This document shows positions 1 to 64,000 of a DNA stretch of 64,000 nucleotides, piece by piece (position 1 is the stretch's first letter; each line of letters begins with the position of its first letter). Location: contig NZ_QRZF01000001.1 in the NCBI RefSeq assembly GCF_003464595.1, positions 248,001 through 312,000 on the forward strand. Direction: 5' to 3'. The notes beneath the pieces were generated by a model that was not told where the DNA came from, ran no database searches, and saw only the letters and a list, made by a program, of their open reading frames with translations. Both the position numbers and the translations under genes were made by a program. This stretch comes from Bacteroides intestinalis (GTDB lineage Bacteria > Bacteroidota > Bacteroidia > Bacteroidales > Bacteroidaceae).

Positions 1-462
1 ACTGCCGTTGATGACGTAGTCCAGCTGCAGTTGGTCGGAATACAAAGATCCTGTTTTATCATTCTTTACGATATCCTTCACCTCCTTGATGAAAGGTTCT
101 CCTTTTTCACCTTTGGTCAGGTAAGCACTGGCCGCCCGTGCACTGTAGCTCACCGTTCCTCCCGCCATCAGCGTCCAGCCGTATCCTACCTCCATCGGAA
201 GATCGTCATACTTCAAACCTGAAGCGTGATACTTGAACTCGATAGGGATCTTGATCCCCTTCACCTCGATGGTATGAATAGGAATTGTAATATCCACCAG
301 CCCCGTATACAGGTTAGTCGGATAATATCCGAAGCGGTCTGCCATCGTTGCTTTGGGCGACGGAGTGGTCAGTTGGGGCAGAGAAGGGACATCGGACGAC
401 TGCCCGTGCATGCCCGCAGTGCACAGTATGCCGAGGATAATGGTTAATATTCTTTTTTTCAT
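1..462 (-). CDS. N-terminus of an RHS/YD-repeat-type secreted protein (cut by window edge)
   Basis: An open frame of 154 codons runs from an ATG at 462 to base 1 without a stop, so the gene continues outside the window. The first 20 residues look like a signal peptide (MKKRILTIILGILCTAG, then MHGQ). What follows matches the N-terminal region of Bacteroidota RHS/YD-repeat proteins: DRFGYYPTNLYTG, IPIEFKYHASG and VGYGWTLMAGG are the usual landmarks before the repeats. Full-length members are usually over 1000 residues and some carry variable C-terminal toxins; that part cannot be seen here. It lies 113 bp downstream of the smalltalk gene in the same orientation. Family assignment is by pattern recognition and fairly confident; function is not inferred. 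Confidence 0.75.
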   Translation of the reverse strand, partial: MKKRILTIILGILCTAGMHGQSSDVPSLPQLTTPSPKATMADRFGYYPTNLYTGLVDITIPIHTIEVKGIKIPIEFKYHASGLKYDDLPMEVGYGWTLMAGGTVSYSARAASAYLTKGEKGEPFIKEVKDIVKNDKTGSLYSDQLQLDYVINGS

Positions 463-575
463 ATAATTCTACTTATTAAAAATGTTTGATTGATATTTTG
501 TAAATTCAGACAGAAGATTTGTGAATGTGGAAAGAATGTGCCAAAAGAGATTTTCCGGCACACCCTCATTTTATC

Positions 576-683
576 TTAATGCATCACATTCATTGCATTT
601 GCTCCCACTACTCCTGCCACAGCCGAAACTACTGCGATGATCACTTTAAAGATCATACTCCATACAGATTTTTTAATTGCCAT
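576..683 (-). CDS. smalltalk protein (35 aa)
   Basis: A 35-codon ORF starts at ATG 683, preceded by a very strong ribosome binding site (GGAGG about 9 bases upstream) and ending in TAA at 576. The product begins MAIKKSVWSMIFKVIIAVVS and continues as a hydrophobic Ala/Gly/Val segment, the typical form of the Bacteroides smalltalk family: a short basic N-terminus ending in KKSVWSM followed by one membrane helix. These proteins are usually encoded beside an HU-like protein and an N-acetylmuramoyl-L-alanine amidase, exactly as here. Their function is not known; a small membrane or holin-like role with the amidase is possible but is inference only. Confidence 0.88.
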   Translation of the reverse strand: MAIKKSVWSMIFKVIIAVVSAVAGVVGANAMNVMH

Positions 684-711
684 TATTTTCCACACCTCCT
701 TTCCACCAGCC

Positions 712-757
712 TTTAATTTTTAATTTATAATTTCTAATTTATAATTTATAATTTCTC
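712..757. repeat. AT-rich TTATAATTT-type iterated tract
   Basis: The 72-bp gap between the smalltalk and amidase genes is filled with near-tandem copies of taatttataattt. Similar tracts occupy 1208-1234 (amidase to HU gap) and 1296-1325 (just downstream of HU), and a looser one precedes the argF' gene at 51063-51090. Each lies next to a start or stop codon. They look like low-complexity spacer DNA; no function can be read from them. Confidence 0.6.
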
Positions 758-1199
758 AAAGCTCCTTCCTCACCTCGAAGCACGGACATTCCTTTATCCA
801 CTCCTCCGGCTCAATCACCCCATCCCCATTCAGGTCCGGACTGAGGTCACGATGTCCGCAAATGCAGACATTGTTTTTGAATCGTTTCAGTAATTGTGCC
901 ACCAGCAAATGCATGGCACTGCGCTGCTCCGGCGTGCGTGTATCCTTGGGACGCCCTTTCGCATCCAGACCGCCTTCATAGCATATCCCGATGCTATGGG
1001 CATTGTGTCCTTTACAATGTGCCCCCACAACCTCCAGTGGGCGGGTATTCGCCACTGTACCGTCACGACGGATATAATAATGATAGCCAATGCCGCGAAA
1101 CCCACGACGACGATGTACCGTTTCCAACTCCTCTACCGTAAGACTACAATCCTCTCGGGTAGCGGAACAGTGAATAATGATATGATCAATTGTTCTCAT
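756..1199 (-). CDS. N-acetylmuramoyl-L-alanine amidase, T7-lysozyme type (Amidase_2)
   Basis: This 147-residue single-domain protein would cleave the amide bond between N-acetylmuramic acid and L-alanine in peptidoglycan. Landmarks of the zinc amidase family are visible: the N-terminal histidine in HIIIHCSATRE, the segment HCKGHNAHSIGICYEGG around residues 85-101, and CGHRDLSP near residue 115 with the second zinc histidine. No signal peptide is present, so export would need another route, as for phage endolysins. It is followed by the smalltalk gene and preceded by the HU-like gene, the standard Bacteroides cassette found near capsule loci and integrated elements. Start at ATG 1199 puts the conserved strand right at the N-terminus. 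Confidence 0.92.
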   Translation of the reverse strand: MRTIDHIIIHCSATREDCSLTVEELETVHRRRGFRGIGYHYYIRRDGTVANTRPLEVVGAHCKGHNAHSIGICYEGGLDAKGRPKDTRTPEQRSAMHLLVAQLLKRFKNNVCICGHRDLSPDLNGDGVIEPEEWIKECPCFEVRKEL

Positions 1200-1346
1200 A
1201 TGAAGATTTATGATTTATAATTTATGATTTATAAGCCGCGCAATGCACCCTCACCGCTTCGTATCCGGTTTCCCGCATCGCACCGCCTTTCATTCTTTAA
1301 TTTTTAATTTCTAATTTTTAATTTTCAAAGCCTCCGGCTTTAGACC

Positions 1347-1859
1347 CTATCCCAGCGGATCATCTTCTATGCCACCATCTCCGGAACCGCCCTGGTTGCC
1401 GCCACCTTCCTCTCCATCGGTGCCCGGCATATTCAGCCGCTTGAGCTGCGTTTCAAGGTCGACAAAGTCGATGCGGTCCTCCGCACGGGTGGTAGCAGGG
1501 TCCAGATTGGGACGGATGGCACTCGAAGCACGGAAATTGATGCGGACCGACTTGATCTTCTCAGGCAGACAATCCTTCTTCACTACCGAACCTATGGTAG
1601 TAGCAGAAAGGCTGAAAACACCAAAACCGTCGACATTGACGGAACGACCGTTGTAGAGTTCACTGCGCAAGGCTTTCACAAAATTGGTGAGTACACTCTG
1701 AATGTCGCCCAAAGTAAGCGAGCTGCTTTCTTTCATCTGGGTAGCAATACTGTTCAGGGTGGCCGACTTGCCCCAAACCAGAAGTTGGGGATAGTACTTA
1801 CCCGAACCGTCCTTCAGGAACGGGTTCTTACGAAACTGTTTTTTGTATGTTACTGACAT
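1347..1859 (-). CDS. HU-family DNA-binding protein (long HU-like, 170 aa)
   Basis: The start is taken at ATG 1859 (MSVTYKKQFRKNPFLKDGSG), because the open frame upstream of it lacks family similarity. The protein has the Bacteroides HU-like layout: N-terminal region YYPQLLVWGKSATLNSIATQ, a helix-rich part, then the beta-arm with VNVDGFGVFSLS and KKDCLPEKIKSVRINFR, and a C-terminal tail rich in Gly/Glu/Asp (residues about 145-170). It would bind DNA as a dimer in the cytoplasm. It heads the HU / amidase / smalltalk group. A TACCTTTG -7 element lies at 1992-1999 on the same strand, giving a leader of roughly 130 bases. Confidence 0.9.
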   Translation of the reverse strand: MSVTYKKQFRKNPFLKDGSGKYYPQLLVWGKSATLNSIATQMKESSSLTLGDIQSVLTNFVKALRSELYNGRSVNVDGFGVFSLSATTIGSVVKKDCLPEKIKSVRINFRASSAIRPNLDPATTRAEDRIDFVDLETQLKRLNMPGTDGEEGGGNQGGSGDGGIEDDPLG

Positions 1860-2132
1860 AATAATTGATTTTCTGAAGATTGATAATTTTCGTTTATCAA
1901 TCGGTATGAATCGGTATCGAGCGAAGAAATGGCAGAGGCGACGTCTTATCTCCGGGAAATTCCTCACAGGGTCCCCGCATTGAGGACATCACAAAGGTAC
2001 GGAGCAGAGAAAAAAGGGATGGTTGAAACGGGATGTACCGGTATGTACTTGTACGAACTTTGTCGTACTTTGTCATACAACTAGACTTCAAGCGGGCATG
2101 TTTGGTGCATTCTTGTAGGGTTTGGAGGGAAA

Positions 2133-2222
2133 GTTGACGAGTTAACAAGGGGACAAGGGGACAAGGTTCCATGCGGCACAGAAGCATTGCGCAGCCCCCT
2201 GTTCCCTTGTCAACTCGTCAAC
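2133..2222. repeat. Inverted repeat with 19-base arms (1 mismatch)
   Basis: GTTGACGAGTTAACAAGGG at 2133-2151 is the near-perfect reverse complement of 2204-2222 (one mismatch). Between the arms is a short direct repeat of ggggacaa. The arms are 52 bp apart, which is long for an intrinsic terminator, and there is no adjacent T-run. Confidence 0.65.
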
Positions 2223-2301
2223 TGGTTTCCTTCCTTTCTTTCCCAAAAAGCACAAAAAGTGACCGTTTGAAGTTCAATCAGAAAGCAATGATATAATGAA
2301 A

Positions 2302-2358
2302 AACAAGCAATGCCGTGGCATGAAACATAGCTTGTTCCACGCCACAACATTGCTTGTT
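2302..2358 (-). terminator. Intrinsic terminator downstream of the DUF4248 gene
   Basis: Arms 2302-2319 and 2341-2358 pair over 18 bases with two mismatches, and on the minus strand the hairpin is followed by TTTTTCATT. It lies 46 bp past the stop of the DUF4248 gene and would end the primase / DUF4248 transcript. Confidence 0.75.
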
Positions 2359-2403
2359 GACAGCCCAAGTGCGGGATGTATTACCTATGACGCGTCACCC
2401 CGT

Positions 2404-2709
2404 TCAGGGCGCATCCAGATATTTCACCAGTATCGCTACCTGACGCCGGCTGAAGAGCTGGTCATTCTTCCCCTCGGGGCCATTGTAAAGCTCACGATGC
2501 AGAGACGGATTGAAGTTTATCCAACGGCGGAGCTTCCTCAAAGCCGCTTCGGACGAAAGGCAGGGAAAATAAAGTTGTGCCAGGTCGGACTTCAGATATG
2601 CCCTGACCTCAAACCGGAGAGCCTCGGAACCGGATTCTTCAGGAAAAACCGTTTCGGTATTTGTGTACTTTTTTAGATTCATACTGTTTTTCTGTTTTCT
2701 ATTATTCAT
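2404..2709 (-). CDS. DUF4248 domain-containing protein
   Basis: A 101-residue protein (92 residues if the second Met, at 2682, is used). The core FEVRAYLKSDLAQLYFPCLS followed by AALRKLRRWINFNPSL and a C-terminal FSRRQVAILVKYLD is the DUF4248 pattern. This small family of unknown function accompanies BT4734-type primase-like proteins in Bacteroides. The RRWIN segment and helical character resemble a helix-turn-helix, so DNA binding is conceivable but unproven. It sits 84 bp downstream of the primase-like gene on the same strand and probably shares its transcript, ending at the hairpin at 2302-2358. Confidence 0.82.
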   Translation of the reverse strand: MNNRKQKNSMNLKKYTNTETVFPEESGSEALRFEVRAYLKSDLAQLYFPCLSSEAALRKLRRWINFNPSLHRELYNGPEGKNDQLFSRRQVAILVKYLDAP

Positions 2710-2793
2710 GCTTTATTCAGGAAAAATCGGAACACCAAAAAGACCTCGGAAAGCGTTTCCGGTGCTTGTATAGGGGTCAATTTAGGGTCAGGG

Positions 2794-5223
2794 TCACTTA
2801 TACCCCCGCCCGGAGCCCGTTTTACGTTTCTTCCGATAGCCATTCTCCTCTTTTACAAGACATTGAAGTTTCAACGCTTTACGTAAAAGCCGTTTACCCG
2901 TAGATTCGGACATACCGGTATTCTCCACTGTTTGAACAAACTCCGTATAGGTAAATTTCCTGGATAGAGATGACAAAATTTCATCCAACCGATGAAAACG
3001 GTGCATACTGACAGGGGGCTGAGTGGTATCAGGAAGCGAAGTGCTGAGCAGCAAGCTATGCTCAATCAGCGTGCGAATGATATCCATTGCCGTATGGAAA
3101 TCTTCATCCGTACACCCATATTCCTTGGCATAACGGTAATCTTCCCACTTGCGGAAAACGGTGAGTACAGCGGCCAGTCGCATACCCAACAATCCGGCAC
3201 GGCGGATGAGGCTGCCTGAAGAATCACGCCCCTCCACCAATGCACGACGCAGCAATTCGCTGAACATCTCCGTATGAAGCTGCCACTGTGAAAGACTGAA
3301 AGTGACCAGCGTAGGCGACTCCAAAAGTACCTTGTGCATCTCAAGCAACTCCTTTCCCAAACTCTGGAAGTAACGCCGAAGATCCACCTCTTCATCACCC
3401 GGAGCACACGATTCCCATTGTGGGTTTTGCTGCCGGGTGTAGAATGCGAAACGGGAAAAAAGCCCCACTTCGAGCGAACGGAAAAAAACGAGGAACTGCT
3501 CTTGAGTACCGGCGATATTGAGTGCCAGATGCGGATGCTGCACCACTATCGGATCGCCATCTATCTTGTACGATGAAGAGACTTCCTCATGATGGGCGGC
3601 CTTACACAGAATATCCTCATATTTGCCACAATCCTGCCCCAGCGAGGAAATCATCGTATTGATTTCTGTAGTAGTCATGCAGCATCCCACTTCACCGGCT
3701 GCTGCCAGATGTTCGATAAGACGGCTCTTGCTGGTGGTAGCCGATATTTTAAGGTACTGTACTTTCGGCTCTTCCGGTTTCAGGTTGATGTCCGGCAGGC
3801 GTTTCTCGCGTCGTGCCTGCTGCTGTTCCGCATCCCATCCCAGCAAGGCTTGTTCATAAGCTTTCTTGTTCATGCGGCGTATCTGGTCGTAATACTCCTG
3901 CGTGGGATCCAGTAAAGCAGCAGTAAATCCCAGAATACCTTTACCCGCACCGGCAGGAGCCACACTGGCCAAATAGAAATGGGGTGAATACAACGATTTC
4001 TTATAGTAGAAACGGACGTATGGAAAGAGTGCGCTGCAACTGTTCAGGCACCCCAGCAATGCCATGTCACGCTCACGCTTGTCGCTTGTATAACGGCAGC
4101 AGCGTGTCAGCAAATCGGGCAGACGGGTAAAGACATCGTCGGGAATATAAGGTGCCTCGGCACGCAAATCGTCATTTTTTTCCAACACTACTTCCGGAGC
4201 ATCTTCCTCATTGGAGCTGTAGCCGGGGTTATAAGTGACCCTGACCCCTTTTTGACCCCTATCCGGCTGTTTGTTTTCTTCCTGCAACTTCCCAACGAAC
4301 TGATAACCAGCCAACACGCGTTGACGAATATCTTCAGCCGTGAAATCACCCGACGCATAACGTCCGGAGAAAAGGGAGACCAACTTTTCAAGTTCTTCAA
4401 GAGAAAAACCTTTACCTCCTGCCACACGCCCCAACTTCAGTGCAAGGTCGTTGCGATTGCCGCGACGAAAGGGATTGTTCCGTTCAAATTCGTCGAGCAA
4501 ACGGGAAATAAACCCGCATGCTACAGACGAAGTACCCGGATCGATAATCTGCAATGCCTTTGACTGCCCGTTTGCCGAAACCTTCGGCGGAATAGTTGCC
4601 GGAGTATCCGGTAACGCCGGACACTCCGGCATTTCAAATGCCACAGCCTCAGCATTCCAATATGCTTCCGGGTCATAACTGTAAAAACAAGGCTGAGTCA
4701 GAATCTTGCATTTCTCATCGTAAGGATGTCCTACATGGGTACTTACCATACTACCCACAGCAGCATAAAGGCGTGCATAATCTTTCTGCACATCCTCTTT
4801 CCGCACCCGAACCAGTACTTTGATTCCCTCGCCGGAAATACTGATAAACGAAATACAAGTAAAAGGTAAAGAGCGTGTCAGTTCCAACACCTCCTGTGTC
4901 CGTTCGCCGGTATGGTCCAAGTCAATGCACAGCAGTCCGCTATGCACCGACAAACACTGTACCGCATGCCCTCCCCGGCAAATGCCGGCGGGTACAATAC
5001 AAGGCATTCTGTCCTTTACGGCTTGTGCTTCGGCTTCATGCCCCGGCAGAGCTTTCAACCGGCGATACTCCTGTACCTGCCGGCAATAGCCGTCGCTACG
5101 CACCGTATCTACAAATTCCCGAATAGTAATAGTACGTGATGTTTTACTCCGCACGCCCGGAAATTCAGAGACGGAACCGGGAAATTCCGAATCTACGATT
5201 TGTTTTTGATCTGTATCCTTCAT
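2794..5223 (-). CDS. BT4734/BF3469-family primase-like protein (BT4734-like N-terminal domain plus DUF3987)
   Basis: This 809-residue cytoplasmic protein starts with a BT4734-like primase-related domain (about residues 50-195, with GLLCIDLDH as the acidic motif and SISGEGIKVLVRV after it). A small helical linker follows (about 235-315, RGNRNDLALKLGRVAGG), then a DUF3987 helicase-like region (about 370-800) with a modified Walker-type segment SVAPAGAGKGILGF. Such proteins are annotated as virulence-associated E-like or phage-type primases and sit with DUF4248, HU and amidase genes in Bacteroides accessory regions. A DNA-replication role in a mobile or formerly mobile element is likely, but no integrase is visible in the window. 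ATG 5223 is the first in-frame start. Confidence 0.85.
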   Translation of the reverse strand: MKDTDQKQIVDSEFPGSVSEFPGVRSKTSRTITIREFVDTVRSDGYCRQVQEYRRLKALPGHEAEAQAVKDRMPCIVPAGICRGGHAVQCLSVHSGLLCIDLDHTGERTQEVLELTRSLPFTCISFISISGEGIKVLVRVRKEDVQKDYARLYAAVGSMVSTHVGHPYDEKCKILTQPCFYSYDPEAYWNAEAVAFEMPECPALPDTPATIPPKVSANGQSKALQIIDPGTSSVACGFISRLLDEFERNNPFRRGNRNDLALKLGRVAGGKGFSLEELEKLVSLFSGRYASGDFTAEDIRQRVLAGYQFVGKLQEENKQPDRGQKGVRVTYNPGYSSNEEDAPEVVLEKNDDLRAEAPYIPDDVFTRLPDLLTRCCRYTSDKRERDMALLGCLNSCSALFPYVRFYYKKSLYSPHFYLASVAPAGAGKGILGFTAALLDPTQEYYDQIRRMNKKAYEQALLGWDAEQQQARREKRLPDINLKPEEPKVQYLKISATTSKSRLIEHLAAAGEVGCCMTTTEINTMISSLGQDCGKYEDILCKAAHHEEVSSSYKIDGDPIVVQHPHLALNIAGTQEQFLVFFRSLEVGLFSRFAFYTRQQNPQWESCAPGDEEVDLRRYFQSLGKELLEMHKVLLESPTLVTFSLSQWQLHTEMFSELLRRALVEGRDSSGSLIRRAGLLGMRLAAVLTVFRKWEDYRYAKEYGCTDEDFHTAMDIIRTLIEHSLLLSTSLPDTTQPPVSMHRFHRLDEILSSLSRKFTYTEFVQTVENTGMSESTGKRLLRKALKLQCLVKEENGYRKKRKTGSGRGYK

Positions 5224-5410
5224 CTTTTCAATGTTACAGCATCAGGCAACAGGCACTATTGTCGCTGCCACTGTAAAGGAAAACATAATAAAACAAATCA
5301 CCCTTGAGTTTTTGTACACTTTTATTTTTTAATCATCTCATACCCAATGATATAAAAATCGAAAGTGTACATTTTACGTATTTACATCTTTTAATGGTTT
5401 ATCCTGCTTC

Positions 5411-5626
5411 TTACAATCCATATTTAATTTTCTCCCTTTCTCTTTTTCTTTTTTCGTCCTCTTCCTCATAGTCCGACTGAAGCTTGGTGAGGTTCTTCAG
5501 AACGCGCTTCACTATCCTGAACGCTTCCTCGCTTAATGACTTATTCTCTGCCAGATCAGCACAAAAAGTGTCCAAATTCCTCAACTTCCTTAACTCCTCA
5601 ATATTAATTTTAAGTCGCTCTTCCAA
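5411..5626 (-). CDS. Doubtful small charged protein (71 aa, TTG start)
   Basis: The frame codes for a highly charged helical protein, with an Asp/Glu/Lys/Arg-rich C-terminus (YEEEDEKRKREREKIKYGL). The only possible start is TTG at 5626; an in-frame TAG lies just upstream and there is no internal Met. The amino-acid make-up looks coding, but the start is weak and the gene abuts a decayed GH30 fragment, so it may itself be a 3' remnant. A TACTTTTG box at 5823-5830 could drive transcription through it. No family recognised. Confidence 0.35.
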   Translation of the reverse strand: MEERLKINIEELRKLRNLDTFCADLAENKSLSEEAFRIVKRVLKNLTKLQSDYEEEDEKRKREREKIKYGL

Positions 5627-5963
5627 AACTTTACCCGTCTATCCTGTTGCCACATTTTATTTCAGTTTGCATCAGGTTAAGCTCGGGATATCCACAAAGG
5701 ATAGACAGGGGGAAGACCTGTAGTACACACAATGACTACTTATGCATAGAGAAAATATATTATCAATTATAACAATTCCAATGATTTTTGCATGAATCGT
5801 CATAGTCAAAAAAATTACTCTGCAAAAGTACTAAAGTTTAGTCTCCCAATACGCACACATGATCATTTTCTGCAGGTAATTTATAATAAAAACCTACACG
5901 GACGAAATCTTACCTTATCCTTATCAATCATTCATTCATTTTCTTTATTACGTTATGCCTATT
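5627..5963. other. Gene-free stretch with GH30 remnant and a promoter-like box
   Basis: This 337-bp gap has no intact gene. It contains the GH30 fragment at 5631-5712 and a minus-strand TACTTTTG box at 5823-5830. The rest is AT-rich and shows no convincing repeat, hairpin or RNA gene. Confidence 0.6.
5631..5712 (-). pseudogene. Fragment of a GH30 gene
   Basis: Read on the minus strand this stretch encodes YPELNLMQTEIKCGN, ending at a TAA. It matches YPNLNLMQTETECGN of the intact GH30 gene at 7427-8839 both in protein and in DNA (about three quarters of 63 aligned bases identical, for example AACCTGATGCAAAC in both). This is the segment with the catalytic nucleophile. Nothing of the flanking GH30 sequence is recognisable, so it is a remnant of a second or earlier GH30 copy at the PUL border. 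Confidence 0.7.
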
Positions 5964-7244
5964 TTACTTAATAAGTATGCTCGCACGTTGGTCATTGAGT
6001 ATATACAAGTTTTCTAAATGCTTATTGATGATGGCTTCACCACCTCCTACTTGTATACGGTTGCCACCTTCGGCACCAAAGCCTCCCAATGCCGCCGAGC
6101 GCACATCGGCCACATAGCCGGGTGAGCGTCCTTTCACATATGTATAACCAAAGAAGAGAGGAGTCACATCGGCCAGTCTGGCTTTCTCCTTCCATTCCAA
6201 TTGAAGTTGTACGAACATCTCACCGGGGCAAACGGCTATTGCAAAGTCATTAATAAGGAATGTAGCGATATGGACATCTACCTTACGATTTTTGTCCTCG
6301 CGAGTAGAGAATTGCAACGAGTCTGTACGCATTTTGAAAGAAGTGTTATCACTGGAGGCATGTAGTGCATTGGCAAGTTTAATCACTTCGATTCCGAGCA
6401 ATTCTCCTGTGCGCTGAATGGGCTTGTAGTCTGTTTTGATAGGATCATCGGGTCCTGAGCGTCGCCGACTAATCATCAGCCCTTCTACATTACCGCCACC
6501 ACCGGCTACAAAGAGGCAGATAGCTTTGTTATCGAACGCTTCTTCCACCTTCCTACAAGCATATCCGGGATAGTCGGCCGAAATTTCATAGCTGAAACAA
6601 CCAAGGTCTGCATGCATGGCATAACTCATAACAATGGCACGGGCATTGCCTTGCATATCTTCTACCTTAATTACTCCTACTTCGGGGTCAACCGGACCGA
6701 AAGGTATCCGTTCGGGGTTTTCTACATTGTAGTGTTCATCGCCTATCCACGATTCGCGAGCCTTACCGTCTTTACGGATAATAAGGCGATTGAAACCCAA
6801 TTGCGGAAACGTACGTGTGCCTGCTGAAATACGTGCGGGGAACATATTGCCGATTGCCTCGCCTACTACCTTAATGATGCACTCTTCGAAGAACGGGGTA
6901 TTATTAGGTTTCTTTTCACGGGGTCTGGCATCAGCCATGTTGGGGTCTTCGTGAGTATGCGAAGCACAGACCAGCAATTGCGTGATGCCATATTTCTCTT
7001 TGCAAACCTGTGCCACACGATCGCTGTGAAAACTGACCAGATCGACAGATACCTGCGCTACCCGCATATTACCTATCTCCATTACATGTGCACGTGCATA
7101 CACAGAGTCGTGTAGCGGGATGTTCTGCTTGGGAGTAATGTTGATTTTAGCCGTTCCGGCCATTAGCTGTCCTTCGGCAGCATTGAGTGTGCCCGATAGA
7201 GCGAAACATCCACAGAGCAGAATGAAAAGGAATACTTTTTTCAT
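5964..7244 (-). CDS. Neutral/alkaline ceramidase-like domain protein
   Basis: A 426-residue exported protein with a signal peptide (cut near residue 22, SGTLNAAEG). It shows the start of the neutral ceramidase superfamily: MAGTAKINITPKQNIPLH, the histidine motif CASHTHEDPN (family form SHTHxGP) and YAMHADLGCFSYEISADYPGY. True ceramidases are about 650-700 residues with a C-terminal immunoglobulin-like domain; this one has only the N-terminal catalytic fold. Bacteroides proteins of this short type sit inside PULs, which suggests a hydrolase acting on a carbohydrate amide or ester rather than ceramide; this is inference. It lies 182 bp after the GH30 gene, past an inverted repeat at 7308-7340, and may be read through from it. 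Confidence 0.75.
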   Translation of the reverse strand: MKKVFLFILLCGCFALSGTLNAAEGQLMAGTAKINITPKQNIPLHDSVYARAHVMEIGNMRVAQVSVDLVSFHSDRVAQVCKEKYGITQLLVCASHTHEDPNMADARPREKKPNNTPFFEECIIKVVGEAIGNMFPARISAGTRTFPQLGFNRLIIRKDGKARESWIGDEHYNVENPERIPFGPVDPEVGVIKVEDMQGNARAIVMSYAMHADLGCFSYEISADYPGYACRKVEEAFDNKAICLFVAGGGGNVEGLMISRRRSGPDDPIKTDYKPIQRTGELLGIEVIKLANALHASSDNTSFKMRTDSLQFSTREDKNRKVDVHIATFLINDFAIAVCPGEMFVQLQLEWKEKARLADVTPLFFGYTYVKGRSPGYVADVRSAALGGFGAEGGNRIQVGGGEAIINKHLENLYILNDQRASILIK

Positions 7245-7307
7245 GATTAAAATATGATTATTCAGTTAATACTTTATGTAATTCTGTATAATGAGCATTA
7301 ATTATAC

Positions 7308-7340
7308 AAGCCGTTAATAACAAGATGTTACCAACGGCTT
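7308..7340. repeat. Hairpin between GH30 and ceramidase-like genes
   Basis: AAGCCGTT (7308-7315) and AACGGCTT (7333-7340) are perfect inverted copies; inside them TAACA and TGTTA pair after a 2-base mismatch, leaving a 3-base loop. There is no clear T-run on either strand, so it may be a processing or weak attenuation hairpin rather than a full terminator. Confidence 0.6.
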
Positions 7341-7426
7341 CCAAATATTTTCCAACATATAAGAGCCGGTTTAATTTTTGCTCGGCATTATTTAAACAAG
7401 CTCTTACAGGATACCGGATGAAAAGA

Positions 7427-8839
7427 TTATTTCTTCCAACTTACCGTATGGAAAGAATGAGGAGGCAAAGTCAATGTAACTTTTTGTTTCCCCATCTCAA
7501 GACTCATCGTTTCTTCCATATCGGTCACATTGGCAACAATCACACTGACCGTACCATCGGGATTAACGAAAGCCAGCATATTCTTATCCGACGGTGTTTC
7601 CAGCCTATAAGCACCTGTCTGTACAAAATGCCCTAAATGCTTCATCAGATAAAATTCGGGATTATACTTCACGGTTTGTTGCTTCTTGTCAATGGATACC
7701 ATAGAATTCTGATTCCATCCCCAAGGACTAATGCCCGGAGTAGGAAGAATCATATTCCAATAGTGATAGGAATTGATACCATTATTGAAATAGTGCTTCA
7801 TCAGGTTCCATGTATATTCAGCATAATCCCATGAGTTTGCTCCGTTGCCACATTCAGTCTCGGTTTGCATCAGGTTCAGATTAGGATATTCACGATGGAT
7901 AGTCGGGATAGCCTTCTTACCATCCCACTGGAAACCAACGCCCTTAATGTACTTAGCTGCCTGTTCATCCCGCAAAGCAGTGCGCACATAATCCGGATTG
8001 GATGTATTGATAGTTCCAAAATAAATATCAGTTTTGATGTTCTCTCGCTCAAAAGTCGGCCCCAGATAATGCCCCAGGAAGAAAGTCAGATCTTCCGTGC
8101 GCCATTTACAACTGGGAAAAACCTGGTTGGAACAAGGTTCATTCTGAACATGAATACATTCCAGCGGCAATCCTTCAGCTTCATAAGCTTTGATAAAACG
8201 TGCAAAGTAATCGGCATACGTTTTCAAATAACCCTCTTCCATCCGGAAACCGGTACTGAATTCTGCTATAGCTTCACGCGGTAGCAATCCATTCACGTCT
8301 TTCTCTCCAGACGGACGGACCGCAGAAGCATAATGATTATTCGTCTTCATCCAAGCCGGAGGACACCAGGGAGAAGCCCAAATGCGCAAGTCAGGATTTA
8401 TCTGGCGGGCAGCTTTAATATAAGGAATCAGAATATACCTGTCACGGTCGATATTGAAATTCACCAGATTAAAGTCTCCTGCAACATCCGCCGAAGAGTA
8501 AAAACTCATGGCAAAGTCATTGGCTCCCATCGGAAGACGGCAATAGTCGAAGCAAGCTCCATCTTTGCCAAAGATAGCTTGAAGAACAGTTTCACGATCT
8601 TCAGCCGACAAAGCATTCAGCGCATCCCAACCCATTTCATTGAAGCAGCCACCTATACCCGTAATCAATTGTAAGCGTTGAGTCGGGTCAAGCACAATCT
8701 CTGCTGCGGTAGTTGCACGTTCCGGCTTTACCTTCTGTTTCACCCACGGAGAAGTCTGAGTGGTAGTATACCACTCGACTTTCTGCGCTGACACAGTTCC
8801 ACTTAGCAGGAACAGTAAAATCAGACTTATTAACCTCAT
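7427..8839 (-). CDS. GH30 glycoside hydrolase (beta-1,6-glucanase/glucosylceramidase-like)
   Basis: A 470-residue secreted enzyme: signal peptide 1-18, (beta/alpha)8 barrel about 60-400, then a beta-sandwich (LMKHLGHFVQTGAYRL, DGTVSVIVAN). The acid/base Glu is in HVQNEP (about residue 233) and the nucleophile in QTETECG (about 326). WASPWCPPAWMK is the family's conserved loop. Layout and length fit the GH30 subfamily acting on beta-1,6-glucosidic bonds, but beta-glucosidase, beta-xylosidase or beta-fucosidase activity is also known in GH30, so the substrate is open. It is the sixth gene of the unit starting with GH92, 8 bp after the GH43 gene. Part of its sequence is duplicated as a remnant at 5631-5712. 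Confidence 0.9.
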   Translation of the reverse strand: MRLISLILLFLLSGTVSAQKVEWYTTTQTSPWVKQKVKPERATTAAEIVLDPTQRLQLITGIGGCFNEMGWDALNALSAEDRETVLQAIFGKDGACFDYCRLPMGANDFAMSFYSSADVAGDFNLVNFNIDRDRYILIPYIKAARQINPDLRIWASPWCPPAWMKTNNHYASAVRPSGEKDVNGLLPREAIAEFSTGFRMEEGYLKTYADYFARFIKAYEAEGLPLECIHVQNEPCSNQVFPSCKWRTEDLTFFLGHYLGPTFERENIKTDIYFGTINTSNPDYVRTALRDEQAAKYIKGVGFQWDGKKAIPTIHREYPNLNLMQTETECGNGANSWDYAEYTWNLMKHYFNNGINSYHYWNMILPTPGISPWGWNQNSMVSIDKKQQTVKYNPEFYLMKHLGHFVQTGAYRLETPSDKNMLAFVNPDGTVSVIVANVTDMEETMSLEMGKQKVTLTLPPHSFHTVSWKK

Positions 8840-8847
8840 AAGCTATC

Positions 8848-9834
8848 TTATTTTCTTTGTTTCACCATCTGGATAGTTCCGTCTTCATTGTAGTAAAGTT
8901 TATCCACACAAATAGAGCGCAACCAGTCATGATTAGATAAAGCACTGTTGTGGTAGAATGCAAACCACTGGCCTTTATATTCTACGATAGAACCGTGATT
9001 GGTATAGCTGTCGGTAGGCTCCATATAGATACCCATAGATTTCCAGGGACCGAGCGGGTTATCACTGATAGCATAGCGCATACGGTTGTCACCTTTCACA
9101 CCGTCATTCCAGTTTTCATCGTGATTATCGGAATAAGAGAGATAGTATTTTCCATTATATTTATGAATCCATGTAGCTTCGTGGAAGTCTTCCAGACCTT
9201 CCATTTCCTTCATTTCTCCATCCAGTTCCACCATATTATCTTTCAGCTTGCCCCCTTTACAAATCTGGCCGCCACCGTTATAGATATAAGCCTGACCGTC
9301 ATCATCCACAAATACACAAGGGTCGATCAACGGGTCCATTCCTTCAATATATCCCTGCACAGTAAAGTTAGCAGCCGGTTCTTTGCTGGTAGCTACACCG
9401 ATCTTCCAACTATCATTCCACTTCGTATCACTGGGATGCGGGAAGTAGAAATAGTACGTACCATCCTTGTAAGCACAGTCGGGAGCCCACATAAATCCAC
9501 CTTCTTTACGTCCCCAGGGCACTTGTGACGAATTCAGAATTTCACCATGATCTTTCCAATTTACCATATCATCCGTAGAGAACACATGATAACGGTCCAT
9601 CAAATCGCAACCACGCGGAGGATCTATATCATGCGAAGCATATACATACAAACGTCCGTCCGCCCATACATGTGCCGAAGGATCGGCTGTATACATGTGC
9701 GTGATAAATGGATTGGGAGCCATACTGTCAATTCCGGCTGCCTCTTCTTTCGCCGAATTGCTTTTAGGCGACTGACAAGAAAACATAGCTCCCACCAGGA
9801 ATAATGCAAAAATAGGATAAAAATGCTTTTTCAT
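8848..9834 (-). CDS. GH43 glycoside hydrolase lipoprotein (paralog 1)
   Basis: A 328-residue lipoprotein (lipobox LVGAMFSC, Cys 20) with a single five-bladed propeller. The three GH43 acidic residues are visible: base Asp in TADPSAHVW (about 50), pKa-modulating Asp in DPCVF (about 170) and acid Glu in FHEATW (about 218). Typical activities are alpha-L-arabinofuranosidase, beta-xylosidase or exo-galactanase. It is closely similar to the GH43 genes at 20073-21722 and 21729-22697 (shared MDRYHVFSTDDMVNW, FMWAPDCAY, YYFYFPHP), so the three arose by duplication. It lies between the GH95-like and GH30 genes in the same operon. Confidence 0.92.
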   Translation of the reverse strand: MKKHFYPIFALFLVGAMFSCQSPKSNSAKEEAAGIDSMAPNPFITHMYTADPSAHVWADGRLYVYASHDIDPPRGCDLMDRYHVFSTDDMVNWKDHGEILNSSQVPWGRKEGGFMWAPDCAYKDGTYYFYFPHPSDTKWNDSWKIGVATSKEPAANFTVQGYIEGMDPLIDPCVFVDDDGQAYIYNGGGQICKGGKLKDNMVELDGEMKEMEGLEDFHEATWIHKYNGKYYLSYSDNHDENWNDGVKGDNRMRYAISDNPLGPWKSMGIYMEPTDSYTNHGSIVEYKGQWFAFYHNSALSNHDWLRSICVDKLYYNEDGTIQMVKQRK

Positions 9835-9874
9835 AAGTAATGTGTTTTATATTAGTAATTAATAGCAACCATTG

Positions 9875-12247
9875 CTATTGATAGTCTATTGTAGCTTTAT
9901 AAGGTTTCCCTTGCTTCAACTGAATAGTACGATCATACAACTGCCCTGCTTTCATTCTTATCTCCCGGTCTTTCGCTGAATACAAGGTTACAGACACCTT
10001 ATTCTGCGAAAGATCCCACGAAAGATGTTCAATGGTAACTCCGCAACGAGTCTTTATTACGCTGATACTGCCTTGTCGGATACCCTCCACCAAAGCTGGT
10101 AATAATTCAAGCCCTTCTTCATTGGAGCCAACCAGCATTTCTATCAATACACCGGGCACGGCATGACAAACATCAGTACAGAAAGTCCCGTGGTTCGGAT
10201 AATGTGCGGTAGACAAACTGTTATAATAGAAATCCTTCTGAGTAAGCGTCATCATTTTCTTCCTTAACGAAGAAGCATCATGTAGTCCGGCAGCAATCAA
10301 GGCAGCGTGAAGATAACCATGACCGGCATTCTCATAATTATATTGATCTCGCATTTGCAATGCCCTGTGAGCAGCCTTGTAAAGTTCCGGTGTCTTATCT
10401 TCCGAGAATTCCCGATAAGGCCATACCATCATCAAGTGGCTGGAATGGCGATGATTATAACTCTCTTCAAGTCCCGGCCATCCCCATTCTTTGATAGCTC
10501 CATCCTTATTAATCCGGTAGGGAGGCAATTCATTCAATAAGCGTTGCCAACGGATTTTGCCACCATTTACGCCCTGCTCTTCTCCCAGTAAATCGCATAC
10601 CTTAACCAAAGTAGACAACAGGAAGCGAGCTCCGGAAAGATCAAAAGCGGAATTATTAAGCAAAGATACCCGCAAATTGGACGGTTGGTTTTCCGGTGAA
10701 ACAGATCCTGCTATAATGTAGTGTCCTTCATCATCCTTGTACTTCAGGAAGTCTTCATAGAAATCTCCCATACACTTCAGCAAAGGGAACAAACGATTTT
10801 TCAGGAACTCTTGATCTTCCGTTATCAAATAGTGTTCCCAGAAAGGATAAAGTAACCAAGCTTCTTCACCCGTTGCATAATGGTAAGGATAGAAATCATT
10901 GATAGAGGCCATCAATCCTGAAGAAAGTCCGGGCGTGTTTCCACAGGCCAACATACCCCGACAGCCCAATAGTTTGGCAGCATTGGTTTCAAAGTCTTCC
11001 CGCCACACCTCATTCAGATGGAAATAACCTTCCATCACTTCAGGCATGGCCCCCGTATTGCCACCACTGACTTGTAGATTCAGATTGGCATCCAAATGAT
11101 AGTAACCGCCCCATCCGGCATTACAGTCGCCAGTCCAGATTCCTAACAAGTCAGGAGGAGTCAGTTCGTTTCCGGAAGATAGGAAATGATACCTTCCGGC
11201 CTCAAAGATACGCTCCCATAAAGCCAGTACAGGCTGATCGGTATTCTTTTGCTTCTCCAACAGTTCTTCGTTAGATAGTGAGCGTTCCTGAGGAGTCGCA
11301 CCCAAATCAATCCGCACCCGGTTATAGATAGAGGTGTGGAGAGCTTTATGAGCTTTCAATAATCCATTATAATTGGCACGAACCGCATCAAGCTCTTTTT
11401 TCAGAAATCCTTTACTCCATTCAGCCTCGCAATTCTCCGGATACTTTTGAGTTCGGGACAGCAAAAGGATTTCCGAGGCATCCTTTATGTATAAGGTATC
11501 GTTACGCAAAAAAGAAGAGCCCCCTTTCTGTTTTACGCGGATACCTCCTTCATAGCCTATAGTATCCATAGGTGCGGCATAGTTCACACGGATATTCAGA
11601 TAATCTTTCGTATGCAGACATTTTGTTTTCAGTTCTTTCGGGAAATTCATCTCTGCGGGCATTTGCAAACTGATGGCACAATTCAGTTTACCAGCAGAAG
11701 GTGCCTGTAGTTCGAAGACTGCAACATCGGCATCTCTTGAAACAAACGCCCGACGCTTCCATGCTCCACATTCATCACTCCACCGGACAGTAATTTCACC
11801 GGTTTCATAATTACAAATACGGCGATAATCTCTTACCGCTCCGGAAGCATCCATATCTATTTTAAGTGCAAAGCCCGGATGTCTTCCACCCTCTCCCCCG
11901 TCTTGCCAATGCGAGGTACGGACAGCCAAATCATTCGCTTCTTTAAACTTCCCGGTTGCGCAGTATTTCTTTATCAAATCGAGCGTATCACGGGGAACCT
12001 CCGCAAACGTACGTGGGTTCTGCCGTGGAAAGTTGAAAGAGCGATCATTGAATACCACCGTTTCATGCAAAGGATTTCCAAAAACCATGATACCCATCTT
12101 ACCGTTACCTGCCAGCAGAGCTTCCTGCCACTTCGTATAAGTATCAGGAAAATGAATGGAATATCCTTGACGTACAGCCGGCTGGGCGCATACTCCCAGC
12201 GATGCTATACCGATTAATATGAAGTATAGTATCTTTTTGTTCCACAT
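9875..12247 (-). CDS. Divergent GH95-like (alpha/alpha)6-barrel glycoside hydrolase
   Basis: A 790-residue exported protein (signal peptide 1-21) with the GH95 order: an N-terminal beta-domain (EALLAGNGKMGIMVFGN, ETVVFNDRSFNFP), a linker, and a helical barrel with GIWTGDCNAGWGG, SVSPENQPS and HRHSSHLMMVWPY. Compared with the orthodox GH95 at 46787-49216, the catalytic block around [11 protein letters not shown] is replaced by HLDANLNLQVSGG, so both asparagines that activate water in GH95 fucosidases appear as His and Asp. The general-acid SPE motif is kept. It may therefore have a different specificity or mechanism detail, or use another acidic residue. It is the fourth gene of the GH92-led operon, 11 bp from the GH2 gene. 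Confidence 0.8.
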   Translation of the reverse strand: MWNKKILYFILIGIASLGVCAQPAVRQGYSIHFPDTYTKWQEALLAGNGKMGIMVFGNPLHETVVFNDRSFNFPRQNPRTFAEVPRDTLDLIKKYCATGKFKEANDLAVRTSHWQDGGEGGRHPGFALKIDMDASGAVRDYRRICNYETGEITVRWSDECGAWKRRAFVSRDADVAVFELQAPSAGKLNCAISLQMPAEMNFPKELKTKCLHTKDYLNIRVNYAAPMDTIGYEGGIRVKQKGGSSFLRNDTLYIKDASEILLLSRTQKYPENCEAEWSKGFLKKELDAVRANYNGLLKAHKALHTSIYNRVRIDLGATPQERSLSNEELLEKQKNTDQPVLALWERIFEAGRYHFLSSGNELTPPDLLGIWTGDCNAGWGGYYHLDANLNLQVSGGNTGAMPEVMEGYFHLNEVWREDFETNAAKLLGCRGMLACGNTPGLSSGLMASINDFYPYHYATGEEAWLLYPFWEHYLITEDQEFLKNRLFPLLKCMGDFYEDFLKYKDDEGHYIIAGSVSPENQPSNLRVSLLNNSAFDLSGARFLLSTLVKVCDLLGEEQGVNGGKIRWQRLLNELPPYRINKDGAIKEWGWPGLEESYNHRHSSHLMMVWPYREFSEDKTPELYKAAHRALQMRDQYNYENAGHGYLHAALIAAGLHDASSLRKKMMTLTQKDFYYNSLSTAHYPNHGTFCTDVCHAVPGVLIEMLVGSNEEGLELLPALVEGIRQGSISVIKTRCGVTIEHLSWDLSQNKVSVTLYSAKDREIRMKAGQLYDRTIQLKQGKPYKATIDYQ

Positions 12248-12258
12248 AATGACCTTAT

Positions 12259-15051
12259 TTATTTCAGTGTGAGTAATCTGCTGCGCTTTAAATTATACCC
12301 TTCAGCAGAAATCGCAACTTTTCCCCGGGATACATATTCCACCGTTACCGTTCTCTTCTCTCCCGGTAACAAATTAAAATAGCCGTCGGAAGCATAAGCC
12401 GGCAAAATACGTTTATCTGTATCCGCCTCACGGACATTGAGTTTCAGAGCGAGGGCAGGCATTACTCCGGTGTTCTGTAATTCTATTTGTATCTGATTCT
12501 CCTTTTGCCAGATCAGTTTACAGTTTATGGAAGCTTCTTCCAAAGCATTGAATCCCTCGAAATTACCCTCACCGTTATCTTGCCAATAATCATTGATCGA
12601 AATAACCTTGCCACGCTTATCCTGAAGTATCAGACGTTCCATATATACTCCGGATACAGCAACCGGTTTATCTTGTACGAAGCATTCTGTCAATCCATTA
12701 GCCAGTACATTCAGCCTGGAAGTGCGCTTAAACAATGACTTACCTCCAAGGGAATAAACTTCATAGATAACTTTAGCCCCCTTTATTTCTTTTAAAGAAG
12801 TATTTACAACAACAACTTTCTGATCATCCAGATTCTTCTGAATATGAATCGGCTCACACGCCTTACGGCATCCATAGAAAGAACCGAAAGTTTCATAATC
12901 CCAGGAATAAATCTGCCAAACCATGCTGGGCCAAGCGGGATGACTCATCCACAACAACAGCCCACTTGTGCTATTCCACATTTTACTGTTCCAAGCTTCC
13001 ATCATGGCACGGTGACTGTCATAATTGACAATCTGTGCTTTCCGGCTAAAGTCTTTCAGGTCCGTTGGTTTTCCATATTTCTGGTCTATCGCCTCCATAA
13101 ATTCCCTTTGGCCACCATGTAAGTCATGATAATACCACACATCACTGATGGGCCAGGCATCTTTCACATCCATCATAGCCAGGATGGATTCTTCCGTAGG
13201 AATGGAAGTTGAACCTTGTTCAGTATTGAACCCATGTGCCCGGTCGCGATAGTAATCCACCGGATTCTTATGATAGTTCCATGGACCGCTTGGTCTCAGG
13301 TTGCAATGGGTAGAATTCGGACTGTAATAACGGGTACCGTCTTTCTCGGCAATCATCTTTGCCAGATGTTCTTCGATATATACAGGTGCAAACCCCTCAT
13401 TCCGGGGATTCCAAACAGCAATGGAAGGATGATTACGGAAACGTACCACTACATCTTCTGCATTCCGCAAGAATAGGTTATCATCATTTACCGGCATATT
13501 GTAGCCTTGCGTACTCAGCCAGAAATCATTGAAAACCAGCATACCATATTCATCACACAGCTCATAGAAGCTCTCTTCCGTGCTCTCGCCTGTCCAGTTG
13601 CGGATCATATTAAAGTTCGCTTCCTTGTGCAACCGGAAATAAGGTTCAAGATGTTCACGCGAAACGCGCTTCATGGCATCATCCATTCCCCAATTTCCTC
13701 CTTTACAGAAGATACGCCTGCCGTTGACTTTTATCACCATATAATGCTGCATGGCTTTATCGGGTGCCGGCACAAGAATATCAGAAGAAACATTCTTTTT
13801 CAGACGAGGCATACACATGCCGCCTTCTATATATTTGCGGTTTATATTATCAAAGATAGGTTCGCCCTGCCCCATAACCGTCGGACGATATTCCACCCGG
13901 CGGATAGAATCATCGGGGAAACAGACTTCCAATTCATAAGAAAGCTCACGGACTCCGAAACGCACTTTCTTAGAATCAGAGGGTACGCCTTTTTCCGCTA
14001 CAACCACATCCATCGTATAAAGTTCCTGACGACCGTAATTATTCGGCCACCACAAACGGGGAGACTTCAGTTCCAATGCCTTGTGCGCATCCGGAGTAAA
14101 GACAACCGTTTTCCGCTCTTTCGGTGCAAGGTTTACTTCCTGAGTCACCTTTTTACCTTCAAGATTCAGGTCAACGGATACTTGTCTGGCTATCGGTTGC
14201 AGGTTCTCCACTTCCGTACGTACGGTAACTTCAGCGACCGTAGTATCCGGTAATGCCAGATGAGTAACTACCTGTGTATCATGCAGACGGATACCGTTCG
14301 TGAAACGTAAATGTACATCCTGCCAGATTCCTATATTCCGGTCACGGATACCCGGCACCCAGTCCCATCCCTCTGAAGAAATAAAGGTAGGCCCGTCCAG
14401 ACACAATTGTCCGCCATTCATACCGTTTCCGGCGGATGGAGATTGTTCATGAGGAATTCCCGGGTTAGGCGGTGGAAGAATACGAACAACCAACGTATTC
14501 TTGCCATCCACCAAATGGTCCGTTGCGTTAAATTCACCCCGGATAAAAGCACCTTTCATTGCACCCAGACATACATCGTTCAGCCATATCTCAGCTTGAT
14601 AATTGATGCCTTTGAAAACCAACCAGGCTTCCCGGCCTTCTGTAGGAACAGGTGAATTGAATTCCAAACGATACCACCAATCCATCCTGCAAAGGGTGTC
14701 GGGAATTGTCAGATTATTCAGTCCATAATAAGGATCGGGATACACACCCTGATCCACTAAAGTAGTCAATACAGTACCCGGAACGGTTGCATTATACCAT
14801 CCATTTTTGCCATCCGTCAGTTTCCAACCCCGGTTCAACAGAAAATCATTCTCACCAACCTTCTCTACCACCGCTTCCACCGGTATCTGCGCTTTCGGCG
14901 TGGGCATCATGATTTGCGCTTTCGACTTCGGTAATGTCTCTTTCGGCTGAGGATGAGTCAATCCCCAATTTGCCACATTCTGTGCTACTAATGAAGTAGC
15001 ACAACCCAATAAGAGACAAAATATCCACTGAAATTTGGCATTCCGTTCCAT
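12259..15051 (-). CDS. GH2 glycoside hydrolase (beta-mannosidase / exo-beta-D-glucosaminidase-like)
   Basis: A 930-residue exported enzyme (signal peptide 1-23). The GH2 jelly-roll (about 70-250, VPGTVLTTLVDQGVYPDPYYG and WWYRLEF) is followed by an immunoglobulin-like domain, a TIM barrel (about 440-720) and C-terminal beta domains. The acid/base Glu lies in VWNPRNEG (about 552) and the likely nucleophile in GFNTEQGSTSIP (about 610). The spacing and the VPGTVLT..L start resemble exo-beta-D-glucosaminidases and beta-mannosidases rather than beta-galactosidases. The exact sugar cannot be read from the sequence. It is flanked by GH3 (6-bp gap) and GH95-like genes. Confidence 0.88.
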   Translation of the reverse strand: MERNAKFQWIFCLLLGCATSLVAQNVANWGLTHPQPKETLPKSKAQIMMPTPKAQIPVEAVVEKVGENDFLLNRGWKLTDGKNGWYNATVPGTVLTTLVDQGVYPDPYYGLNNLTIPDTLCRMDWWYRLEFNSPVPTEGREAWLVFKGINYQAEIWLNDVCLGAMKGAFIRGEFNATDHLVDGKNTLVVRILPPPNPGIPHEQSPSAGNGMNGGQLCLDGPTFISSEGWDWVPGIRDRNIGIWQDVHLRFTNGIRLHDTQVVTHLALPDTTVAEVTVRTEVENLQPIARQVSVDLNLEGKKVTQEVNLAPKERKTVVFTPDAHKALELKSPRLWWPNNYGRQELYTMDVVVAEKGVPSDSKKVRFGVRELSYELEVCFPDDSIRRVEYRPTVMGQGEPIFDNINRKYIEGGMCMPRLKKNVSSDILVPAPDKAMQHYMVIKVNGRRIFCKGGNWGMDDAMKRVSREHLEPYFRLHKEANFNMIRNWTGESTEESFYELCDEYGMLVFNDFWLSTQGYNMPVNDDNLFLRNAEDVVVRFRNHPSIAVWNPRNEGFAPVYIEEHLAKMIAEKDGTRYYSPNSTHCNLRPSGPWNYHKNPVDYYRDRAHGFNTEQGSTSIPTEESILAMMDVKDAWPISDVWYYHDLHGGQREFMEAIDQKYGKPTDLKDFSRKAQIVNYDSHRAMMEAWNSKMWNSTSGLLLWMSHPAWPSMVWQIYSWDYETFGSFYGCRKACEPIHIQKNLDDQKVVVVNTSLKEIKGAKVIYEVYSLGGKSLFKRTSRLNVLANGLTECFVQDKPVAVSGVYMERLILQDKRGKVISINDYWQDNGEGNFEGFNALEEASINCKLIWQKENQIQIELQNTGVMPALALKLNVREADTDKRILPAYASDGYFNLLPGEKRTVTVEYVSRGKVAISAEGYNLKRSRLLTLK

Positions 15052-15057
15052 CCTTAC

Positions 15058-17652
15058 TTATTTTTCCGGGTGAGACATCAGATAATTATATTTCTGCAAT
15101 ACCGAAACCACTTTCTGTAAACGAATATCAGCAGAAGAAGCACCTACCATGATCGTATAATCGCCGGAAGGATAGACAAACTTATCTTTCGCCTCATCCC
15201 AATAACGCAACAGGTCTTTACGTAATTTCAAAGTCACCTTCTTGTTTTCACCACTCTTCAATGTGACACGCTCAAAACCTTTCAGCTCTTTGATAGGCAT
15301 TACTTCATCCCGTTCAGGCAACTTCACGTATACTTGAGCAACCTCATCACCTGCATATTTACCTGAATTCTTCAGTTGGAAAGAAACATTTATCTCCTCT
15401 TCACCATCTGCCACTTGCAGGTTGGAATACTTAAACGTGGTATAACTTAAACCATAACCGAAAGGATACAGAACATCCCCTTTGAAGTATTTATAAGTAC
15501 GTCCCTTAGTAATATCATAATCATCAAACGGAGGGAGCTCATCCAGACTTCTGTAATAGGTCAACGGCAGACGGCCACCCGGATTATAATCACCAAACAA
15601 AACTTCCGCTACAGCTTTACCTCCGCTTTCACCGGGATACCAAGCATTCACGATAGCCGGAATATGTTCATCCATCCAGTTGATAGCCAATGAGCTACCT
15701 GCTACCAATACAACTACGATATTCGGATTTACTTTGTAGATTTCCTGCAAGAACTCTTGTTGGTCCGCCGGAAGTTGGATATCATATCTGTCTTGCCCTT
15801 CACGTTCTATTGACTTATTAATGCCCAATACGGCAACCACTGTCTCACACTCACGCACTGCCTTTCCGGCTTCACCGTACAAATCCAGTCGCGTCACTTT
15901 TCCTACCTGTGGAACACGCCATTGCAGTTTAGCAATAGCATAGTCACGGTTATCATAATATTCCGCCTTCAACTGATAATCTTTTCCGGCTTCCAGATAA
16001 ATAGTAGCAGTATCAGTCCGGACAGCATGTCCCGGCCACGCATCAATCAACATCTTACCGTCAATGCTCAGGCGACAACCGTCATCCGATGTGAAACTAA
16101 GTGTATATTGTCCGGTAACCGTAGGACGCAATTTTCCAGTCCAACGGACAGACAAAGGAGATTTAGGCAAGAAGGGGTCCGGTGCCTGGTTGGCAGGCTC
16201 AAAGTTGATCCACTCTTCTTTACGCACTTTCGGAGTTCCCTGCAACTTGGTATTGTCAAAATATTCGGCCTTCAATCCTTCCGGGAAACTGGCACCCTGT
16301 ATAAGTTCCATTCCGTCTACAGCAGACTTCCATGGGGCGTATACCACTTTTACATCATCGCCTACCCTGTCTTTAATACCTTGTAATACAGAGATCGGAG
16401 CGATTACCGGCAATCCGCTATAATCACCAAACTCACTGCTACCCGCATTGATGCCTACCACTGCTATGGATTTTACCTTCCTGGCGTTAAGCGGCAACAT
16501 TTTCTTTTGATTCTTGAGTAATACGATACACTCACGTGCAGCATTCAAAGCCACTTCCTGATGTTCTGCCGATCCTATCACAGCAGGAGATATTTTCGTA
16601 TAAGGATTCTGTTCTCCACTATCGAACAATCCTAATTCCATACGCGCTCTCAACACACGATAGGCTGCGGAGTCGATGTCCGCATCCGTAACCATATATT
16701 GACGGTATGCACTCAGCAAAGGCTGGTCATATACATCATCTCCACATTCCAGATCCAAACCTGCTTTTATGGATAAAGCAGCGGCTGCTTCTTTAGTCTT
16801 TACATATTTATGCGCATTCACTAACAAAGAAGGTCCACCGCAATCGGAAACCACATATCCTTTAAATCCCCAGTCCTTACGAAGTACTTTCGTCAATAAC
16901 CAGGCATTCAAGGTACAAGGCACATCATTCAGGGCATTGTATGCTGACATGATGGAAGCTGATTTACCATCCTTCACACACGCTTCAAAAGCCGGAAGGT
17001 AATATTCACGTAACTGTTTCTCTGAAATCTGCGGATTACATACAAAACGATTGTGTTCTTCATTATTGGCTGCAAAATGCTTGGGAGTCGACACAATCTT
17101 CAGATAACGGTCATCATCGCCTTGCAGACCTTTCACAAAAGCGGTACCCATGATCCCACTTAAATAGGGATCTTCTCCGTAAGTTTCCGGAGTACGTCCC
17201 CAACGTGGGTCACGCGCCATATTCACTGTGGGAGACCAGAAGGTCAGCAAGTCACTGAACTGGCTTTTCTGCTCCCGTCCCTGATCCAGTTCATTCCAAC
17301 GGGCACGGGCTTCATCAGAAATAACCGTAGCTACCTGCAATTGCAGTTCCGGATTCCAGGTTGCCGCCAGTCCGATAGCTTGCGGGAAAACGGTAAAGCG
17401 TCCCGGTCGAACCACTCCGTGAAGCGCCTCGTTACCGTGGTAATACTTAGGAATATCCAGACGGGAAATTCCCGGAGAGGTGGCACGCAACAGGCTGATT
17501 TTTTCTTCAACCGTCAAGCGTGATAATAAATCCATGATGCGCTCATGCATCGATGCTTTCTCATCCTTATATAGCTCTTGAGCCTGTGCCACTCCGGCAC
17601 AGGCAATTAGAGCTAATAATCCTGTAAATACAATCTTTTTAAGTGTTTTCAT
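15058..17652 (-). CDS. GH3 beta-glucosidase/xylosidase with inserted PA14 domain
   Basis: An 864-residue periplasmic or surface enzyme with signal peptide 1-24. The N-terminal barrel has YHGNEALHGV, KHFAANNEEHNRF and the nucleophile Asp in VVSDCGG (about 270). A PA14 domain is inserted at about 460-585 (GLKAEYFDN through AKLQWRVPQ), within the alpha/beta sandwich that resumes with VLGINKSIEREGQDR, and a fibronectin-III-like domain ends the protein (EVAQVYVKLP). PA14-carrying GH3 enzymes hydrolyse terminal beta-glucosides or beta-xylosides of branched glycans, the PA14 domain shaping the active-site entrance. It is second in the GH92-led operon. Confidence 0.93.
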   Translation of the reverse strand: MKTLKKIVFTGLLALIACAGVAQAQELYKDEKASMHERIMDLLSRLTVEEKISLLRATSPGISRLDIPKYYHGNEALHGVVRPGRFTVFPQAIGLAATWNPELQLQVATVISDEARARWNELDQGREQKSQFSDLLTFWSPTVNMARDPRWGRTPETYGEDPYLSGIMGTAFVKGLQGDDDRYLKIVSTPKHFAANNEEHNRFVCNPQISEKQLREYYLPAFEACVKDGKSASIMSAYNALNDVPCTLNAWLLTKVLRKDWGFKGYVVSDCGGPSLLVNAHKYVKTKEAAAALSIKAGLDLECGDDVYDQPLLSAYRQYMVTDADIDSAAYRVLRARMELGLFDSGEQNPYTKISPAVIGSAEHQEVALNAARECIVLLKNQKKMLPLNARKVKSIAVVGINAGSSEFGDYSGLPVIAPISVLQGIKDRVGDDVKVVYAPWKSAVDGMELIQGASFPEGLKAEYFDNTKLQGTPKVRKEEWINFEPANQAPDPFLPKSPLSVRWTGKLRPTVTGQYTLSFTSDDGCRLSIDGKMLIDAWPGHAVRTDTATIYLEAGKDYQLKAEYYDNRDYAIAKLQWRVPQVGKVTRLDLYGEAGKAVRECETVVAVLGINKSIEREGQDRYDIQLPADQQEFLQEIYKVNPNIVVVLVAGSSLAINWMDEHIPAIVNAWYPGESGGKAVAEVLFGDYNPGGRLPLTYYRSLDELPPFDDYDITKGRTYKYFKGDVLYPFGYGLSYTTFKYSNLQVADGEEEINVSFQLKNSGKYAGDEVAQVYVKLPERDEVMPIKELKGFERVTLKSGENKKVTLKLRKDLLRYWDEAKDKFVYPSGDYTIMVGASSADIRLQKVVSVLQKYNYLMSHPEK

Positions 17653-17676
17653 GGTTTTTTCCTATTGACTTATACC

Positions 17677-19941
17677 TTATTGTTTTTCTGCGGATGGAGG
17701 CACTGCATCACCTGCACTACCCCATGCCTTATTGGGTCTGCTACCCATCACCAATACCAATTTTCCGCCTTCTTTTATGTCGTCATGACTAAACCAAGGC
17801 TTATTCCATTCTTTTCCGTTCAATGTTGCAGACTGGATGTATTTATTTTCATCCGACGCACCTTGTGCTTCTATTTCAAATACCTTTCCATTGCTCAACA
17901 TCACCTTAGCCTTAGTAAACAAGGGACTACCGATATTATAAGCAGGGAATCCCGGTGTAACCGGATAGAACCCTAAAGAAGAGAATACAACAAATGCCGA
18001 CATACCGCCACCGTCTTCATCTCCCGGTACCCCCATCAGGTCGTTACGGAACCAAGTCTTCAGCAACTGACGAATACGTTTCTGTGTCTTCCAAGGCTGA
18101 CCTGCATAGTTATACAGATAAGGAATATGCAAAGAAGGTTCATTGGCCATTGAGAATTGTCCTACATTTCCGGTATGATCCGGTATCTGTGCATAGAAAG
18201 CATATTTGCCACGTCCCAACGGTTCACGGAAAGTCTGATCCAGATTTGCTATAAACTGTTGGTTACCACCCATCAAATCAATCAGATCGGCTACATTGTG
18301 AGGAACATCCCAACGATAAACCCAACCATTATTCTCACCATAATATTCACGGGCCCCCATACCTCCGGAGAAACGATAATCGAATGGTTCGATCCACTTA
18401 CCATTCTTATCCTTCGGATGGAAGAAAGCTGTTTCAGCATTATACACGTTACGATAATTATGAGCACATTGCAGATAGTGAGCAGCATCTTCTTTCTTTC
18501 CCAACATATCGGCTATGCGCGACAGGCACCATTGATCGTATGCAGTTCCCAATGTAACTGCAATCGGCTGACGCTTTTCGAAATGATGTACATTCGGGTC
18601 TGTTTCTTTTTCTCCTTCCTGAAGTGCAGGGATATATCCATTCTTCTTATAGAAATCATCAATCCAACCGGCAGCAGCACCCGACCACGGAGCCAGTGTT
18701 TTTTCTTCAATTCCTTTACGGCAAGCTTCATAGGCCTTAGCCAAATCGAATTGTAAGCCTTTAGCGGCCGCATCAGCTACTGTTGCTACGGCATGATTGG
18801 AATTCATACGGCGGGAGTCACCTGTAATTTCAGGGAAGGTAGGCATCCACATATTACCCATTTGTTCAGCCATACGCAGATAAGAGTCAATCACATTCTT
18901 TTCCGTATCTTCGTCAATCAGAAGGCGTAGGGGGTGAGCAGCACGATAGGTATCCCAAATCCAGTCGTCCGTATAGAAAGGTTCGCCATTATCCTCATGT
19001 ACTTTTCCGTCAAACGCACTGAAATAACGACCACCCTCACTGATACAAACGGGACGTTCGAATATGCGATAGAGTGACGTATAAAGAATTTGCTTATCTG
19101 TCTCACTGCCACCTTCTACTTGAATATCGCTCAATGCTTTATCCCAGATTTGACGTCCTTTTTCTGCCAAAGCCTCTAGATTATAGTCCGGTAATTCACG
19201 TTGCAGGTTCTCTTTAGCCTGTTCCTCGCTTATAAACGAAATACCATAGCGCAGATTTACCGTTTTCGTTCCGTCGGCAAAGTGCAGAACAGTACAGGCA
19301 TTGCGTCCTTCAGCTTCCTTTGTGCCTGCATCTATTTTACCATCAGCCAGAATACCCGTTTCTATAGGGGTAATGTCCGATTCTATATACAGGTACACAC
19401 GCGTATTATTCTCCAATTGCTGGTAACCGCTCACAAATCCGTCACCAGCTTTGATGGCACCGTTTCGTGAATTAATCATCATATATACAGGTTTATCCTG
19501 CTGGCTATAATCTATTTGATAAAGAGCCGACTGATGAGAAGGTGCATACTTCACTTTAATTTCCTCGTCATCGAGAATCACCTCATAATAATAGGGTTTC
19601 AACTTCTCATCATCATAGCTATAGGCTACAACCGGACGAAGATTCTCTCCCTGATACGGACTCAGGTTGAAAGCTGAGCTTCCACGATGACTGGTTACAA
19701 TCAAAGGAAGACCGTTCAACTGATCTGTTGTATAATCCGCCCGTTCGGGATAAACACGAAGCATACTATTCGGCAGATGAATAGTCGGGAAAGTGGGCAC
19801 CAGCAAGTGGCTGATATTTCCCATGTAAGGATTTACATAGTCCACCGGACCTTTCACGGCAGCTACTTGGTTTTGTACTCCACTACAAGCGCCCAACATG
19901 GAAACTAAAGCTACAGAAGCCAGGCAATGTGTAATTTTCAT
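17677..19941 (-). CDS. GH92 alpha-mannosidase-like lipoprotein
   Basis: A 754-residue lipoprotein (VSMLGACSG, Cys 19). The C-terminal (alpha/alpha)6 barrel has GH92 landmarks: MNSNHAVATVADAAAKG, ANEPSLHIPYLYNYAGQPWKTQ and VPGDEDGGGMSAFVVFSSLGFYPVTPG, the last carrying the calcium and catalytic acidic residues. The N-terminal beta-domain starts VDYVNPYMGNISHLLVPTFP, unlike the usual GH92 start with VNPFIGT and GNTFPG, so it belongs to a distinct branch. GH92 enzymes are calcium-dependent exo-alpha-mannosidases. First gene of the operon; its promoter carries the 11-bp TTAA array (19978-20045). Confidence 0.88.
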   Translation of the reverse strand: MKITHCLASVALVSMLGACSGVQNQVAAVKGPVDYVNPYMGNISHLLVPTFPTIHLPNSMLRVYPERADYTTDQLNGLPLIVTSHRGSSAFNLSPYQGENLRPVVAYSYDDEKLKPYYYEVILDDEEIKVKYAPSHQSALYQIDYSQQDKPVYMMINSRNGAIKAGDGFVSGYQQLENNTRVYLYIESDITPIETGILADGKIDAGTKEAEGRNACTVLHFADGTKTVNLRYGISFISEEQAKENLQRELPDYNLEALAEKGRQIWDKALSDIQVEGGSETDKQILYTSLYRIFERPVCISEGGRYFSAFDGKVHEDNGEPFYTDDWIWDTYRAAHPLRLLIDEDTEKNVIDSYLRMAEQMGNMWMPTFPEITGDSRRMNSNHAVATVADAAAKGLQFDLAKAYEACRKGIEEKTLAPWSGAAAGWIDDFYKKNGYIPALQEGEKETDPNVHHFEKRQPIAVTLGTAYDQWCLSRIADMLGKKEDAAHYLQCAHNYRNVYNAETAFFHPKDKNGKWIEPFDYRFSGGMGAREYYGENNGWVYRWDVPHNVADLIDLMGGNQQFIANLDQTFREPLGRGKYAFYAQIPDHTGNVGQFSMANEPSLHIPYLYNYAGQPWKTQKRIRQLLKTWFRNDLMGVPGDEDGGGMSAFVVFSSLGFYPVTPGFPAYNIGSPLFTKAKVMLSNGKVFEIEAQGASDENKYIQSATLNGKEWNKPWFSHDDIKEGGKLVLVMGSRPNKAWGSAGDAVPPSAEKQ

Positions 19942-19977
19942 AATATAACAGTTTTAGTTTATATTTATTCTCGAAGG

Positions 19978-20053
19978 CAAATGTAAGGCTCAGCACTTTC
20001 CCTTTCAATTAAAAAAGACTTAATCGCTAATTAAATTTGAATAAAGTGGTTAA
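19978..20053 (-). promoter_or_regulatory. Promoter of the GH92-led operon with 11-bp TTAA array
   Basis: On the minus strand a perfect -7 box TACATTTG lies at 19978-19985 with a TTG at the -33 position (CAA on plus at 20006-20008, 20-bp gap). Immediately upstream are TTAA at 20009, 20020 and 20031 and TAAA at 20042, exactly 11 bp apart and 24, 35, 46 and 57 bases from the -7 box. The same phase recurs at four other promoters of the PUL. Confidence 0.75.
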
Positions 20054-20072
20054 ATAAGTCTCTTTTTAATGA

Positions 20073-21722
20073 TTATTTCTGTCCGCGGGTCTGTTTTACG
20101 ACCTGTATAGTCCCATCCGGATTATAGAACAACTTGTCTACACAAACCGAACGTAGATTTCCCTGTCCTGAAAAATCAGAAGTGTGATAGAAGGCATACC
20201 ATTGACCTTTATACTTTACAATAGAACCATGACTAGTGTCACAAGTGGTCGGTTCCAGATAAATCCCCTCATACTTCCATGGACCTAACGGGGAGTCGCT
20301 TGTTGCATACCTCAAACGATTGGCGCCTGGGTTATTATCTGCATACGATAGATAGTACTTACCATTGTATTTATGTATCCAGGTCGCTTCATGGAAATCA
20401 CTCAAGCCGGTCATCAGTTTAACCTCTCCGTCCAGTTTCGTCCAGTCATCTTTCCGTAACTTACCACCATAGCATTTACCTCCACCTCCATTATAAATGT
20501 AAGGTTGACCATCCTCATCTATAAATACGCAAGGGTCGATTTCCGGAGGCATACCCTCGATATAACCTCTTACACGGAATTCCTTATTCGGATACTTACT
20601 GGTAGCTACTCCCACCCGCCAGGTACTATTCCAATTAGCAGCATTGGCTGGGTGCGGGAAGTAGAAATAATAGGTTTGATTCTCCGGATTATAAGCACAA
20701 TCAGGAGCCCACATGAAGCCATCACACCCCCAACCATTATGTTTCCGCACTGTGGCTGCATTCATGATCTCTCCATGATCGGTCCAATTCACCATATCTT
20801 CCGTAGAAAAAACATGATAGCGATCCATACGGTCACATCCAAGTGCAGGCTCCATATCATGCGAAGCATATACATAAAGCACTTCTTTTCCATCAATGTT
20901 CCATACATGCGCAGAAGCATCAGCCGTGTAAAGAGGTCCCTTTATCCAACTATTGTACATCGGTGACTCCCACTCTGCAAACAGGGGGTTACCCATTGCT
21001 TTCGTAACAGGGTAAGTGAAAGAATTAGAAATATCTTCCAACTCACCTGTACGCGTTAAAACGAACTTATCAATGTTTCCCGGTGTATTGGCGCAATACT
21101 TCAGTACATGTTTCCCTTTAGTCAGCTGGATTCCATTAGCTTTCACTTTATGGCTAAAATCCGTCCATCCCCCAAGAGGCATATCTATACTGCGGCTTGC
21201 ACCACGACCATCTACCTCAAAGTAGAAACTTCCCTCCGAGCCGTCCCCTTTCACGCAGAATGTTTCAATGGCATAGGCGCCATCCTCATCTACCTCAATC
21301 GTATAACACATCCATTCACCTGGCTGTACATCACCGATATAATAACCTCCGGAAGCCTTACTCTCTGCACGAACATCAACGGCATGGGAACCTCTGTACC
21401 CCGCATCAGCCAGTTTAGAGTCGCTCTCATAATAGGCCACATTCTGTGCTCCCTCATCAAAGTCTTCCGCTTCTAAAGTACCGGGTACGCGATGCGGACC
21501 TTTATAGGCCGTTCCTTTATAAGCTTTCAGATATTTTTCCGAATCATAGTCCATATCATAATCGTACTCATACGGCCCATCAGGAACCGGAGGATCTACC
21601 TCTGGCACTTCAGGGGGAACTTCTGGAGGTATTTCTCCCGGCGTGTCTTTATCGCTGCAAGCTGTAAGAGCAAGTGCAGCAATAAAGAAACCCAACTTCA
21701 ACAGATGAATAAATAGACGCAT
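20073..21722 (-). CDS. CBM6 plus GH43 glycoside hydrolase lipoprotein (paralog 2)
   Basis: A 549-residue lipoprotein (ALALTACSD, Cys 22). A proline-rich linker (about 30-50) leads to a CBM6 (about 80-225: GTLEAEDFDEGAQNVAYYE, GYYIGDVQPGEWMCYTIEV, LTKGKHVLKYC), and then a GH43 propeller (about 240-545). The catalytic acids are in TADASAHVW (Ala replaces the Pro of the paralogs, Asp kept), DPCVF and FHEATW. The GH43 part closely matches the neighbours at 21729-22697 and 8848-9834. The CBM6 would anchor the enzyme to substrate chains. It follows the other GH43 gene by 6 bp, in a two-gene unit. Confidence 0.92.
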   Translation of the reverse strand: MRLFIHLLKLGFFIAALALTACSDKDTPGEIPPEVPPEVPEVDPPVPDGPYEYDYDMDYDSEKYLKAYKGTAYKGPHRVPGTLEAEDFDEGAQNVAYYESDSKLADAGYRGSHAVDVRAESKASGGYYIGDVQPGEWMCYTIEVDEDGAYAIETFCVKGDGSEGSFYFEVDGRGASRSIDMPLGGWTDFSHKVKANGIQLTKGKHVLKYCANTPGNIDKFVLTRTGELEDISNSFTYPVTKAMGNPLFAEWESPMYNSWIKGPLYTADASAHVWNIDGKEVLYVYASHDMEPALGCDRMDRYHVFSTEDMVNWTDHGEIMNAATVRKHNGWGCDGFMWAPDCAYNPENQTYYFYFPHPANAANWNSTWRVGVATSKYPNKEFRVRGYIEGMPPEIDPCVFIDEDGQPYIYNGGGGKCYGGKLRKDDWTKLDGEVKLMTGLSDFHEATWIHKYNGKYYLSYADNNPGANRLRYATSDSPLGPWKYEGIYLEPTTCDTSHGSIVKYKGQWYAFYHTSDFSGQGNLRSVCVDKLFYNPDGTIQVVKQTRGQK

Positions 21723-21728
21723 ACGATT

Positions 21729-22697
21729 TTATTTTGTTTGTTCTACTACTTTTATAGTTCCATCCGGATTATAGTATAGTTTGTCTACACAAATAGAGCG
21801 AAGGTTTCCCCTGCCTGAAATAGAACAGTTATGATAAAAAGCATACCATTCACCGTTATATTCAGCTATAGAGCCATGACTTGTATCGCAACCTGTCGGT
21901 TCCAGATAAATACCCTGATATGTCCATGGTCCTAGCGGTGAATTACTGGTTGCATAATTCAAACGGTTAGCCCCCTTGCCATTTTCTGCATGGTTATCAG
22001 CATAGGACAAGTAGTACACGCCGTCTTTTTTATGTATCCAGGCAGCCTCATGAAAATCTTTCAGACCCTCCATAGCACGCAGCGGTTCTGCCAGTTCCAT
22101 CATATTATCCTTCATTCTGGCACCCACACAACGACCTCCACCGCCATAGTAGAAGTAAGCCTGATCATCATCATCCACAAAGACACAAGGGTCTATCATG
22201 GCAAAGCAATCGTCTTCCATTCCTATCATGTCAATGTACTTGTCCTGTACAGTGAAGTCTTTGGCAGGATGTTTACTGGTAGCTATACCCACTCTCCAGG
22301 TATTGTTCCAGTCATCACCACTCGGGTGCGGAAAGTAAAAATAATAAGTACCATTCCTATATGCACAATCGGGTGCCCACATGAAGCCACCATCTTTACG
22401 TCCCCAAGATACTTGCGAAGAGTTCAGTATTTCACCATGATCCGTCCAGTTCACCATGTCATCCGTAGAGAATACATGATAGCGGTCCATCAAATCGCAT
22501 CCACGCGGAGGATCGACATCATGGGAAGCATAAACATACAGGCGTCCGTCTTCCCATACATGGGCGGAAGGATCAGCTGTGTACATGTGAGTAATGAAAG
22601 GATTCGGGCCTAAAGTAACTGGTTTAGCTTGTTTCTGGCTGTTGCAACTCATCAGTGTCAACGACAAGGCAGCCAAGGTAATCAAATAATTTTTCAT
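21729..22697 (-). CDS. GH43 glycoside hydrolase lipoprotein (paralog 3)
   Basis: The start is placed at ATG 22697 (MKNYLITLAALSLTLMSC), giving a lipoprotein of 322 residues with Cys 18; the upstream frame adds 12 residues that would spoil the signal peptide. GH43 catalytic acids are in TADPSAHVW, DPCVF and FHEAAW. Compared with paralog 1 it has a short insertion (residues about 155-165, KYIDMIGMEDD) in a propeller loop near DPCVF. First gene of a two-gene unit with the CBM6-GH43 gene, driven by the array-bearing promoter at 22731-22776. Confidence 0.92.
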   Translation of the reverse strand: MKNYLITLAALSLTLMSCNSQKQAKPVTLGPNPFITHMYTADPSAHVWEDGRLYVYASHDVDPPRGCDLMDRYHVFSTDDMVNWTDHGEILNSSQVSWGRKDGGFMWAPDCAYRNGTYYFYFPHPSGDDWNNTWRVGIATSKHPAKDFTVQDKYIDMIGMEDDCFAMIDPCVFVDDDDQAYFYYGGGGRCVGARMKDNMMELAEPLRAMEGLKDFHEAAWIHKKDGVYYLSYADNHAENGKGANRLNYATSNSPLGPWTYQGIYLEPTGCDTSHGSIAEYNGEWYAFYHNCSISGRGNLRSICVDKLYYNPDGTIKVVEQTK

Positions 22698-22730
22698 ACG
22701 CTTTTTTATAGTTTTTATGGTTAATATGAG

Positions 22731-22776
22731 CAAAATTAGAGTTGCATGATTAACAAAGCTCTTAATTTCAACTTAA
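22731..22776 (-). promoter_or_regulatory. Promoter of the GH43 pair with 11-bp TTAA array
   Basis: A perfect minus-strand -7 box TAATTTTG occupies 22731-22738. TTAA cores lie at 22750, 22762 and 22773, that is 12, 24 and 35 bases upstream; the last overlaps the 3' end of the RDD/Tiki-like gene. Phase and spacing equal those of the other PUL promoters. Confidence 0.72.
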
Positions 22777-24485
22777 TAATTCGCTGTTTTTTTCTTTTGA
22801 TAAAAATAAGTAACCGACATGCCGCATAATATAAAGATAGCAAGTAAACAAGATAAAAAATAGCCTATATTATCCAATGAATTCGGCATAAAATACATCT
22901 GTTTTCCTCGCCCTATTGAGAGCCCAGATTTCAGGTAATTTAAATTTTCTATATTATCTCCTAATAATAAAGCTCTATCTGCAAGTTTTTTCAAATTCTC
23001 ACTATCAAACATATAATTGAACCCATTACTTGCATAATGTTTAGATAAGGGTTGGTAATAAATAAGCCCCGTGAACATATCCTGATAATGCTTTTTATTT
23101 AGCGGACTCCAATACAAAAAGTGATCGAAACGATCTTTCCCGAAAGGAGATCCATCAAAATTAAATGCAAATCCTTCTTCAGGCATCTGTTCAAATGCTA
23201 CATCCCATTTCCCATGCTGGATAGGGAACATCATTCCAAACCCATAAAAAGCCGATGCAGTGTTAATCATAACATTGGCCACTTTGCCCGGATATGCCTG
23301 TTCAAGATAATATCCACAGTTACCGGGAGTAAGGTATGCATGTCGATAATTCATTATTGTTAAAGACTTTTTCAGACTATCAGACTTTATAGTCGAAATT
23401 ATACTTTCTGCCATCAAACTGTCCCTGGTATATATCAAGCTTTTATCTATCCAATCTTTATCGGTAAAAAAGATATTAACAGGATTGTCTTTATCATGAT
23501 TAAAATAATACATTTTCTTAAGAAAATTGAACCAATTAGTTCTTGTCCACAACAGATCTACCGTTTGATTCTCCATCATAAAAGCAGCCAATTCCTTTTC
23601 AACGATTGTATCATTCGAGAAAGAAGTATCAACAAATGTCTTATAAGCATCACGTGATTCAGCACTTCCAATCTCAGTAAATAAGGTTCCTACATTATCG
23701 ACAAAACGCTCGTCAGTTACCAGATTGTAAATCATATCATACTGGGTCATTTCAGGATGTATTCGTTCACAAAGAATCACATGGTCATATGTCTTAAATA
23801 ACTCCAATACATAATTATTTATGTCCTGACGGTTTTGTTGGAGATAATCCACATATTTTTTTACAGAGTGAGATGTAGGGCGGGGAGTGACAAACATTTG
23901 TTCATTATTATAAAAATCGGGAGTATTTGTAGCAACTGTATTTGTTAAACGGACAGCAGTAGCCACAACAATAAGTATTAAATAGCTACCAATAATTCTT
24001 TTCTTATATAACAATAGTCTTACTATTGGTATAGCAGTCTCGTCTTTAATAATCGAAATTTTAAAGACTCTTTGTTTCCGTGTAGCCAATATACATATTA
24101 CAATAAGAAATAGTAGTTTGAAAAATTTCAAATATAGCTTATCTAATTCCCAGATATAGATAGGTGAAAAATTAGAGAAACAGGCCAGCCATAAAACAAC
24201 AGCAGGAAAACTAGTAAACCCCTCCCTGAACAGAATTCGTAACCATGACGGACTACCTCCAGCAGAACTCACCATTCTGCCATTAAAAAACGCCAATCCA
24301 AAGGTTTGTCCACAGATACAAAAACTGATTACATAATATAACAGCCAAATAATAAAGAAACCGGGTAAGAAAGGTACAAAATAGAAATACGAAATTACCC
24401 ACGCTACTATATTAAAGATAAAAACAGCCACTGTACAATCAATCAAAAATGCAGCGCAACGTTGAAAAAAAGATAAGTGTTTCAT
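22773..24485 (-). CDS. RDD-family membrane protein fused to a ChaN/EreA (Tiki)-like domain
   Basis: A 570-residue membrane protein. The N-terminal part is an RDD domain: RCAAFLIDCTVAVFIFNIVAWVIS, then GQTFGLAFFNGRMVSS, with about five membrane helices up to residue 190. Residues about 210-530 are predicted extracytoplasmic and carry features of the ChaN/EreA/Tiki superfamily: HVILCERIHPEMTQYDMIYNLV (the family's GE.H position, here CERIH), an aspartate-rich middle part and MNYRHAYLTPGNCGYYL. A last helix (about 545-563) ends in a basic tail. Family members include metal-dependent peptidases, erythromycin esterases and haem-binding proteins; the role here is unknown. It follows a GH71/99-like gene by 27 bp and seems co-transcribed with PUL genes. 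Confidence 0.6.
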   Translation of the reverse strand: MKHLSFFQRCAAFLIDCTVAVFIFNIVAWVISYFYFVPFLPGFFIIWLLYYVISFCICGQTFGLAFFNGRMVSSAGGSPSWLRILFREGFTSFPAVVLWLACFSNFSPIYIWELDKLYLKFFKLLFLIVICILATRKQRVFKISIIKDETAIPIVRLLLYKKRIIGSYLILIVVATAVRLTNTVATNTPDFYNNEQMFVTPRPTSHSVKKYVDYLQQNRQDINNYVLELFKTYDHVILCERIHPEMTQYDMIYNLVTDERFVDNVGTLFTEIGSAESRDAYKTFVDTSFSNDTIVEKELAAFMMENQTVDLLWTRTNWFNFLKKMYYFNHDKDNPVNIFFTDKDWIDKSLIYTRDSLMAESIISTIKSDSLKKSLTIMNYRHAYLTPGNCGYYLEQAYPGKVANVMINTASAFYGFGMMFPIQHGKWDVAFEQMPEEGFAFNFDGSPFGKDRFDHFLYWSPLNKKHYQDMFTGLIYYQPLSKHYASNGFNYMFDSENLKKLADRALLLGDNIENLNYLKSGLSIGRGKQMYFMPNSLDNIGYFLSCLLAIFILCGMSVTYFYQKKKTANY

Positions 24486-24512
24486 AATGTATAAGATTTT
24501 AGTGTTACTTTC

Positions 24513-25772
24513 TTATTTCGCATCCCGCCGGGGCATCTCAAAGCTCAGCGGCTTCTCACAACGAAGCATCTTTGCCGCCTCACCCGTCAGCCACAGGTAA
24601 TGATCGGACGGCATCCCATCCATACCCACAAACTTGACTTCTTTTCCCACCGGGGGATTATCTGTACACTTGAAAATGGCAGTACCTTCATTCACTTCAT
24701 CGAACATAGCTACATACAGCATCGTAGCCCCTGCATTGATTGCCGTAGAAATCTGTTGCCAATAAAAGCGTCCGCCCTGACGGGGAATAGAACCGGAAGG
24801 TTTCACATCATCCTTGAATGCATGGCGACTTAGATTGTGCCAACTGAATCCAGGAGTTACACAAGGCACATAACCGATATTATTCTTTTTACACCAGGCA
24901 ATATCATCCAGAATGACATCACGATAGCGGTCCATATCATTGTGAAGCAGTGGGGTAAAACGTTGTACCATCCATGGCAGAATGATATCAGCCTGTCTGA
25001 TAAGCTCATGCAAATAGGGATCATGGATGCAGTCAGCATTCAAGTCTCTCCAGAAAGTAGGCACACCCAGCATCACACTACATCCGCCGTACTCCGGATC
25101 ATTCTTCAGAAAGTCAATAAAACGCTCCAACCCAATATTACGAATATCATACGGACGGTCCGGGAAGCCGACTCCCCAAATAGTAACCAGCGGTTTCCCA
25201 TTATAAAAGACATAAGTCTGTTCACCCTCCTGATTGGTCACACGCAACGAATCAACCAGGTATTTCCAATCATCCATCAACATGGAACAATCTTCATTCT
25301 TAGCCGCCAGACCGGACAAATCATACATCACACCAATAGCACGTCCATATTTGGAAGCCGCTCTCATGGCGTGCTTCAAAACAGTGCTCCGTTTGCGTGC
25401 TTCCGGACGGGCAGCTCCAAAGAAACGTTGCATAAACACTCCGTCCAACCCATACTCCTGCATCCACTTAAAATGCAAGTCTACCGTACTTTCATCCGTT
25501 GAAGAAAAGAAACGGGCAGTAGAACCATCAGCCAGTTTCTGTCCAGTCGGATATGTCTTCTCATATTCATTGACATCCGGCCACATATCGATACGGATAC
25601 TATTTTCATCAGGGTACATCACACCTTTCCCCGGTTGATGAAACCATCCCTGATATCCCGCCATAACAAGGCCCTTGTACGATGGGTATTTAGTAGTTTT
25701 AGAATGCTTGGGGACTGCACTCAGACTTCCAGATAAGAAAAAAACGAATAACAATAAAAGACATTTCCTCAT
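24513..25772 (-). CDS. GH71/99-like protein (copy 1)
   Basis: A 419-residue secreted protein (signal peptide 1-19). It belongs to the glycoside hydrolase 71/99-like group: LVMAGYQGWF near the start, YGLDGVFMQRFFG, IGVMYDLSGL, KPLVTIWGVGF, SVMLGVPTFWR, and the acidic motif MFDEVNEGTAIF near the C-terminus, probably holding catalytic Glu/Asp. GH99 enzymes cleave inside alpha-mannose-containing chains; activity of this group is not certain. Two paralogs lie at 26036-27523 and 45526-46761. A 105-bp hairpin lies between this gene and copy 2. Confidence 0.82.
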   Translation of the reverse strand: MRKCLLLLFVFFLSGSLSAVPKHSKTTKYPSYKGLVMAGYQGWFHQPGKGVMYPDENSIRIDMWPDVNEYEKTYPTGQKLADGSTARFFSSTDESTVDLHFKWMQEYGLDGVFMQRFFGAARPEARKRSTVLKHAMRAASKYGRAIGVMYDLSGLAAKNEDCSMLMDDWKYLVDSLRVTNQEGEQTYVFYNGKPLVTIWGVGFPDRPYDIRNIGLERFIDFLKNDPEYGGCSVMLGVPTFWRDLNADCIHDPYLHELIRQADIILPWMVQRFTPLLHNDMDRYRDVILDDIAWCKKNNIGYVPCVTPGFSWHNLSRHAFKDDVKPSGSIPRQGGRFYWQQISTAINAGATMLYVAMFDEVNEGTAIFKCTDNPPVGKEVKFVGMDGMPSDHYLWLTGEAAKMLRCEKPLSFEMPRRDAK

Positions 25773-25908
25773 GGTTGCAAAAATTTAAGTAGATATTAAA
25801 AATAGGACTGTTACTGTCCGTTCCGACGATTGGTACTGATATCATCGTAGTAGTAGTACTATGTGCCATCTTAAATGGTATCTTTAAAAAGGAGGAAAAG
25901 CATACCTG

Positions 25909-26013
25909 CTACATACCAGAACCATACTTGCTCCGTACATTCTCCAGTCAGAAGTACCTCTGAGTGGAGAAACACTGGAGATGGTACGGAGCAAGTATGG
26001 TTCTGGTACGTAG
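25909..26013. repeat. Long intergenic hairpin with 39-base arms
   Basis: Arms 25909-25947 and 25975-26013 are inverted copies with three mismatches, including 24 consecutive matched bases centred on CATACTTGCTCC. The 27-base loop is 25948-25974. It lies in the 263-bp gap between two GH71/99-like genes and is followed on the minus strand by no T-run. It could be a MITE-like element, an mRNA-stabilising hairpin or an unusual terminator. Confidence 0.85.
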
Positions 26014-26035
26014 CGGATAGATGCAAATCCTTAAT

Positions 26036-27523
26036 TTATCTGGAAGGCCAGGAAGCTTTCAAGGGAATTTCTCCCCGTAGCATCTTCTTGCCTTGACCTA
26101 CAAGCCATAGGTAGTGATCGGTAGGCAATCCGTCTTCAATACCCATAAAGGTTATATTCAAATCCTTAGCACGCTGGCACCAATCATTGCCGGTCAATCC
26201 TTCAACCATTTTGCTGCTAATGCGGTATCCTCCGTTTTGATAAACAACATAATAGTCAACGGCAGACTCATTACTCGGAACATCACTCTGATTCAAGCAT
26301 TTATAAATGGCTGTACCCTCGTCTATTTCATCAAACATAGCAATATAAAGCAATTGCGCACCCGACTTAATGCAATGATACATCTGATTCCAAAGGAATT
26401 TGCCACCCACACGTGAATTTATACCATTATTGGGATGCATATTACGATCGGAAGAACCCGGGAAACAAAGCGGAGCATATTCCACCTTATTTTCTTTGCA
26501 CCATTTGATGTCATTTTCCACAAGACTATGAAAATTTGAGTAGTTATCATTACCAAAACGACCGACAAACCATGGCATGATAACATCGGCAGCCTTTATC
26601 AAGTCATGCAATTTTGCATCCGGTAATGCATCATTCCTTCTTTCACGCCAATAAGTAGGAACACCTAACATAATACTGAATCCCTTTGCTTTCAAACCAT
26701 TCATCAGTTCTTCAATATCATTGAGTGAATAAGGCCGGTTATCATTGAAGCCTACGCCCCACAGCACTATAAGAGGTTTTCCGCCTTGGTAGAGATAATA
26801 CTTTTGTTTAGCATTTCTATTCAACAACTGGAATTTGTCCATGATAGCTTGTGCATCAGCCAGAACCGCATTGGTATTCCGGCTATTATCAGACATAAAG
26901 CCCCCTAAATCGTACATGACACAAATGGCACGCTGGTAAGTATTAGAACCTTTCATGGCCGATTCCAAGACCTTATCAAAGTGATCTTTTCCATCCGGGT
27001 TATTTATAACTTCACCGACAAAACGTTGCATAAATACACCGTCAAGTCCATACTCCTTCATCCATTTGAAATGGAGTAGTACACTGGACTCATCATAGGC
27101 ACTATAGACCGTAGCAACTTCTCCATTCGGATATTGGAATTTTCCGGGGGTATATTGTTTCTCGTACTCCTTCATGTCGGGCCAGAAGTCAATAGAATTA
27201 CGTAATACACCAGGTTCAAACATGTCGTTTTCACGATAATGATACCATTGAGTATTCGTATGCTTACTATGAGAACAGCCGTCACCAGGAGCACCAAACC
27301 AGCCTTGATAACCTGCCATCACTAAGCCACGATAAGTATCAAAAGGCTCGCCATCTACGTGAGGAGTAAAATCGGGGGTATTGTACACTTCCTCAGGCAT
27401 AGGAGGATCCGGTTCATCAGGCTCTATAGCAGGTGGAATGAATGCATCATCTCCGCCACCACAAGACGTAGCACCTGCCAAAAGAACACATAATACCAAA
27501 TAATATATTTTATTCAATCTCAT
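26036..27523 (-). CDS. GH71/99-like lipoprotein (copy 2)
   Basis: A 495-residue lipoprotein (LLAGATSCGGG, Cys 21) with an acidic, proline-rich linker (about 25-55) before the catalytic region. Landmarks are as in copy 1: GLVMAGYQGWF, YGLDGVFMQRF, ICVMYDLGGF, KPLIVLWGVGF, SIMLGVPTYWR and MFDEIDEGTAIY. It has an insertion of about 35 residues after that motif (SNESAVDYYVVYQNGG). The linker suggests outer-surface display. It follows the DUF3823 gene after a terminator-like hairpin, as enzyme genes downstream of susCD often do. Confidence 0.84.
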   Translation of the reverse strand: MRLNKIYYLVLCVLLAGATSCGGGDDAFIPPAIEPDEPDPPMPEEVYNTPDFTPHVDGEPFDTYRGLVMAGYQGWFGAPGDGCSHSKHTNTQWYHYRENDMFEPGVLRNSIDFWPDMKEYEKQYTPGKFQYPNGEVATVYSAYDESSVLLHFKWMKEYGLDGVFMQRFVGEVINNPDGKDHFDKVLESAMKGSNTYQRAICVMYDLGGFMSDNSRNTNAVLADAQAIMDKFQLLNRNAKQKYYLYQGGKPLIVLWGVGFNDNRPYSLNDIEELMNGLKAKGFSIMLGVPTYWRERRNDALPDAKLHDLIKAADVIMPWFVGRFGNDNYSNFHSLVENDIKWCKENKVEYAPLCFPGSSDRNMHPNNGINSRVGGKFLWNQMYHCIKSGAQLLYIAMFDEIDEGTAIYKCLNQSDVPSNESAVDYYVVYQNGGYRISSKMVEGLTGNDWCQRAKDLNITFMGIEDGLPTDHYLWLVGQGKKMLRGEIPLKASWPSR

Positions 27524-27550
27524 TTTTCTATTTTAAATAGTTAAGACAAA

Positions 27551-27586
27551 GGCCGGAAGAACAAACATTCGTCTCCCCTTCCGGCC
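27551..27586 (-). terminator. Hairpin terminator/attenuator after the susCD-DUF3823 genes
   Basis: GGCCGGAAG (27551-27559) and CTTCCGGCC (27578-27586) are perfect inverted copies with an 18-base loop; on the minus strand the stem is followed by TTTGTCTT. It would reduce transcription of the downstream enzyme genes relative to the binding and transport genes. Confidence 0.72.
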
Positions 27587-27617
27587 AACTATCACAATCT
27601 TATTACCCTTAATAAAA

Positions 27618-28343
27618 CTACTCGTTAGGAACTTCTATCTTTACAATCTCTGTATAATTGTATTTTTCAAATTTATCCTTCACTCTGGCTCCCATACGAG
27701 CGAAATAAATATATCCACGCTTCACAGGTACCTCAACTGTATAAGTCAAACTTTTACCATCTTCCGCCTTTTCTATTTTATCCCAAGTCTTCATCACATT
27801 GATTTTAAACGTATTCGTATTGTAATAACCAATGCAATTGGAAGCACCACAAAAATTATTCAAACTAAGAAATGGACGAATTTCCGTAATCTGAGGAAGC
27901 CCTTCAGTTTTCGGAGCATCCAATCGGCAAGACATGGTGAGTGTAGTCCCTACAAGTTCTGTTTTAAAATCAAACACTTTCAAATAGGGGGTTACCTCAA
28001 AATTCTGGCTGGTCTTATTACCAATGCCCATGCGGATAGTATCTGCAGGCCACCATGACCCTTCCGGAACCATATCATATGTACCGGCAAAGAGTTTGGT
28101 ATTGTTAAATGTACCATCTTCCTTAACAACAAGATCCTGACTTCCAGGATTGACTTTATAGCTCACTTCCCATATACGAATGTGGCAATCTCCCCGGTCG
28201 GAAACGATACCTTCTCCAGTAGTAGAGTCTATAATCTTTCCATAGAAATGGCAATCGGGTGCATCGAAATTATCCACCTCCATGCATGATGCCATTAGCA
28301 ATGCTGAAGTACCAAATAATAAACTATATATTAACTTTTTCAT
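27618..28343 (-). CDS. DUF3823 outer-surface lipoprotein
   Basis: The start is placed at ATG 28343 (MKKLIYSLLFGTSALLMASC), giving 241 residues with lipobox Cys 20; the upstream frame would overlap the susD stop and bury the signal peptide. The DUF3823 pattern is visible: EVDNFDAPDCHFYGKIIDSTTGEGI near the N-terminus is a carboxypeptidase-regulatory-like strand region, followed by a second beta-domain. These proteins occupy the SusE/SusF position after susCD and are thought to bind glycan at the cell surface. Last gene before the hairpin at 27551-27586. Confidence 0.87.
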   Translation of the reverse strand: MKKLIYSLLFGTSALLMASCMEVDNFDAPDCHFYGKIIDSTTGEGIVSDRGDCHIRIWEVSYKVNPGSQDLVVKEDGTFNNTKLFAGTYDMVPEGSWWPADTIRMGIGNKTSQNFEVTPYLKVFDFKTELVGTTLTMSCRLDAPKTEGLPQITEIRPFLSLNNFCGASNCIGYYNTNTFKINVMKTWDKIEKAEDGKSLTYTVEVPVKRGYIYFARMGARVKDKFEKYNYTEIVKIEVPNE

Positions 28344-28371
28344 ATCAATACTTTTTCTAAAATTATTCCAT

Positions 28372-30357
28372 TTAATAACCATCATTACGAATCAACAACG
28401 GGTTCTTATTGATTTCGCCACCCGGAATCTGCTCATAATAATGACGCTTGTCAAATGTTACTCTACGACCTTCACGTTCTACCTCATTCAAGAATATCCA
28501 CTTATTTTCATCGAGAACCAAATACGGAAGTAATGTATGAGTATACACGCCATTTTGGAACATGATGTCGGCTACTCTCCAACGACGAATATCGAACAAG
28601 CGGTGGTTTTCGAAACAAAGTTCACGGGCACGTTCATCACGGATATATTGCAAATTCTCATCGATTGCAAAGCCATAGGTTTCGGAACCTACATCTATCG
28701 GATTAGTAACCATCTCATGTTGATGGGCACCTGCGCGGTCACGTATCTCATTTATATGTTCGAAAGCTTCTTTTTTCAAATCTTCGTTACCGGTAATCAG
28801 CCCCAATTCATAAGCTGCTTCTGCCCAATTCAGCAAAATCTCACCATAACGGAATACCTTCCAAGGCTGATAGTTGGTGAAGAATACACGTGCATTGGTT
28901 CCCTCGGCCTGTACGTACTTGCGGATGCAAGCACCCATACGTGAATAACCTTCATCACCTGTACCTTCTGCCAGACCATGAATACCACTAACCTTTATCT
29001 TCGTACCATTAATGTCCTTGTATTCACCTGGCTGAGATGCTCTTACACGATACTGGTTGGTATAGTCATTGACACTTCCCTGTGTTTCTGCAGTACCATC
29101 AGCGGCAAGCCCCGGATAGCTTTTATATACACCACCCTGGAAATCCAATTCCGTACCAGACATAGATTCCTTCATACCACTGAAATAGAAATTGGCACGG
29201 CATCTCGCTTCCATTTCACCATTATTCCAAAGCTCCCTGTAATCATTAAAACGTACCGGCTCACCAGTTTCTTCATCAATGATGGCAGGCATTTCATAAA
29301 GCCCCATGATTTCCCATGCCGGCTGAAGTGCAACGCCTACGTCACCTGAAAGACCTTCACCCTTCGGCAACACCATGCAGTCCCAACAATGGAACAAACT
29401 TGTGTTGGTAGGAGTACTGGTATTAGGACCATACTGCTTAACCATGATGTCCTCTTCCGTATTCGGATTCAAAAAGACTTCAGTATAAGCTTTTTCTTTA
29501 TCTGCACCTGTATGCAGTTTAAATCCGGCATCCTTCAAGTATTTACATGCATCATAAGCATATTGGAAAAATTCTTGTGCTTTGTCTGCAGGCATACCCA
29601 TCAGACCGGCAGAAACAGCCGGACCAGTAACAGCAGTATACTGATTATATTTGGCGATGGAACCCGCATATAGCATGGCACGAGACATCAATGCCGCGGC
29701 TGCATAACGGTTAGCACGCCCCACTTCATCTTTAGAAGCTGTAGCATTCTCCATGGCAAATTTCAAATCTTCATAGATGAACTTCCAGCATTCATATTCA
29801 GTATTACGCGGTTGCTGCAATTCCTCTAATGGCGCTTTAGGATCAAGCACTTTATCCACAATAGGTACACCGCCATAGCGTTTCACTATTCCGAAATAGT
29901 AGAATGCACGTAGGAAACGAGCTTCGCCCAAATAGGCATTATAATCATTCTCTTTATAATTGGAACGATAATCTGGTAGTTTTTCCAGCATATTGTTGAT
30001 GTCGCGGATACGGTCGTAATTCCAATATCCCCAACCATCGCCATAAGAAGTGCCACGGCCTGCTGCCTCAGCAGCACAAGACGCCGGACTACCTTTCTGG
30101 GCCTGCCATCTATTACCGCTATGCCAACCACTGGCATTTACTGTTGCATATCCCTTATCGTCACCATTCTGACTATAATTGAAATCTTCTATCGGAAGAT
30201 CCTGGTACATCAGAGCGAGATACTTCTTGATACCATTGTCCGATTGAAACAGCACATTTTCATAAATAAGTCCTTTCGGCTCCAGATCCAAATCATAGCA
30301 AGAAGTCGCCGTAAGTCCCAATGCAGCTGCTACAAATATATATTTTAATGTTTTCAT
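28372..30357 (-). CDS. SusD/RagB-family glycan-binding lipoprotein
   Basis: A 661-residue lipoprotein (LGLTATSC, Cys 20) beginning YDLDLEPKG after the lipid anchor. SusD hallmarks include the TPR-rich helical core (YNAYLGEARFLRAFYYFGIVKRYGGVPIVDK) and the C-terminal block EAFEHINEIRDRAG ... ERARELCFENHRLFDIRRWRV. At 661 residues it is on the long side (usual 500-600), with aromatic-rich insertions that may shape the glycan site. It pairs with the SusC-like transporter encoded 17 bp upstream and would form the lid of the complex. Confidence 0.96.
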   Translation of the reverse strand: MKTLKYIFVAAALGLTATSCYDLDLEPKGLIYENVLFQSDNGIKKYLALMYQDLPIEDFNYSQNGDDKGYATVNASGWHSGNRWQAQKGSPASCAAEAAGRGTSYGDGWGYWNYDRIRDINNMLEKLPDYRSNYKENDYNAYLGEARFLRAFYYFGIVKRYGGVPIVDKVLDPKAPLEELQQPRNTEYECWKFIYEDLKFAMENATASKDEVGRANRYAAAALMSRAMLYAGSIAKYNQYTAVTGPAVSAGLMGMPADKAQEFFQYAYDACKYLKDAGFKLHTGADKEKAYTEVFLNPNTEEDIMVKQYGPNTSTPTNTSLFHCWDCMVLPKGEGLSGDVGVALQPAWEIMGLYEMPAIIDEETGEPVRFNDYRELWNNGEMEARCRANFYFSGMKESMSGTELDFQGGVYKSYPGLAADGTAETQGSVNDYTNQYRVRASQPGEYKDINGTKIKVSGIHGLAEGTGDEGYSRMGACIRKYVQAEGTNARVFFTNYQPWKVFRYGEILLNWAEAAYELGLITGNEDLKKEAFEHINEIRDRAGAHQHEMVTNPIDVGSETYGFAIDENLQYIRDERARELCFENHRLFDIRRWRVADIMFQNGVYTHTLLPYLVLDENKWIFLNEVEREGRRVTFDKRHYYEQIPGGEINKNPLLIRNDGY

Positions 30358-30374
30358 ATTCTATCCTTTTATCT

Positions 30375-33300
30375 TTAGAATTTGATTGTTGCACCAATGT
30401 TAAACGTACGGTTCACAGGATAATTGTAGAACAAAATACCGGAAGAATCACCATTATTAGCTCCACCCTGACGACCGGGACGTTCCGGATCTATATTATC
30501 CAAACCAGTAAAAGTCAAAAGGTTATAAGCATTGAAATAAACACGAAGGTCTTTAATTCCTGCTTTGGCTACCCAAGTTTTAGGTAATGTATAACCTACT
30601 TCCAAAGTTTTCAGACGCAGATATGAAGTGTTCTTAATACCCGTTCCTGCATTACTGAAACTGTGCCCTGTAGCTGGATACAAACCTGATACCCACTGAG
30701 TATTCGGATTGAAAGGATCGTCGCTTGGGTTAATCGTATGCCAGCGGTCAAGGTAAATATCCAACACTGCACCACCATTAAACGGACCAACTTCCGTAAA
30801 TACCTCATCATAAGAATTGTATACGCCTGCTGCGCCCTGCCAGTTCAGAGAGATGTCTACACCTTTCCATTCGGCTCCCATCACAAAACCATAGTTAAAT
30901 ACCGGTAGGTTATAAGTTGCCATCGGGTGGTTATCATCACCGTTGATTACACCATCACCATTCCAGTCTTTATAGTAATAGTCACCAGGTAAAGTTCCTT
31001 GACCATATCCACCACCGGTAACATTGTGATAACGGATCTGTTCATAGCTGGTAAAACGTCCACCTTCTTCGTAAGAGAACCAGATATCTTTGTTACGTCC
31101 AGATACATCTCTACGACGCCAAGCATCCATAGAGTTACTAGCCTGACTGTCCAAACGATAATCCCAACGGTTCTTTGTGGCAGAGATCTGTCCACCTACC
31201 CAATAGTTTACTCCAGCCACTCTATTACGGTGATTCAAACTGATTTCCCAACCGAAAGTCTGGTCACTGTTCAGGTTTTCCTGAGGTAAAGATGCACCGA
31301 CTGTACCCGGAACAACAGTTGAAGAGGTAGCAAGCAGACCACTACGTTTACGCTTGAAGACTTCAAACGTACCGCTTAACTTTTGATTCCAAAGATCGAA
31401 ATCTAAACCAAGATTATAAGTTTCGGCAGTATACCATGTCAAATCAGGATTAGGAATAGCAGTCGCAGCAACACCGGCCATTAATGCACCATTATAGAAC
31501 CAGCCAATCTTGTCTTTTTCAATATTATAAGCTATCACTGTCTGAGGATAAGTACTGGCACCACCATCATCACCCATCTTACCGTAAGAACCACGAATCT
31601 TCAAGTTGGTGAGAAAAGGAATCCATTCTTTCATAAATGCTTCTTCACTTATACGCCAACCAGCAGAAACGGATGGGAAAAATCCCCAACGCGAACCTTT
31701 CGGGAAACTGGAAGAACCATCATAACGGAAAGAGAAATCTACCATATAGCGTCCTTTATAGTCGTAGTTTACTTTACCTACAACTGACTGACGAGTCTTG
31801 TCACCAGCGCCTCCCATCGAACCTATCTGATCCTTCTCTTCACCATAAATCAGGTATTCACCATCCAACTGCATAACACGTTGTGCATAAAAGTTATCCC
31901 AATTGTTATACTGTTCTTCGAACAATACCATAGCCCCAACATTATGATCACCAAATTTATTGGCATAGTTCAAAGAAAGCTGCATCACTGTTCCGTAATT
32001 CGGGTCAGTATTACGTCGCAAATTGCTGTCAGCATTGCGATCGAAACTTTCCATTGTGCCATCTTCACGCTTATTGTACAATTTATAAGCACGTTTATAA
32101 CTTGTATTATTGGTAGTATAATAGTCGTAGCTATAAAAAGCCTTTGCATTCAAGCCCTTTACTCCCGGAATATCATAAGTCAAAGTCAAAGCGCCATTGA
32201 AATTATAACGTTTCTCACGGCGATAACCAGTAAGGTCACTATTGATAGCAGCTACAGGATTTTCAGGTTCACCCATTTCACTATCCCAGGCGGGGTAATT
32301 ATGATCACCATCTACATATGCCTCTGAAGTCGGCCTATAAGTCCAGGCTTTTTTATACACAGACCAGATATCGGTAAACGGTTGATTCTTTTCGTCCATA
32401 TAACCACTAGTTTGTATAGTAGCCTTCAAACGGTCGGTAATCTTGGCATCAATATTGCTACGGAAATTCCAGCGATCGTAATTCAAAGAACCACCTTTAT
32501 AAGAACCTTCCTGCTTCAAATAACCGAGGTTAAAAAAGTAGTTCACCTTCTCAGAACCACCATTCACACTAACGTTATATTGTTGCTGTGGGACGTTATC
32601 ATCGAACAATTCTTTTGTCCAGTTCGTACTCTTTTTCCTTCCAGTACTGTATTCCATCATTTGTTGCCAAGTATATTTAGCAGGAGTGCGGTTCGGATAA
32701 GTGTTGTCTCCAAAAGCATTATAATACTTTTCATTGATAAGCAACATATGGTCTGCCGCACTTGCTGTTTGCGGCACATAGAGGAATTGCTGCCAACCAT
32801 AATTAGCGGAGAACGTAATGTCGAACTTACCATTGGAAGCTTCACCATGCTTGGTAGTAACCAAGATTACACCATTAGCAGCACGCACACCATAGATAGC
32901 TGCAGAAGCATCTTTCAATACAGATACGTTATCGATTTCATTAGCATCCATACGAGAAAAATAAGCCTTATCACGAGGAATACCATCAACTACAATCAGC
33001 GGATCACCCATACCACGAATATCAATGGCATTATCAAATTCACCAGGCTGTGAACTCTTCTGTGAAATACGCACACCTGGAACCTTACCGGAAAGCATGT
33101 TCACCACATTCTCATTCTTAGTTACGGCTATTTCCTTATTGTTGATAGCTGAAACCGCACCTGTCAGTGTAGCTTTCTTCTGCGTACCATAACCTACAAC
33201 CACCACTTCTTCTAAAGCTTGACTGTCTTCTTTTAGTGTAATTTTCAAGTTAGTTTTATCTGCTGCAACTATAGCATCAATATAACCGATAAAAGAAATA

Positions 33301-33551
33301 GTCAACTTCTCTTTTGCATCGGCAGCAATCTCAAACTCACCATTAATATCGGTAATGACACCTCGAGTGGTACCATTCACCCGAACATTGGCTCCAATGA
33401 CGGTTTCACCGGTTTGGTCAACCACAGTACCGCGAACGATGCGGTTCTGTGCCGACATAGGCAATGCCGTCAGGAGACATAAAAGCACAGCCATCATCGC
33501 TTTCCATGAAAAGGATGCACTTTTTTTTGTATTAGATATTTTATGTTTCAT
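30375..33551 (-). CDS. SusC/RagA-family TonB-dependent outer-membrane transporter
   Basis: A 1058-residue outer-membrane barrel: signal peptide 1-34, a carboxypeptidase-regulatory-like domain (about 37-115, RIVRGTVVDQTGETVIGANV), a TonB-box region (ALEEVVVVGYGTQKKATLTGAV), a plug (about 125-240, with VDGIPRD) and a C-terminal barrel ending in NIGATIKF with terminal Phe. It would import oligosaccharides using TonB energy, capped by the SusD-like protein encoded next. Unusually the gene is second in its unit, behind a DUF4988 lipoprotein gene (41-bp gap). Confidence 0.97.
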   Translation of the reverse strand: MKHKISNTKKSASFSWKAMMAVLLCLLTALPMSAQNRIVRGTVVDQTGETVIGANVRVNGTTRGVITDINGEFEIAADAKEKLTISFIGYIDAIVAADKTNLKITLKEDSQALEEVVVVGYGTQKKATLTGAVSAINNKEIAVTKNENVVNMLSGKVPGVRISQKSSQPGEFDNAIDIRGMGDPLIVVDGIPRDKAYFSRMDANEIDNVSVLKDASAAIYGVRAANGVILVTTKHGEASNGKFDITFSANYGWQQFLYVPQTASAADHMLLINEKYYNAFGDNTYPNRTPAKYTWQQMMEYSTGRKKSTNWTKELFDDNVPQQQYNVSVNGGSEKVNYFFNLGYLKQEGSYKGGSLNYDRWNFRSNIDAKITDRLKATIQTSGYMDEKNQPFTDIWSVYKKAWTYRPTSEAYVDGDHNYPAWDSEMGEPENPVAAINSDLTGYRREKRYNFNGALTLTYDIPGVKGLNAKAFYSYDYYTTNNTSYKRAYKLYNKREDGTMESFDRNADSNLRRNTDPNYGTVMQLSLNYANKFGDHNVGAMVLFEEQYNNWDNFYAQRVMQLDGEYLIYGEEKDQIGSMGGAGDKTRQSVVGKVNYDYKGRYMVDFSFRYDGSSSFPKGSRWGFFPSVSAGWRISEEAFMKEWIPFLTNLKIRGSYGKMGDDGGASTYPQTVIAYNIEKDKIGWFYNGALMAGVAATAIPNPDLTWYTAETYNLGLDFDLWNQKLSGTFEVFKRKRSGLLATSSTVVPGTVGASLPQENLNSDQTFGWEISLNHRNRVAGVNYWVGGQISATKNRWDYRLDSQASNSMDAWRRRDVSGRNKDIWFSYEEGGRFTSYEQIRYHNVTGGGYGQGTLPGDYYYKDWNGDGVINGDDNHPMATYNLPVFNYGFVMGAEWKGVDISLNWQGAAGVYNSYDEVFTEVGPFNGGAVLDIYLDRWHTINPSDDPFNPNTQWVSGLYPATGHSFSNAGTGIKNTSYLRLKTLEVGYTLPKTWVAKAGIKDLRVYFNAYNLLTFTGLDNIDPERPGRQGGANNGDSSGILFYNYPVNRTFNIGATIKF

Positions 33552-33592
33552 ATTTAGATTTTCTATTTATTAAAGAAATCTTCATTTTCGGT

Positions 33593-35293
33593 TTATTCCG
33601 GTATAGTTGTACCTTCCGGCATCATACGACGATTGAAGAAGAAGAAACCAAATTGGTCAGCTTTATGAAGTCTCTTCCATCCATAAGCATATTCATAAAT
33701 AGCAGCAATGGCAAAACGGAAACCGTAACCTGTATACGTGTCATTAAGTTTAATTTTAGCTGTTTTGGGATCCATTGTTACACCTGCATATTTAGCAAAC
33801 GTTGCTTCGTATAATTCAGGATGTTCTCTATCATCATTAAAACCACCAAGGATTTCATCTCCACCATTAACTTCTTTACCTGTAGCCGGATTCATCCATT
33901 TTCCATACGCTTCCGGTACGAGAATAGAAATACCACGGAAATACCAATATATACCACGAGAGAGTTGTGCATACTTTTTAGCAATATCAGTCATTACAAG
34001 TGTGGTTCCATCACAATAAATAACATTGTCACCATCAGCTGTTTGTACCTGATAATTTGCGCCAGCCCAATTTTCTAAGAAGCTCTTTCCTCTGTGAGTG
34101 ATTTCAGCGTAATCTTCTTCCCAATTTGTGAATGTTTTCTGAATGTCAATTTCCTGAGCACCCAATGGCAGGCTTTTTTGACGACCGCCCCACTCACCTT
34201 CATATTCTTCATTAAATCCACTAACAAAATCAAGGTTAGCTAATTCATCATTAATACAAACATAAATCTTAGCCTTTACTACATCATTAGCCAGAACATT
34301 AATCAAGAATCCCTTACGATCTGCATTTCCATTAAAACTGGTTCCCGGTCTTTCACTAAATGCCCATGTACCGTCTTTTTTCAAACTCTTGCTAAGAAGC
34401 TCCTGCTTTTCCTGTGCTTCTCCACCTGGCTGTTTACTACCACTTGCAACTACAAATTCTGCATTAGCCGGAAGTTCACTGAATAAATTCTTGAAGTTAA
34501 AAGCTCCTAAGAGGTCAGAACCTTTAATAGTCATTTCCTTGAAACCATTCGCAAGATCATTAGGGCTATAATCTGCTTTGATCGTAACGCCACCCAAATC
34601 TTCAGCAACAGATGAGAAATCATCAGACACTTTCACAGTAAAGTAGTTAGAACCAATAATTGTTCCTTTTAAATTCAATTGAAGAGATACAGCATAAGTT
34701 TTTCCGGCTTCCGCTTCACCAAGTGCCTTAATAGGAACTTTAATAAAATCACCTTCCAATGTTACATCTCCACTTACTTTAAACTGCTCACCATCAGCGG
34801 CACGGGTAAGTACATGGGATTCAGCAATTGTAAATTGTGCACCATCCAAGCTCTTGAGAGCCGGTCTTGCCAAGAAATTCACTGTAGTAGCAGTACTGCC
34901 AATCTCTACAATTCCATCTATTGTCTCTGGACTATAGATCAACGAGTTTACTAAAGACCCCAATGGAAGGACGTACTTTTCGCCTTCTATTGTAATAATA
35001 GCCTCCGTATCAGTAACTACTATAGAGATATTTCCTCCACCTGGCTTAATTACAATCTTTTGTCCGTCACTCAACGTTAACGTATACGTGCCGTTATTTT
35101 CATCTACCTTTGTAATACTTGCACCGGTCATCAATGCTTTGCCCAATTGTGTTTTGATGTCATCAATTGCCACTTCAATTACTGACACTCTTGATTTCAA
35201 ATCATCAACATCATCATTATTACATGAAGTAAAAGTTCCTGTTGAAAGAACCACCGCTCCAAACAGGAGCGCATTTAAGAATCGTTTGTTCAT
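33593..35293 (-). CDS. DUF4988 (PL29-type N-terminal domain) lipoprotein, probable surface glycan-binding protein
   Basis: The start is placed at ATG 35293 (MNKRFLNALLFGAVVLS), a 566-residue lipoprotein with FTSC lipobox. After the Cys, DDVDDLKSRVSVIEVAIDDI forms a short coiled coil followed by the DUF4988 unit GTYTLTLSDGQKIVIKPGG. Residues about 100-240 are beta-rich and the C-terminal half (about 370-560) is aromatic-rich (GIYWYFRGISILVPEAYGKW). No lyase catalytic residues could be identified. In PULs such proteins serve as surface glycan-binding proteins. It heads the susCD operon, with its own array-bearing promoter at 35449-35494. Confidence 0.8.
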   Translation of the reverse strand: MNKRFLNALLFGAVVLSTGTFTSCNNDDVDDLKSRVSVIEVAIDDIKTQLGKALMTGASITKVDENNGTYTLTLSDGQKIVIKPGGGNISIVVTDTEAIITIEGEKYVLPLGSLVNSLIYSPETIDGIVEIGSTATTVNFLARPALKSLDGAQFTIAESHVLTRAADGEQFKVSGDVTLEGDFIKVPIKALGEAEAGKTYAVSLQLNLKGTIIGSNYFTVKVSDDFSSVAEDLGGVTIKADYSPNDLANGFKEMTIKGSDLLGAFNFKNLFSELPANAEFVVASGSKQPGGEAQEKQELLSKSLKKDGTWAFSERPGTSFNGNADRKGFLINVLANDVVKAKIYVCINDELANLDFVSGFNEEYEGEWGGRQKSLPLGAQEIDIQKTFTNWEEDYAEITHRGKSFLENWAGANYQVQTADGDNVIYCDGTTLVMTDIAKKYAQLSRGIYWYFRGISILVPEAYGKWMNPATGKEVNGGDEILGGFNDDREHPELYEATFAKYAGVTMDPKTAKIKLNDTYTGYGFRFAIAAIYEYAYGWKRLHKADQFGFFFFNRRMMPEGTTIPE

Positions 35294-35448
35294 AATAATT
35301 AAATTAAAAGTTGGTAAATATATAATTTGAGTCACTTAAAAAAGTTTATCTTTTCAGTTTGTCCAAAGAGGACTATTTGCAAGAGGATACTTTACGTATA
35401 CTTGTGCATTTTTCATATTTATTAAAATCATGTTTAAAATTATATGGG

Positions 35449-35494
35449 CAAAATTATGAGGCTATCGTTAAAATAGTCCTTAAAAAGACATTAA
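35449..35494 (-). promoter_or_regulatory. Promoter of the DUF4988-susCD operon with 11-bp TTAA array
   Basis: A perfect minus-strand -7 box TAATTTTG occupies 35449-35456. TTAA cores lie at 35468, 35480 and 35491, 12, 24 and 35 bases upstream, the same three positions as at the GH43-pair promoter. Confidence 0.75.
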
Positions 35495-35653
35495 TCGAAG
35501 TAGGTTTTTTGAAGAAAAACAAGGGTTTCAGAGCTTTTTAACTCTTTCACATTAAAGAATCATATATAAATGGATTAATCGAAGAAAAATAGACTTCAAA
35601 CAAAGGTTATTCTTAGATTATATATTATAATTAAACCTCTCATAAAAACAAAA

Positions 35654-35695
35654 CTTGTGGCTATACAACCCATAAATAAGTTATATAACCACAAG
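35654..35695 (-). terminator. Terminator of the GH3-GH31-GH43 operon
   Basis: Arms 35654-35669 and 35680-35695 pair with about three mismatches (CTTGTGG with CCACAAG at the base). On the minus strand the stem is followed by TTTTGTTTTT. It lies 30 bp after the stop of the GH43 gene. Confidence 0.78.
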
Positions 35696-35724
35696 CTTTA
35701 ATTAAAGATTTCTGTATTGATCAG

Positions 35725-37431
35725 TTATTTGCCTACACCATTCTCATTAAAAGCACTAATAGAGAAGTAATATTCAGAATCTCTATTGAAATAACGGGCC
35801 TCATATTGATTTTCGTAAACCACCATAGAGTGAGTCAATTTCTCTTTTTGTGTTCCCCAACGTAAAATATACCCTGTTACATTTTCCTGCGGATTCCATG
35901 TAAACCGGTAGATACGTTTATCATTATTATCATGCGAAGCTTGGAATCCTGTAACTTCGGCAGGCGCCTTACCTCCACCTTGACCAAAGACACGCAAATC
36001 GAACAGAGAAAAACTTCCTTCCATATCTTTAGTGTTACAGATTTTCAGATATTGTACTTTCGCAGGAACATTCAGAGTATGCAGCTTATGAGGAGCATCC
36101 TGCAGATTCTTTTCTTCATCCACCAGACGAGTCCAGTCTTTGCCATTTGTAGAACCTTCTATATAATATTGATAAACCACAGGATCATGGGGCGCATGTA
36201 CATTAAAATTATGATCTGCGAAATTCACCTGAATGGCATTCACTTCCATTGTTTTTCCAAGATCAATTTGCAGCCATTCACCAGCATTGCCTGTTTGAGC
36301 AGCCCACCAGGTTTCCACCTGTTCATCATTAGCCAATTCCGGTTCATAGCCTTCAAGGTGTGAAGACGAGGATACTTTTTTCTTATATGAAAGCAAGTTC
36401 CACCCCATGCTAATATCTTCCTTTTCAAAATCGACCTTCCGATCAGGAATACAGAAAGGATAATCAGCAAAAGTTGTCAACGCATACATGCCATATTTCT
36501 CAGAAACAACTACCGGGAATAAACCTAAACGGCGCTCAAACCAATGACGAACAGAAATAGTCATAGATGCTACATGCCAGTAATTACCATATTTATCTTT
36601 GAATGTATGTCCATGACCAGCACCACCGATGAAACCTCCGGGCTTAAAAGAGAATGGATTGTCTTCCACATATTCAAACGGACCTAACGGATTATCACCA
36701 ACATAATTACCATCACCATAAATACGGTATTGAGTACCAGGAGCTGCATATTGCAAGTAGTAGCGACCATTATGTTTCAGTACACATGGACCTTCATTCC
36801 AACCTTGACGTGGCTCTTCATTGTTCTTACCAGGAACTTCCCAACCATATTTATCACAATTATGTTGAATCAAAGCTTTAGGCTCTCCAATAGCTCGGAA
36901 GCCATCTTTGGGATCCACTTCCACTCCCATGATCGGATCCACATCCGAACATCCCCAATAAAAATACACTCTTTCATCATCATCTTTAAAGAACGCCGGA
37001 TCATGTTGAGGATACTCAAACTTTGTATCTACTTCTTCCCAAGTGTCCTTTTCAGGGTGAGCGTTTTTATAAATACGGGTGTTTCCACTGGATGCCGTAA
37101 AATAAAGAGTATCACCATAAACAAGGATGGTTGGAGCATAATCTTCCATCGTTGGAATGGTTGTACAAGGGATATATTCCCATTTTGCCAGATCTTCAGA
37201 ACGCCAGTATCCACCGGATTTAGAGGCAAACATATAATAATATCCTTTAAAATATTCCAGTACAGGATCGGCCGCTTCACGCCGTGACTCATCATTAGGT
37301 TGAAAACGATAGTTCAGATCAATAGGATTGGTTACAATTCTATCATTCTTGACCGGAACTTGCTCCGAAGTACAACTACTTATCACTCCTGAGACTAAAG
37401 CTATACTCACTAATTTCGCTAATTTCTTCAT
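35725..37431 (-). CDS. GH43-like glycoside hydrolase with F5/8-type C and fibronectin-III-like domains
   Basis: A 568-residue lipoprotein (SGVISSCTS, Cys 20). The propeller (about 35-330) shows acidic residues at the GH43 positions: EAADPVLEYFKGYYYMF, QHDPAFFKDDD and GWNEGPCVL. An F5/8-type C (discoidin) domain follows (about 345-480: WWAAQTGNAGEWLQIDLGKTMEVNAIQ), then a fibronectin-III-like end (EVTGFQASHD ... YYFSISAFNENG). It is not closely similar to the other three GH43 proteins. The start codon overlaps the GH31 stop by 4 bp (ATGA), implying translational coupling. Confidence 0.88.
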   Translation of the reverse strand: MKKLAKLVSIALVSGVISSCTSEQVPVKNDRIVTNPIDLNYRFQPNDESRREAADPVLEYFKGYYYMFASKSGGYWRSEDLAKWEYIPCTTIPTMEDYAPTILVYGDTLYFTASSGNTRIYKNAHPEKDTWEEVDTKFEYPQHDPAFFKDDDERVYFYWGCSDVDPIMGVEVDPKDGFRAIGEPKALIQHNCDKYGWEVPGKNNEEPRQGWNEGPCVLKHNGRYYLQYAAPGTQYRIYGDGNYVGDNPLGPFEYVEDNPFSFKPGGFIGGAGHGHTFKDKYGNYWHVASMTISVRHWFERRLGLFPVVVSEKYGMYALTTFADYPFCIPDRKVDFEKEDISMGWNLLSYKKKVSSSSHLEGYEPELANDEQVETWWAAQTGNAGEWLQIDLGKTMEVNAIQVNFADHNFNVHAPHDPVVYQYYIEGSTNGKDWTRLVDEEKNLQDAPHKLHTLNVPAKVQYLKICNTKDMEGSFSLFDLRVFGQGGGKAPAEVTGFQASHDNNDKRIYRFTWNPQENVTGYILRWGTQKEKLTHSMVVYENQYEARYFNRDSEYYFSISAFNENGVGK

Positions 37432-39752
37432 GGTAGTTTTATATTTATTTTTTTTCCTTGGTATCCCACATTTACAGTATATGACTCATTATCCAGCCCT
37501 AAACCATCTTGTCTATTTACAAGAACAATATGAAATTTACGTTCTTGCAACATACCATCATAGCTACCTTGACGAGGATGAATAATCAGTTTTCGCTCCT
37601 TATCATTCCACGTCATACGGATAGTGGAATATTTACCTTTTTCATAATTATAATTATCATCCTCATCTTCATACAGGGTAAATTCTCCATCAGCTCCCGG
37701 ATAAATACGAAGCTGTAAATCGTCCCATGATTTCTCTGTTGCAAATTGAACAGCAGGACCAACGGGAATGATAGAACCAGCTCTCACATACAATGGAATA
37801 ATATCAACAGGTGTTTCACGGGTGATTTCACGTCCACCGTCTTGAACTTCGCCAGTCCAGAAATCAATCCACTGGGTTCCTGCCGGCAAATATAAAGAGC
37901 GGCTTCTGGTCTCGCTGGTAACTGGAGCTACTAATATAGATTTTCCAAAAAGATATTCATCACCCAAATCCAGCACTTTCTTATCTTCAGGGAAATCAGA
38001 GAATAAAGCACGCATCAGGCTTCCACCTTCAGAAGTAATCTTCCATGAAGTTGAATAAATATAAGGCAACAGGCGATAACGGAGATTGATCATTTTCTCT
38101 TGTGCATCGAAAGCCCAATATCCACGTTCACCAAACATGAAGATTTCACGAGGTGTGTTTGTACCATGCGAACGCATCATTCCAGTAAAAGTAGCAAATT
38201 GCATCCAGCGTACATACAATTCATGAAATGCCGGATCCTTTACACCTTGCGGAAATTTATTGGCAGAGAAGAAACCACCAATATCAGAGTTCCAATAAGG
38301 AATACCTGTCAAAGAGATATTTAACGCTGCAGGTATCTGATTACGTAGCACACCCCAATCAGAAACCACATCACCCGACCACGCTTGTGCTGCATAACGC
38401 TGCTGGCCGGCAAAGGCAGAACGAGTCAGAATGAAAACACGCTTATCAGAAGTTTCCTGTCTTTGATGATCATATACACCTCCCACGCTCACAATCGGAA
38501 AAGCATTACGGACCTTGCGGAAAGAACCCAGATAAGTCTGAAAGTCCAAATCACCCTCTTTTATCGGACCATGTTCCGGTTCGGTTGCATCCAGCCACCA
38601 ACCATCCATTCCGATGCTGAACATATTCTTATTCATATATTTCCAGTAGATGTCTCTTGCTACCGGATCATAGGTATCATATACTTTCACTCCATTATTC
38701 TGTGGAAAAGTCTCATGCACCATCAACTTATTCTGTGCTTTCAATTCTGCATAAATCCCGGTTTCCGGACCAAAAGAAGGCCATACTGAAATAATGGCAT
38801 GAGCATTCAAACGATGTACTTCTTCCATCATCTTTTTAGGATCGGAGAACTTCGGATTACGGAACTCAACTGCATTCCAGTCTTTATGATCCTCACCCCA
38901 ATAACGCCAATCCTGAATAATACCATCCAAGGGAATTCTTAAATCACGATACTTCCTGACCACACCTACCAACTCATCCTGACTAACATAGCGTTCTCTT
39001 GATTGCCAAAAGCCATAAGTCCAAAGAGGGAACATAGGAGCTTGCCCGGTTAGTTCACGTAATCCAGCCACAACTCCATCCACTCCACCACCATAAACAA
39101 AGTAATAATCACACAAATCACCCACTGTCGAATCAAAGGTCATACCTTCTGCATTATCAGTGAAAGTTGTAGGAGAATAGTTATCCCAGAATAAAGCATA
39201 ACCTTTGATAGAATGAACCAAAGGAATACAGATTTCCGTATTGGCTTGCTGCAAAAATAAAGTTTGGTTACGCTGGTTCATCCGTCCCTGCTGGTGTTGC
39301 CCCAAACCATAAATAGCCTCATCACTATCCAACACGAAAGTCTGGCGAACCTGATAGGTAGAATTTCCCGCATCATTGAATGGAACAAAATCAATAGAAG
39401 CAGGCTTCTCAGCTAACAAGACCTTACCATCTTTATCAGTAAAACGAACTTGTTTTTGGGCAATATCCATAATTGCTACTAATTCGGAAGTAGTAAGAAC
39501 CACTTCACCTTTTGTCTCTTGCAATTTGTATTTTACCTTCTCCGGTTGCATAGTGACAGACAATGATTTCTTCTCAGGTGTCTTTCCGGCTGGATATTTC
39601 TTCACACGAATGATAGAAGAAGAAAAACATTCCAACTCTATACAAGCCTTTTCAGTCTCTACTTTTACCCCATTTGGAGTACGCAGAACAGATTGCCCCC
39701 ATGACGGGACAATCTGTACACAGATACATAAGAATGCTAATAGTTTTCTCAT
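37428..39752 (-). CDS. GH31 glycoside hydrolase (alpha-xylosidase/alpha-glucosidase-like)
   Basis: The start is placed at ATG 39752 (MRKLLAFLCICVQIVPSWGQ), giving a signal peptide and 774 residues; the frame upstream is not family-like. An N-terminal beta-sandwich precedes the barrel, which has LDGIIQDWRYWG, the nucleophile Asp in WWLDATEPEHG (about 387) and the acid/base Asp in WSGDVVSDW (about 459), followed by beta domains. The QDWRYWG and WWLDATEPE forms are those of alpha-xylosidase-type GH31, but alpha-glucosidase or alpha-galactosidase activity cannot be excluded. It lies between GH3 (10-bp gap) and GH43 (4-bp overlap). Confidence 0.92.
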   Translation of the reverse strand: MRKLLAFLCICVQIVPSWGQSVLRTPNGVKVETEKACIELECFSSSIIRVKKYPAGKTPEKKSLSVTMQPEKVKYKLQETKGEVVLTTSELVAIMDIAQKQVRFTDKDGKVLLAEKPASIDFVPFNDAGNSTYQVRQTFVLDSDEAIYGLGQHQQGRMNQRNQTLFLQQANTEICIPLVHSIKGYALFWDNYSPTTFTDNAEGMTFDSTVGDLCDYYFVYGGGVDGVVAGLRELTGQAPMFPLWTYGFWQSRERYVSQDELVGVVRKYRDLRIPLDGIIQDWRYWGEDHKDWNAVEFRNPKFSDPKKMMEEVHRLNAHAIISVWPSFGPETGIYAELKAQNKLMVHETFPQNNGVKVYDTYDPVARDIYWKYMNKNMFSIGMDGWWLDATEPEHGPIKEGDLDFQTYLGSFRKVRNAFPIVSVGGVYDHQRQETSDKRVFILTRSAFAGQQRYAAQAWSGDVVSDWGVLRNQIPAALNISLTGIPYWNSDIGGFFSANKFPQGVKDPAFHELYVRWMQFATFTGMMRSHGTNTPREIFMFGERGYWAFDAQEKMINLRYRLLPYIYSTSWKITSEGGSLMRALFSDFPEDKKVLDLGDEYLFGKSILVAPVTSETRSRSLYLPAGTQWIDFWTGEVQDGGREITRETPVDIIPLYVRAGSIIPVGPAVQFATEKSWDDLQLRIYPGADGEFTLYEDEDDNYNYEKGKYSTIRMTWNDKERKLIIHPRQGSYDGMLQERKFHIVLVNRQDGLGLDNESYTVNVGYQGKKINIKLP

Positions 39753-39762
39753 AGTATCAAAA

Positions 39763-42627
39763 TTATATAGATAACACTTTATATTTGGTAGTAAATACAA
39801 CTGGAGCCGTATTCTCCTTATCCACACTGAAAGGTATCAGCCTCTCTTCTCCCGGAGCCAACTCATAATGAACGTTATCGCCTACTTTATTACCCCCGAC
39901 ATACATTTCAATTTTTCCTGTATCCATCAAAGTCCCATTGTTTTTGACAGACACCCAAATAGTTTTCTGATTCTTTACCAAGTTTTCTTCCACTTTGAAT
40001 AAAGTCAAACCGAAATCTGCTGCAAATTCATGAGTATATTCAAGCATAGCGGACAAACCTTTCTTGGAATCTACATAACCCACACTATCCTTAATACGGT
40101 CTTTGGCCACATACTGAGGACTTACACCTCCAACTAAGATTTTGAAGGTACCTTTCTCTACAACCCGGTCCATATGATCGTTCAAAAGTGATAGTTCATA
40201 AGGTGTCAGTTCAAAAGAAACCGTTTTCGCTTCACCTGGTTTCAGATGAATACGGGTAAAGTCTTTCAACTCTGTAATACGTGTCTTCACACTGGCATAC
40301 ATATCCGTTACATACAGTTGTACCACCTCATCACCGGCCCGTTGACCTATATTCTTCACAGTAGCCTGCACTGTAATATTACCATTTTCTTTTTCCTGTA
40401 CTTTCAGACCAGAATATTCAAATGAAGTATAACTCAAACCATATCCGAAATAATAAAGAGGATAATATTCCATATCCGAATATTCATAACGACGACCGGA
40501 AGTTTTAAAGTTATAATAGAGAGGGAGCTGACCTACGTGACGTGGGAAAGTCATCGGCAAACGACCGGCAGGATTATAATCACCAAACAGCACATCTGCT
40601 GTTGCCGGACCACCTTCTTGTCCCGGCAACCAATTCACAAGGATAGCTTTACACAATTCTGATGCCTTAGACAGATTATAAGGACGCCCTGCCTGAAGAA
40701 TCAATATAACAGGTTTTCCGGTTGCACAAACAGCTTCCAATAATTCCTGTTGTTTACCCGGCAGAATCAAGGTTGCATAATCATGGTTCTCACCGGATGT
40801 CTTATATACATCCGTCGTCGCCTCACTGGTTGAACAATCTCCCAAAACCAATAGCACCACATCTGATTGTAAAGCTACTTTTACCGCCTTTGCAATATTG
40901 TTTTCACCCAAGCTTGTAAAATCACAACCTTGCTCATAAATCACTTTTGTCTGTTTTCCTACCGCTTGTTTGATACCAGTCAACACAGATTTCAACTGAC
41001 CAGGCTGAAGTTTAGGAGTGTAATCACCAGGCTGAAGATCATCTGCACCGGGACCTAACACAGCAATCGTACGCATGTCTTTAGACAGAGGTAAAATATT
41101 ATCCTTATTTTCTAACAGTACAATAGATTCGCGAGCAGCCTGACGTGCCATTTCTTTATGACTATCTGAATTCCACCCCGGATAAATCTTATTCCAGTCC
41201 AACGGTTTGTTAGGTGCTTTTTCAAACAGCTCATTGCGGAACATCATACGTAACATTGTGCGGCACACCTCGTCAAGGTTTTCCATATTGATTCGTCCAT
41301 CTTTTGCAGCCTGTATCACCTCCTTATCATTATAAGTATCACCACAGTTTGTAGCAATACCGGCTGCCAAAGCCTGGTTAGCAGCTTCTATTTTATCTTT
41401 AGCCGTATAATGCTTACGGGCAGTCAAATTACCTATAGCACCACAGTCGCTAACGATAAAACCGCTGAATCCCCATTCCTCACGTAAAATATTATGTAGT
41501 AATTCTCTACTTTTAGCTACCGGAACACCCAGGAAATCCGAATAAGCCATCATCAAAGATTGGCAATCATAGTTACGAATCACATGACGGAACGGAACCA
41601 GATGTACTTCGCGCATTTCACGTTCAGACAATCCTATATCGTGAGAATCGCGTCCTCCCAATGGAGCACCATGACCACCAAAATGTTTCGGAGTAGTATA
41701 CAACCCCATAGATTGGTAGCCTTTAATCCAAGCTCCACCAATTTGTGATACCAAAACCGGATCTTCTCCAAATGTTTCTTCACAACGTCCCCAACGGGCA
41801 TCCTGTGCTACATCCAATACCGGAGACCATGCCTGCATAGTACCTGCCGAAAGAGTTTCATCGCCAACTGCCATCGCCACTTCTTCCGTCAACTTCTTAT
41901 TCCAGGTTGCTCCCATTCCCAGGGCTTGGGGGAAGATAGTAGCTCCACTACCATATGAGAAGCCATGTACAGCTTCCACCTTTGTAATGGGCGGTACATA
42001 TAAGTGAGGAATACCGGGAATACCCCAGCCCTCACGTATCAGTTCCATTTTATCTTCCGGCGTCATCACAGACAGCAGACTTTCTACACGTTCTTCCACC
42101 GGAAGTGTAGGGTCCATATAGCGGAGCAAAGTTTTTTCTCCTTTCCGATCTTTCAATTCCTTATCAGCTAAAAGAACAGATACTTCCTTTACCATAAAAG
42201 GCTTAACACGATCACCTCCCTTAAAAGCCAACCGGACATGTGCTCCATATTTAGGTGAAAACTTCAACCGCATCTCTTTAGCGCTACCCTGTACCTGGTA
42301 ATCGACAGGCACTCCCAAATTCATAGGATCATATGTAACAAAGATATTCATCAGTTGCTTTAAGTCTTCTTTAGAAACACCTTGCATCTGAACCCCAAGT
42401 TCACATACATCACCAGGGGTCTGGATAGTAAACATCAACCATTGGTCTGTTTTCAAGTCCTGCCCACTAACTTCCCACATTGTCTTTTGATCTTTATCAA
42501 AAGCTAACGAAGCTTTTTCCACATTGGTGGATGCTGAAACGGATAAAATATCACTTGGCTGCTGAGCCATTAGAAAAGAGCAGGATATTATTCCTGCAAA
42601 TAAGAATAAGTGCCTTTTTAAGTTCAT
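39763..42627 (-). CDS. GH3 glycoside hydrolase with N-terminal F5/8-like domain
   Basis: The start is placed at ATG 42627 (MNLKRHLFLFAGIISCSFLM), giving 954 residues; the upstream 22 residues cross the promoter. A discoidin-like domain (about 25-180, VEKASLAFDKDQKTMWEVSG) precedes the GH3 barrel with KVEAVHGFSYG, KHFGGHGAPLGGRDSHDI and the nucleophile Asp in IVSDCGAIG (about 392), the alpha/beta domain (ENHDYATLILPGKQQELL) and a fibronectin-III-like domain (DEVVQLYVTD). A further beta domain ends the protein. It would remove terminal beta-linked sugars. First gene of its operon, divergent from the SARP-like regulator gene. Confidence 0.92.
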   Translation of the reverse strand: MNLKRHLFLFAGIISCSFLMAQQPSDILSVSASTNVEKASLAFDKDQKTMWEVSGQDLKTDQWLMFTIQTPGDVCELGVQMQGVSKEDLKQLMNIFVTYDPMNLGVPVDYQVQGSAKEMRLKFSPKYGAHVRLAFKGGDRVKPFMVKEVSVLLADKELKDRKGEKTLLRYMDPTLPVEERVESLLSVMTPEDKMELIREGWGIPGIPHLYVPPITKVEAVHGFSYGSGATIFPQALGMGATWNKKLTEEVAMAVGDETLSAGTMQAWSPVLDVAQDARWGRCEETFGEDPVLVSQIGGAWIKGYQSMGLYTTPKHFGGHGAPLGGRDSHDIGLSEREMREVHLVPFRHVIRNYDCQSLMMAYSDFLGVPVAKSRELLHNILREEWGFSGFIVSDCGAIGNLTARKHYTAKDKIEAANQALAAGIATNCGDTYNDKEVIQAAKDGRINMENLDEVCRTMLRMMFRNELFEKAPNKPLDWNKIYPGWNSDSHKEMARQAARESIVLLENKDNILPLSKDMRTIAVLGPGADDLQPGDYTPKLQPGQLKSVLTGIKQAVGKQTKVIYEQGCDFTSLGENNIAKAVKVALQSDVVLLVLGDCSTSEATTDVYKTSGENHDYATLILPGKQQELLEAVCATGKPVILILQAGRPYNLSKASELCKAILVNWLPGQEGGPATADVLFGDYNPAGRLPMTFPRHVGQLPLYYNFKTSGRRYEYSDMEYYPLYYFGYGLSYTSFEYSGLKVQEKENGNITVQATVKNIGQRAGDEVVQLYVTDMYASVKTRITELKDFTRIHLKPGEAKTVSFELTPYELSLLNDHMDRVVEKGTFKILVGGVSPQYVAKDRIKDSVGYVDSKKGLSAMLEYTHEFAADFGLTLFKVEENLVKNQKTIWVSVKNNGTLMDTGKIEMYVGGNKVGDNVHYELAPGEERLIPFSVDKENTAPVVFTTKYKVLSI

Positions 42628-42654
42628 ATTATCAGATTTTAATCTATTTTTATG

Positions 42655-42722
42655 CAAAGTAAACGGCAACCGCTTAATAAAATGATAAAACAATAATTAA
42701 TGAAACATTAAAATCCACTTAA
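42655..42722 (-). promoter_or_regulatory. Promoter of the GH3-GH31-GH43 operon with 11-bp TTAA array
   Basis: A -7 box TTACTTTG (one mismatch) lies on the minus strand at 42655-42662. TTAA cores lie at 42674, 42697, 42708 and 42719, with TAAA at 42686, that is 12, 24, 35, 46 and 57 bases upstream. The array also lies 80-130 bp upstream of the divergent regulator promoter, so it could mediate autoregulation. Confidence 0.72.
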
Positions 42723-42800
42723 TGAATCACTTTTGCAGGAAAAGCGAAGCCAGGCTGTAATAATTGCATAAATAAGTAATCGGTTTTCACTAAAAAGCAT

Positions 42801-42808
42801 TACTTTTG
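42801..42808 (+). promoter_or_regulatory. -7 box of the regulator gene
   Basis: TACTTTTG matches TAnnTTTG and lies 32 bp before the ATG at 42841. No good TTTG is present about 20 bp upstream, so the promoter looks weak, as expected for a low-level regulator. Confidence 0.6.
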
Positions 42809-42840
42809 TACGAGCTAATACTTCATTAAGGACATACAAA

Positions 42841-45438
42841 ATGAAAAAGACACAATCTATTATCTTTCTTCTGTTGATGTGTATGCGTTCAGTCGCTCAG
42901 CTTCCTGAATATGGTTTGCATATCCAATCCTATCCGCTTCAGAATTCTGAGTTTACCAGTATGGTATTAGAAGATGGAAAGCCCATAGAGACTAAAGGAG
43001 ACAAAATTACCCTGAGTTTTAACCTCTGGGTGAGACCCGATAATGTATTCGGAACCGTATTCCGCATCATTACTGAAAATAATAAGAATGTCGATCTGAT
43101 GTACAGTGTCAGTGAGAACGACAGACGCTTCCCAATTCTGGTCACCGGAGATGCAGTATACCCCATTCAAAAAGAAGTGAGGCGTGAGACTTGGACTTCA
43201 GCCAGCCTGACCCTCGATGTTAAAGAGGGAAATATTACCGTATTATATGATAGTACGGAAATTAATGTGAATTACCCTGATCTGAAAGGTGCACAGAAAC
43301 TACGCTTTGCTTTCGGCTATTGTCCCTATGAGGGTTTCTCTTTAGCCGATGTGGCTTCCGTTAATTTAAAAGATATCAGTATCAAGCGCGGATTGCAGGA
43401 AATACGTTTGTGGAAAATGGCACGCCATAATCAAGAAGTCTGTTATGACGAGATTTCCCACAGTCCGGCTTCCGGCAAGAATACCCGTTGGATCATAGAC
43501 CAGTATATCACCTGGAAGAAGATTCATTCACAGCAATTCAAATCTTCTCCCTCTGTAGCATTCGATCCTACTGTCGGAACCTTCTACATAGCCAACAATA
43601 AACAAAAGCTGTATGTTTTCCATACGGATGAAAGGATAACTGACACCATTCAGGTAAAAGGCGGCGAGTTTGTAGCCAACTATCCCAACCAGTTGATATA
43701 TATACCAGAGCAACATCAGTTGTTATCCTACAACCTGAATGAAAATCTATATTCGTTCTTTGATCCTGTTTCACAAAGCTGGAAAGGGACACAGGCAGCC
43801 GTACAGGAACATGACTATTGGAATAATACGCTTGTTTATAATCCAGCCAATTCTTCATTGATCAGCTTCGGTGGATATGGACATTATCATTATAATAACA
43901 AGCTATTAATCTGCTATCCTTATGAGGATACCCCGCAGCGTCACCTCAATCTGACAAATATTCATCCCAGATACTCTTCCAGTTCTGTCATAGTTGACAG
44001 CACACTTTATATCTTCGGAGGACGCGGTTGCCCATCCGGACGGCAGGAATTATCTCCCCGTAACTATTATGACTTGTATGCTGTCAACCTTTTGACCCAG
44101 CAAACCAATAAACTATGGGAACTTACTCAGATTCCGGATGGAGGAGACTTTCAACCCAGTGAGAACATGGTTTATGATCCTGAAAAAAAATGTTTTTACT
44201 TCTTCAGTACCCAGCAAGGTGGTACGTTGATGAAAATTGATACTCAAACACCGCATTTCGAACTCATGTCATTGCCTATAGGATTGAAATTAGAGGCTCA
44301 GTATATGTATACCAACCTATACTACTCCCCTAAACAAAAGAAATTATATACGGTGATTCACCAGGCTGAAGTAAGCGGTAAAGCTGATATAGATATCTAT
44401 GAACTGAATTTCCCTCCGATTCCTATTTCATCCTTTAAGCAGCCGGATGTAGTTGCAGACAATGCCGGTCAAAACGATCAGTCATCTATATGGCTGTACA
44501 TCATAGTTGGGGTACTGATTATTGCCGGAATGGGAGTTTTCTATTATAGAAAGAAAAAGGCTGAAATAAACCGGGTCAAGACCGCCACCGGAAACAACAA
44601 GAAAGCGGAAACAAACAGTCTCCAATCAGAAACAGCGAATGGCTCTCTAATCAATGATAGATCTGAGATAAAAATAGAAATGCCCATACACACAGAGACA
44701 ACAACATTCCACAACTATGATTTCTCCAAGGGATGTGTTTGTTTCTTTGGTGGTTTCCATGTTGTGGATAAAGAAGGCAATGACATTACAGCCTTATTTA
44801 CTCCAACCCTTAAAGCCTTATTGATATTGCTTGTGCTCTATACCGGAAGAGATTCCAAAGGAATCATTGGCCATAAGCTAATCCAACTATTATGGTATGA
44901 CAAGACGGATGAATCTGCCAAGAACAACCGTAATGTATATATGAGTAAACTACGCGGTTTATTGGAAAAAGTAGGTGATATCAAAATATTGAATCAAAAT
45001 AGCTTCTGGAGCATACAGTTTGAAGAAGGAACAATTTGCGACTATCTGGAAGCACTTCATTTATATAAAGAGAATAATAGCCAGAACTTAGAGAAGCTGC
45101 TCGAGTTATTGCTACGTGGTATGATGTTACCCAATATGGAAACCGATTGGATCGATACGTTCAAAAACGATTTTTCAAATAGCACTATCGATCTGCTTTG
45201 CAGATTACTGAAGCGGGAAGACCTCTCGGAGACGTTAAAGCTAAAAATTGCAGATACACTATTCCAACATGACTACATCAACGAGGAAGCTCTTTGTGTA
45301 AAATGCCGCATTCTTTGCCAACAAGGTAAAAAAGGGCTTGCCAAGACTGTCTATGATGCTTTCTGCAAAGAGTATGCTGCTTCGCTGGGTACAGAATACA
45401 AGTTCTCCTTAATGGAAATTATCGACGAACAAAACTGA
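42841..45438 (+). CDS. Transmembrane sensor-regulator: LamG/kelch-like periplasmic part, one TM helix, SARP-like DNA-binding domain
   Basis: An 865-residue protein and the only regulator in the PUL. Signal sequence 1-19; a concanavalin-like region (about 30-190, ITLSFNLWVRPDNVFGTVFRI); kelch-like propeller blades (about 230-535, NSSLISFGGYGHYHYNN, STLYIFGGRGCPSG); one membrane helix (about 549-567, WLYIIVGVLIIAGMGVFYY) followed by basic RKKKAE; a linker; then a cytoplasmic OmpR/SARP-like winged helix (about 640-735: LKALLILLVLYTGR, KLIQLLWYD, NNRNVYMSKLRGLLEKVG) and a helical BTAD-like end. It differs from hybrid two-component systems: no kinase or receiver is seen. Likely senses a glycan-derived ligand in the periplasm and activates the PUL promoters; this is inference. 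Confidence 0.82.
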   Translation: MKKTQSIIFLLLMCMRSVAQLPEYGLHIQSYPLQNSEFTSMVLEDGKPIETKGDKITLSFNLWVRPDNVFGTVFRIITENNKNVDLMYSVSENDRRFPILVTGDAVYPIQKEVRRETWTSASLTLDVKEGNITVLYDSTEINVNYPDLKGAQKLRFAFGYCPYEGFSLADVASVNLKDISIKRGLQEIRLWKMARHNQEVCYDEISHSPASGKNTRWIIDQYITWKKIHSQQFKSSPSVAFDPTVGTFYIANNKQKLYVFHTDERITDTIQVKGGEFVANYPNQLIYIPEQHQLLSYNLNENLYSFFDPVSQSWKGTQAAVQEHDYWNNTLVYNPANSSLISFGGYGHYHYNNKLLICYPYEDTPQRHLNLTNIHPRYSSSSVIVDSTLYIFGGRGCPSGRQELSPRNYYDLYAVNLLTQQTNKLWELTQIPDGGDFQPSENMVYDPEKKCFYFFSTQQGGTLMKIDTQTPHFELMSLPIGLKLEAQYMYTNLYYSPKQKKLYTVIHQAEVSGKADIDIYELNFPPIPISSFKQPDVVADNAGQNDQSSIWLYIIVGVLIIAGMGVFYYRKKKAEINRVKTATGNNKKAETNSLQSETANGSLINDRSEIKIEMPIHTETTTFHNYDFSKGCVCFFGGFHVVDKEGNDITALFTPTLKALLILLVLYTGRDSKGIIGHKLIQLLWYDKTDESAKNNRNVYMSKLRGLLEKVGDIKILNQNSFWSIQFEEGTICDYLEALHLYKENNSQNLEKLLELLLRGMMLPNMETDWIDTFKNDFSNSTIDLLCRLLKREDLSETLKLKIADTLFQHDYINEEALCVKCRILCQQGKKGLAKTVYDAFCKEYAASLGTEYKFSLMEIIDEQN

Positions 45439-45456
45439 AACAAATAGATACTCCAA

Positions 45457-45498
45457 AAGAAACGTCTGACCTGGATACTCCCAAGTCAGACGTTTCTT
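45457..45498. terminator. Bidirectional terminator between regulator and GH71/99-like genes
   Basis: AAGAAACGTCTGAC (45457-45470) and its perfect reverse complement (45485-45498) flank a 14-base loop. The convergent genes end at 45438 and 45526, and the A/T ends of the stem supply short T-runs on both strands. Confidence 0.82.
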
Positions 45499-45525
45499 AT
45501 ATTATAATCCGGATTCTACTTTGAT

Positions 45526-46761
45526 TTATTTGCGTTCCGGTTGTTTCATTTCCAACGGTTTTTCTTTACGCAACATTTTACCGGCCTGACCTACCAACCA
45601 TAAATAATGGTCACTTCCGATCCCTTCTTCAATGGGCACAAATGTACTGGCACCAACAGGAACTTTCTTAGCACACTTAAAGATGGCTGTACCCTCGTCT
45701 ATTTCATCAAACATGGCTACATAAATCATCTCAGCCCCTTCCTTGATAGCACCGGATAACTGTTTCCAGAGGAACGAACCCTTATTGCGCGGTATTTGCA
45801 CACTATTCTCATGACCTTTCATGTTACGCCAGGAGAAGCCCGGAAAAGCCAGAGGAGCATAGTCTACTTTATTTTTCTTAGCCCAGGCAATATCATCTTT
45901 AATCAATTTCTGATAACGGGGATATGAATTCTCATTATAACGCCCCACAAACCACGGCATCACAACATCACACCGTTTTATCAATTCATGCAAGCGAGGG
46001 TCCGACTCGGTATCACCATTCAGTTCACGCCAATGTGTAGGTACTCCCAGCATTACACTAAACCCCTGTGCTTGCAGACCATTAATAATCTTTTCTGCTT
46101 CGTTCAGACCATAACGGCGACGGTCATTGAACCCTACACCCCAGATTGTAACCAGTGGCTTTCCGTTATGATACAGATAGGACGGGTTCTTAGCATGATC
46201 CTTTAAAGCATGGCGCTGAGCTATGTCGGCAATATCCTTTAGCAAAACCTCTTCATCACCGGGACGCATACCACTCAGATCATACATCACGCAAATGGCC
46301 CGTTCATACTTATTAGCAGCCTTCATAGCTGAATTCAGTACTACGTTGAAGTGATTCAATCCGCTCTTATTACGAATCTCGCCTACAAAGCGTTGCATAA
46401 AAACTCCATCCAGTCCGTACTCTTTCATCCATCTGAAGTGAGTATCCACCGTAGATTCATCATGCGAAGAGAAAGTATAAGCCGGAGTACCATCGGCAAA
46501 CCTGAATTCCGTCTTATACAGTTTCTTGTACTCCGACACTTCGGGCCAGAAATCAATCGTACAAGAACCGGGACGAAAACCGTCGTGCCCGGTATAGTGA
46601 TACCAACCACGGCCGGCACCGTCATCAGGGGCATTGAACCACCCCTGATAACCGGCCATCACCAATCCTTTGTACGAATTATACTGCTTGCCAGCAGCTT
46701 GTGCTGTAACACCTATTGAAAACAGCAAACATACAATAAACCAATTTATTCTTTTTACCAT
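45526..46761 (-). CDS. GH71/99-like protein (copy 3)
   Basis: A 411-residue exported protein (signal peptide 1-22, ending VTAQAAG). It shares all blocks with copies 1 and 2: YKGLVMAGYQGWF, YGLDGVFMQRFVG, ICVMYDLSGM, KPLVTIWGVGF, SVMLGVPTHWR, VMPWFVGRY and MFDEIDEGTAIF. The compact form without linker or insertion fits a periplasmic enzyme, unlike lipoprotein copy 2. It follows the GH95 gene by 25 bp in the same unit, over 18 kb from the other copies. Confidence 0.84.
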   Translation of the reverse strand: MVKRINWFIVCLLFSIGVTAQAAGKQYNSYKGLVMAGYQGWFNAPDDGAGRGWYHYTGHDGFRPGSCTIDFWPEVSEYKKLYKTEFRFADGTPAYTFSSHDESTVDTHFRWMKEYGLDGVFMQRFVGEIRNKSGLNHFNVVLNSAMKAANKYERAICVMYDLSGMRPGDEEVLLKDIADIAQRHALKDHAKNPSYLYHNGKPLVTIWGVGFNDRRRYGLNEAEKIINGLQAQGFSVMLGVPTHWRELNGDTESDPRLHELIKRCDVVMPWFVGRYNENSYPRYQKLIKDDIAWAKKNKVDYAPLAFPGFSWRNMKGHENSVQIPRNKGSFLWKQLSGAIKEGAEMIYVAMFDEIDEGTAIFKCAKKVPVGASTFVPIEEGIGSDHYLWLVGQAGKMLRKEKPLEMKQPERK

Positions 46762-46786
46762 AACCTATTCCATTTATATCACCTTT

Positions 46787-49216
46787 TTAAAAAGCTCTTT
46801 GCAATGTGTACTTTTCTCCCGGTCGAGTCTGTATATCATACTCATATATCCTGTACAAGATGGGGTACTGTGCCCTTAGTCCTTCGGCCACCAAGGGTTC
46901 CTTGATATCTCCACGTTTCATCAACGGGTTCGGATTATCACCTTTAGCCTCTTTCAGACCAGCACCTTCCAATGGTACATACGAACGTATACGCAGGTTT
47001 CCACCGATACGTGAAGTTACAGTAGCCGTCGTCAGTTCACCGCCATCCCAGTCCATATCAACTTCGAAAGCGCCACGTGCCACCAAACCTTTCACACTAC
47101 CTTTGTTCCATGCCGTGGGCAGGGCAGGCAACAGGTGCAGAGCTTCATCATGGCTTTGAAGCAACATTTCGGCCACGCCTGCCGTGAAACCGAAGTTTCC
47201 GTCAATCTGGAAAGGCGGATGTGCATCGAACATATTCGGATAAGTACGTCCGTCAGGATTATCCTTCTCCACCAACTTCAGCATATTTTTGATAATCGTA
47301 TACGCATGATCCCCGTCGAGCAAGCGTGCCCAAAGATTGATTTTCCAACCGATGGACCACCCCGTAGCCATATCACCCCGATAGAGGAGCGAACGCTTGG
47401 CGGCCTGGAAAAGCTGCGGATGGGCATAAGGAGAAATCTGATTACTTGGGTAAAGCCCGTACAGATGAGAGACGTGACGGTGATCATTATTCGGATCATC
47501 GACATCGGCAAGCCATTCCTGCAACTGGTTATGTTTACCTATCTGCATAGGAGGCAAGCGCTTGATCATGCCTTGCAGGCTATCGCAATACGATGTATGG
47601 CCGGGATATAACAACTTCGTGGCGGACAGTACCGAAGTCAGTGCATCCAGTACAATCTGAGTGTCCATGGTACATCCGGCGGTCAGCATGGTTCCCGTTC
47701 CCGGAGGACCTTGCTCGGGAGACATGGACGGCGCACAAACCATCCAACCGTACTTAGGATGTTCTACCAGGAAATCGAGGAAGAAATCGGCTGCCCCTTT
47801 CAAAGCCGGATAAGCAGTCTGCAAGAAGGCCTGGTCACCCGTATAAAGATAATGTTGCCACAAGTGCTGACTGAGCCACGCACCGCCCAAAGGCCAAACA
47901 TACGAAGCACCATCCACCGGACCGGCCATGCGCCACAAGTCCGTATTATGATGCACCGTCCAGCCCCGACAATCGTACAAGGTACACGCAGTTCCTTGTG
48001 CCGACTCGGACAATTCTTTCACCATTTGGAAAAGAGGTTGATGCATTTCCGGCAAATTGGTTACTTCTGCCGGCCAGTAGTTCATCTCTGTATTGATATT
48101 GATGGTATATTTTCCATCCCACGGAGCCAGCAATTCATGATTCCAGATGCCTTGCAAACCTGCAGGTTGCCCACCGGGTTGTGAAGAAGAGATAAGCAAA
48201 TAACGTCCGAACTGGAACATCAGGGCTACCAATCCCAGGTCTTTTCCCTCGTTAAAGTGCTTAATGCGGTAAGAAGTTTCTTCCTTGCTGGAAGCACCTA
48301 CATTCAGCGAAACACGTCCGAACAGCTTTTGATAAGCCTCCTCGTGAGCAGCAAGGGCTTGTGCATAGGGGCGTTTCATGGCCTGCGACAAGAACTCTGT
48401 TGCACGGCGGGTTTCATTGGCACTTACATCTTTATAATTGACAAAGTTGGTGGCAGCGGTTACATAGATCACTGCTGCGTCTGCTCCTTTCACTTCGATG
48501 CAGTCGTTGGTGACGTTGACTTTGCCTTTCTCGGCCTTTATCTGCGTACGGGTTTCAAAGCGGATGGCACCCGGAATGCCTTCGTGTGCAGAGCCATGTC
48601 CGGACAGCAGCAGGCTTTTACCGTTCTTTTTTATTTCGTATTCTTTGTACGGAGTGCTATATCGAGTGGTAAAATTGACTGCTCCCGGTTTGTCGGCTTC
48701 GATACGCACAATCAGAGCATTATCTGCCAAGGATGTAAACATGGTACGGATATAGTTTACTTCACCTATTTTATAGCGTACGGAGGCTATTGCCTTCTCC
48801 AAATCCAGTTCCCTGCGATAATCGGAATAGTCGGCGTGTCCATCAAATTCCAGCATCAGGCTACCAATGGTTTGAAATGGCATGCCGTGTTGTCCGGTAA
48901 AGAAGTTGTCGGCAATCATTTTTTCAGCTTCCTTCTCACGTCCGGAGAAAAGCAACTCCCTAACTGTGGGCAATACACCGAGTGCTTTCGGACTATCATT
49001 CCGGTGCGGACCACCACCCCAAACAGTCTCTTCATTCAACTGTATCTGCTCGTTAACTACTCCGCCATAGACCATGGCGCCTAAACGCGAATTACCCAGA
49101 GGTAATGCTTCAGTCCATACTTTAGCCGGTTGCTTGTACCACAGCTTCAGATCGTCAGCTTTGGCCATCACACAGCAAGCACACAGCAAGCACAGACTTA
49201 TTAAACGGTTTTTCAT
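46787..49216 (-). CDS. GH95 alpha-L-fucosidase/alpha-L-galactosidase
   Basis: The start is placed at ATG 49216 ([18 protein letters not shown]), giving 809 residues and a clean signal peptide; the upstream 10 residues overlap promoter sequence. Typical GH95 blocks are present: [52 protein letters not shown] followed by [39 protein letters not shown] and [15 protein letters not shown]. All presumed catalytic positions (two Asn, Glu, Asp) are kept, unlike the GH95-like protein at 9875-12247. First gene of a two-gene unit with GH71/99-like copy 3. Confidence 0.94.
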
Positions 49217-49243
49217 GATTCTTAAATTTACATTTTCCAGATG

Positions 49244-49311
49244 CAAAGAAAAGCGTATCTCATTAATAAAATCGATTAAAATGCATTAATATCGACTTAA
49301 AATTATATTAA
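49244..49311 (-). promoter_or_regulatory. Promoter of the GH95 operon with 11-bp TTAA array
   Basis: A degenerate -7 box TTTCTTTG lies on the minus strand at 49244-49251. TTAA cores lie at 49263, 49276, 49286, 49297 and 49308, that is 12, 25, 35, 46 and 57 bases upstream. Together with the GH3-operon promoter it shares TTTTATTAA just before the -7 region. Confidence 0.7.
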
Positions 49312-49494
49312 TGCATATCGGACGATGAAATTTACTCAAAATGGAAAAGGAAGGAATAAAAGAGTGATAAGGTGGTAGGGTGATAGAGTGATAAAGTGGC
49401 TGCGCTATATATCGCAGGGATTTGTCAGAATTTATCAATAGCAAGATGAACTTTTGTAACTTTCTGATTATCAACATCGTTAAACCATACCCTA

Positions 49495-49582
49495 TTCAGT
49501 ATACGACTGAACTCTATTAAGTATACGACTGAATGGCATTCACTATACGACTGAATTAGGTTCAGTATACGACTATTTTAGA
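49495..49582. repeat. Four tandem 22-bp repeats with dyad core (TATACGACT array)
   Basis: Units begin at 49495, 49517, 49539 and 49561, exactly 22 bp apart, each containing TATACGACT. Unit 1 has a perfect dyad TTCAGT-N5-ACTGAA; units 2-4 keep it with one to three changes. The regular two-turn spacing and dyad look like an array of protein-binding sites. It lies about 160 bp upstream of the proA promoter and 185 bp upstream of the GH95 array. Confidence 0.85.
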
Positions 49583-49739
49583 TATATATATCATTTGTAA
49601 ATAATATGCACCGCTATCCTGTTTTTTTAGTTCATAACCCGATAAAAATGAGAAAATGATATATAGAGCCTTGTCATCCCCTCCTTTCTCTACACATTCT
49701 TTTTCAAAGAGATAAAGCAGGCATTCCCAATATAATTAC

Positions 49740-49747
49740 TACATTTG
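49740..49747 (+). promoter_or_regulatory. -7 box of proA
   Basis: TACATTTG is a perfect TAnnTTTG box 32 bp before the proA ATG. No clear -33 TTTG is present at the expected distance. Confidence 0.6.
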
Positions 49748-49779
49748 CAGAATAATCAACTACAAAAAGTACAAAGAAG

Positions 49780-51027
49780 ATGGACTTAAACAGAGTATTT
49801 GCCACCGTGCAGGAAGCCAGTAGGGAATTGCTGTCGTTAAGCGACCGGGAAATCAATCAGATACTGCTGGCTGTAGCGGATGCCGCCTTGGCAAAGTCAG
49901 ACTTTATTCTTGCAGAAAACAAGAAAGACCTGGAAAGGATGGACCCTAAAGATCCGAAGTACGACCGACTGAAATTAACCGCCGAACGCCTTCAAGGCAT
50001 CGCCGCGGATACACGCAACGTAGCTACCCTCCCCTCTCCCGTAGGGCATATACTGAAGGAGAATACACACCCCAAAGGAATGAAACTTAAAAAAACAAGT
50101 GTTCCATTCGGTGTTATCGGCATCATATACGAGGCTCGTCCGAACGTTAGTTTCGACGTATTCGCACTTTGTCTGAAAAGTGGCAATGCCTGCATATTGA
50201 AAGGCGGTAGCGATGCTGACTACTCCAACCGGGCTATTATTAGCGTAATACACGAAGTTTTGGAACGTTTCCAAGTCAACCCTCATCTCGTAGAATTATT
50301 GCCTGCCGACAGGGAAGCAACAGCCGAACTGCTAAATGCAAGGGGCTATGTGGATTTGCTTATTCCCCGTGGCAGCAGTAGCCTCATCAACTTTGTGCGT
50401 CAGAATGCTACCATACCGGTTATTGAAACAGGTGCAGGTATTTGCCATACATTCTTCGACCGCTATGGTGATGTGGAAAAAGGTGCTGCCATTATCAACA
50501 ATGCCAAAACCCGTCGCGTCAGTGTATGCAACGCTTTAGATTGCCTGCTGATTGATGAAGAGCGCCTCAGTGACCTGCCGGTACTTTGTGCTCCGTTGCC
50601 AGATAGCCATGTGATAATCTACGCAGATACACATGCATACAACGCCCTGAAAGGCAGCTATCCCACCGATTTACTGAAAGAAGCTACGGAAGAAGATTTT
50701 GGAACGGAATTTCTGGATTACAAAATGTCCATCAAAACCGTCCAGTCTATCGGCGAAGCCATAGTACATATCCAAAAATACGGCTCCAAGCATAGCGAAT
50801 GTATCGTAACGAATGATAAAGCTCATGCCGAACAGTTCTGCCGTGATGTGGATGCCGCCTGTGTGTATGTCAACGTACCAACGTCCTTCACGGACGGAGC
50901 ACAGTTTGGACTGGGTGCCGAGATCGGTATCAGTACACAGAAACTTCACGCCCGCGGTCCGATGGCGTTGGAAGAGCTCACCACATATAAATGGATTATC
51001 GAAGGCGAAGGACAGATAAGAGAGTGA
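49780..51027 (+). CDS. proA: Gamma-glutamyl phosphate reductase
   Basis: A 415-residue cytoplasmic enzyme that reduces gamma-glutamyl phosphate with NADPH to glutamate semialdehyde, the second step of proline synthesis. Family blocks: [46 protein letters not shown] and [19 protein letters not shown], the last with the catalytic Cys in VCNALD. It ends with [20 protein letters not shown]. Length is normal. No proB is adjacent; the next gene, 66 bp on, is argF', so the unit joins proline and arginine synthesis. Confidence 0.97.
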
Positions 51028-51093
51028 TAAGTGGTAGAGTGATAAGTGATTAGCCAAAGCCCCACTATAAATTATAAATCATAAATATATAAG

Positions 51094-52047
51094 ATGAAGA
51101 AGTTTACTTGTGTGCAGGACATCGGAAATCTGAAAGCTGCACTGGATGAAGCATTTGAGATTAAGAAAGACCGTTTCAAATACGTAGAGTTAGGACGAAA
51201 CAAGACGTTGATGATGATATTCTTCAACTCAAGCCTGCGTACCCGCCTCAGCACGCAGAAAGCTGCAACAAACCTGGGTATGAATGTTATCGTACTGGAC
51301 ATCAACCAGGGAGCATGGAAACTGGAAACGGAATGCGGAGTCATTATGGACGGCGACAAACCGGAGCACCTGCTGGAAGCTATCCCCGTAATGGGTTGCT
51401 ATTGCGACATCATCGGTGTACGCTCTTTCGCACGATTCGAGAATAAAGAAGATGATTACAACGAAATCATCATAAACCAGTTCATTAAATATTCCGGACG
51501 CCCTGTATTTTCAATGGAAGCAGCTACACGCCATCCATTGCAAAGTTTTGCTGACCTCATCACTATTGAAGAATACAAGAAAACGGCACGTCCCAAAGTA
51601 GTAATGACCTGGGCGCCGCATCCGCGTCCATTGCCACAAGCCGTGCCCAACTCATTTGCAGAGTGGATGAATGCTACTGATTACGATTTCGTCATCACTC
51701 ATCCCGAAGGCTACGAACTCGACCCGCAATTTGTAGGACATGCCCGCGTAGAATACGATCAGATGAAAGCATTCGAAGGTGCAGACTTCATCTATGCCAA
51801 GAACTGGGCTGCCTACGCCGGCGATAATTACGGACAAATTCTAAGTAAGGACCGCGAATGGACAGTAAGTGATCGTCAAATGGCTGTAACCAACAACGCC
51901 TACTTCATGCACTGCCTGCCTGTACGCCGTAATATGATTGTAACGGATGATGTCATCGAAAGCCCTCAATCCATTGTAATCCCCGAAGCCGCCAACCGTG
52001 AAATATCGGCTACAGTAGTATTGAAAAGACTACTCGAGTCACTTTAA
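51094..52047 (+). CDS. argF': N-succinylornithine carbamoyltransferase (ArgF')
   Basis: A 317-residue cytoplasmic transferase of the Bacteroides arginine pathway, which carbamoylates an N-acylated ornithine. The carbamoyl-phosphate motif is SSLRTR (46-51) and the C-terminal motif HCLPVRR. Residue 90 is Pro (DGDKPEHL). In this family Pro at this position marks N-succinylornithine enzymes such as that of B. fragilis, while Glu marks N-acetylornithine enzymes, so the succinyl substrate is favoured. The Shine-Dalgarno is not strong; the leader is an AT-rich tract. A strong terminator follows at 52084-52133. Confidence 0.93.
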   Translation: MKKFTCVQDIGNLKAALDEAFEIKKDRFKYVELGRNKTLMMIFFNSSLRTRLSTQKAATNLGMNVIVLDINQGAWKLETECGVIMDGDKPEHLLEAIPVMGCYCDIIGVRSFARFENKEDDYNEIIINQFIKYSGRPVFSMEAATRHPLQSFADLITIEEYKKTARPKVVMTWAPHPRPLPQAVPNSFAEWMNATDYDFVITHPEGYELDPQFVGHARVEYDQMKAFEGADFIYAKNWAAYAGDNYGQILSKDREWTVSDRQMAVTNNAYFMHCLPVRRNMIVTDDVIESPQSIVIPEAANREISATVVLKRLLESL

Positions 52048-52083
52048 AAAGTGATCCGGACAGCGGACATTGAACTATTATAT

Positions 52084-52133
52084 AAATTTCGCCTTAGTTT
52101 GTCTTACACTCTAAGGCGAAATTTGTATTTTTG
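52084..52133 (+). terminator. Strong terminator after argF'
   Basis: AAATTTCGCCTTAG (52084-52097) and its perfect 14-base complement (52111-52124) form a hairpin with a 13-base loop, followed by gtatttttg. It cleanly separates argF' from the next promoter. Confidence 0.88.
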
Positions 52134-52185
52134 CTCAAAAAGCAAAGATAAGCTGCACCTCAACATTAAAAATAAGCAAGCTTAT

Positions 52186-52216
52186 TTTGTACTGCTTTCG
52201 GTTTACATTATCTTTG
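52186..52216 (+). promoter_or_regulatory. Promoter of the PASTA-domain gene
   Basis: TTTG at 52186-52189, a 19-bp gap and TATCTTTG at 52209-52216 match the Bacteroides consensus at both boxes. The ATG at 52238 is 22 bp downstream. Confidence 0.82.
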
Positions 52217-52237
52217 CCCCAAATAACGCTAAGGATT

Positions 52238-52879
52238 ATGACAATAAAAGAGTTTTTTTCTTTCCGACAGAATAAATTTTTCTGGGTAAACCTGATCGCA
52301 ATGATCGTTGTGGTTGCCCTTGTACTGTTTGGAGTTTTGAAGGGACTGGATATATATACCCGTCACGGCGAAGCGGTAGTAGTGCCCAATGTAAAAGGCA
52401 TGGGAGTGACTGAAGCCGAGAAAATATTCCGCAACCAAGGGCTGACCTGTATTGTTTCCGACTCCAGCTACGTAAAGAACTTACCCGCCGGATGCATCCT
52501 CGAACATAGTCCTGCTGCCGGACAGAAGGTAAAAGAAGGACGTACCATCTATCTGACAATAAATACACTGAATGTGCCTTTACAAATCGTTCCCGATGTA
52601 GCAGATAATAGTTCCATGCGTCAAGCGCAGGCACGCTTATTAGCTACCGGTTTCAAGCTAGCCGAGAACCAATACATACCCGGTGAAAAAGATTGGGTAT
52701 ATGGTGTGAAGTACCAAGGACGTACACTGACCAATGGCGAGAAAGTTCCCGTAGGTTCCACACTAACCTTAATAGTAGGGGATGGCGGAGCCTTAGCTCA
52801 AGAGGCAGATTCTACAAATACGGAAACCACAGGTACTGTTTCTTCCGGTGATTCTGCCACTGATGACTCTTGGTTCTAA
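52238..52879 (+). CDS. PASTA-domain membrane protein
   Basis: The start is placed at ATG 52238 (MTIKEFFSFRQNKFFW), 213 residues; the open frame upstream runs into the promoter. A single N-terminal membrane helix (about 16-36) places the rest in the periplasm. PASTA repeats follow: VPNVKGMGVTEAEKIFRNQG, a second from IVPDVADNSSMRQAQARLLA, and a degenerate third part ending in VPVGSTLTLIVGDGG. PASTA domains bind peptidoglycan or beta-lactam-like ligands, but no kinase or penicillin-binding domain is attached. It heads a cluster with the pseudouridine synthase and ddl, consistent with a cell-wall link. Confidence 0.9.
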   Translation: MTIKEFFSFRQNKFFWVNLIAMIVVVALVLFGVLKGLDIYTRHGEAVVVPNVKGMGVTEAEKIFRNQGLTCIVSDSSYVKNLPAGCILEHSPAAGQKVKEGRTIYLTINTLNVPLQIVPDVADNSSMRQAQARLLATGFKLAENQYIPGEKDWVYGVKYQGRTLTNGEKVPVGSTLTLIVGDGGALAQEADSTNTETTGTVSSGDSATDDSWF

Positions 52880-52938
52880 ACATAATATTCGGGGAATAAG
52901 CGACTTTCAATCATAATAACACATAGAAAAAACGAGGA

Positions 52939-54012
52939 ATGATAGAAGAATTGCCGGATGACATAACGATTGATGATGACCTGGACGACGTAGAACCTGT
53001 CGGTGATGAGGCACAACTCTATGAGCACTTCCGTGTGGTAGTGGACAGGGGACAGGAAATGATGCGCGTAGACAAATACCTCTTCGATCGTCTGACAAAT
53101 GCTTCACGCAACCGCATTCAGAAATCAGCAGAAGCAGGTTTTGTAATGGCTAACAACAAGCCTGTCAAAAGCAGCTACAAGGTAAAGCCTATGGACGTCA
53201 TTACCATTATGATGGACCGTCCACGCTATGAAAATGAGGTCATTCCCGAAGACATCCCACTCAATATTGTTTATGAGGATAAACACCTCATGATAGTGAA
53301 TAAACCTGCCGGACTTGTTGTGCATCCGGGGCACGGTAACTACCACGGAACTCTGGTGAACGCCATAGCCTGGCACATGAAAGATCATCCCGATTACGAT
53401 GCCAACGACCCGCATGTCGGTCTGGTGCACCGCATTGACAAAGATACTTCCGGTTTGCTCGTTATAGCAAAGACACCGGACGCTAAAACCAATCTCGGCA
53501 TACAGTTCTTCAACAAAACCACCAAACGACGTTATCGTGCATTGGTATGGGGAATCGTTGAACAGGACGAAGGAACCATTATAGGTAACATCGGCCGGAA
53601 TCCCAAAGACCGTATGCAGATGACCGTGTTGCCCGACGACCAAGGTAAACATGCCGTAACCCATTACCGGGTACTGGAGCGTCTGGGTTACGTCACCCTT
53701 GTGGAGTGTATTCTCGAAACAGGACGTACCCATCAGATACGTGTACATATGAAACACATCGGCCACGTACTCTTTAATGACGAGCGCTATGGCGGACACG
53801 AAATTCTGAAAGGTACTCATTTTAGTAAATACAAACAGTTTGTAAACAATTGCTTTGATACTTGTCCACGGCAGGCATTACACGCAATGACGTTGGGCTT
53901 TGTACATCCCGCCACCGGTGAGGAAATGTACTTCACTTCTGAAATGCCCGACGACATGACCCAGCTGATAGACAAATGGAGAAGCTATATCAGTAACAGA
54001 GATTTAGAATGA
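52939..54012 (+). CDS. RluA/RluD-family 23S rRNA pseudouridine synthase
   Basis: A 357-residue cytoplasmic enzyme. An acidic N-terminus (about 1-30) precedes an S4 RNA-binding domain (about 35-95, MRVDKYLFDRLTNASRNRIQKSAEAG). The catalytic domain has the active-site motif LVHRIDKDTSGLLVIAK with the essential Asp, NKPAGLVVHPGHGN, and the late motif ETGRTHQIRVHMKHIGHVL. The layout is that of RluD-type enzymes modifying 23S rRNA helix 69, though RluC-like targets are possible. Its stop overlaps the ddl start by 4 bp (ATGA). Confidence 0.94.
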   Translation: MIEELPDDITIDDDLDDVEPVGDEAQLYEHFRVVVDRGQEMMRVDKYLFDRLTNASRNRIQKSAEAGFVMANNKPVKSSYKVKPMDVITIMMDRPRYENEVIPEDIPLNIVYEDKHLMIVNKPAGLVVHPGHGNYHGTLVNAIAWHMKDHPDYDANDPHVGLVHRIDKDTSGLLVIAKTPDAKTNLGIQFFNKTTKRRYRALVWGIVEQDEGTIIGNIGRNPKDRMQMTVLPDDQGKHAVTHYRVLERLGYVTLVECILETGRTHQIRVHMKHIGHVLFNDERYGGHEILKGTHFSKYKQFVNNCFDTCPRQALHAMTLGFVHPATGEEMYFTSEMPDDMTQLIDKWRSYISNRDLE

Positions 54013-54983
54013 AACGCACGATTGCTATCGTTTGCGGAGGTGATACCTCCGAATTTCAGGTTTCCCTGCGCAGTGCGCAAGGAATCTATTCCTTTATCGA
54101 TAAGGAGAAGTATACATTATATATCGTCGAAATGCACGGACTCGACTGGCACGTGCAACTTCCTGACGGCAACAAAGCTCCCATCGACCGGAACGACTTC
54201 AGTTTTCAGGTAGATGGCAAGAAGGTGACATTTGACTTTGCCTATATCACCATTCATGGAACTCCGGGTGAGGACGGACGTTTACAAGGTTATTTCGACC
54301 TTCTTCATATACCTTATTCCTGTTGTGGTGTGCTGGCAGCCGCACTTACTTACGATAAGTTTGCGTGCAACCAATATCTCAAAGTATTCGGTGTGCGCAT
54401 TGCAGAGTCTTTAGTACTCCGTCAGGGACAGTCTATTTCCGATGAAGATGTAATAGAAAAGATTGGTTTGCCTTGTTTCATCAAGCCCAGCCTGGGTGGT
54501 TCCAGCTTTGGCGTAACAAAGGTGAAGACCAAAGAACAAATACAACCTGCCATTGTTAAGGCATTCAGTGAGGCACAGGAAGTCCTGGTGGAAGCCTTTA
54601 TGGAAGGTACGGAAGTAACCTGCGGCTGCTATAAGACAAAAAAGAATTCAGTAGTATTCCCTATTACGGAAGTAGTAACAGAAAATGAATTCTTCGACTA
54701 CGACGCCAAGTATAACGGACAGGTTTCTGAAATTACTCCCGCCCGTATCTCCGACGATTTGACTCACCGGATACAGACTTTGACTTCAGCCATCTATGAT
54801 ATCCTGGGAGCTTCCGGCATTATCCGAGTAGATTATATTATCACTGCCGGAGATAAAGTCAACCTGCTGGAAGTGAACACTACACCCGGAATGACAGCCA
54901 CCAGTTTTATACCCCAACAGGTACGTGCTGCAGGTTTAGACATTAAAGATGTAATGACTGATATAATTGAGAACCAGTTTTAG
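54009..54983 (+). CDS. ddl: D-alanine--D-alanine ligase
   Basis: A 324-residue ATP-grasp enzyme that joins two D-alanines for peptidoglycan precursor synthesis. Visible are the N-terminal CGGDTSEFQVSLRSA loop, HGTPGEDGRLQGYFDLL (substrate Glu/His region), the ATP-grasp part FIKPSLGGSSFGVTKVK, and the C-terminal INPALI-like end RVDYIITAGDKVNLLEVNTTPGMTATSFIPQQ. The length is normal. The 4-bp overlap with the pseudouridine synthase gene implies coupled translation. Confidence 0.96.
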   Translation: MKRTIAIVCGGDTSEFQVSLRSAQGIYSFIDKEKYTLYIVEMHGLDWHVQLPDGNKAPIDRNDFSFQVDGKKVTFDFAYITIHGTPGEDGRLQGYFDLLHIPYSCCGVLAAALTYDKFACNQYLKVFGVRIAESLVLRQGQSISDEDVIEKIGLPCFIKPSLGGSSFGVTKVKTKEQIQPAIVKAFSEAQEVLVEAFMEGTEVTCGCYKTKKNSVVFPITEVVTENEFFDYDAKYNGQVSEITPARISDDLTHRIQTLTSAIYDILGASGIIRVDYIITAGDKVNLLEVNTTPGMTATSFIPQQVRAAGLDIKDVMTDIIENQF

Positions 54984-55056
54984 TGACTAAGGGTTAATGA
55001 TTAGTGATTGGCACTCAGCTGCTTCACTATTCACAACCAACTAAACGTTAATCATT

Positions 55057-56214
55057 ATGAATATGGAATTTGATGAAATCCGCCCTTATCATGACGAGGA
55101 ACTCCCTCAGATTTACGAGGAATTGATTGCCGATCCGGCTTTCCAGCAGGTGGCGTCTGCTGTCTTTCCAGAAGTTCCTTTTGAGGCGCTTGCACAGAAA
55201 ATGCGTGCTTGCAAGACAAAATTAGAGTTTCAGAAAGCATTCTGTTACGTTATTCTGAGAAAGTTTTCCCGAGATACGACCCAGGGAGTGACTTTAGACC
55301 ATACAGCACAGCCGGAGCACGAATCTGCTTACACTTACATCTCTAACCATCGCGACATTATTCTTGATTCTGGTTTCCTGTCAGTAGAATTGATAGACAA
55401 AGACATGGACACGGTAGAAATCGCCATCGGTGATAATCTATTGATCTATCCTTGGATTAAGAAGTTCGTACGTGTCAACAAATCCTTCATTGTACAACGC
55501 GCCCTGACCATGCGCCAGATGTTGGAATCCTCCGGACGCATGTCACGCTATATGCACCACACCATTAAGGATAAGAATCAATCCATCTGGATTGCCCAGC
55601 GTGAAGGACGTGCCAAAGACTCCAATGACCGCACCCAGGAAAGTGTACTCAAAATGCTTGCCATGGGCGGAGAAGGCGATATTATTGATCGTCTGACTGA
55701 AATGAATATTGTTCCATTGGCCATTTCATATGAATACGATCCCTGTGATTACTTGAAAGCACAGGAGTTTCAGTTGAAACGGGATATACCGGATTACAAA
55801 AAAACGCAAGCTGATGACTTAAAGAATATGCAAACCGGACTGTTCGGCGCAAAGGGACATGTACACTTCCAGGTGGCTCCCTGCATCAATGGAGAACTGG
55901 CTAAATTAGACCGTTCTCTTCCCAAGCCGGAGTTATTCTCAGAAATTGCTGCACTCATAGACCGGAATATTCATGCGAATTATCGTTTGTATCCCGGTAA
56001 TTACATAGCCCATGATTCTTTATCGGGTACTGAAACCTTCGCCGGTCAATACACGGCCGGAGAGAAAAAACATTTCATGGATTACATTGACCAACAACTT
56101 GCCCGCATCGAATTGCCTAATAAAGATATGCCGTTCTTGCGTGAAAAGATATTGCTGATGTATGCCAATCCATTGACGAATTATTTGGCTACCCAAACTG
56201 ATAATCCGAAATAG
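55057..56214 (+). CDS. Glycerolipid acyltransferase-like protein (PlsB/PlsC family)
   Basis: A 385-residue protein with acyltransferase blocks in order: YISNHRDIILDSGFL (the His-Asp motif, here NHRD), KSFIVQRALTMRQML (block II), IWIAQREGRAKDSNDRTQESVL (block III) and NIVPLAISYEYDP (block IV). It probably acylates a glycerol-phosphate-type or other lipid acceptor at the inner membrane. No obvious transmembrane helix is present. The Bacteroidota members of this type are much longer than PlsC and of uncertain substrate. The gene follows ddl by 73 bp; a Met two codons downstream is an alternative start. Confidence 0.82.
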   Translation: MNMEFDEIRPYHDEELPQIYEELIADPAFQQVASAVFPEVPFEALAQKMRACKTKLEFQKAFCYVILRKFSRDTTQGVTLDHTAQPEHESAYTYISNHRDIILDSGFLSVELIDKDMDTVEIAIGDNLLIYPWIKKFVRVNKSFIVQRALTMRQMLESSGRMSRYMHHTIKDKNQSIWIAQREGRAKDSNDRTQESVLKMLAMGGEGDIIDRLTEMNIVPLAISYEYDPCDYLKAQEFQLKRDIPDYKKTQADDLKNMQTGLFGAKGHVHFQVAPCINGELAKLDRSLPKPELFSEIAALIDRNIHANYRLYPGNYIAHDSLSGTETFAGQYTAGEKKHFMDYIDQQLARIELPNKDMPFLREKILLMYANPLTNYLATQTDNPK

Positions 56215-56222
56215 AATAAACA

Positions 56223-56909
56223 ATGAAAGGTAAGTTACAATTTCCGGTTTCTTTATCCTGGCTTTTGCCTATACTGTTATGTGTACTGGTTTCCTGTAGC
56301 GATGATGACGACTACTATTATCCATCTGTGAAACTGGATTTCCTGACTGCACAAGCAGGTGCCGACGGTAGTTTGCAGTCCATATTGACAGATGAAGGTG
56401 AGACGCTTGCAGTAGTGGAAGATGCATCAAACACACGTATAGATGCCAATTCTTCCCTCCGCATTGTCAGCAACTATGGCAAGGCAGCAACTGCCAATGG
56501 AGAGTCCGGAGCAAAATTGTATGCAGTACTGAAAGCAATATCTCCTGTTCCACAACCCGAGGATAAATTTAAAGATGGAATAAAACGTGATCCGGTAAAT
56601 GTATTAAGTATCTGGATGGGCATTGATTACCTGAACTTAATGTTGGAAATCAAATCACAAAATAAAAGCCATGCGTTCCACTTTATAGAAGATGAAATCA
56701 TCACGGACATAGAAACAGGAACCCGGACAGTACGCCTATCCCTCTATCATGATGATGGCGGAGATGTACAGGCTTATACCAAACGTGCTTATGCATCCGT
56801 CCCATTACGGCAATATGCTGAGGATGGAATCAATAAGATAACGGTTTATTTCAGCATCAACACGTATTCTGGCAAAGAAGCGACTTACGAATTTGAATAT
56901 AATCCTTAA
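56223..56909 (+). CDS. NigD-like lipoprotein
   Basis: A 228-residue lipoprotein: LPILLCVLVSC lipobox, then SDDDDYYYPSVKLDFLTAQAG, the characteristic acidic-tyrosine start of NigD-like proteins, a beta-barrel-like N-domain and a beta-sandwich C-domain (KITVYFSINTYSGKEATYEF). NigD is named from a bacteriocin operon of Prevotella, but the family is widespread in Bacteroidales with no agreed role. It starts 8 bp after the acyltransferase stop and ends 4 bp before the rhodanese start, so the three are probably co-transcribed. Confidence 0.88.
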   Translation: MKGKLQFPVSLSWLLPILLCVLVSCSDDDDYYYPSVKLDFLTAQAGADGSLQSILTDEGETLAVVEDASNTRIDANSSLRIVSNYGKAATANGESGAKLYAVLKAISPVPQPEDKFKDGIKRDPVNVLSIWMGIDYLNLMLEIKSQNKSHAFHFIEDEIITDIETGTRTVRLSLYHDDGGDVQAYTKRAYASVPLRQYAEDGINKITVYFSINTYSGKEATYEFEYNP

Positions 56910-56913
56910 TAAG

Positions 56914-57303
56914 ATGAAAATGAATTCTTTTATTGCAGGCATTTGCCTGTTTTTCTCATCACTTTTCTCCTGCCAGCAGAAAGGAGACTTTAAGTCCGTC
57001 TCTGTGGAAGATTTCTCCACACTGATTGCCAATCCTGAGATACAACGTCTGGATGTACGTACCGTAGCCGAATATTCGGAATCTCACATTCCAAAGAGCA
57101 TCAACATTAATGTGCTTGATAAGACTTTTGCCGAAATAGCCGATTCAACCCTGCAAAAAGATAGACCTGTAGCCTTGTATTGCCGTAGTGGCAAACGCAG
57201 TAAGAAAGCTGCCGCCATCCTTAGTGAGAAAGGTTATGTGGTTTACGACCTTGATAAAGGTTTCGAAGAATGGAAGAAGGCAGGAAAGGAAATAGAAGAA
57301 TAA
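56914..57303 (+). CDS. Rhodanese-like lipoprotein
   Basis: The start is placed at ATG 56914 (MKMNSFIAGICLFFSSLFSC), giving a lipoprotein of 129 residues with Cys 20; an upstream frame start overlaps the NigD-like gene. The single rhodanese domain has RLDVRTVAEYSESHIPKSINI and the active loop CRSGKRSKKAA with the catalytic Cys. Periplasmic single-domain rhodaneses carry persulfide or act in thiol chemistry; the substrate is unknown. Confidence 0.9.
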   Translation: MKMNSFIAGICLFFSSLFSCQQKGDFKSVSVEDFSTLIANPEIQRLDVRTVAEYSESHIPKSININVLDKTFAEIADSTLQKDRPVALYCRSGKRSKKAAAILSEKGYVVYDLDKGFEEWKKAGKEIEE

Positions 57304-57333
57304 TAGAGAAAGAAGTAAATTGGCTCAAATAGA

Positions 57334-57370
57334 AAAGCCGCAAAGCACTTTATCAGTCCTTTGCGGCTTT
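57334..57370. terminator. Bidirectional terminator between rhodanese and rpmH
   Basis: AAAGCCGCAAAG (57334-57345) and its perfect reverse complement (57359-57370) flank a 13-base loop. T-rich sequence follows on both strands. It serves the convergent rhodanese and rpmH genes. Confidence 0.88.
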
Positions 57371-57398
57371 CTTATTCTTTATTACAAAGAGAGTTTGC

Positions 57399-57560
57399 TT
57401 ATGCTTTTACTCCGTTGTATTCGTCAGAAACAGTCAGTTTCTTGCGGCCTTTAGCACGACGTGCAGCTAATACTCTGCGACCGTTAGCGGAAGCCATTCT
57501 CTCACGGAAACCGTGTTTGTTTTTTCTCTTTCTGTTAGAGGGTTGAAATGTTCTTTTCAT
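57399..57560 (-). CDS. rpmH: 50S ribosomal protein L34
   Basis: A 53-residue basic protein starting [18 protein letters not shown], then [20 protein letters not shown] and KLTVSD, the universal L34 pattern. It is a component of the large ribosomal subunit. The C-terminus (EYNGVKA) is slightly longer than the usual 44-46 residues, as is common in Bacteroidota. It is transcribed opposite to its neighbours from a promoter at 57604-57634. Confidence 0.97.
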
Positions 57561-57603
57561 TACTGTATATTGTTTTATGTTATTATTTCACGTAATCGGG
57601 CTG

Positions 57604-57634
57604 CAAAAATAGGGACTTTTTTCAAAATAACCAA
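57604..57634 (-). promoter_or_regulatory. Promoter of rpmH
   Basis: On the minus strand TTG (57632-57634), a 20-bp gap and TATTTTTG (57604-57611) match the Bacteroides consensus; the ATG is about 43 bp downstream. Confidence 0.7.
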
Positions 57635-57661
57635 GAGTTAAGTCTTTTTCTCTCAAAACTT

Positions 57662-57693
57662 TTTGCGATTTTTACTGATTTCCATTACTTTTG
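57662..57693 (+). promoter_or_regulatory. Promoter of efp
   Basis: TTTG at 57662-57665, a 20-bp gap and TACTTTTG at 57686-57693 match the consensus at both boxes. The efp ATG lies at 57750. Confidence 0.78.
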
Positions 57694-57749
57694 CACCCGC
57701 AAAGCTCACTGAAGACAATTATATAACATCTAAAATAAAAAATATTAGT

Positions 57750-58316
57750 ATGATTAATGCCCAAGACATTAAAAACGGAACTTGCATCCGTATGGATGGC
57801 AAGTTATATTTCTGTATTGAATTCCTGCATGTAAAGCCGGGAAAAGGTAACACTTTCATGCGTGTTAAACTGAAAGACGTAGTGAATGGCTATGTGCTGG
57901 AACGTCGCTTTAATATCGGTGAAAAGCTGGAAGACGTACGTGTAGAGCGTCGTCCTTATCAGTTCTTATATAAAGAAGGTGAAGATTATATCTTCATGAA
58001 CCAGGAAACTTTTGACCAACACCCCATTGCTCACGACCTGATCAACGGTGTCGACTTCCTGCTGGAAGGAAGTGTATTGGAAGTAGTATCTGACGCTTCT
58101 ACAGAAACTGTCCTTTATGCTGACATGCCTATAAAGGTTCAGATGAAGGTTACTTATACAGAACCGGGTGTGAAAGGTGACACTGCTACAAATACATTGA
58201 AACCTGCCACTGTTGAGTCTGGTGCAACTGTACGCGTTCCGTTGTTCATCAACGAAGGCGAAATGATTGAAATCGATACTCGCGACGGTTCTTATGTAAG
58301 CCGTGTGAAGGCATAA
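57750..58316 (+). CDS. efp: Translation elongation factor P
   Basis: The start is placed at ATG 57750 (MINAQDIKNGTCIRMDGKL), giving the standard 188 residues; the frame upstream lies in the promoter and leader. Three beta-barrel domains are expected: KOW-like (residues 1-65), OB (65-128) and C-terminal (130-188, KGDTATNTLKPATVESGATV and EIDTRDGSYVSRV). The tip loop HVKPGKGNTF carries Lys 32, the position modified in many bacteria. EF-P rescues ribosomes stalled at polyproline. Confidence 0.97.
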   Translation: MINAQDIKNGTCIRMDGKLYFCIEFLHVKPGKGNTFMRVKLKDVVNGYVLERRFNIGEKLEDVRVERRPYQFLYKEGEDYIFMNQETFDQHPIAHDLINGVDFLLEGSVLEVVSDASTETVLYADMPIKVQMKVTYTEPGVKGDTATNTLKPATVESGATVRVPLFINEGEMIEIDTRDGSYVSRVKA

Positions 58317-58350
58317 GCCGGTCCCCGACTACATAGTACGATTATACAAG

Positions 58351-58395
58351 CTGCCTGTCAGAAGAATTAAACACTTCTGGCAGGCAGTTTTTTTT
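58351..58395 (+). terminator. Terminator after efp
   Basis: CTGCCTGTCAGAAG (58351-58364) pairs with 58374-58387 with one mismatch, 9-base loop, followed by eight T residues. Confidence 0.92.
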
Positions 58396-58483
58396 CTATA
58401 GGGAAGCAAAAGAATATACGATTGGGAAGATTATCGGAAAAGAATGATTTATCTTTGTAAGCAATAAGCAATAGAATTGCACC

Positions 58484-58827
58484 ATGAGTAAACTGATAAA
58501 GACAGACAACGAATATAAAGAGTGGATAGGCGAACTGAAACAGCGTATCCGCCAGAGCCAGATTAAGGCAGCGGTAAAAGTAAATACGGAGTTATTACGA
58601 TTATACTGGAGTATAGGAAGTGATATAGTCCGGTTGAAAGCGGAAGCAAAATGGGGAACTAACATAATGTCCCAAATTAGTTTAGACCTCAAAGAAGAAT
58701 TCTCTAACTTAGGAGGATTTTCTGAAACGAACCTACGCTACATAAAAAGGTTCTATTTATTTTATGGACAGAATCAGCGAGTACCCTACCCAGTATTGAA
58801 GAAATAGAAAACGAACTAAAAGACTAA
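58484..58827 (+). pseudogene. Internally deleted YhcG-type (DUF1016) PDDEXK nuclease gene
   Basis: The N-terminal 100 residues (MSKLIKTDNEYKEWIGELKQ, then KVNTELLRLYWSIGSDIV and GFSETNLRYIKRFYLFY) are the DUF1016 N-terminal domain, in a family normally about 330-380 residues long. After codon 97 the frame shifts and stops at 58807. In another frame the next codons read STLPSIEEIENELKD and stop at 58827, which is what the C-terminus of this family looks like. So the middle, including the nuclease core, has been deleted and the ends joined out of frame. A TATCTTTG box at 58450-58457 remains upstream. Confidence 0.75.
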
Positions 58828-58832
58828 CACCT

Positions 58833-59822
58833 ATGAGATACTCCGTCATCATTCCTGTATATAATCGTCCCGATGAAGTGGACGAACTCTTGCAAAGTCT
58901 GACCGAACAAAGTTTCAAAGACTTTGAAGTCGTGATTGTGGAAGACGGTTCCTCCATCCCCTGCAAGGAAGTAGTGGACAGGTACCAGAAGCAACTGGAC
59001 ATACACTATTATAACAAACCCAATTCCGGTCCCGGACAAACCCGCAACTATGGTGCCGAACGGAGTACCGGAGAGTATCTGATCATTTTAGATTCTGACT
59101 GTATCCTGCCCAAAGGCTATCTTGCCGCCATCGAGAAAGAATTGCAGGTTACCCCTGCCGATGCCTTCGGCGGACCGGACCGGGCACATGAGTCTTTTAC
59201 GGATATACAGAAAGCTATCAACTACTCCATGACTTCCTTCTTCACTACCGGAGGCATCCGGGGAGGAAAAAAGAAAATGGATAAATTCTATCCACGCAGC
59301 TTCAATATGGGGGTCAAGCGAGATGTATATGCCGCATTGGGGGGATTCTCTAAAATGCGTTTCGGAGAAGATATAGACTTCAGTATCCGCATATTCAAAG
59401 GCGGTTATCGTTGCCGGCTGTTTCCTGACGCATGGGTGTATCATAAACGTCGCACAGACTTAAAGAAGTTCTTCAAACAAGTACATAATTCAGGGATTGC
59501 ACGTATCAATCTGTATAAGAAATATCCGGAGTCTTTGAAAGTTGTTCATCTCTTGCCCGCTGCATTCACATTGGGAGTAGCTATACTATTACTTGGTAGT
59601 CCTTTCTGCCTTTACAGCCTGATGCCCATTGCTTTATATGCGCTACTGGTATGTGCGGATTCTTCCATCCAGAACCGAAGCCTGCGCATCGGCATCTATT
59701 CCATTGCCGCCTCCTTTATCCAGCTTATCGGATATGGCACGGGATTCTGGAGAGCCTGGTGGAACCGCTGTATACTTGGCAAAGATGAATTCGAAGCTTT
59801 CAAAAAGAACTTTTATAAGTGA
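58833..59822 (+). CDS. Family 2 glycosyltransferase with C-terminal membrane helices
   Basis: A 329-residue protein. The GT-A domain starts MRYSVIIPVYNRPDEVDELL, has VVIVEDGSS, the nucleotide-binding DxD as ILDSDCILPK, FGGPDRAHESFTDIQKAI and the acceptor region GGFSKMRFGEDIDFSIRIFKGGY (catalytic Asp in GED). C-terminal hydrophobic segments (about 240-295) anchor it in the membrane. The sugar and acceptor are unknown; surface glycan synthesis is likely. It starts 6 bp after the nuclease pseudogene and 20 bp before radC. Confidence 0.92.
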   Translation: MRYSVIIPVYNRPDEVDELLQSLTEQSFKDFEVVIVEDGSSIPCKEVVDRYQKQLDIHYYNKPNSGPGQTRNYGAERSTGEYLIILDSDCILPKGYLAAIEKELQVTPADAFGGPDRAHESFTDIQKAINYSMTSFFTTGGIRGGKKKMDKFYPRSFNMGVKRDVYAALGGFSKMRFGEDIDFSIRIFKGGYRCRLFPDAWVYHKRRTDLKKFFKQVHNSGIARINLYKKYPESLKVVHLLPAAFTLGVAILLLGSPFCLYSLMPIALYALLVCADSSIQNRSLRIGIYSIAASFIQLIGYGTGFWRAWWNRCILGKDEFEAFKKNFYK

Positions 59823-59841
59823 TTAGCGATTCACAATCAAC

Positions 59842-60528
59842 ATGGAAAAACTAACTATCAATCAGTGGGCGGAAGAAGACCGTCCGCGGGAAAAGATGAT
59901 GCTGAAAGGTGCAGAAGCCTTGAGCGATGCCGAATTGCTTGCCATCCTTATCGGTTCGGGGAACACAGAAGAAAGCGCAGTATCACTTATGCAGCGAGTA
60001 CTTTCCGCCTGCAGTAACGACCTGAACCAATTGGGAAAATGGGAAGTACAGGACTTCTCCCGTTTCAAAGGTTTCGGTCCTGCCAAAAGTATCACCATCA
60101 TGGCAGCACTGGAACTGGGCAAACGTCGCAAACTACAAGAGCGTCCGGAACGCACCACCATCCGCTCTTCCAAAGACATCTACGAAATCTTCCACCCGCT
60201 TCTCTGCGACCTGGCACACGAAGAGTTCTGGGTTTTACTCCTCAACCAAGCCTCCCGCGTCATCGACAAATCCCGCATCAGCCGAGGTGGTATCGACCAG
60301 ACTACTGCTGATGTACGCAGCATCCTGCGTGAAGCTTTAATGCAGCGTGCCACACAAATAGCCCTGATACACAACCATCCTTCGGGCAGTCCACGCCCCA
60401 GTACAGACGACCAACGCCTGACGCAACTTGTCCAGAAAGGAGCCCAAACCATGAACATCCGTCTCATCGACCATGTTATTGTAACAGACGGAGTATATTA
60501 TAGTTTTAACGATGAAGGAATGATTTGA
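59842..60528 (+). CDS. radC: RadC-family JAB-domain protein
   Basis: A 228-residue protein with an N-terminal helix-hairpin-helix-type part (about 15-90: LLAILIGSGNTEESAVSLMQ, FKGFGPAKSITIMAA) and a JAB1/MPN-like metal-binding domain (about 105-228). The domain's signature is ALIHNHPSGSPRPSTDDQRLT, with two His and an Asp as probable zinc ligands. The family was named for DNA repair, but its reaction is not established. Transcription may continue from the glycosyltransferase gene; a repeat array follows. Confidence 0.93.
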   Translation: MEKLTINQWAEEDRPREKMMLKGAEALSDAELLAILIGSGNTEESAVSLMQRVLSACSNDLNQLGKWEVQDFSRFKGFGPAKSITIMAALELGKRRKLQERPERTTIRSSKDIYEIFHPLLCDLAHEEFWVLLLNQASRVIDKSRISRGGIDQTTADVRSILREALMQRATQIALIHNHPSGSPRPSTDDQRLTQLVQKGAQTMNIRLIDHVIVTDGVYYSFNDEGMI

Positions 60529-60574
60529 GAGAAAGGATTAAAAGAAGCCGCCCGCATCTCCCTTAGCGCCATTG

Positions 60575-60662
60575 CAAAAGATAGCATCTTTTGCTACAAA
60601 AGGTGGCATGTTTCACATCAAAAGATAGCATGTTTCGCTGCAAAAGATGGCATCTTTTACAT
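60575..60662. repeat. Four tandem 22-bp repeats with dyad core (CAAAAGAT array)
   Basis: Units start with CAAAAG at 60575, 60597, 60619 and 60641, exactly 22 bp apart. Unit 1 contains AAAAGAT-AGC-ATCTTTT and unit 4 AAAAGATG-G-CATCTTTT, both perfect dyads; units 2 and 3 are degenerate. The array begins 46 bp after the radC stop. Confidence 0.88.
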
Positions 60663-60837
60663 CAGCACAATAAAGGATGCAAATGAAAGAGAGTAATGTT
60701 TGATGGGAAAGGCTTTAATAATCTGTTTGCTGAGTATCTATAACAGGCTTTTTCAAAACCCGTTCCTTTGTAGTTTCAATTTATTTCTTTAGCTTTGCTT
60801 TAAGAAGATAGTCTGTGCTCAGCATAATGCAAATAAA

Positions 60838-60869
60838 TTTGCTTCTGTTTTCGGTTTCAACTATCTTTG
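60838..60869 (+). promoter_or_regulatory. Promoter of the MIP18-family gene
   Basis: TTTG at 60838-60841, a 20-bp gap and TATCTTTG at 60862-60869 match the consensus at both boxes; ATG at 60891. Confidence 0.82.
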
Positions 60870-60890
60870 CCTAACTAAAATAATACGAAT

Positions 60891-61202
60891 ATGACCAAGT
60901 TTGAAATAGAAGAAAAAATAGTGGCGATGCTCAAAACCGTATTCGACCCGGAAATTCCGGTAAACGTGTACGATCTGGGACTTATCTATAAAATAGATGT
61001 CTCCGACAGCGGAGAAGTTAACATTGACATGACCCTGACAGCTCCCAACTGCCCGGCAGCCGACTTTATTATGGAAGACGTGCGCCAGAAAGTGGAATCA
61101 GTGGACGGTGTCACTGCTGCCACCATCAATCTGGTATTCGAACCGGAATGGGACAAGGATATGATGAGTGAAGAAGCCAAGTTGGAATTGGGATTCTTAT
61201 AA
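60891..61202 (+). CDS. MIP18/DUF59-family iron-sulfur cluster assembly factor (SufT-like)
   Basis: A 103-residue cytoplasmic protein. The family pattern DPEIPVNVYDLGLIYKIDV is followed by MTLTAPNCPAADFI with the conserved Cys, and LVFEPEWDKDMMSEEAKLELG at the C-terminus. Such proteins help in maturation of Fe-S proteins. No suf genes are adjacent. It is followed by lpxH 45 bp downstream. Confidence 0.93.
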   Translation: MTKFEIEEKIVAMLKTVFDPEIPVNVYDLGLIYKIDVSDSGEVNIDMTLTAPNCPAADFIMEDVRQKVESVDGVTAATINLVFEPEWDKDMMSEEAKLELGFL

Positions 61203-61247
61203 GTACTCAAGTAGTAAGCAGTTAGTAACAAGCAGAATAGCACGGTT

Positions 61248-62012
61248 ATGAAGAACGTATATTTCCTTTCGGATGCACACCTCGGCTCACGTGCCATCGA
61301 ACACGGGCGCACACAAGAACGACGCCTCGTCAACTTTCTCGACAGTATCAAGTACAAAGCTTCTGCCGTGTATTTGCTGGGCGATATGTTCGACTTTTGG
61401 TATGAATTCAAGACCGTTGTGCCGAAAGGCTATACCCGTTTCCTGGGCAAACTGTCCGAACTGACGGATATAGGAGTGGAAGTACACTTCTTCACAGGAA
61501 ACCATGACATTTGGTGCGGAGACTATCTGGTTAAAGAGTGCGGTGTCATCATGCATCGCGAACCGCTTACAACGGAAATATACGGTAAGGAGTTCTACCT
61601 CGCCCACGGTGATGGTTTGGGTGATCCTGACAAGAAATTCAAGTTCCTGCGTTCCATGTTTCACAACGAGTTTCTACAAGTTCTTTTTTCTGCCATACAT
61701 CCCCGTTGGAGTATGGAATTGGGACTGAACTGGGCCAAGCAAAGTCGCTTGAAACGCGTTGACGGTAAAGAACCCGAGTATATGGGTGAAGACAAAGAAT
61801 TCCTGATACTCTACACCAAAGAGTATCTGAAGAGCCATCCGAATATTAATTACTTTATCTACGGACACCGTCACATCGAACTGGATCTGATGCTGAGCGC
61901 TACCGCCCGTATCACCATACTGGGAGACTGGATTAATTATTTCTCTTATGCCGTTTTCGATGGTGAGAATCTTTTCCTTGAGAATTTTATCGAAGGAGAA
62001 ACCAAACTATAA
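61248..62012 (+). CDS. lpxH: UDP-2,3-diacylglucosamine diphosphatase
   Basis: A 254-residue calcineurin-like metallophosphoesterase of lipid A synthesis, which hydrolyses UDP-2,3-diacylglucosamine to lipid X. Metal-binding motifs are in order: SDAHLGS (about 7-13), LGDMFDFWYEF (about 45-55), GNHDIW (about 84), AHGDGLG (about 120) and YGHRHIE (about 205). The insert with SMFHNEFLQVLFSAIHPRW is the lipid-binding cap region. It peripherally binds the inner membrane. A related LpxH2-like role cannot be excluded. Confidence 0.9.
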   Translation: MKNVYFLSDAHLGSRAIEHGRTQERRLVNFLDSIKYKASAVYLLGDMFDFWYEFKTVVPKGYTRFLGKLSELTDIGVEVHFFTGNHDIWCGDYLVKECGVIMHREPLTTEIYGKEFYLAHGDGLGDPDKKFKFLRSMFHNEFLQVLFSAIHPRWSMELGLNWAKQSRLKRVDGKEPEYMGEDKEFLILYTKEYLKSHPNINYFIYGHRHIELDLMLSATARITILGDWINYFSYAVFDGENLFLENFIEGETKL

Positions 62013-62058
62013 TCCTCCCCCGGCAACCTTAAAGTGCCAACCAACCGTTTGATCTGAT

Positions 62059-63918
62059 ATGAACCTTTTAAGTCCCAAATATCTCTTTGCCGGATGTTTG
62101 CTTATGGCAGGCACTCTTTCGGCATGGGGACAGTCCGCTCCTACCCTTGCCATCCGCATTGATGACCTCGGAGCATTCCATTCTGTCAATGAAGCCTGTA
62201 TTGAAACCTACCAGTCGGGTATCGCCCGTTCTGTAGAAGTAATGCCCGTAGCCGCCTGGTATCCGGAAGCAGTCCGTCTGCTAAAAGAGAACCCGGGATT
62301 GGATGCCGGTTTACATTTAGTGATTACCAGTGAATGGGAAAATGTAAAATGGCGTTCCTTAACCCATTGCCCCAGCCTGACGGATGAGAACGGATACTTT
62401 TATCCGATGATGGGACCCAATCCCGCCTATCCGGGACAATCGGTTATGGAAAATAAATGGGATATAAAAGAGGTAGAACAAGAGTTTCGCGCACAGATTG
62501 AGATGGCACTGAGAAACATTCCCCAACTCAGCCATATGACGGGGCACATGCTGTCCACCGGATTCACTAAAGAAGTGAATGAACTGGTGCTACGCCTGGC
62601 AAAAGAATACAATCTTCCTTCCATTGATCGCATGGGTTCACCACAAGATTATCAATTCACCTACATTGGTTATGACGGTCCGAGCCGGACCTCTGCCGAA
62701 AAGGAAGAAAGCTTCATACGTTCCCTGAATAAGCTGGAAGCAGGCAAACGATATCTGTTCCTCGATCATCCGGCACTGGACAATGAGGAGATGAAAACCG
62801 TCTTTCATATCGGCTACGAACAAGTAGCACTCGATCGGCAAGGTGTCACAGACTTACTTACCAGTCCGCGTGTGAAACAAGTCATTGAAGAGAAAGGTAT
62901 CAAGCTGATTTCTATCAATCAACTCACCAAAGGACTGCCCCGCAGCACTCCCTCCAAGAAACTGGAGAAAGCAATGGAAAAATACCTGGAAGCGGTGAAG
63001 AATGCCGGCCAAGACCTGCATAGCATCATGATTGTACAGCATGGCAATGTACTTGCAGAAAAATGGATGAGTGAAGGAAAAGAAGACGAGCCCCATGTAC
63101 TAAACTCTGTCAGCAAGACTTTCACAGCCTCAGCCATAGGATTTGCAATAGCCGAAGATAAACTAAAACTAACGGATAAAGTAATTTCCTTCTTCCCGGA
63201 TCAGTTGCCTGCAAATATAAGTGAGAACCTGGAAGCCATGACTATCCGCGACTTACTAACTATGACTTGCGGACATGACGGTGATCTCAGGAGTAATGAA
63301 CGAGCAGCAAAAAATGCAGATAAAGGTTGGGTAGAACAATTTCTTGCCTATCCCGTAGATCATAAACCGGGAACATTCTTTGCATACAACAGTCCTGGTA
63401 CTTATATGCTTTCGGCCATCGTACAGAAAGTAACTGGAGAAAAGTTAGTGGATTACCTATATCCTCGCCTGTTTCGTCCACTGGGGATTGTCAATGTGAA
63501 ATGGCAGGAAAGTCCGGAGGGCATCAATTGCGGTGGCTGGGGTTTGTACCTCAAAACTGAGGACCTTGCCAAGATGGGGCAACTCTTCCTGCAAAAAGGA
63601 AAATGGAAGGGACAGCAGGTATTACCGGAGGAATGGATTGCCGAGGCATCTGCCAAACAAGTTGCTTCTTTCCCGGCAGGAATGGATCCCGAAGCAGCCA
63701 AGAAATCAAAGATTAGTGAGAAGACGAACGACTGGATGCAGGGTTATGGTTATCAAATGTGGCGTTGCCGCCACAATGCCTACCGCGCCGATGGAGCAGA
63801 CGGACAATACATTCTCGTAATCCCAGAAAAAGATGCCGTTATTGCCGTAACAGCACATATCGGAGATATGCAGGCTGAACTGGATTTAATCTGGAAATAC
63901 CTGCTCCCGGCACTGTAA
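62059..63918 (+). CDS. Fusion of a ChbG/YdjC-type deacetylase and a serine beta-lactamase-family domain
   Basis: A 619-residue exported protein (signal peptide 1-24, SAWGQS). Residues about 28-300 form a ChbG/YdjC-like carbohydrate deacetylase with LAIRIDDLGAFHSVNEAC (metal Asp pair), DAGLHLVITSEW (metal His) and HMTGHMLST. Residues about 310-619 are a class C beta-lactamase/esterase-like domain with NSVSKTFTASAIGFAI (catalytic Ser-x-x-Lys as SVSK), FFAYNSPGTYMLSAIV (Tyr motif) and ADGADGQYILVIPEK. The pairing suggests successive removal of acyl groups from a cell-wall or dietary sugar; this is inference. Confidence 0.87.
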   Translation: MNLLSPKYLFAGCLLMAGTLSAWGQSAPTLAIRIDDLGAFHSVNEACIETYQSGIARSVEVMPVAAWYPEAVRLLKENPGLDAGLHLVITSEWENVKWRSLTHCPSLTDENGYFYPMMGPNPAYPGQSVMENKWDIKEVEQEFRAQIEMALRNIPQLSHMTGHMLSTGFTKEVNELVLRLAKEYNLPSIDRMGSPQDYQFTYIGYDGPSRTSAEKEESFIRSLNKLEAGKRYLFLDHPALDNEEMKTVFHIGYEQVALDRQGVTDLLTSPRVKQVIEEKGIKLISINQLTKGLPRSTPSKKLEKAMEKYLEAVKNAGQDLHSIMIVQHGNVLAEKWMSEGKEDEPHVLNSVSKTFTASAIGFAIAEDKLKLTDKVISFFPDQLPANISENLEAMTIRDLLTMTCGHDGDLRSNERAAKNADKGWVEQFLAYPVDHKPGTFFAYNSPGTYMLSAIVQKVTGEKLVDYLYPRLFRPLGIVNVKWQESPEGINCGGWGLYLKTEDLAKMGQLFLQKGKWKGQQVLPEEWIAEASAKQVASFPAGMDPEAAKKSKISEKTNDWMQGYGYQMWRCRHNAYRADGADGQYILVIPEKDAVIAVTAHIGDMQAELDLIWKYLLPAL

Positions 63919-64000
63919 ACAGATGCTTCGTCTATTTAATCTTCTGTAAATGTCCCCGAGAAAAAGGAAATAAACGAAACCTTTTCATTTTAATCTTGTA

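Follow-up and report, generated by a model that had tools for sequence, protein, structure and literature searches.

The PUL in this stretch of Bacteroides intestinalis DNA (the window, meaning the whole 64 kb analyzed) raises the question of which regulator reads its promoters, and whether a single protein could switch on all of them. As far as the extracts of the literature used here go, PUL control in Bacteroides has been described via SusR-like proteins, HTCS, and ECF sigma factors. Five promoters of this PUL, all on the minus strand, carry phased arrays of TTAA cores, with three to five slots filled at each; the slots lie 19, 31, 42, 53, and 64 bp upstream, as counted between the initial T of TTTG in the -7 box and that of TTAA.

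Array 5, 49244–49311, minus strand: slots 19, 32, 42, 53, and 64; TTTG at 49247–49244; GH95 gene downstream, ATG at 49216.
Array 4, 42655–42722, minus strand: slots 19, 42, 53, and 64; divergent from the regulator gene described below; GH3 gene downstream, ATG at 42627.
Array 3, 35449–35494, minus strand: slots 19, 31, and 42 from TTTG at 35452; -7 box TAATTTTG; precedes a DUF4988/SusC/SusD unit.
Array 2, 22731–22776, minus strand: slots 19, 31, and 42 from TTTG at 22734; -7 box TAATTTTG; GH43 gene, ATG at 22697.
Array 1, 19978–20034, minus strand: slots 31, 42, and 53 from TTTG at 19981, slot 19 empty; -7 box TACATTTG; GH92 gene, ATG at 19941.

A direct check reproduced the location and strand of all five arrays as given in the preliminary description, whose offsets of 12, 24, 35, 46, and 57 are the same positions (each slot distance minus 7). 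Its -7 boxes hold in part, as TAnnTTTG is present at 19985, 22738, and 35456, whereas the boxes at 42658 (TTACTTTG) and 49247 (TTTCTTTG) differ. The pitch of 11 bp proposed there likewise needs adjustment at the promoter-proximal end, where the step between slots 19 and 31 is mostly 12 bp (21/33 pairs, with 11 bp in 11/33 and 13 bp in 1/33), but fits the three remaining steps, which measure 11 bp in 78/86 cases. The TTAA unit is directional, forming oriented direct repeats at a pitch of one helical turn, and the arrays span the -33 position, with their proximal end 8–10 bp from the -7 box. T runs are found between the TTAA boxes, and the arrays adjoin the -7 boxes.

When both strands of the 64-kb window were scanned for at least three of the five slots (±1) upstream of any TTTG, the five promoter arrays matched and nothing else did; ten shifted phases gave 1, 1, 0, 0, 1, 1, 2, 1, 0, and 0 matches. 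These slots were derived from the tested promoters themselves, and the weight therefore rests on tests in other genomes.

The genes downstream of the arrays, all on the minus strand, group into the following putative operons, with domains assigned in a scan of 25 window ORFs between 2.8 kb and 52.1 kb.

Under array 5, 45526–49246, minus strand: GH95 and GH99-like gene, from ORFs and Pfam; grouped by spacing.
Under array 4, 35725–42693, minus strand: GH3, GH31, and GH43 genes; putative grouping.
Under array 3, 22773–35335, minus strand: DUF4988, SusC, SusD, DUF3823, two GH99-like genes, and an RDD membrane protein; putative grouping.
Under array 2, 20073–22733, minus strand: two GH43 genes; putative grouping.
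Under array 1, 5964–19941, minus strand: GH92, GH3, GH2, GH95, GH43, and GH30; putative grouping.

The last unit perhaps also includes a ceramidase-like gene (5964–7244), despite a 182-bp gap before it. A short leader ORF was considered as a common element of the units and set aside, the conserved leader having been examined at the SusC/D unit only.

In orthologous promoters, the TTAA cores are 97% conserved and the linkers 74%. Array 5 could be aligned with orthologous promoters at three loci (L001, L006, and L004), array 4 at four (the same three and L005), and array 3 at two (L001 and L006), while the slot pattern of array 1 is identical in L213, L214, and L215. Array 2 has an ortholog in L213 (B. 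oleiciplenus) alone; it is absent at the orthologous GH43 gene in two of the three related species, B. cellulosilyticus and B. timonensis (L214 and L215), where about 40 bp separate the start of this gene from a preceding gene. The loss of phasing that the preliminary description had offered as a counter-test is thus not seen in the aligned promoters of any of the five units, with the reservation that array 2 is kept only in B. oleiciplenus. The slot-32 core of the array at 49247 is missing from all three aligned orthologous promoters and, judging from these alignments, is probably accidental. The conserved layouts are therefore {19,31,42}, {19,42,53,64}, and {31,42,53}.

Divergent from array 4 lies the candidate regulator:

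Regulator gene, 42841–45438, plus strand: 865 aa.
TM helix, 44476–44559, plus strand: residues 546–573, a hydrophobic stretch that is also a helix in the structure model.
C-terminal part, 44707–45435, plus strand: last 243 aa, with a predicted winged helix and, after it, a helical (BTAD-like) bundle.

The protein consists of a signal peptide (assigned by eye), a laminin-G-like and Kelch beta-propeller ectodomain, one TM helix, and a C-terminal SARP-like domain; in the proposed topology, the ectodomain would be periplasmic and the C-terminal domain cytoplasmic. A fold search with the full-length protein returned a list filled by beta-propeller and laminin-G matches, uninformative for the DNA-binding part, and the C-terminal part was therefore folded separately. 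The best match to its predicted fold is AfsR, a SARP activator, followed by EmbR, and the fold shows the SARP order of an OmpR-type winged helix and a BTAD bundle. At the level of sequence the signal is fainter: at E ≤ 1, Pfam Trans_reg_C matches 16/43 homologous C-terminal domains (best 3.6e-5) and BTAD 10/43 (best 4.4e-6), with neither matching the window regulator, whose full length gave Kelch-type matches, the rest being sub-threshold, and no histidine kinase, receiver, or AraC domain in Pfam scans. A profile search against PDB sequences yielded chance-level matches alone, AfsR (E 2.1) included, and the single regulator sequence yielded none there; NCBIfam gave weak AfsR/BagI matches alone, and no match for the whole protein.

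The array phasing recurs in DNA outside the window. With the window slots, and near-identical orthologs (L001/L002, L003/L006) included, 30/44 other homolog loci have an array no farther than 1 kb from their regulator gene, leaving 14/44 with none that close, against 0–2/44 for shifted phases. In a set of 12 genomes, each pattern matches 0–6 times per genome, so that phased arrays before many genes, named earlier as a finding that would count against a shared operator, were not observed. Of 70 pattern matches, corresponding to 65 sites because five fit both patterns, 46 (41/65 sites) are no more than 25 kb away from a regulator gene, compared with 2.7% expected under uniform placement; the 30 regulator places used here come from 35 rows, five of which are second fragments of the same genes. 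The other 24/70 matches are away from any regulator found. In sums counted by eye, with sites fitting both patterns included, 30 matches fall in the 12 genomes with the regulator, which tend to be larger, and 78 in the 187 without it (up to four regulator candidates were scored in most genomes, and some of the 187 may hold distant relatives), making matches about six times commoner per genome where the regulator was found; the reversed pattern gave 54 matches in 199 genomes. Matches of the form TTAACAT(C)...TTTAAA...TTTG in eight genomes resemble an unrelated conserved promoter and were kept in the counts.

The arrays could in principle be phased AT-rich promoter elements, such as curved DNA or UP-like sites acted on by RNA polymerase or a nucleoid protein, with no specific operator. 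The AT-rich sequence, the T runs, and the adjoining -7 boxes suit this idea, as do the 78 matches in genomes lacking a regulator match when set beside the 54 of the reversed pattern. Such elements would, however, be expected before many genes in most Bacteroidaceae, whereas the array patterns are rare, concentrated near the regulator family, and enriched about sixfold where it occurs; moreover, the unit is oriented, and its cores carry fewer substitutions than its linkers. We consider this explanation improbable and have set curved DNA aside on these grounds.

We give similarly little credence to the arrays being bound by another transcription factor (HTCS, SusR-like, or another encoded elsewhere), with the Kelch-SARP protein a mere neighbor. 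The literature extracts used here do present HTCS or SusR proteins as common regulators of PULs, and the 24 matches distant from any regulator found would fit a factor of this kind. Yet, in the extract used of PMC3878776, predicted HTCS motifs pair two sites with an average separation of about 21 bp, the figure for SusR motifs being 67 or 77 bp, both differing from the arrays, and the 25 scanned window ORFs include no HTCS or ECF-type domain. Arrays also accompany the regulator family in loci labeled Bacteroides, Dysgonomonas, Proteiniphilum, Petrimonas, and Muribaculum, as well as its paralogs, and an HTCS or SusR operator was set aside accordingly. Chance in AT-rich DNA combined with pattern-seeking, which could draw on the slots having been read from the same five promoters, was dismissed as next to impossible in view of the shifted-phase controls, the unanchored spacing at other loci, the orthologous footprints, and the genome-wide clustering.

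The reading we favor, with a probability of roughly 0.84, is that the five arrays are operators of the PUL's own regulator, a membrane-anchored one-component SARP-type activator that binds them and co-activates the PUL. The preliminary description had likewise proposed a shared operator, a single regulon, and the 42841–45438 protein as its candidate binder, and the analysis supports that view. Counting against it are the 14/44 homolog loci with no array close by and the loss of array 2 in two related species. This inner-membrane sensor would detect a glycan fragment with its periplasmic Kelch/laminin-G-like ectodomain, and its cytoplasmic SARP-type domain, composed of a winged helix and a BTAD-like bundle, would bind direct repeats of WTTAAK, one protomer per helical turn, with protomers side by side on the array. 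With the proximal unit about 8–10 bp from the -7 box, the next position would cover the place of the -33 element, and the bound chain could substitute for the missing -33 contact, keeping RNA polymerase with sigma-ABfr at the -7 box, much as AfsR does with sigma-HrdB. The five units would then be turned on as one, by activation rather than repression.

HTCS have a large periplasmic sensor, and the regulator resembles them in this respect, in adjoining its PUL, and in the accompanying SusC/D and glycosidase operons; unlike them, it contains no kinase, receiver, or AraC domain. ToxR has an N-terminal cytoplasmic winged helix, a TM segment, and a C-terminal periplasmic part. Relative to ToxR/TcpP, the order in the regulator is reversed (sensor N-terminal, DNA-binding domain C-terminal), a BTAD-like bundle is added, and the phased array is longer.

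The closest likeness in predicted fold, one-turn repeats, and last-repeat distance is to AfsR and PimR of Streptomyces and EmbR of Mycobacterium. SARP operators are described, in extracts of PMC10936776 and PMC5930380, as direct repeats at one-turn pitch over the upstream promoter element, the last lying about 8–10 bp from the -10 element. Repeats spaced 11 or 22 bp apart, the last ending some 8 bp short of the -10 element, characterize a SARP site, and the window arrays agree, with steps of 11–12 bp and the proximal box 19 bp before TTTG, the array at 19981 having no proximal box. The preliminary description had proposed this architecture from the spacing of one element per turn next to the core promoter, and the AfsR/EmbR-like predicted fold of the C-terminal domain supports the analogy. 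The regulator differs in that its SARP-type domain sits at the C-terminus, following a signal peptide, an ectodomain, and a TM helix, whereas the domain of SARPs is N-terminal; in phylum and sigma factor; in the AT-rich core TTAAK and up to four conserved units; in having glycan-use genes as targets; and in its weak sequence similarity to AfsR. We therefore file it as a SARP-domain regulator that may work like a SARP, set apart from the classical SARPs.

Short direct repeats of fixed orientation that form intergenic groups before genes are also known in the TAACTGA repeats, reported in the extract used of PMC4679880 for Beggiatoaceae, some Cyanobacteria, and five Bacteroidetes. That heptamer differs in sequence from the TTAA arrays; in the Orange Guaymas genome it lies mostly no more than several nucleotides from a start codon and is proposed to be the site of a post-transcriptional regulator, and the extract draws no link to a SARP-type regulator (PMC4679880).

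Bacteroides sugar-digesting gene sets appear to be switched on by a membrane-anchored sensor reading a one-turn TTAA row, an arrangement otherwise known from Streptomyces, which make antibiotics. Among the open-access titles and abstract openings listed, none described a membrane-anchored SARP-type class of PUL regulator, which does not prove its absence. If correct, our reading adds a further class of PUL regulator, in which a single membrane chain would hold both sensor and DNA-binding domain and the operator would be near-digital; it would extend SARP-style rescue of weak promoters to a phylum whose primary sigma factor and promoter boxes are different, and make regulons and inducible promoters predictable by pattern search in many Bacteroidales.

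More tentatively, and at odds clearly below even, the membrane-anchored SARP-type glycan sensors of Bacteroidales may have their own operator code, with one WTTAAK per helical turn replacing the -33 element and paralogs separated by matched changes in helix and array; the regulons of many uncharacterized PULs would then be predictable from DNA alone. The comparison covers two preselected locus groups (13 and 6 loci, grouped by us), and only those arrays in which slots 19, 42, and 53 are filled but 31 is empty, some of them related, at a position chosen by eye after viewing an alignment of about 70 columns. Where the regulator carries the helix NVY.SKLR, the distal TTTTAA box of neighboring arrays is preceded by A (10/10); where it carries VT there (NVTLRKLR, one YVTLSKLR), the box is preceded by T (6/6). 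Leave-one-out classification placed 13/16 arrays in the right group, a score equaled in 9/200 label permutations.

A large polysaccharide utilization locus (PUL) lies on the minus strand of the window, between about 49.2 and 6 kb. Five of its promoters carry arrays of TTAA cores at 19, 31, 42, 53, and 64 bp upstream of the first T of a TTTG, and each array is named here by its TTTG position.

TTAA arrays and regulator gene in the window (filled slots in bp)
19981, minus strand, array with slots 31, 42, and 53, without a proximal box
22734, minus strand, array with slots 19, 31, and 42
35452, minus strand, array with slots 19, 31, and 42
42658, minus strand, array with slots 19, 42, 53, and 64
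49247, minus strand, array with slots 19, 32, 42, 53, and 64
42841-45438, plus strand, regulator of 865 aa

PUL gene order (minus strand)
GH95, GH99-like, GH3, GH31, GH43, DUF4988 protein, SusC, SusD, DUF3823,
two GH99-like, RDD membrane protein, two GH43,
GH92, GH3, GH2, GH95, GH43, GH30

When the sequence in front of every TTTG on both strands of the 64 kb was scanned for at least three of the five slots filled, with a tolerance of 1 bp, exactly these five arrays were recovered and no others, with 0 to 2 matches at each of ten shifted phases; the phased TTAA cores claimed for five PUL promoters in the preliminary description are all borne out. The first in-frame ATG follows the TTTG by 31-40 bp in four units and by 159 bp in the SusC/D unit. 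At the latter promoter, a short leader ORF starting MKNAQ (14-25 codons; 35354-35416, minus strand), also present at three loci in other genomes (L001, L003, and L006), begins 36-39 nt past the TTTG.

The regulator is the only one found by Pfam among the 25 window ORFs scanned. A signal peptide was judged by eye to be present, the ectodomain gives Kelch-type matches, and a hydrophobic helix spans residues 546-573, a predicted membrane topology that would place the C-terminal part in the cytoplasm. This part has no convincing Pfam match of its own, and its predicted fold is SARP-like. Homologs with 78-82% identity occur in Bacteroides oleiciplenus, B. timonensis, B. cellulosilyticus, and an uncultured Bacteroides. 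At one draft-genome locus (L021:10001-12527), the regulator gene is interrupted, with only a C-terminal ORF (11615-12530) recovered, and two arrays are retained.

The arrays are linked to this regulator family. When 25 upstream regions of regulator homologs, each some 500 bp long, were compared without any promoter anchor, TTAA pairs 11 bp apart numbered 33 versus 1.6 in dinucleotide shuffles; spacings of 22-23, 34, and 45 bp were likewise enriched, and off-phase spacings (e.g., 6 and 39 bp) mildly so. With the window's slots, at least one array was present in 19 of the initial 25 loci. The comparison was extended to 44 loci outside the window, among them paralogs: in 30 an array lies no more than 1 kb from the regulator gene, compared with 0-2 at twelve shifted phases (71 arrays in total versus 1-6), and 14 have no nearby array.

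Equally phased arrays before many unrelated genes, an outcome that the preliminary description held against a shared operator, were not seen: in twelve whole genomes, two array patterns gave 0-6 matches per pattern per genome, and reversed patterns 0-1. For 16 of 30 and 30 of 40 matches (five sites match both patterns), a regulator gene lies no more than 25 kb away, whereas uniform placement would put 2.7% that close; the remaining 24 of 70 are distant from known regulators. Across the family, 12 of 199 genomes have a regulator match; these hold 30 pattern matches versus 78 in the other 187, with 54 reversed matches across all 199 (all counted by eye), and three of the 12 lack any pattern match. 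One matching sequence, TTAACAT(C)...TTTAAA...TTTG, is conserved in eight genomes (L056, L061, L080, L166, L167, L171, L177, and L178) and appears to be a conserved promoter of another kind that satisfies the pattern by accident. Three of the distant matches (L216:6839, L217:7317, and L218:6741) are a phased array conserved in three species with no regulator found nearby, in each case before a similar gene whose secreted, pectate-lyase-like product carries an F5/8 type C domain; these genes may be true distant targets.

Conservation at the orthologous promoters (one to four per unit, window as reference) is concentrated in the cores, with 178 of 184 core positions identical to the window versus 216 of 292 linker positions (Fisher p ~6e-12, positions treated as independent). 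The missing proximal box of array 19981 is preserved in three other species. Array 22734 is preserved in B. oleiciplenus and was not found at the orthologous GH43 gene in B. cellulosilyticus and B. timonensis, where that gene lies about 40 bp behind another gene. Phasing in the aligned orthologs holds for all five units, with this one array missing in two species.

Among 222 boxes from 64 non-redundant arrays, TTAA is preceded by A or T in 87% and followed by T or G in 88% (A in 1%); because C precedes it in only 1%, the units are oriented direct repeats, not palindromes. Two layouts predominate: in 20 arrays the boxes are confined to 19, 31, and 42, and in 15 arrays a proximal box is combined with three distal ones at 42, 53, and 64 while slot 31 is empty. 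TAnnTTTG accompanies a filled slot 31 in 21 of 35 arrays and an empty one in 9 of 29, where a box starting TT is commoner than TA. If the -7 element is centered at -7, as reported for B. thetaiotaomicron (PMC7366714), the two proximal 11-bp units would by arithmetic occupy roughly -27 to -17 and -39 to -29, so that the second would cover the -33 element. These calculated positions agree within about 2 bp with the AfsR box, which spans -40 to -19 and has its upstream repeat at -40 to -30 (PMC10936776).

The same paper describes SARP operators as direct repeats of 11 or 22 bp adjoining the -10 box, and the PimR operator comprises three heptamers with 4-nt spacers (PMC5930380). The two sites of an HTCS motif are separated by about 21 bp on average, and SusR motifs are given as 67 or 77 bp (PMC3878776). 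By analogy, the window's regulator probably works like a SARP, although the classical member has its domain at the N-terminus and this protein does not. No description of this regulator class or of a TTAA operator appeared in searches of an open-access library at the level of titles and abstract beginnings.

We consider it probable (about 0.84, lowered from 0.85 because array 22734 is missing in two species) that the SARP-type membrane regulator binds the arrays and activates the PUL. It would be a one-component sensor, with predicted glycan binding outside and the SARP-type domain inside, and protomers lined up along the array would hold RNA polymerase on the -7 box without a -33 partner. The array with its phase, orientation, and conservation, its link to the regulator family, and the predicted fold come from the observations above; membrane topology, binding, ligand, activation, and the polymerase contact are inferred. 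Array 19981 with its absent proximal box, the loss of 22734, the loci without a nearby array, and the matches distant from regulators do not fit this mechanism easily.

Paralogs might be told apart by helix-matched changes in the array, giving the regulator class its own operator code. In two locus groups of our choosing, the distal TTTTAA box is preceded by A in 10 of 10 arrays that neighbor regulators with the helix NVY.SKLR, and by T in six of six that neighbor regulators with VT at that position (NVTLRKLR for five arrays, YVTLSKLR for one). Leave-one-out assignment on the whole array was right for 13 of 16, equaled by 9 of 200 label permutations. As the pattern was noticed post hoc and some of the arrays are related to one another, we treat the code as a lead; we think it rather doubtful, slightly more so because one of the six helices differs. 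Beside the most distant regulators (L210, L211, L204, and L205; helix region KN(L/S)(K/R)(N/G)VT), the arrays or repeats are flanked by C- or G-rich sequence (TTAACCC or GGGTTAA), which may be a second dialect of the operator.

On its left flank, the PUL is followed by a DUF3987/BT4734-like protein (2794-5223, minus strand), a type often near mobile elements. In the gap that separates the PUL from the next genes, TATACGACT occurs four times at an exact 22-bp pitch (49492-49574, plus strand). Its 22-bp-spaced pair is present in two of the 121 genomes searched, with 28 copies spread over one other Bacteroidaceae genome (G068) and a single copy in G053, and is absent from the other 119; TATACGACT is a dispersed intergenic repeat.
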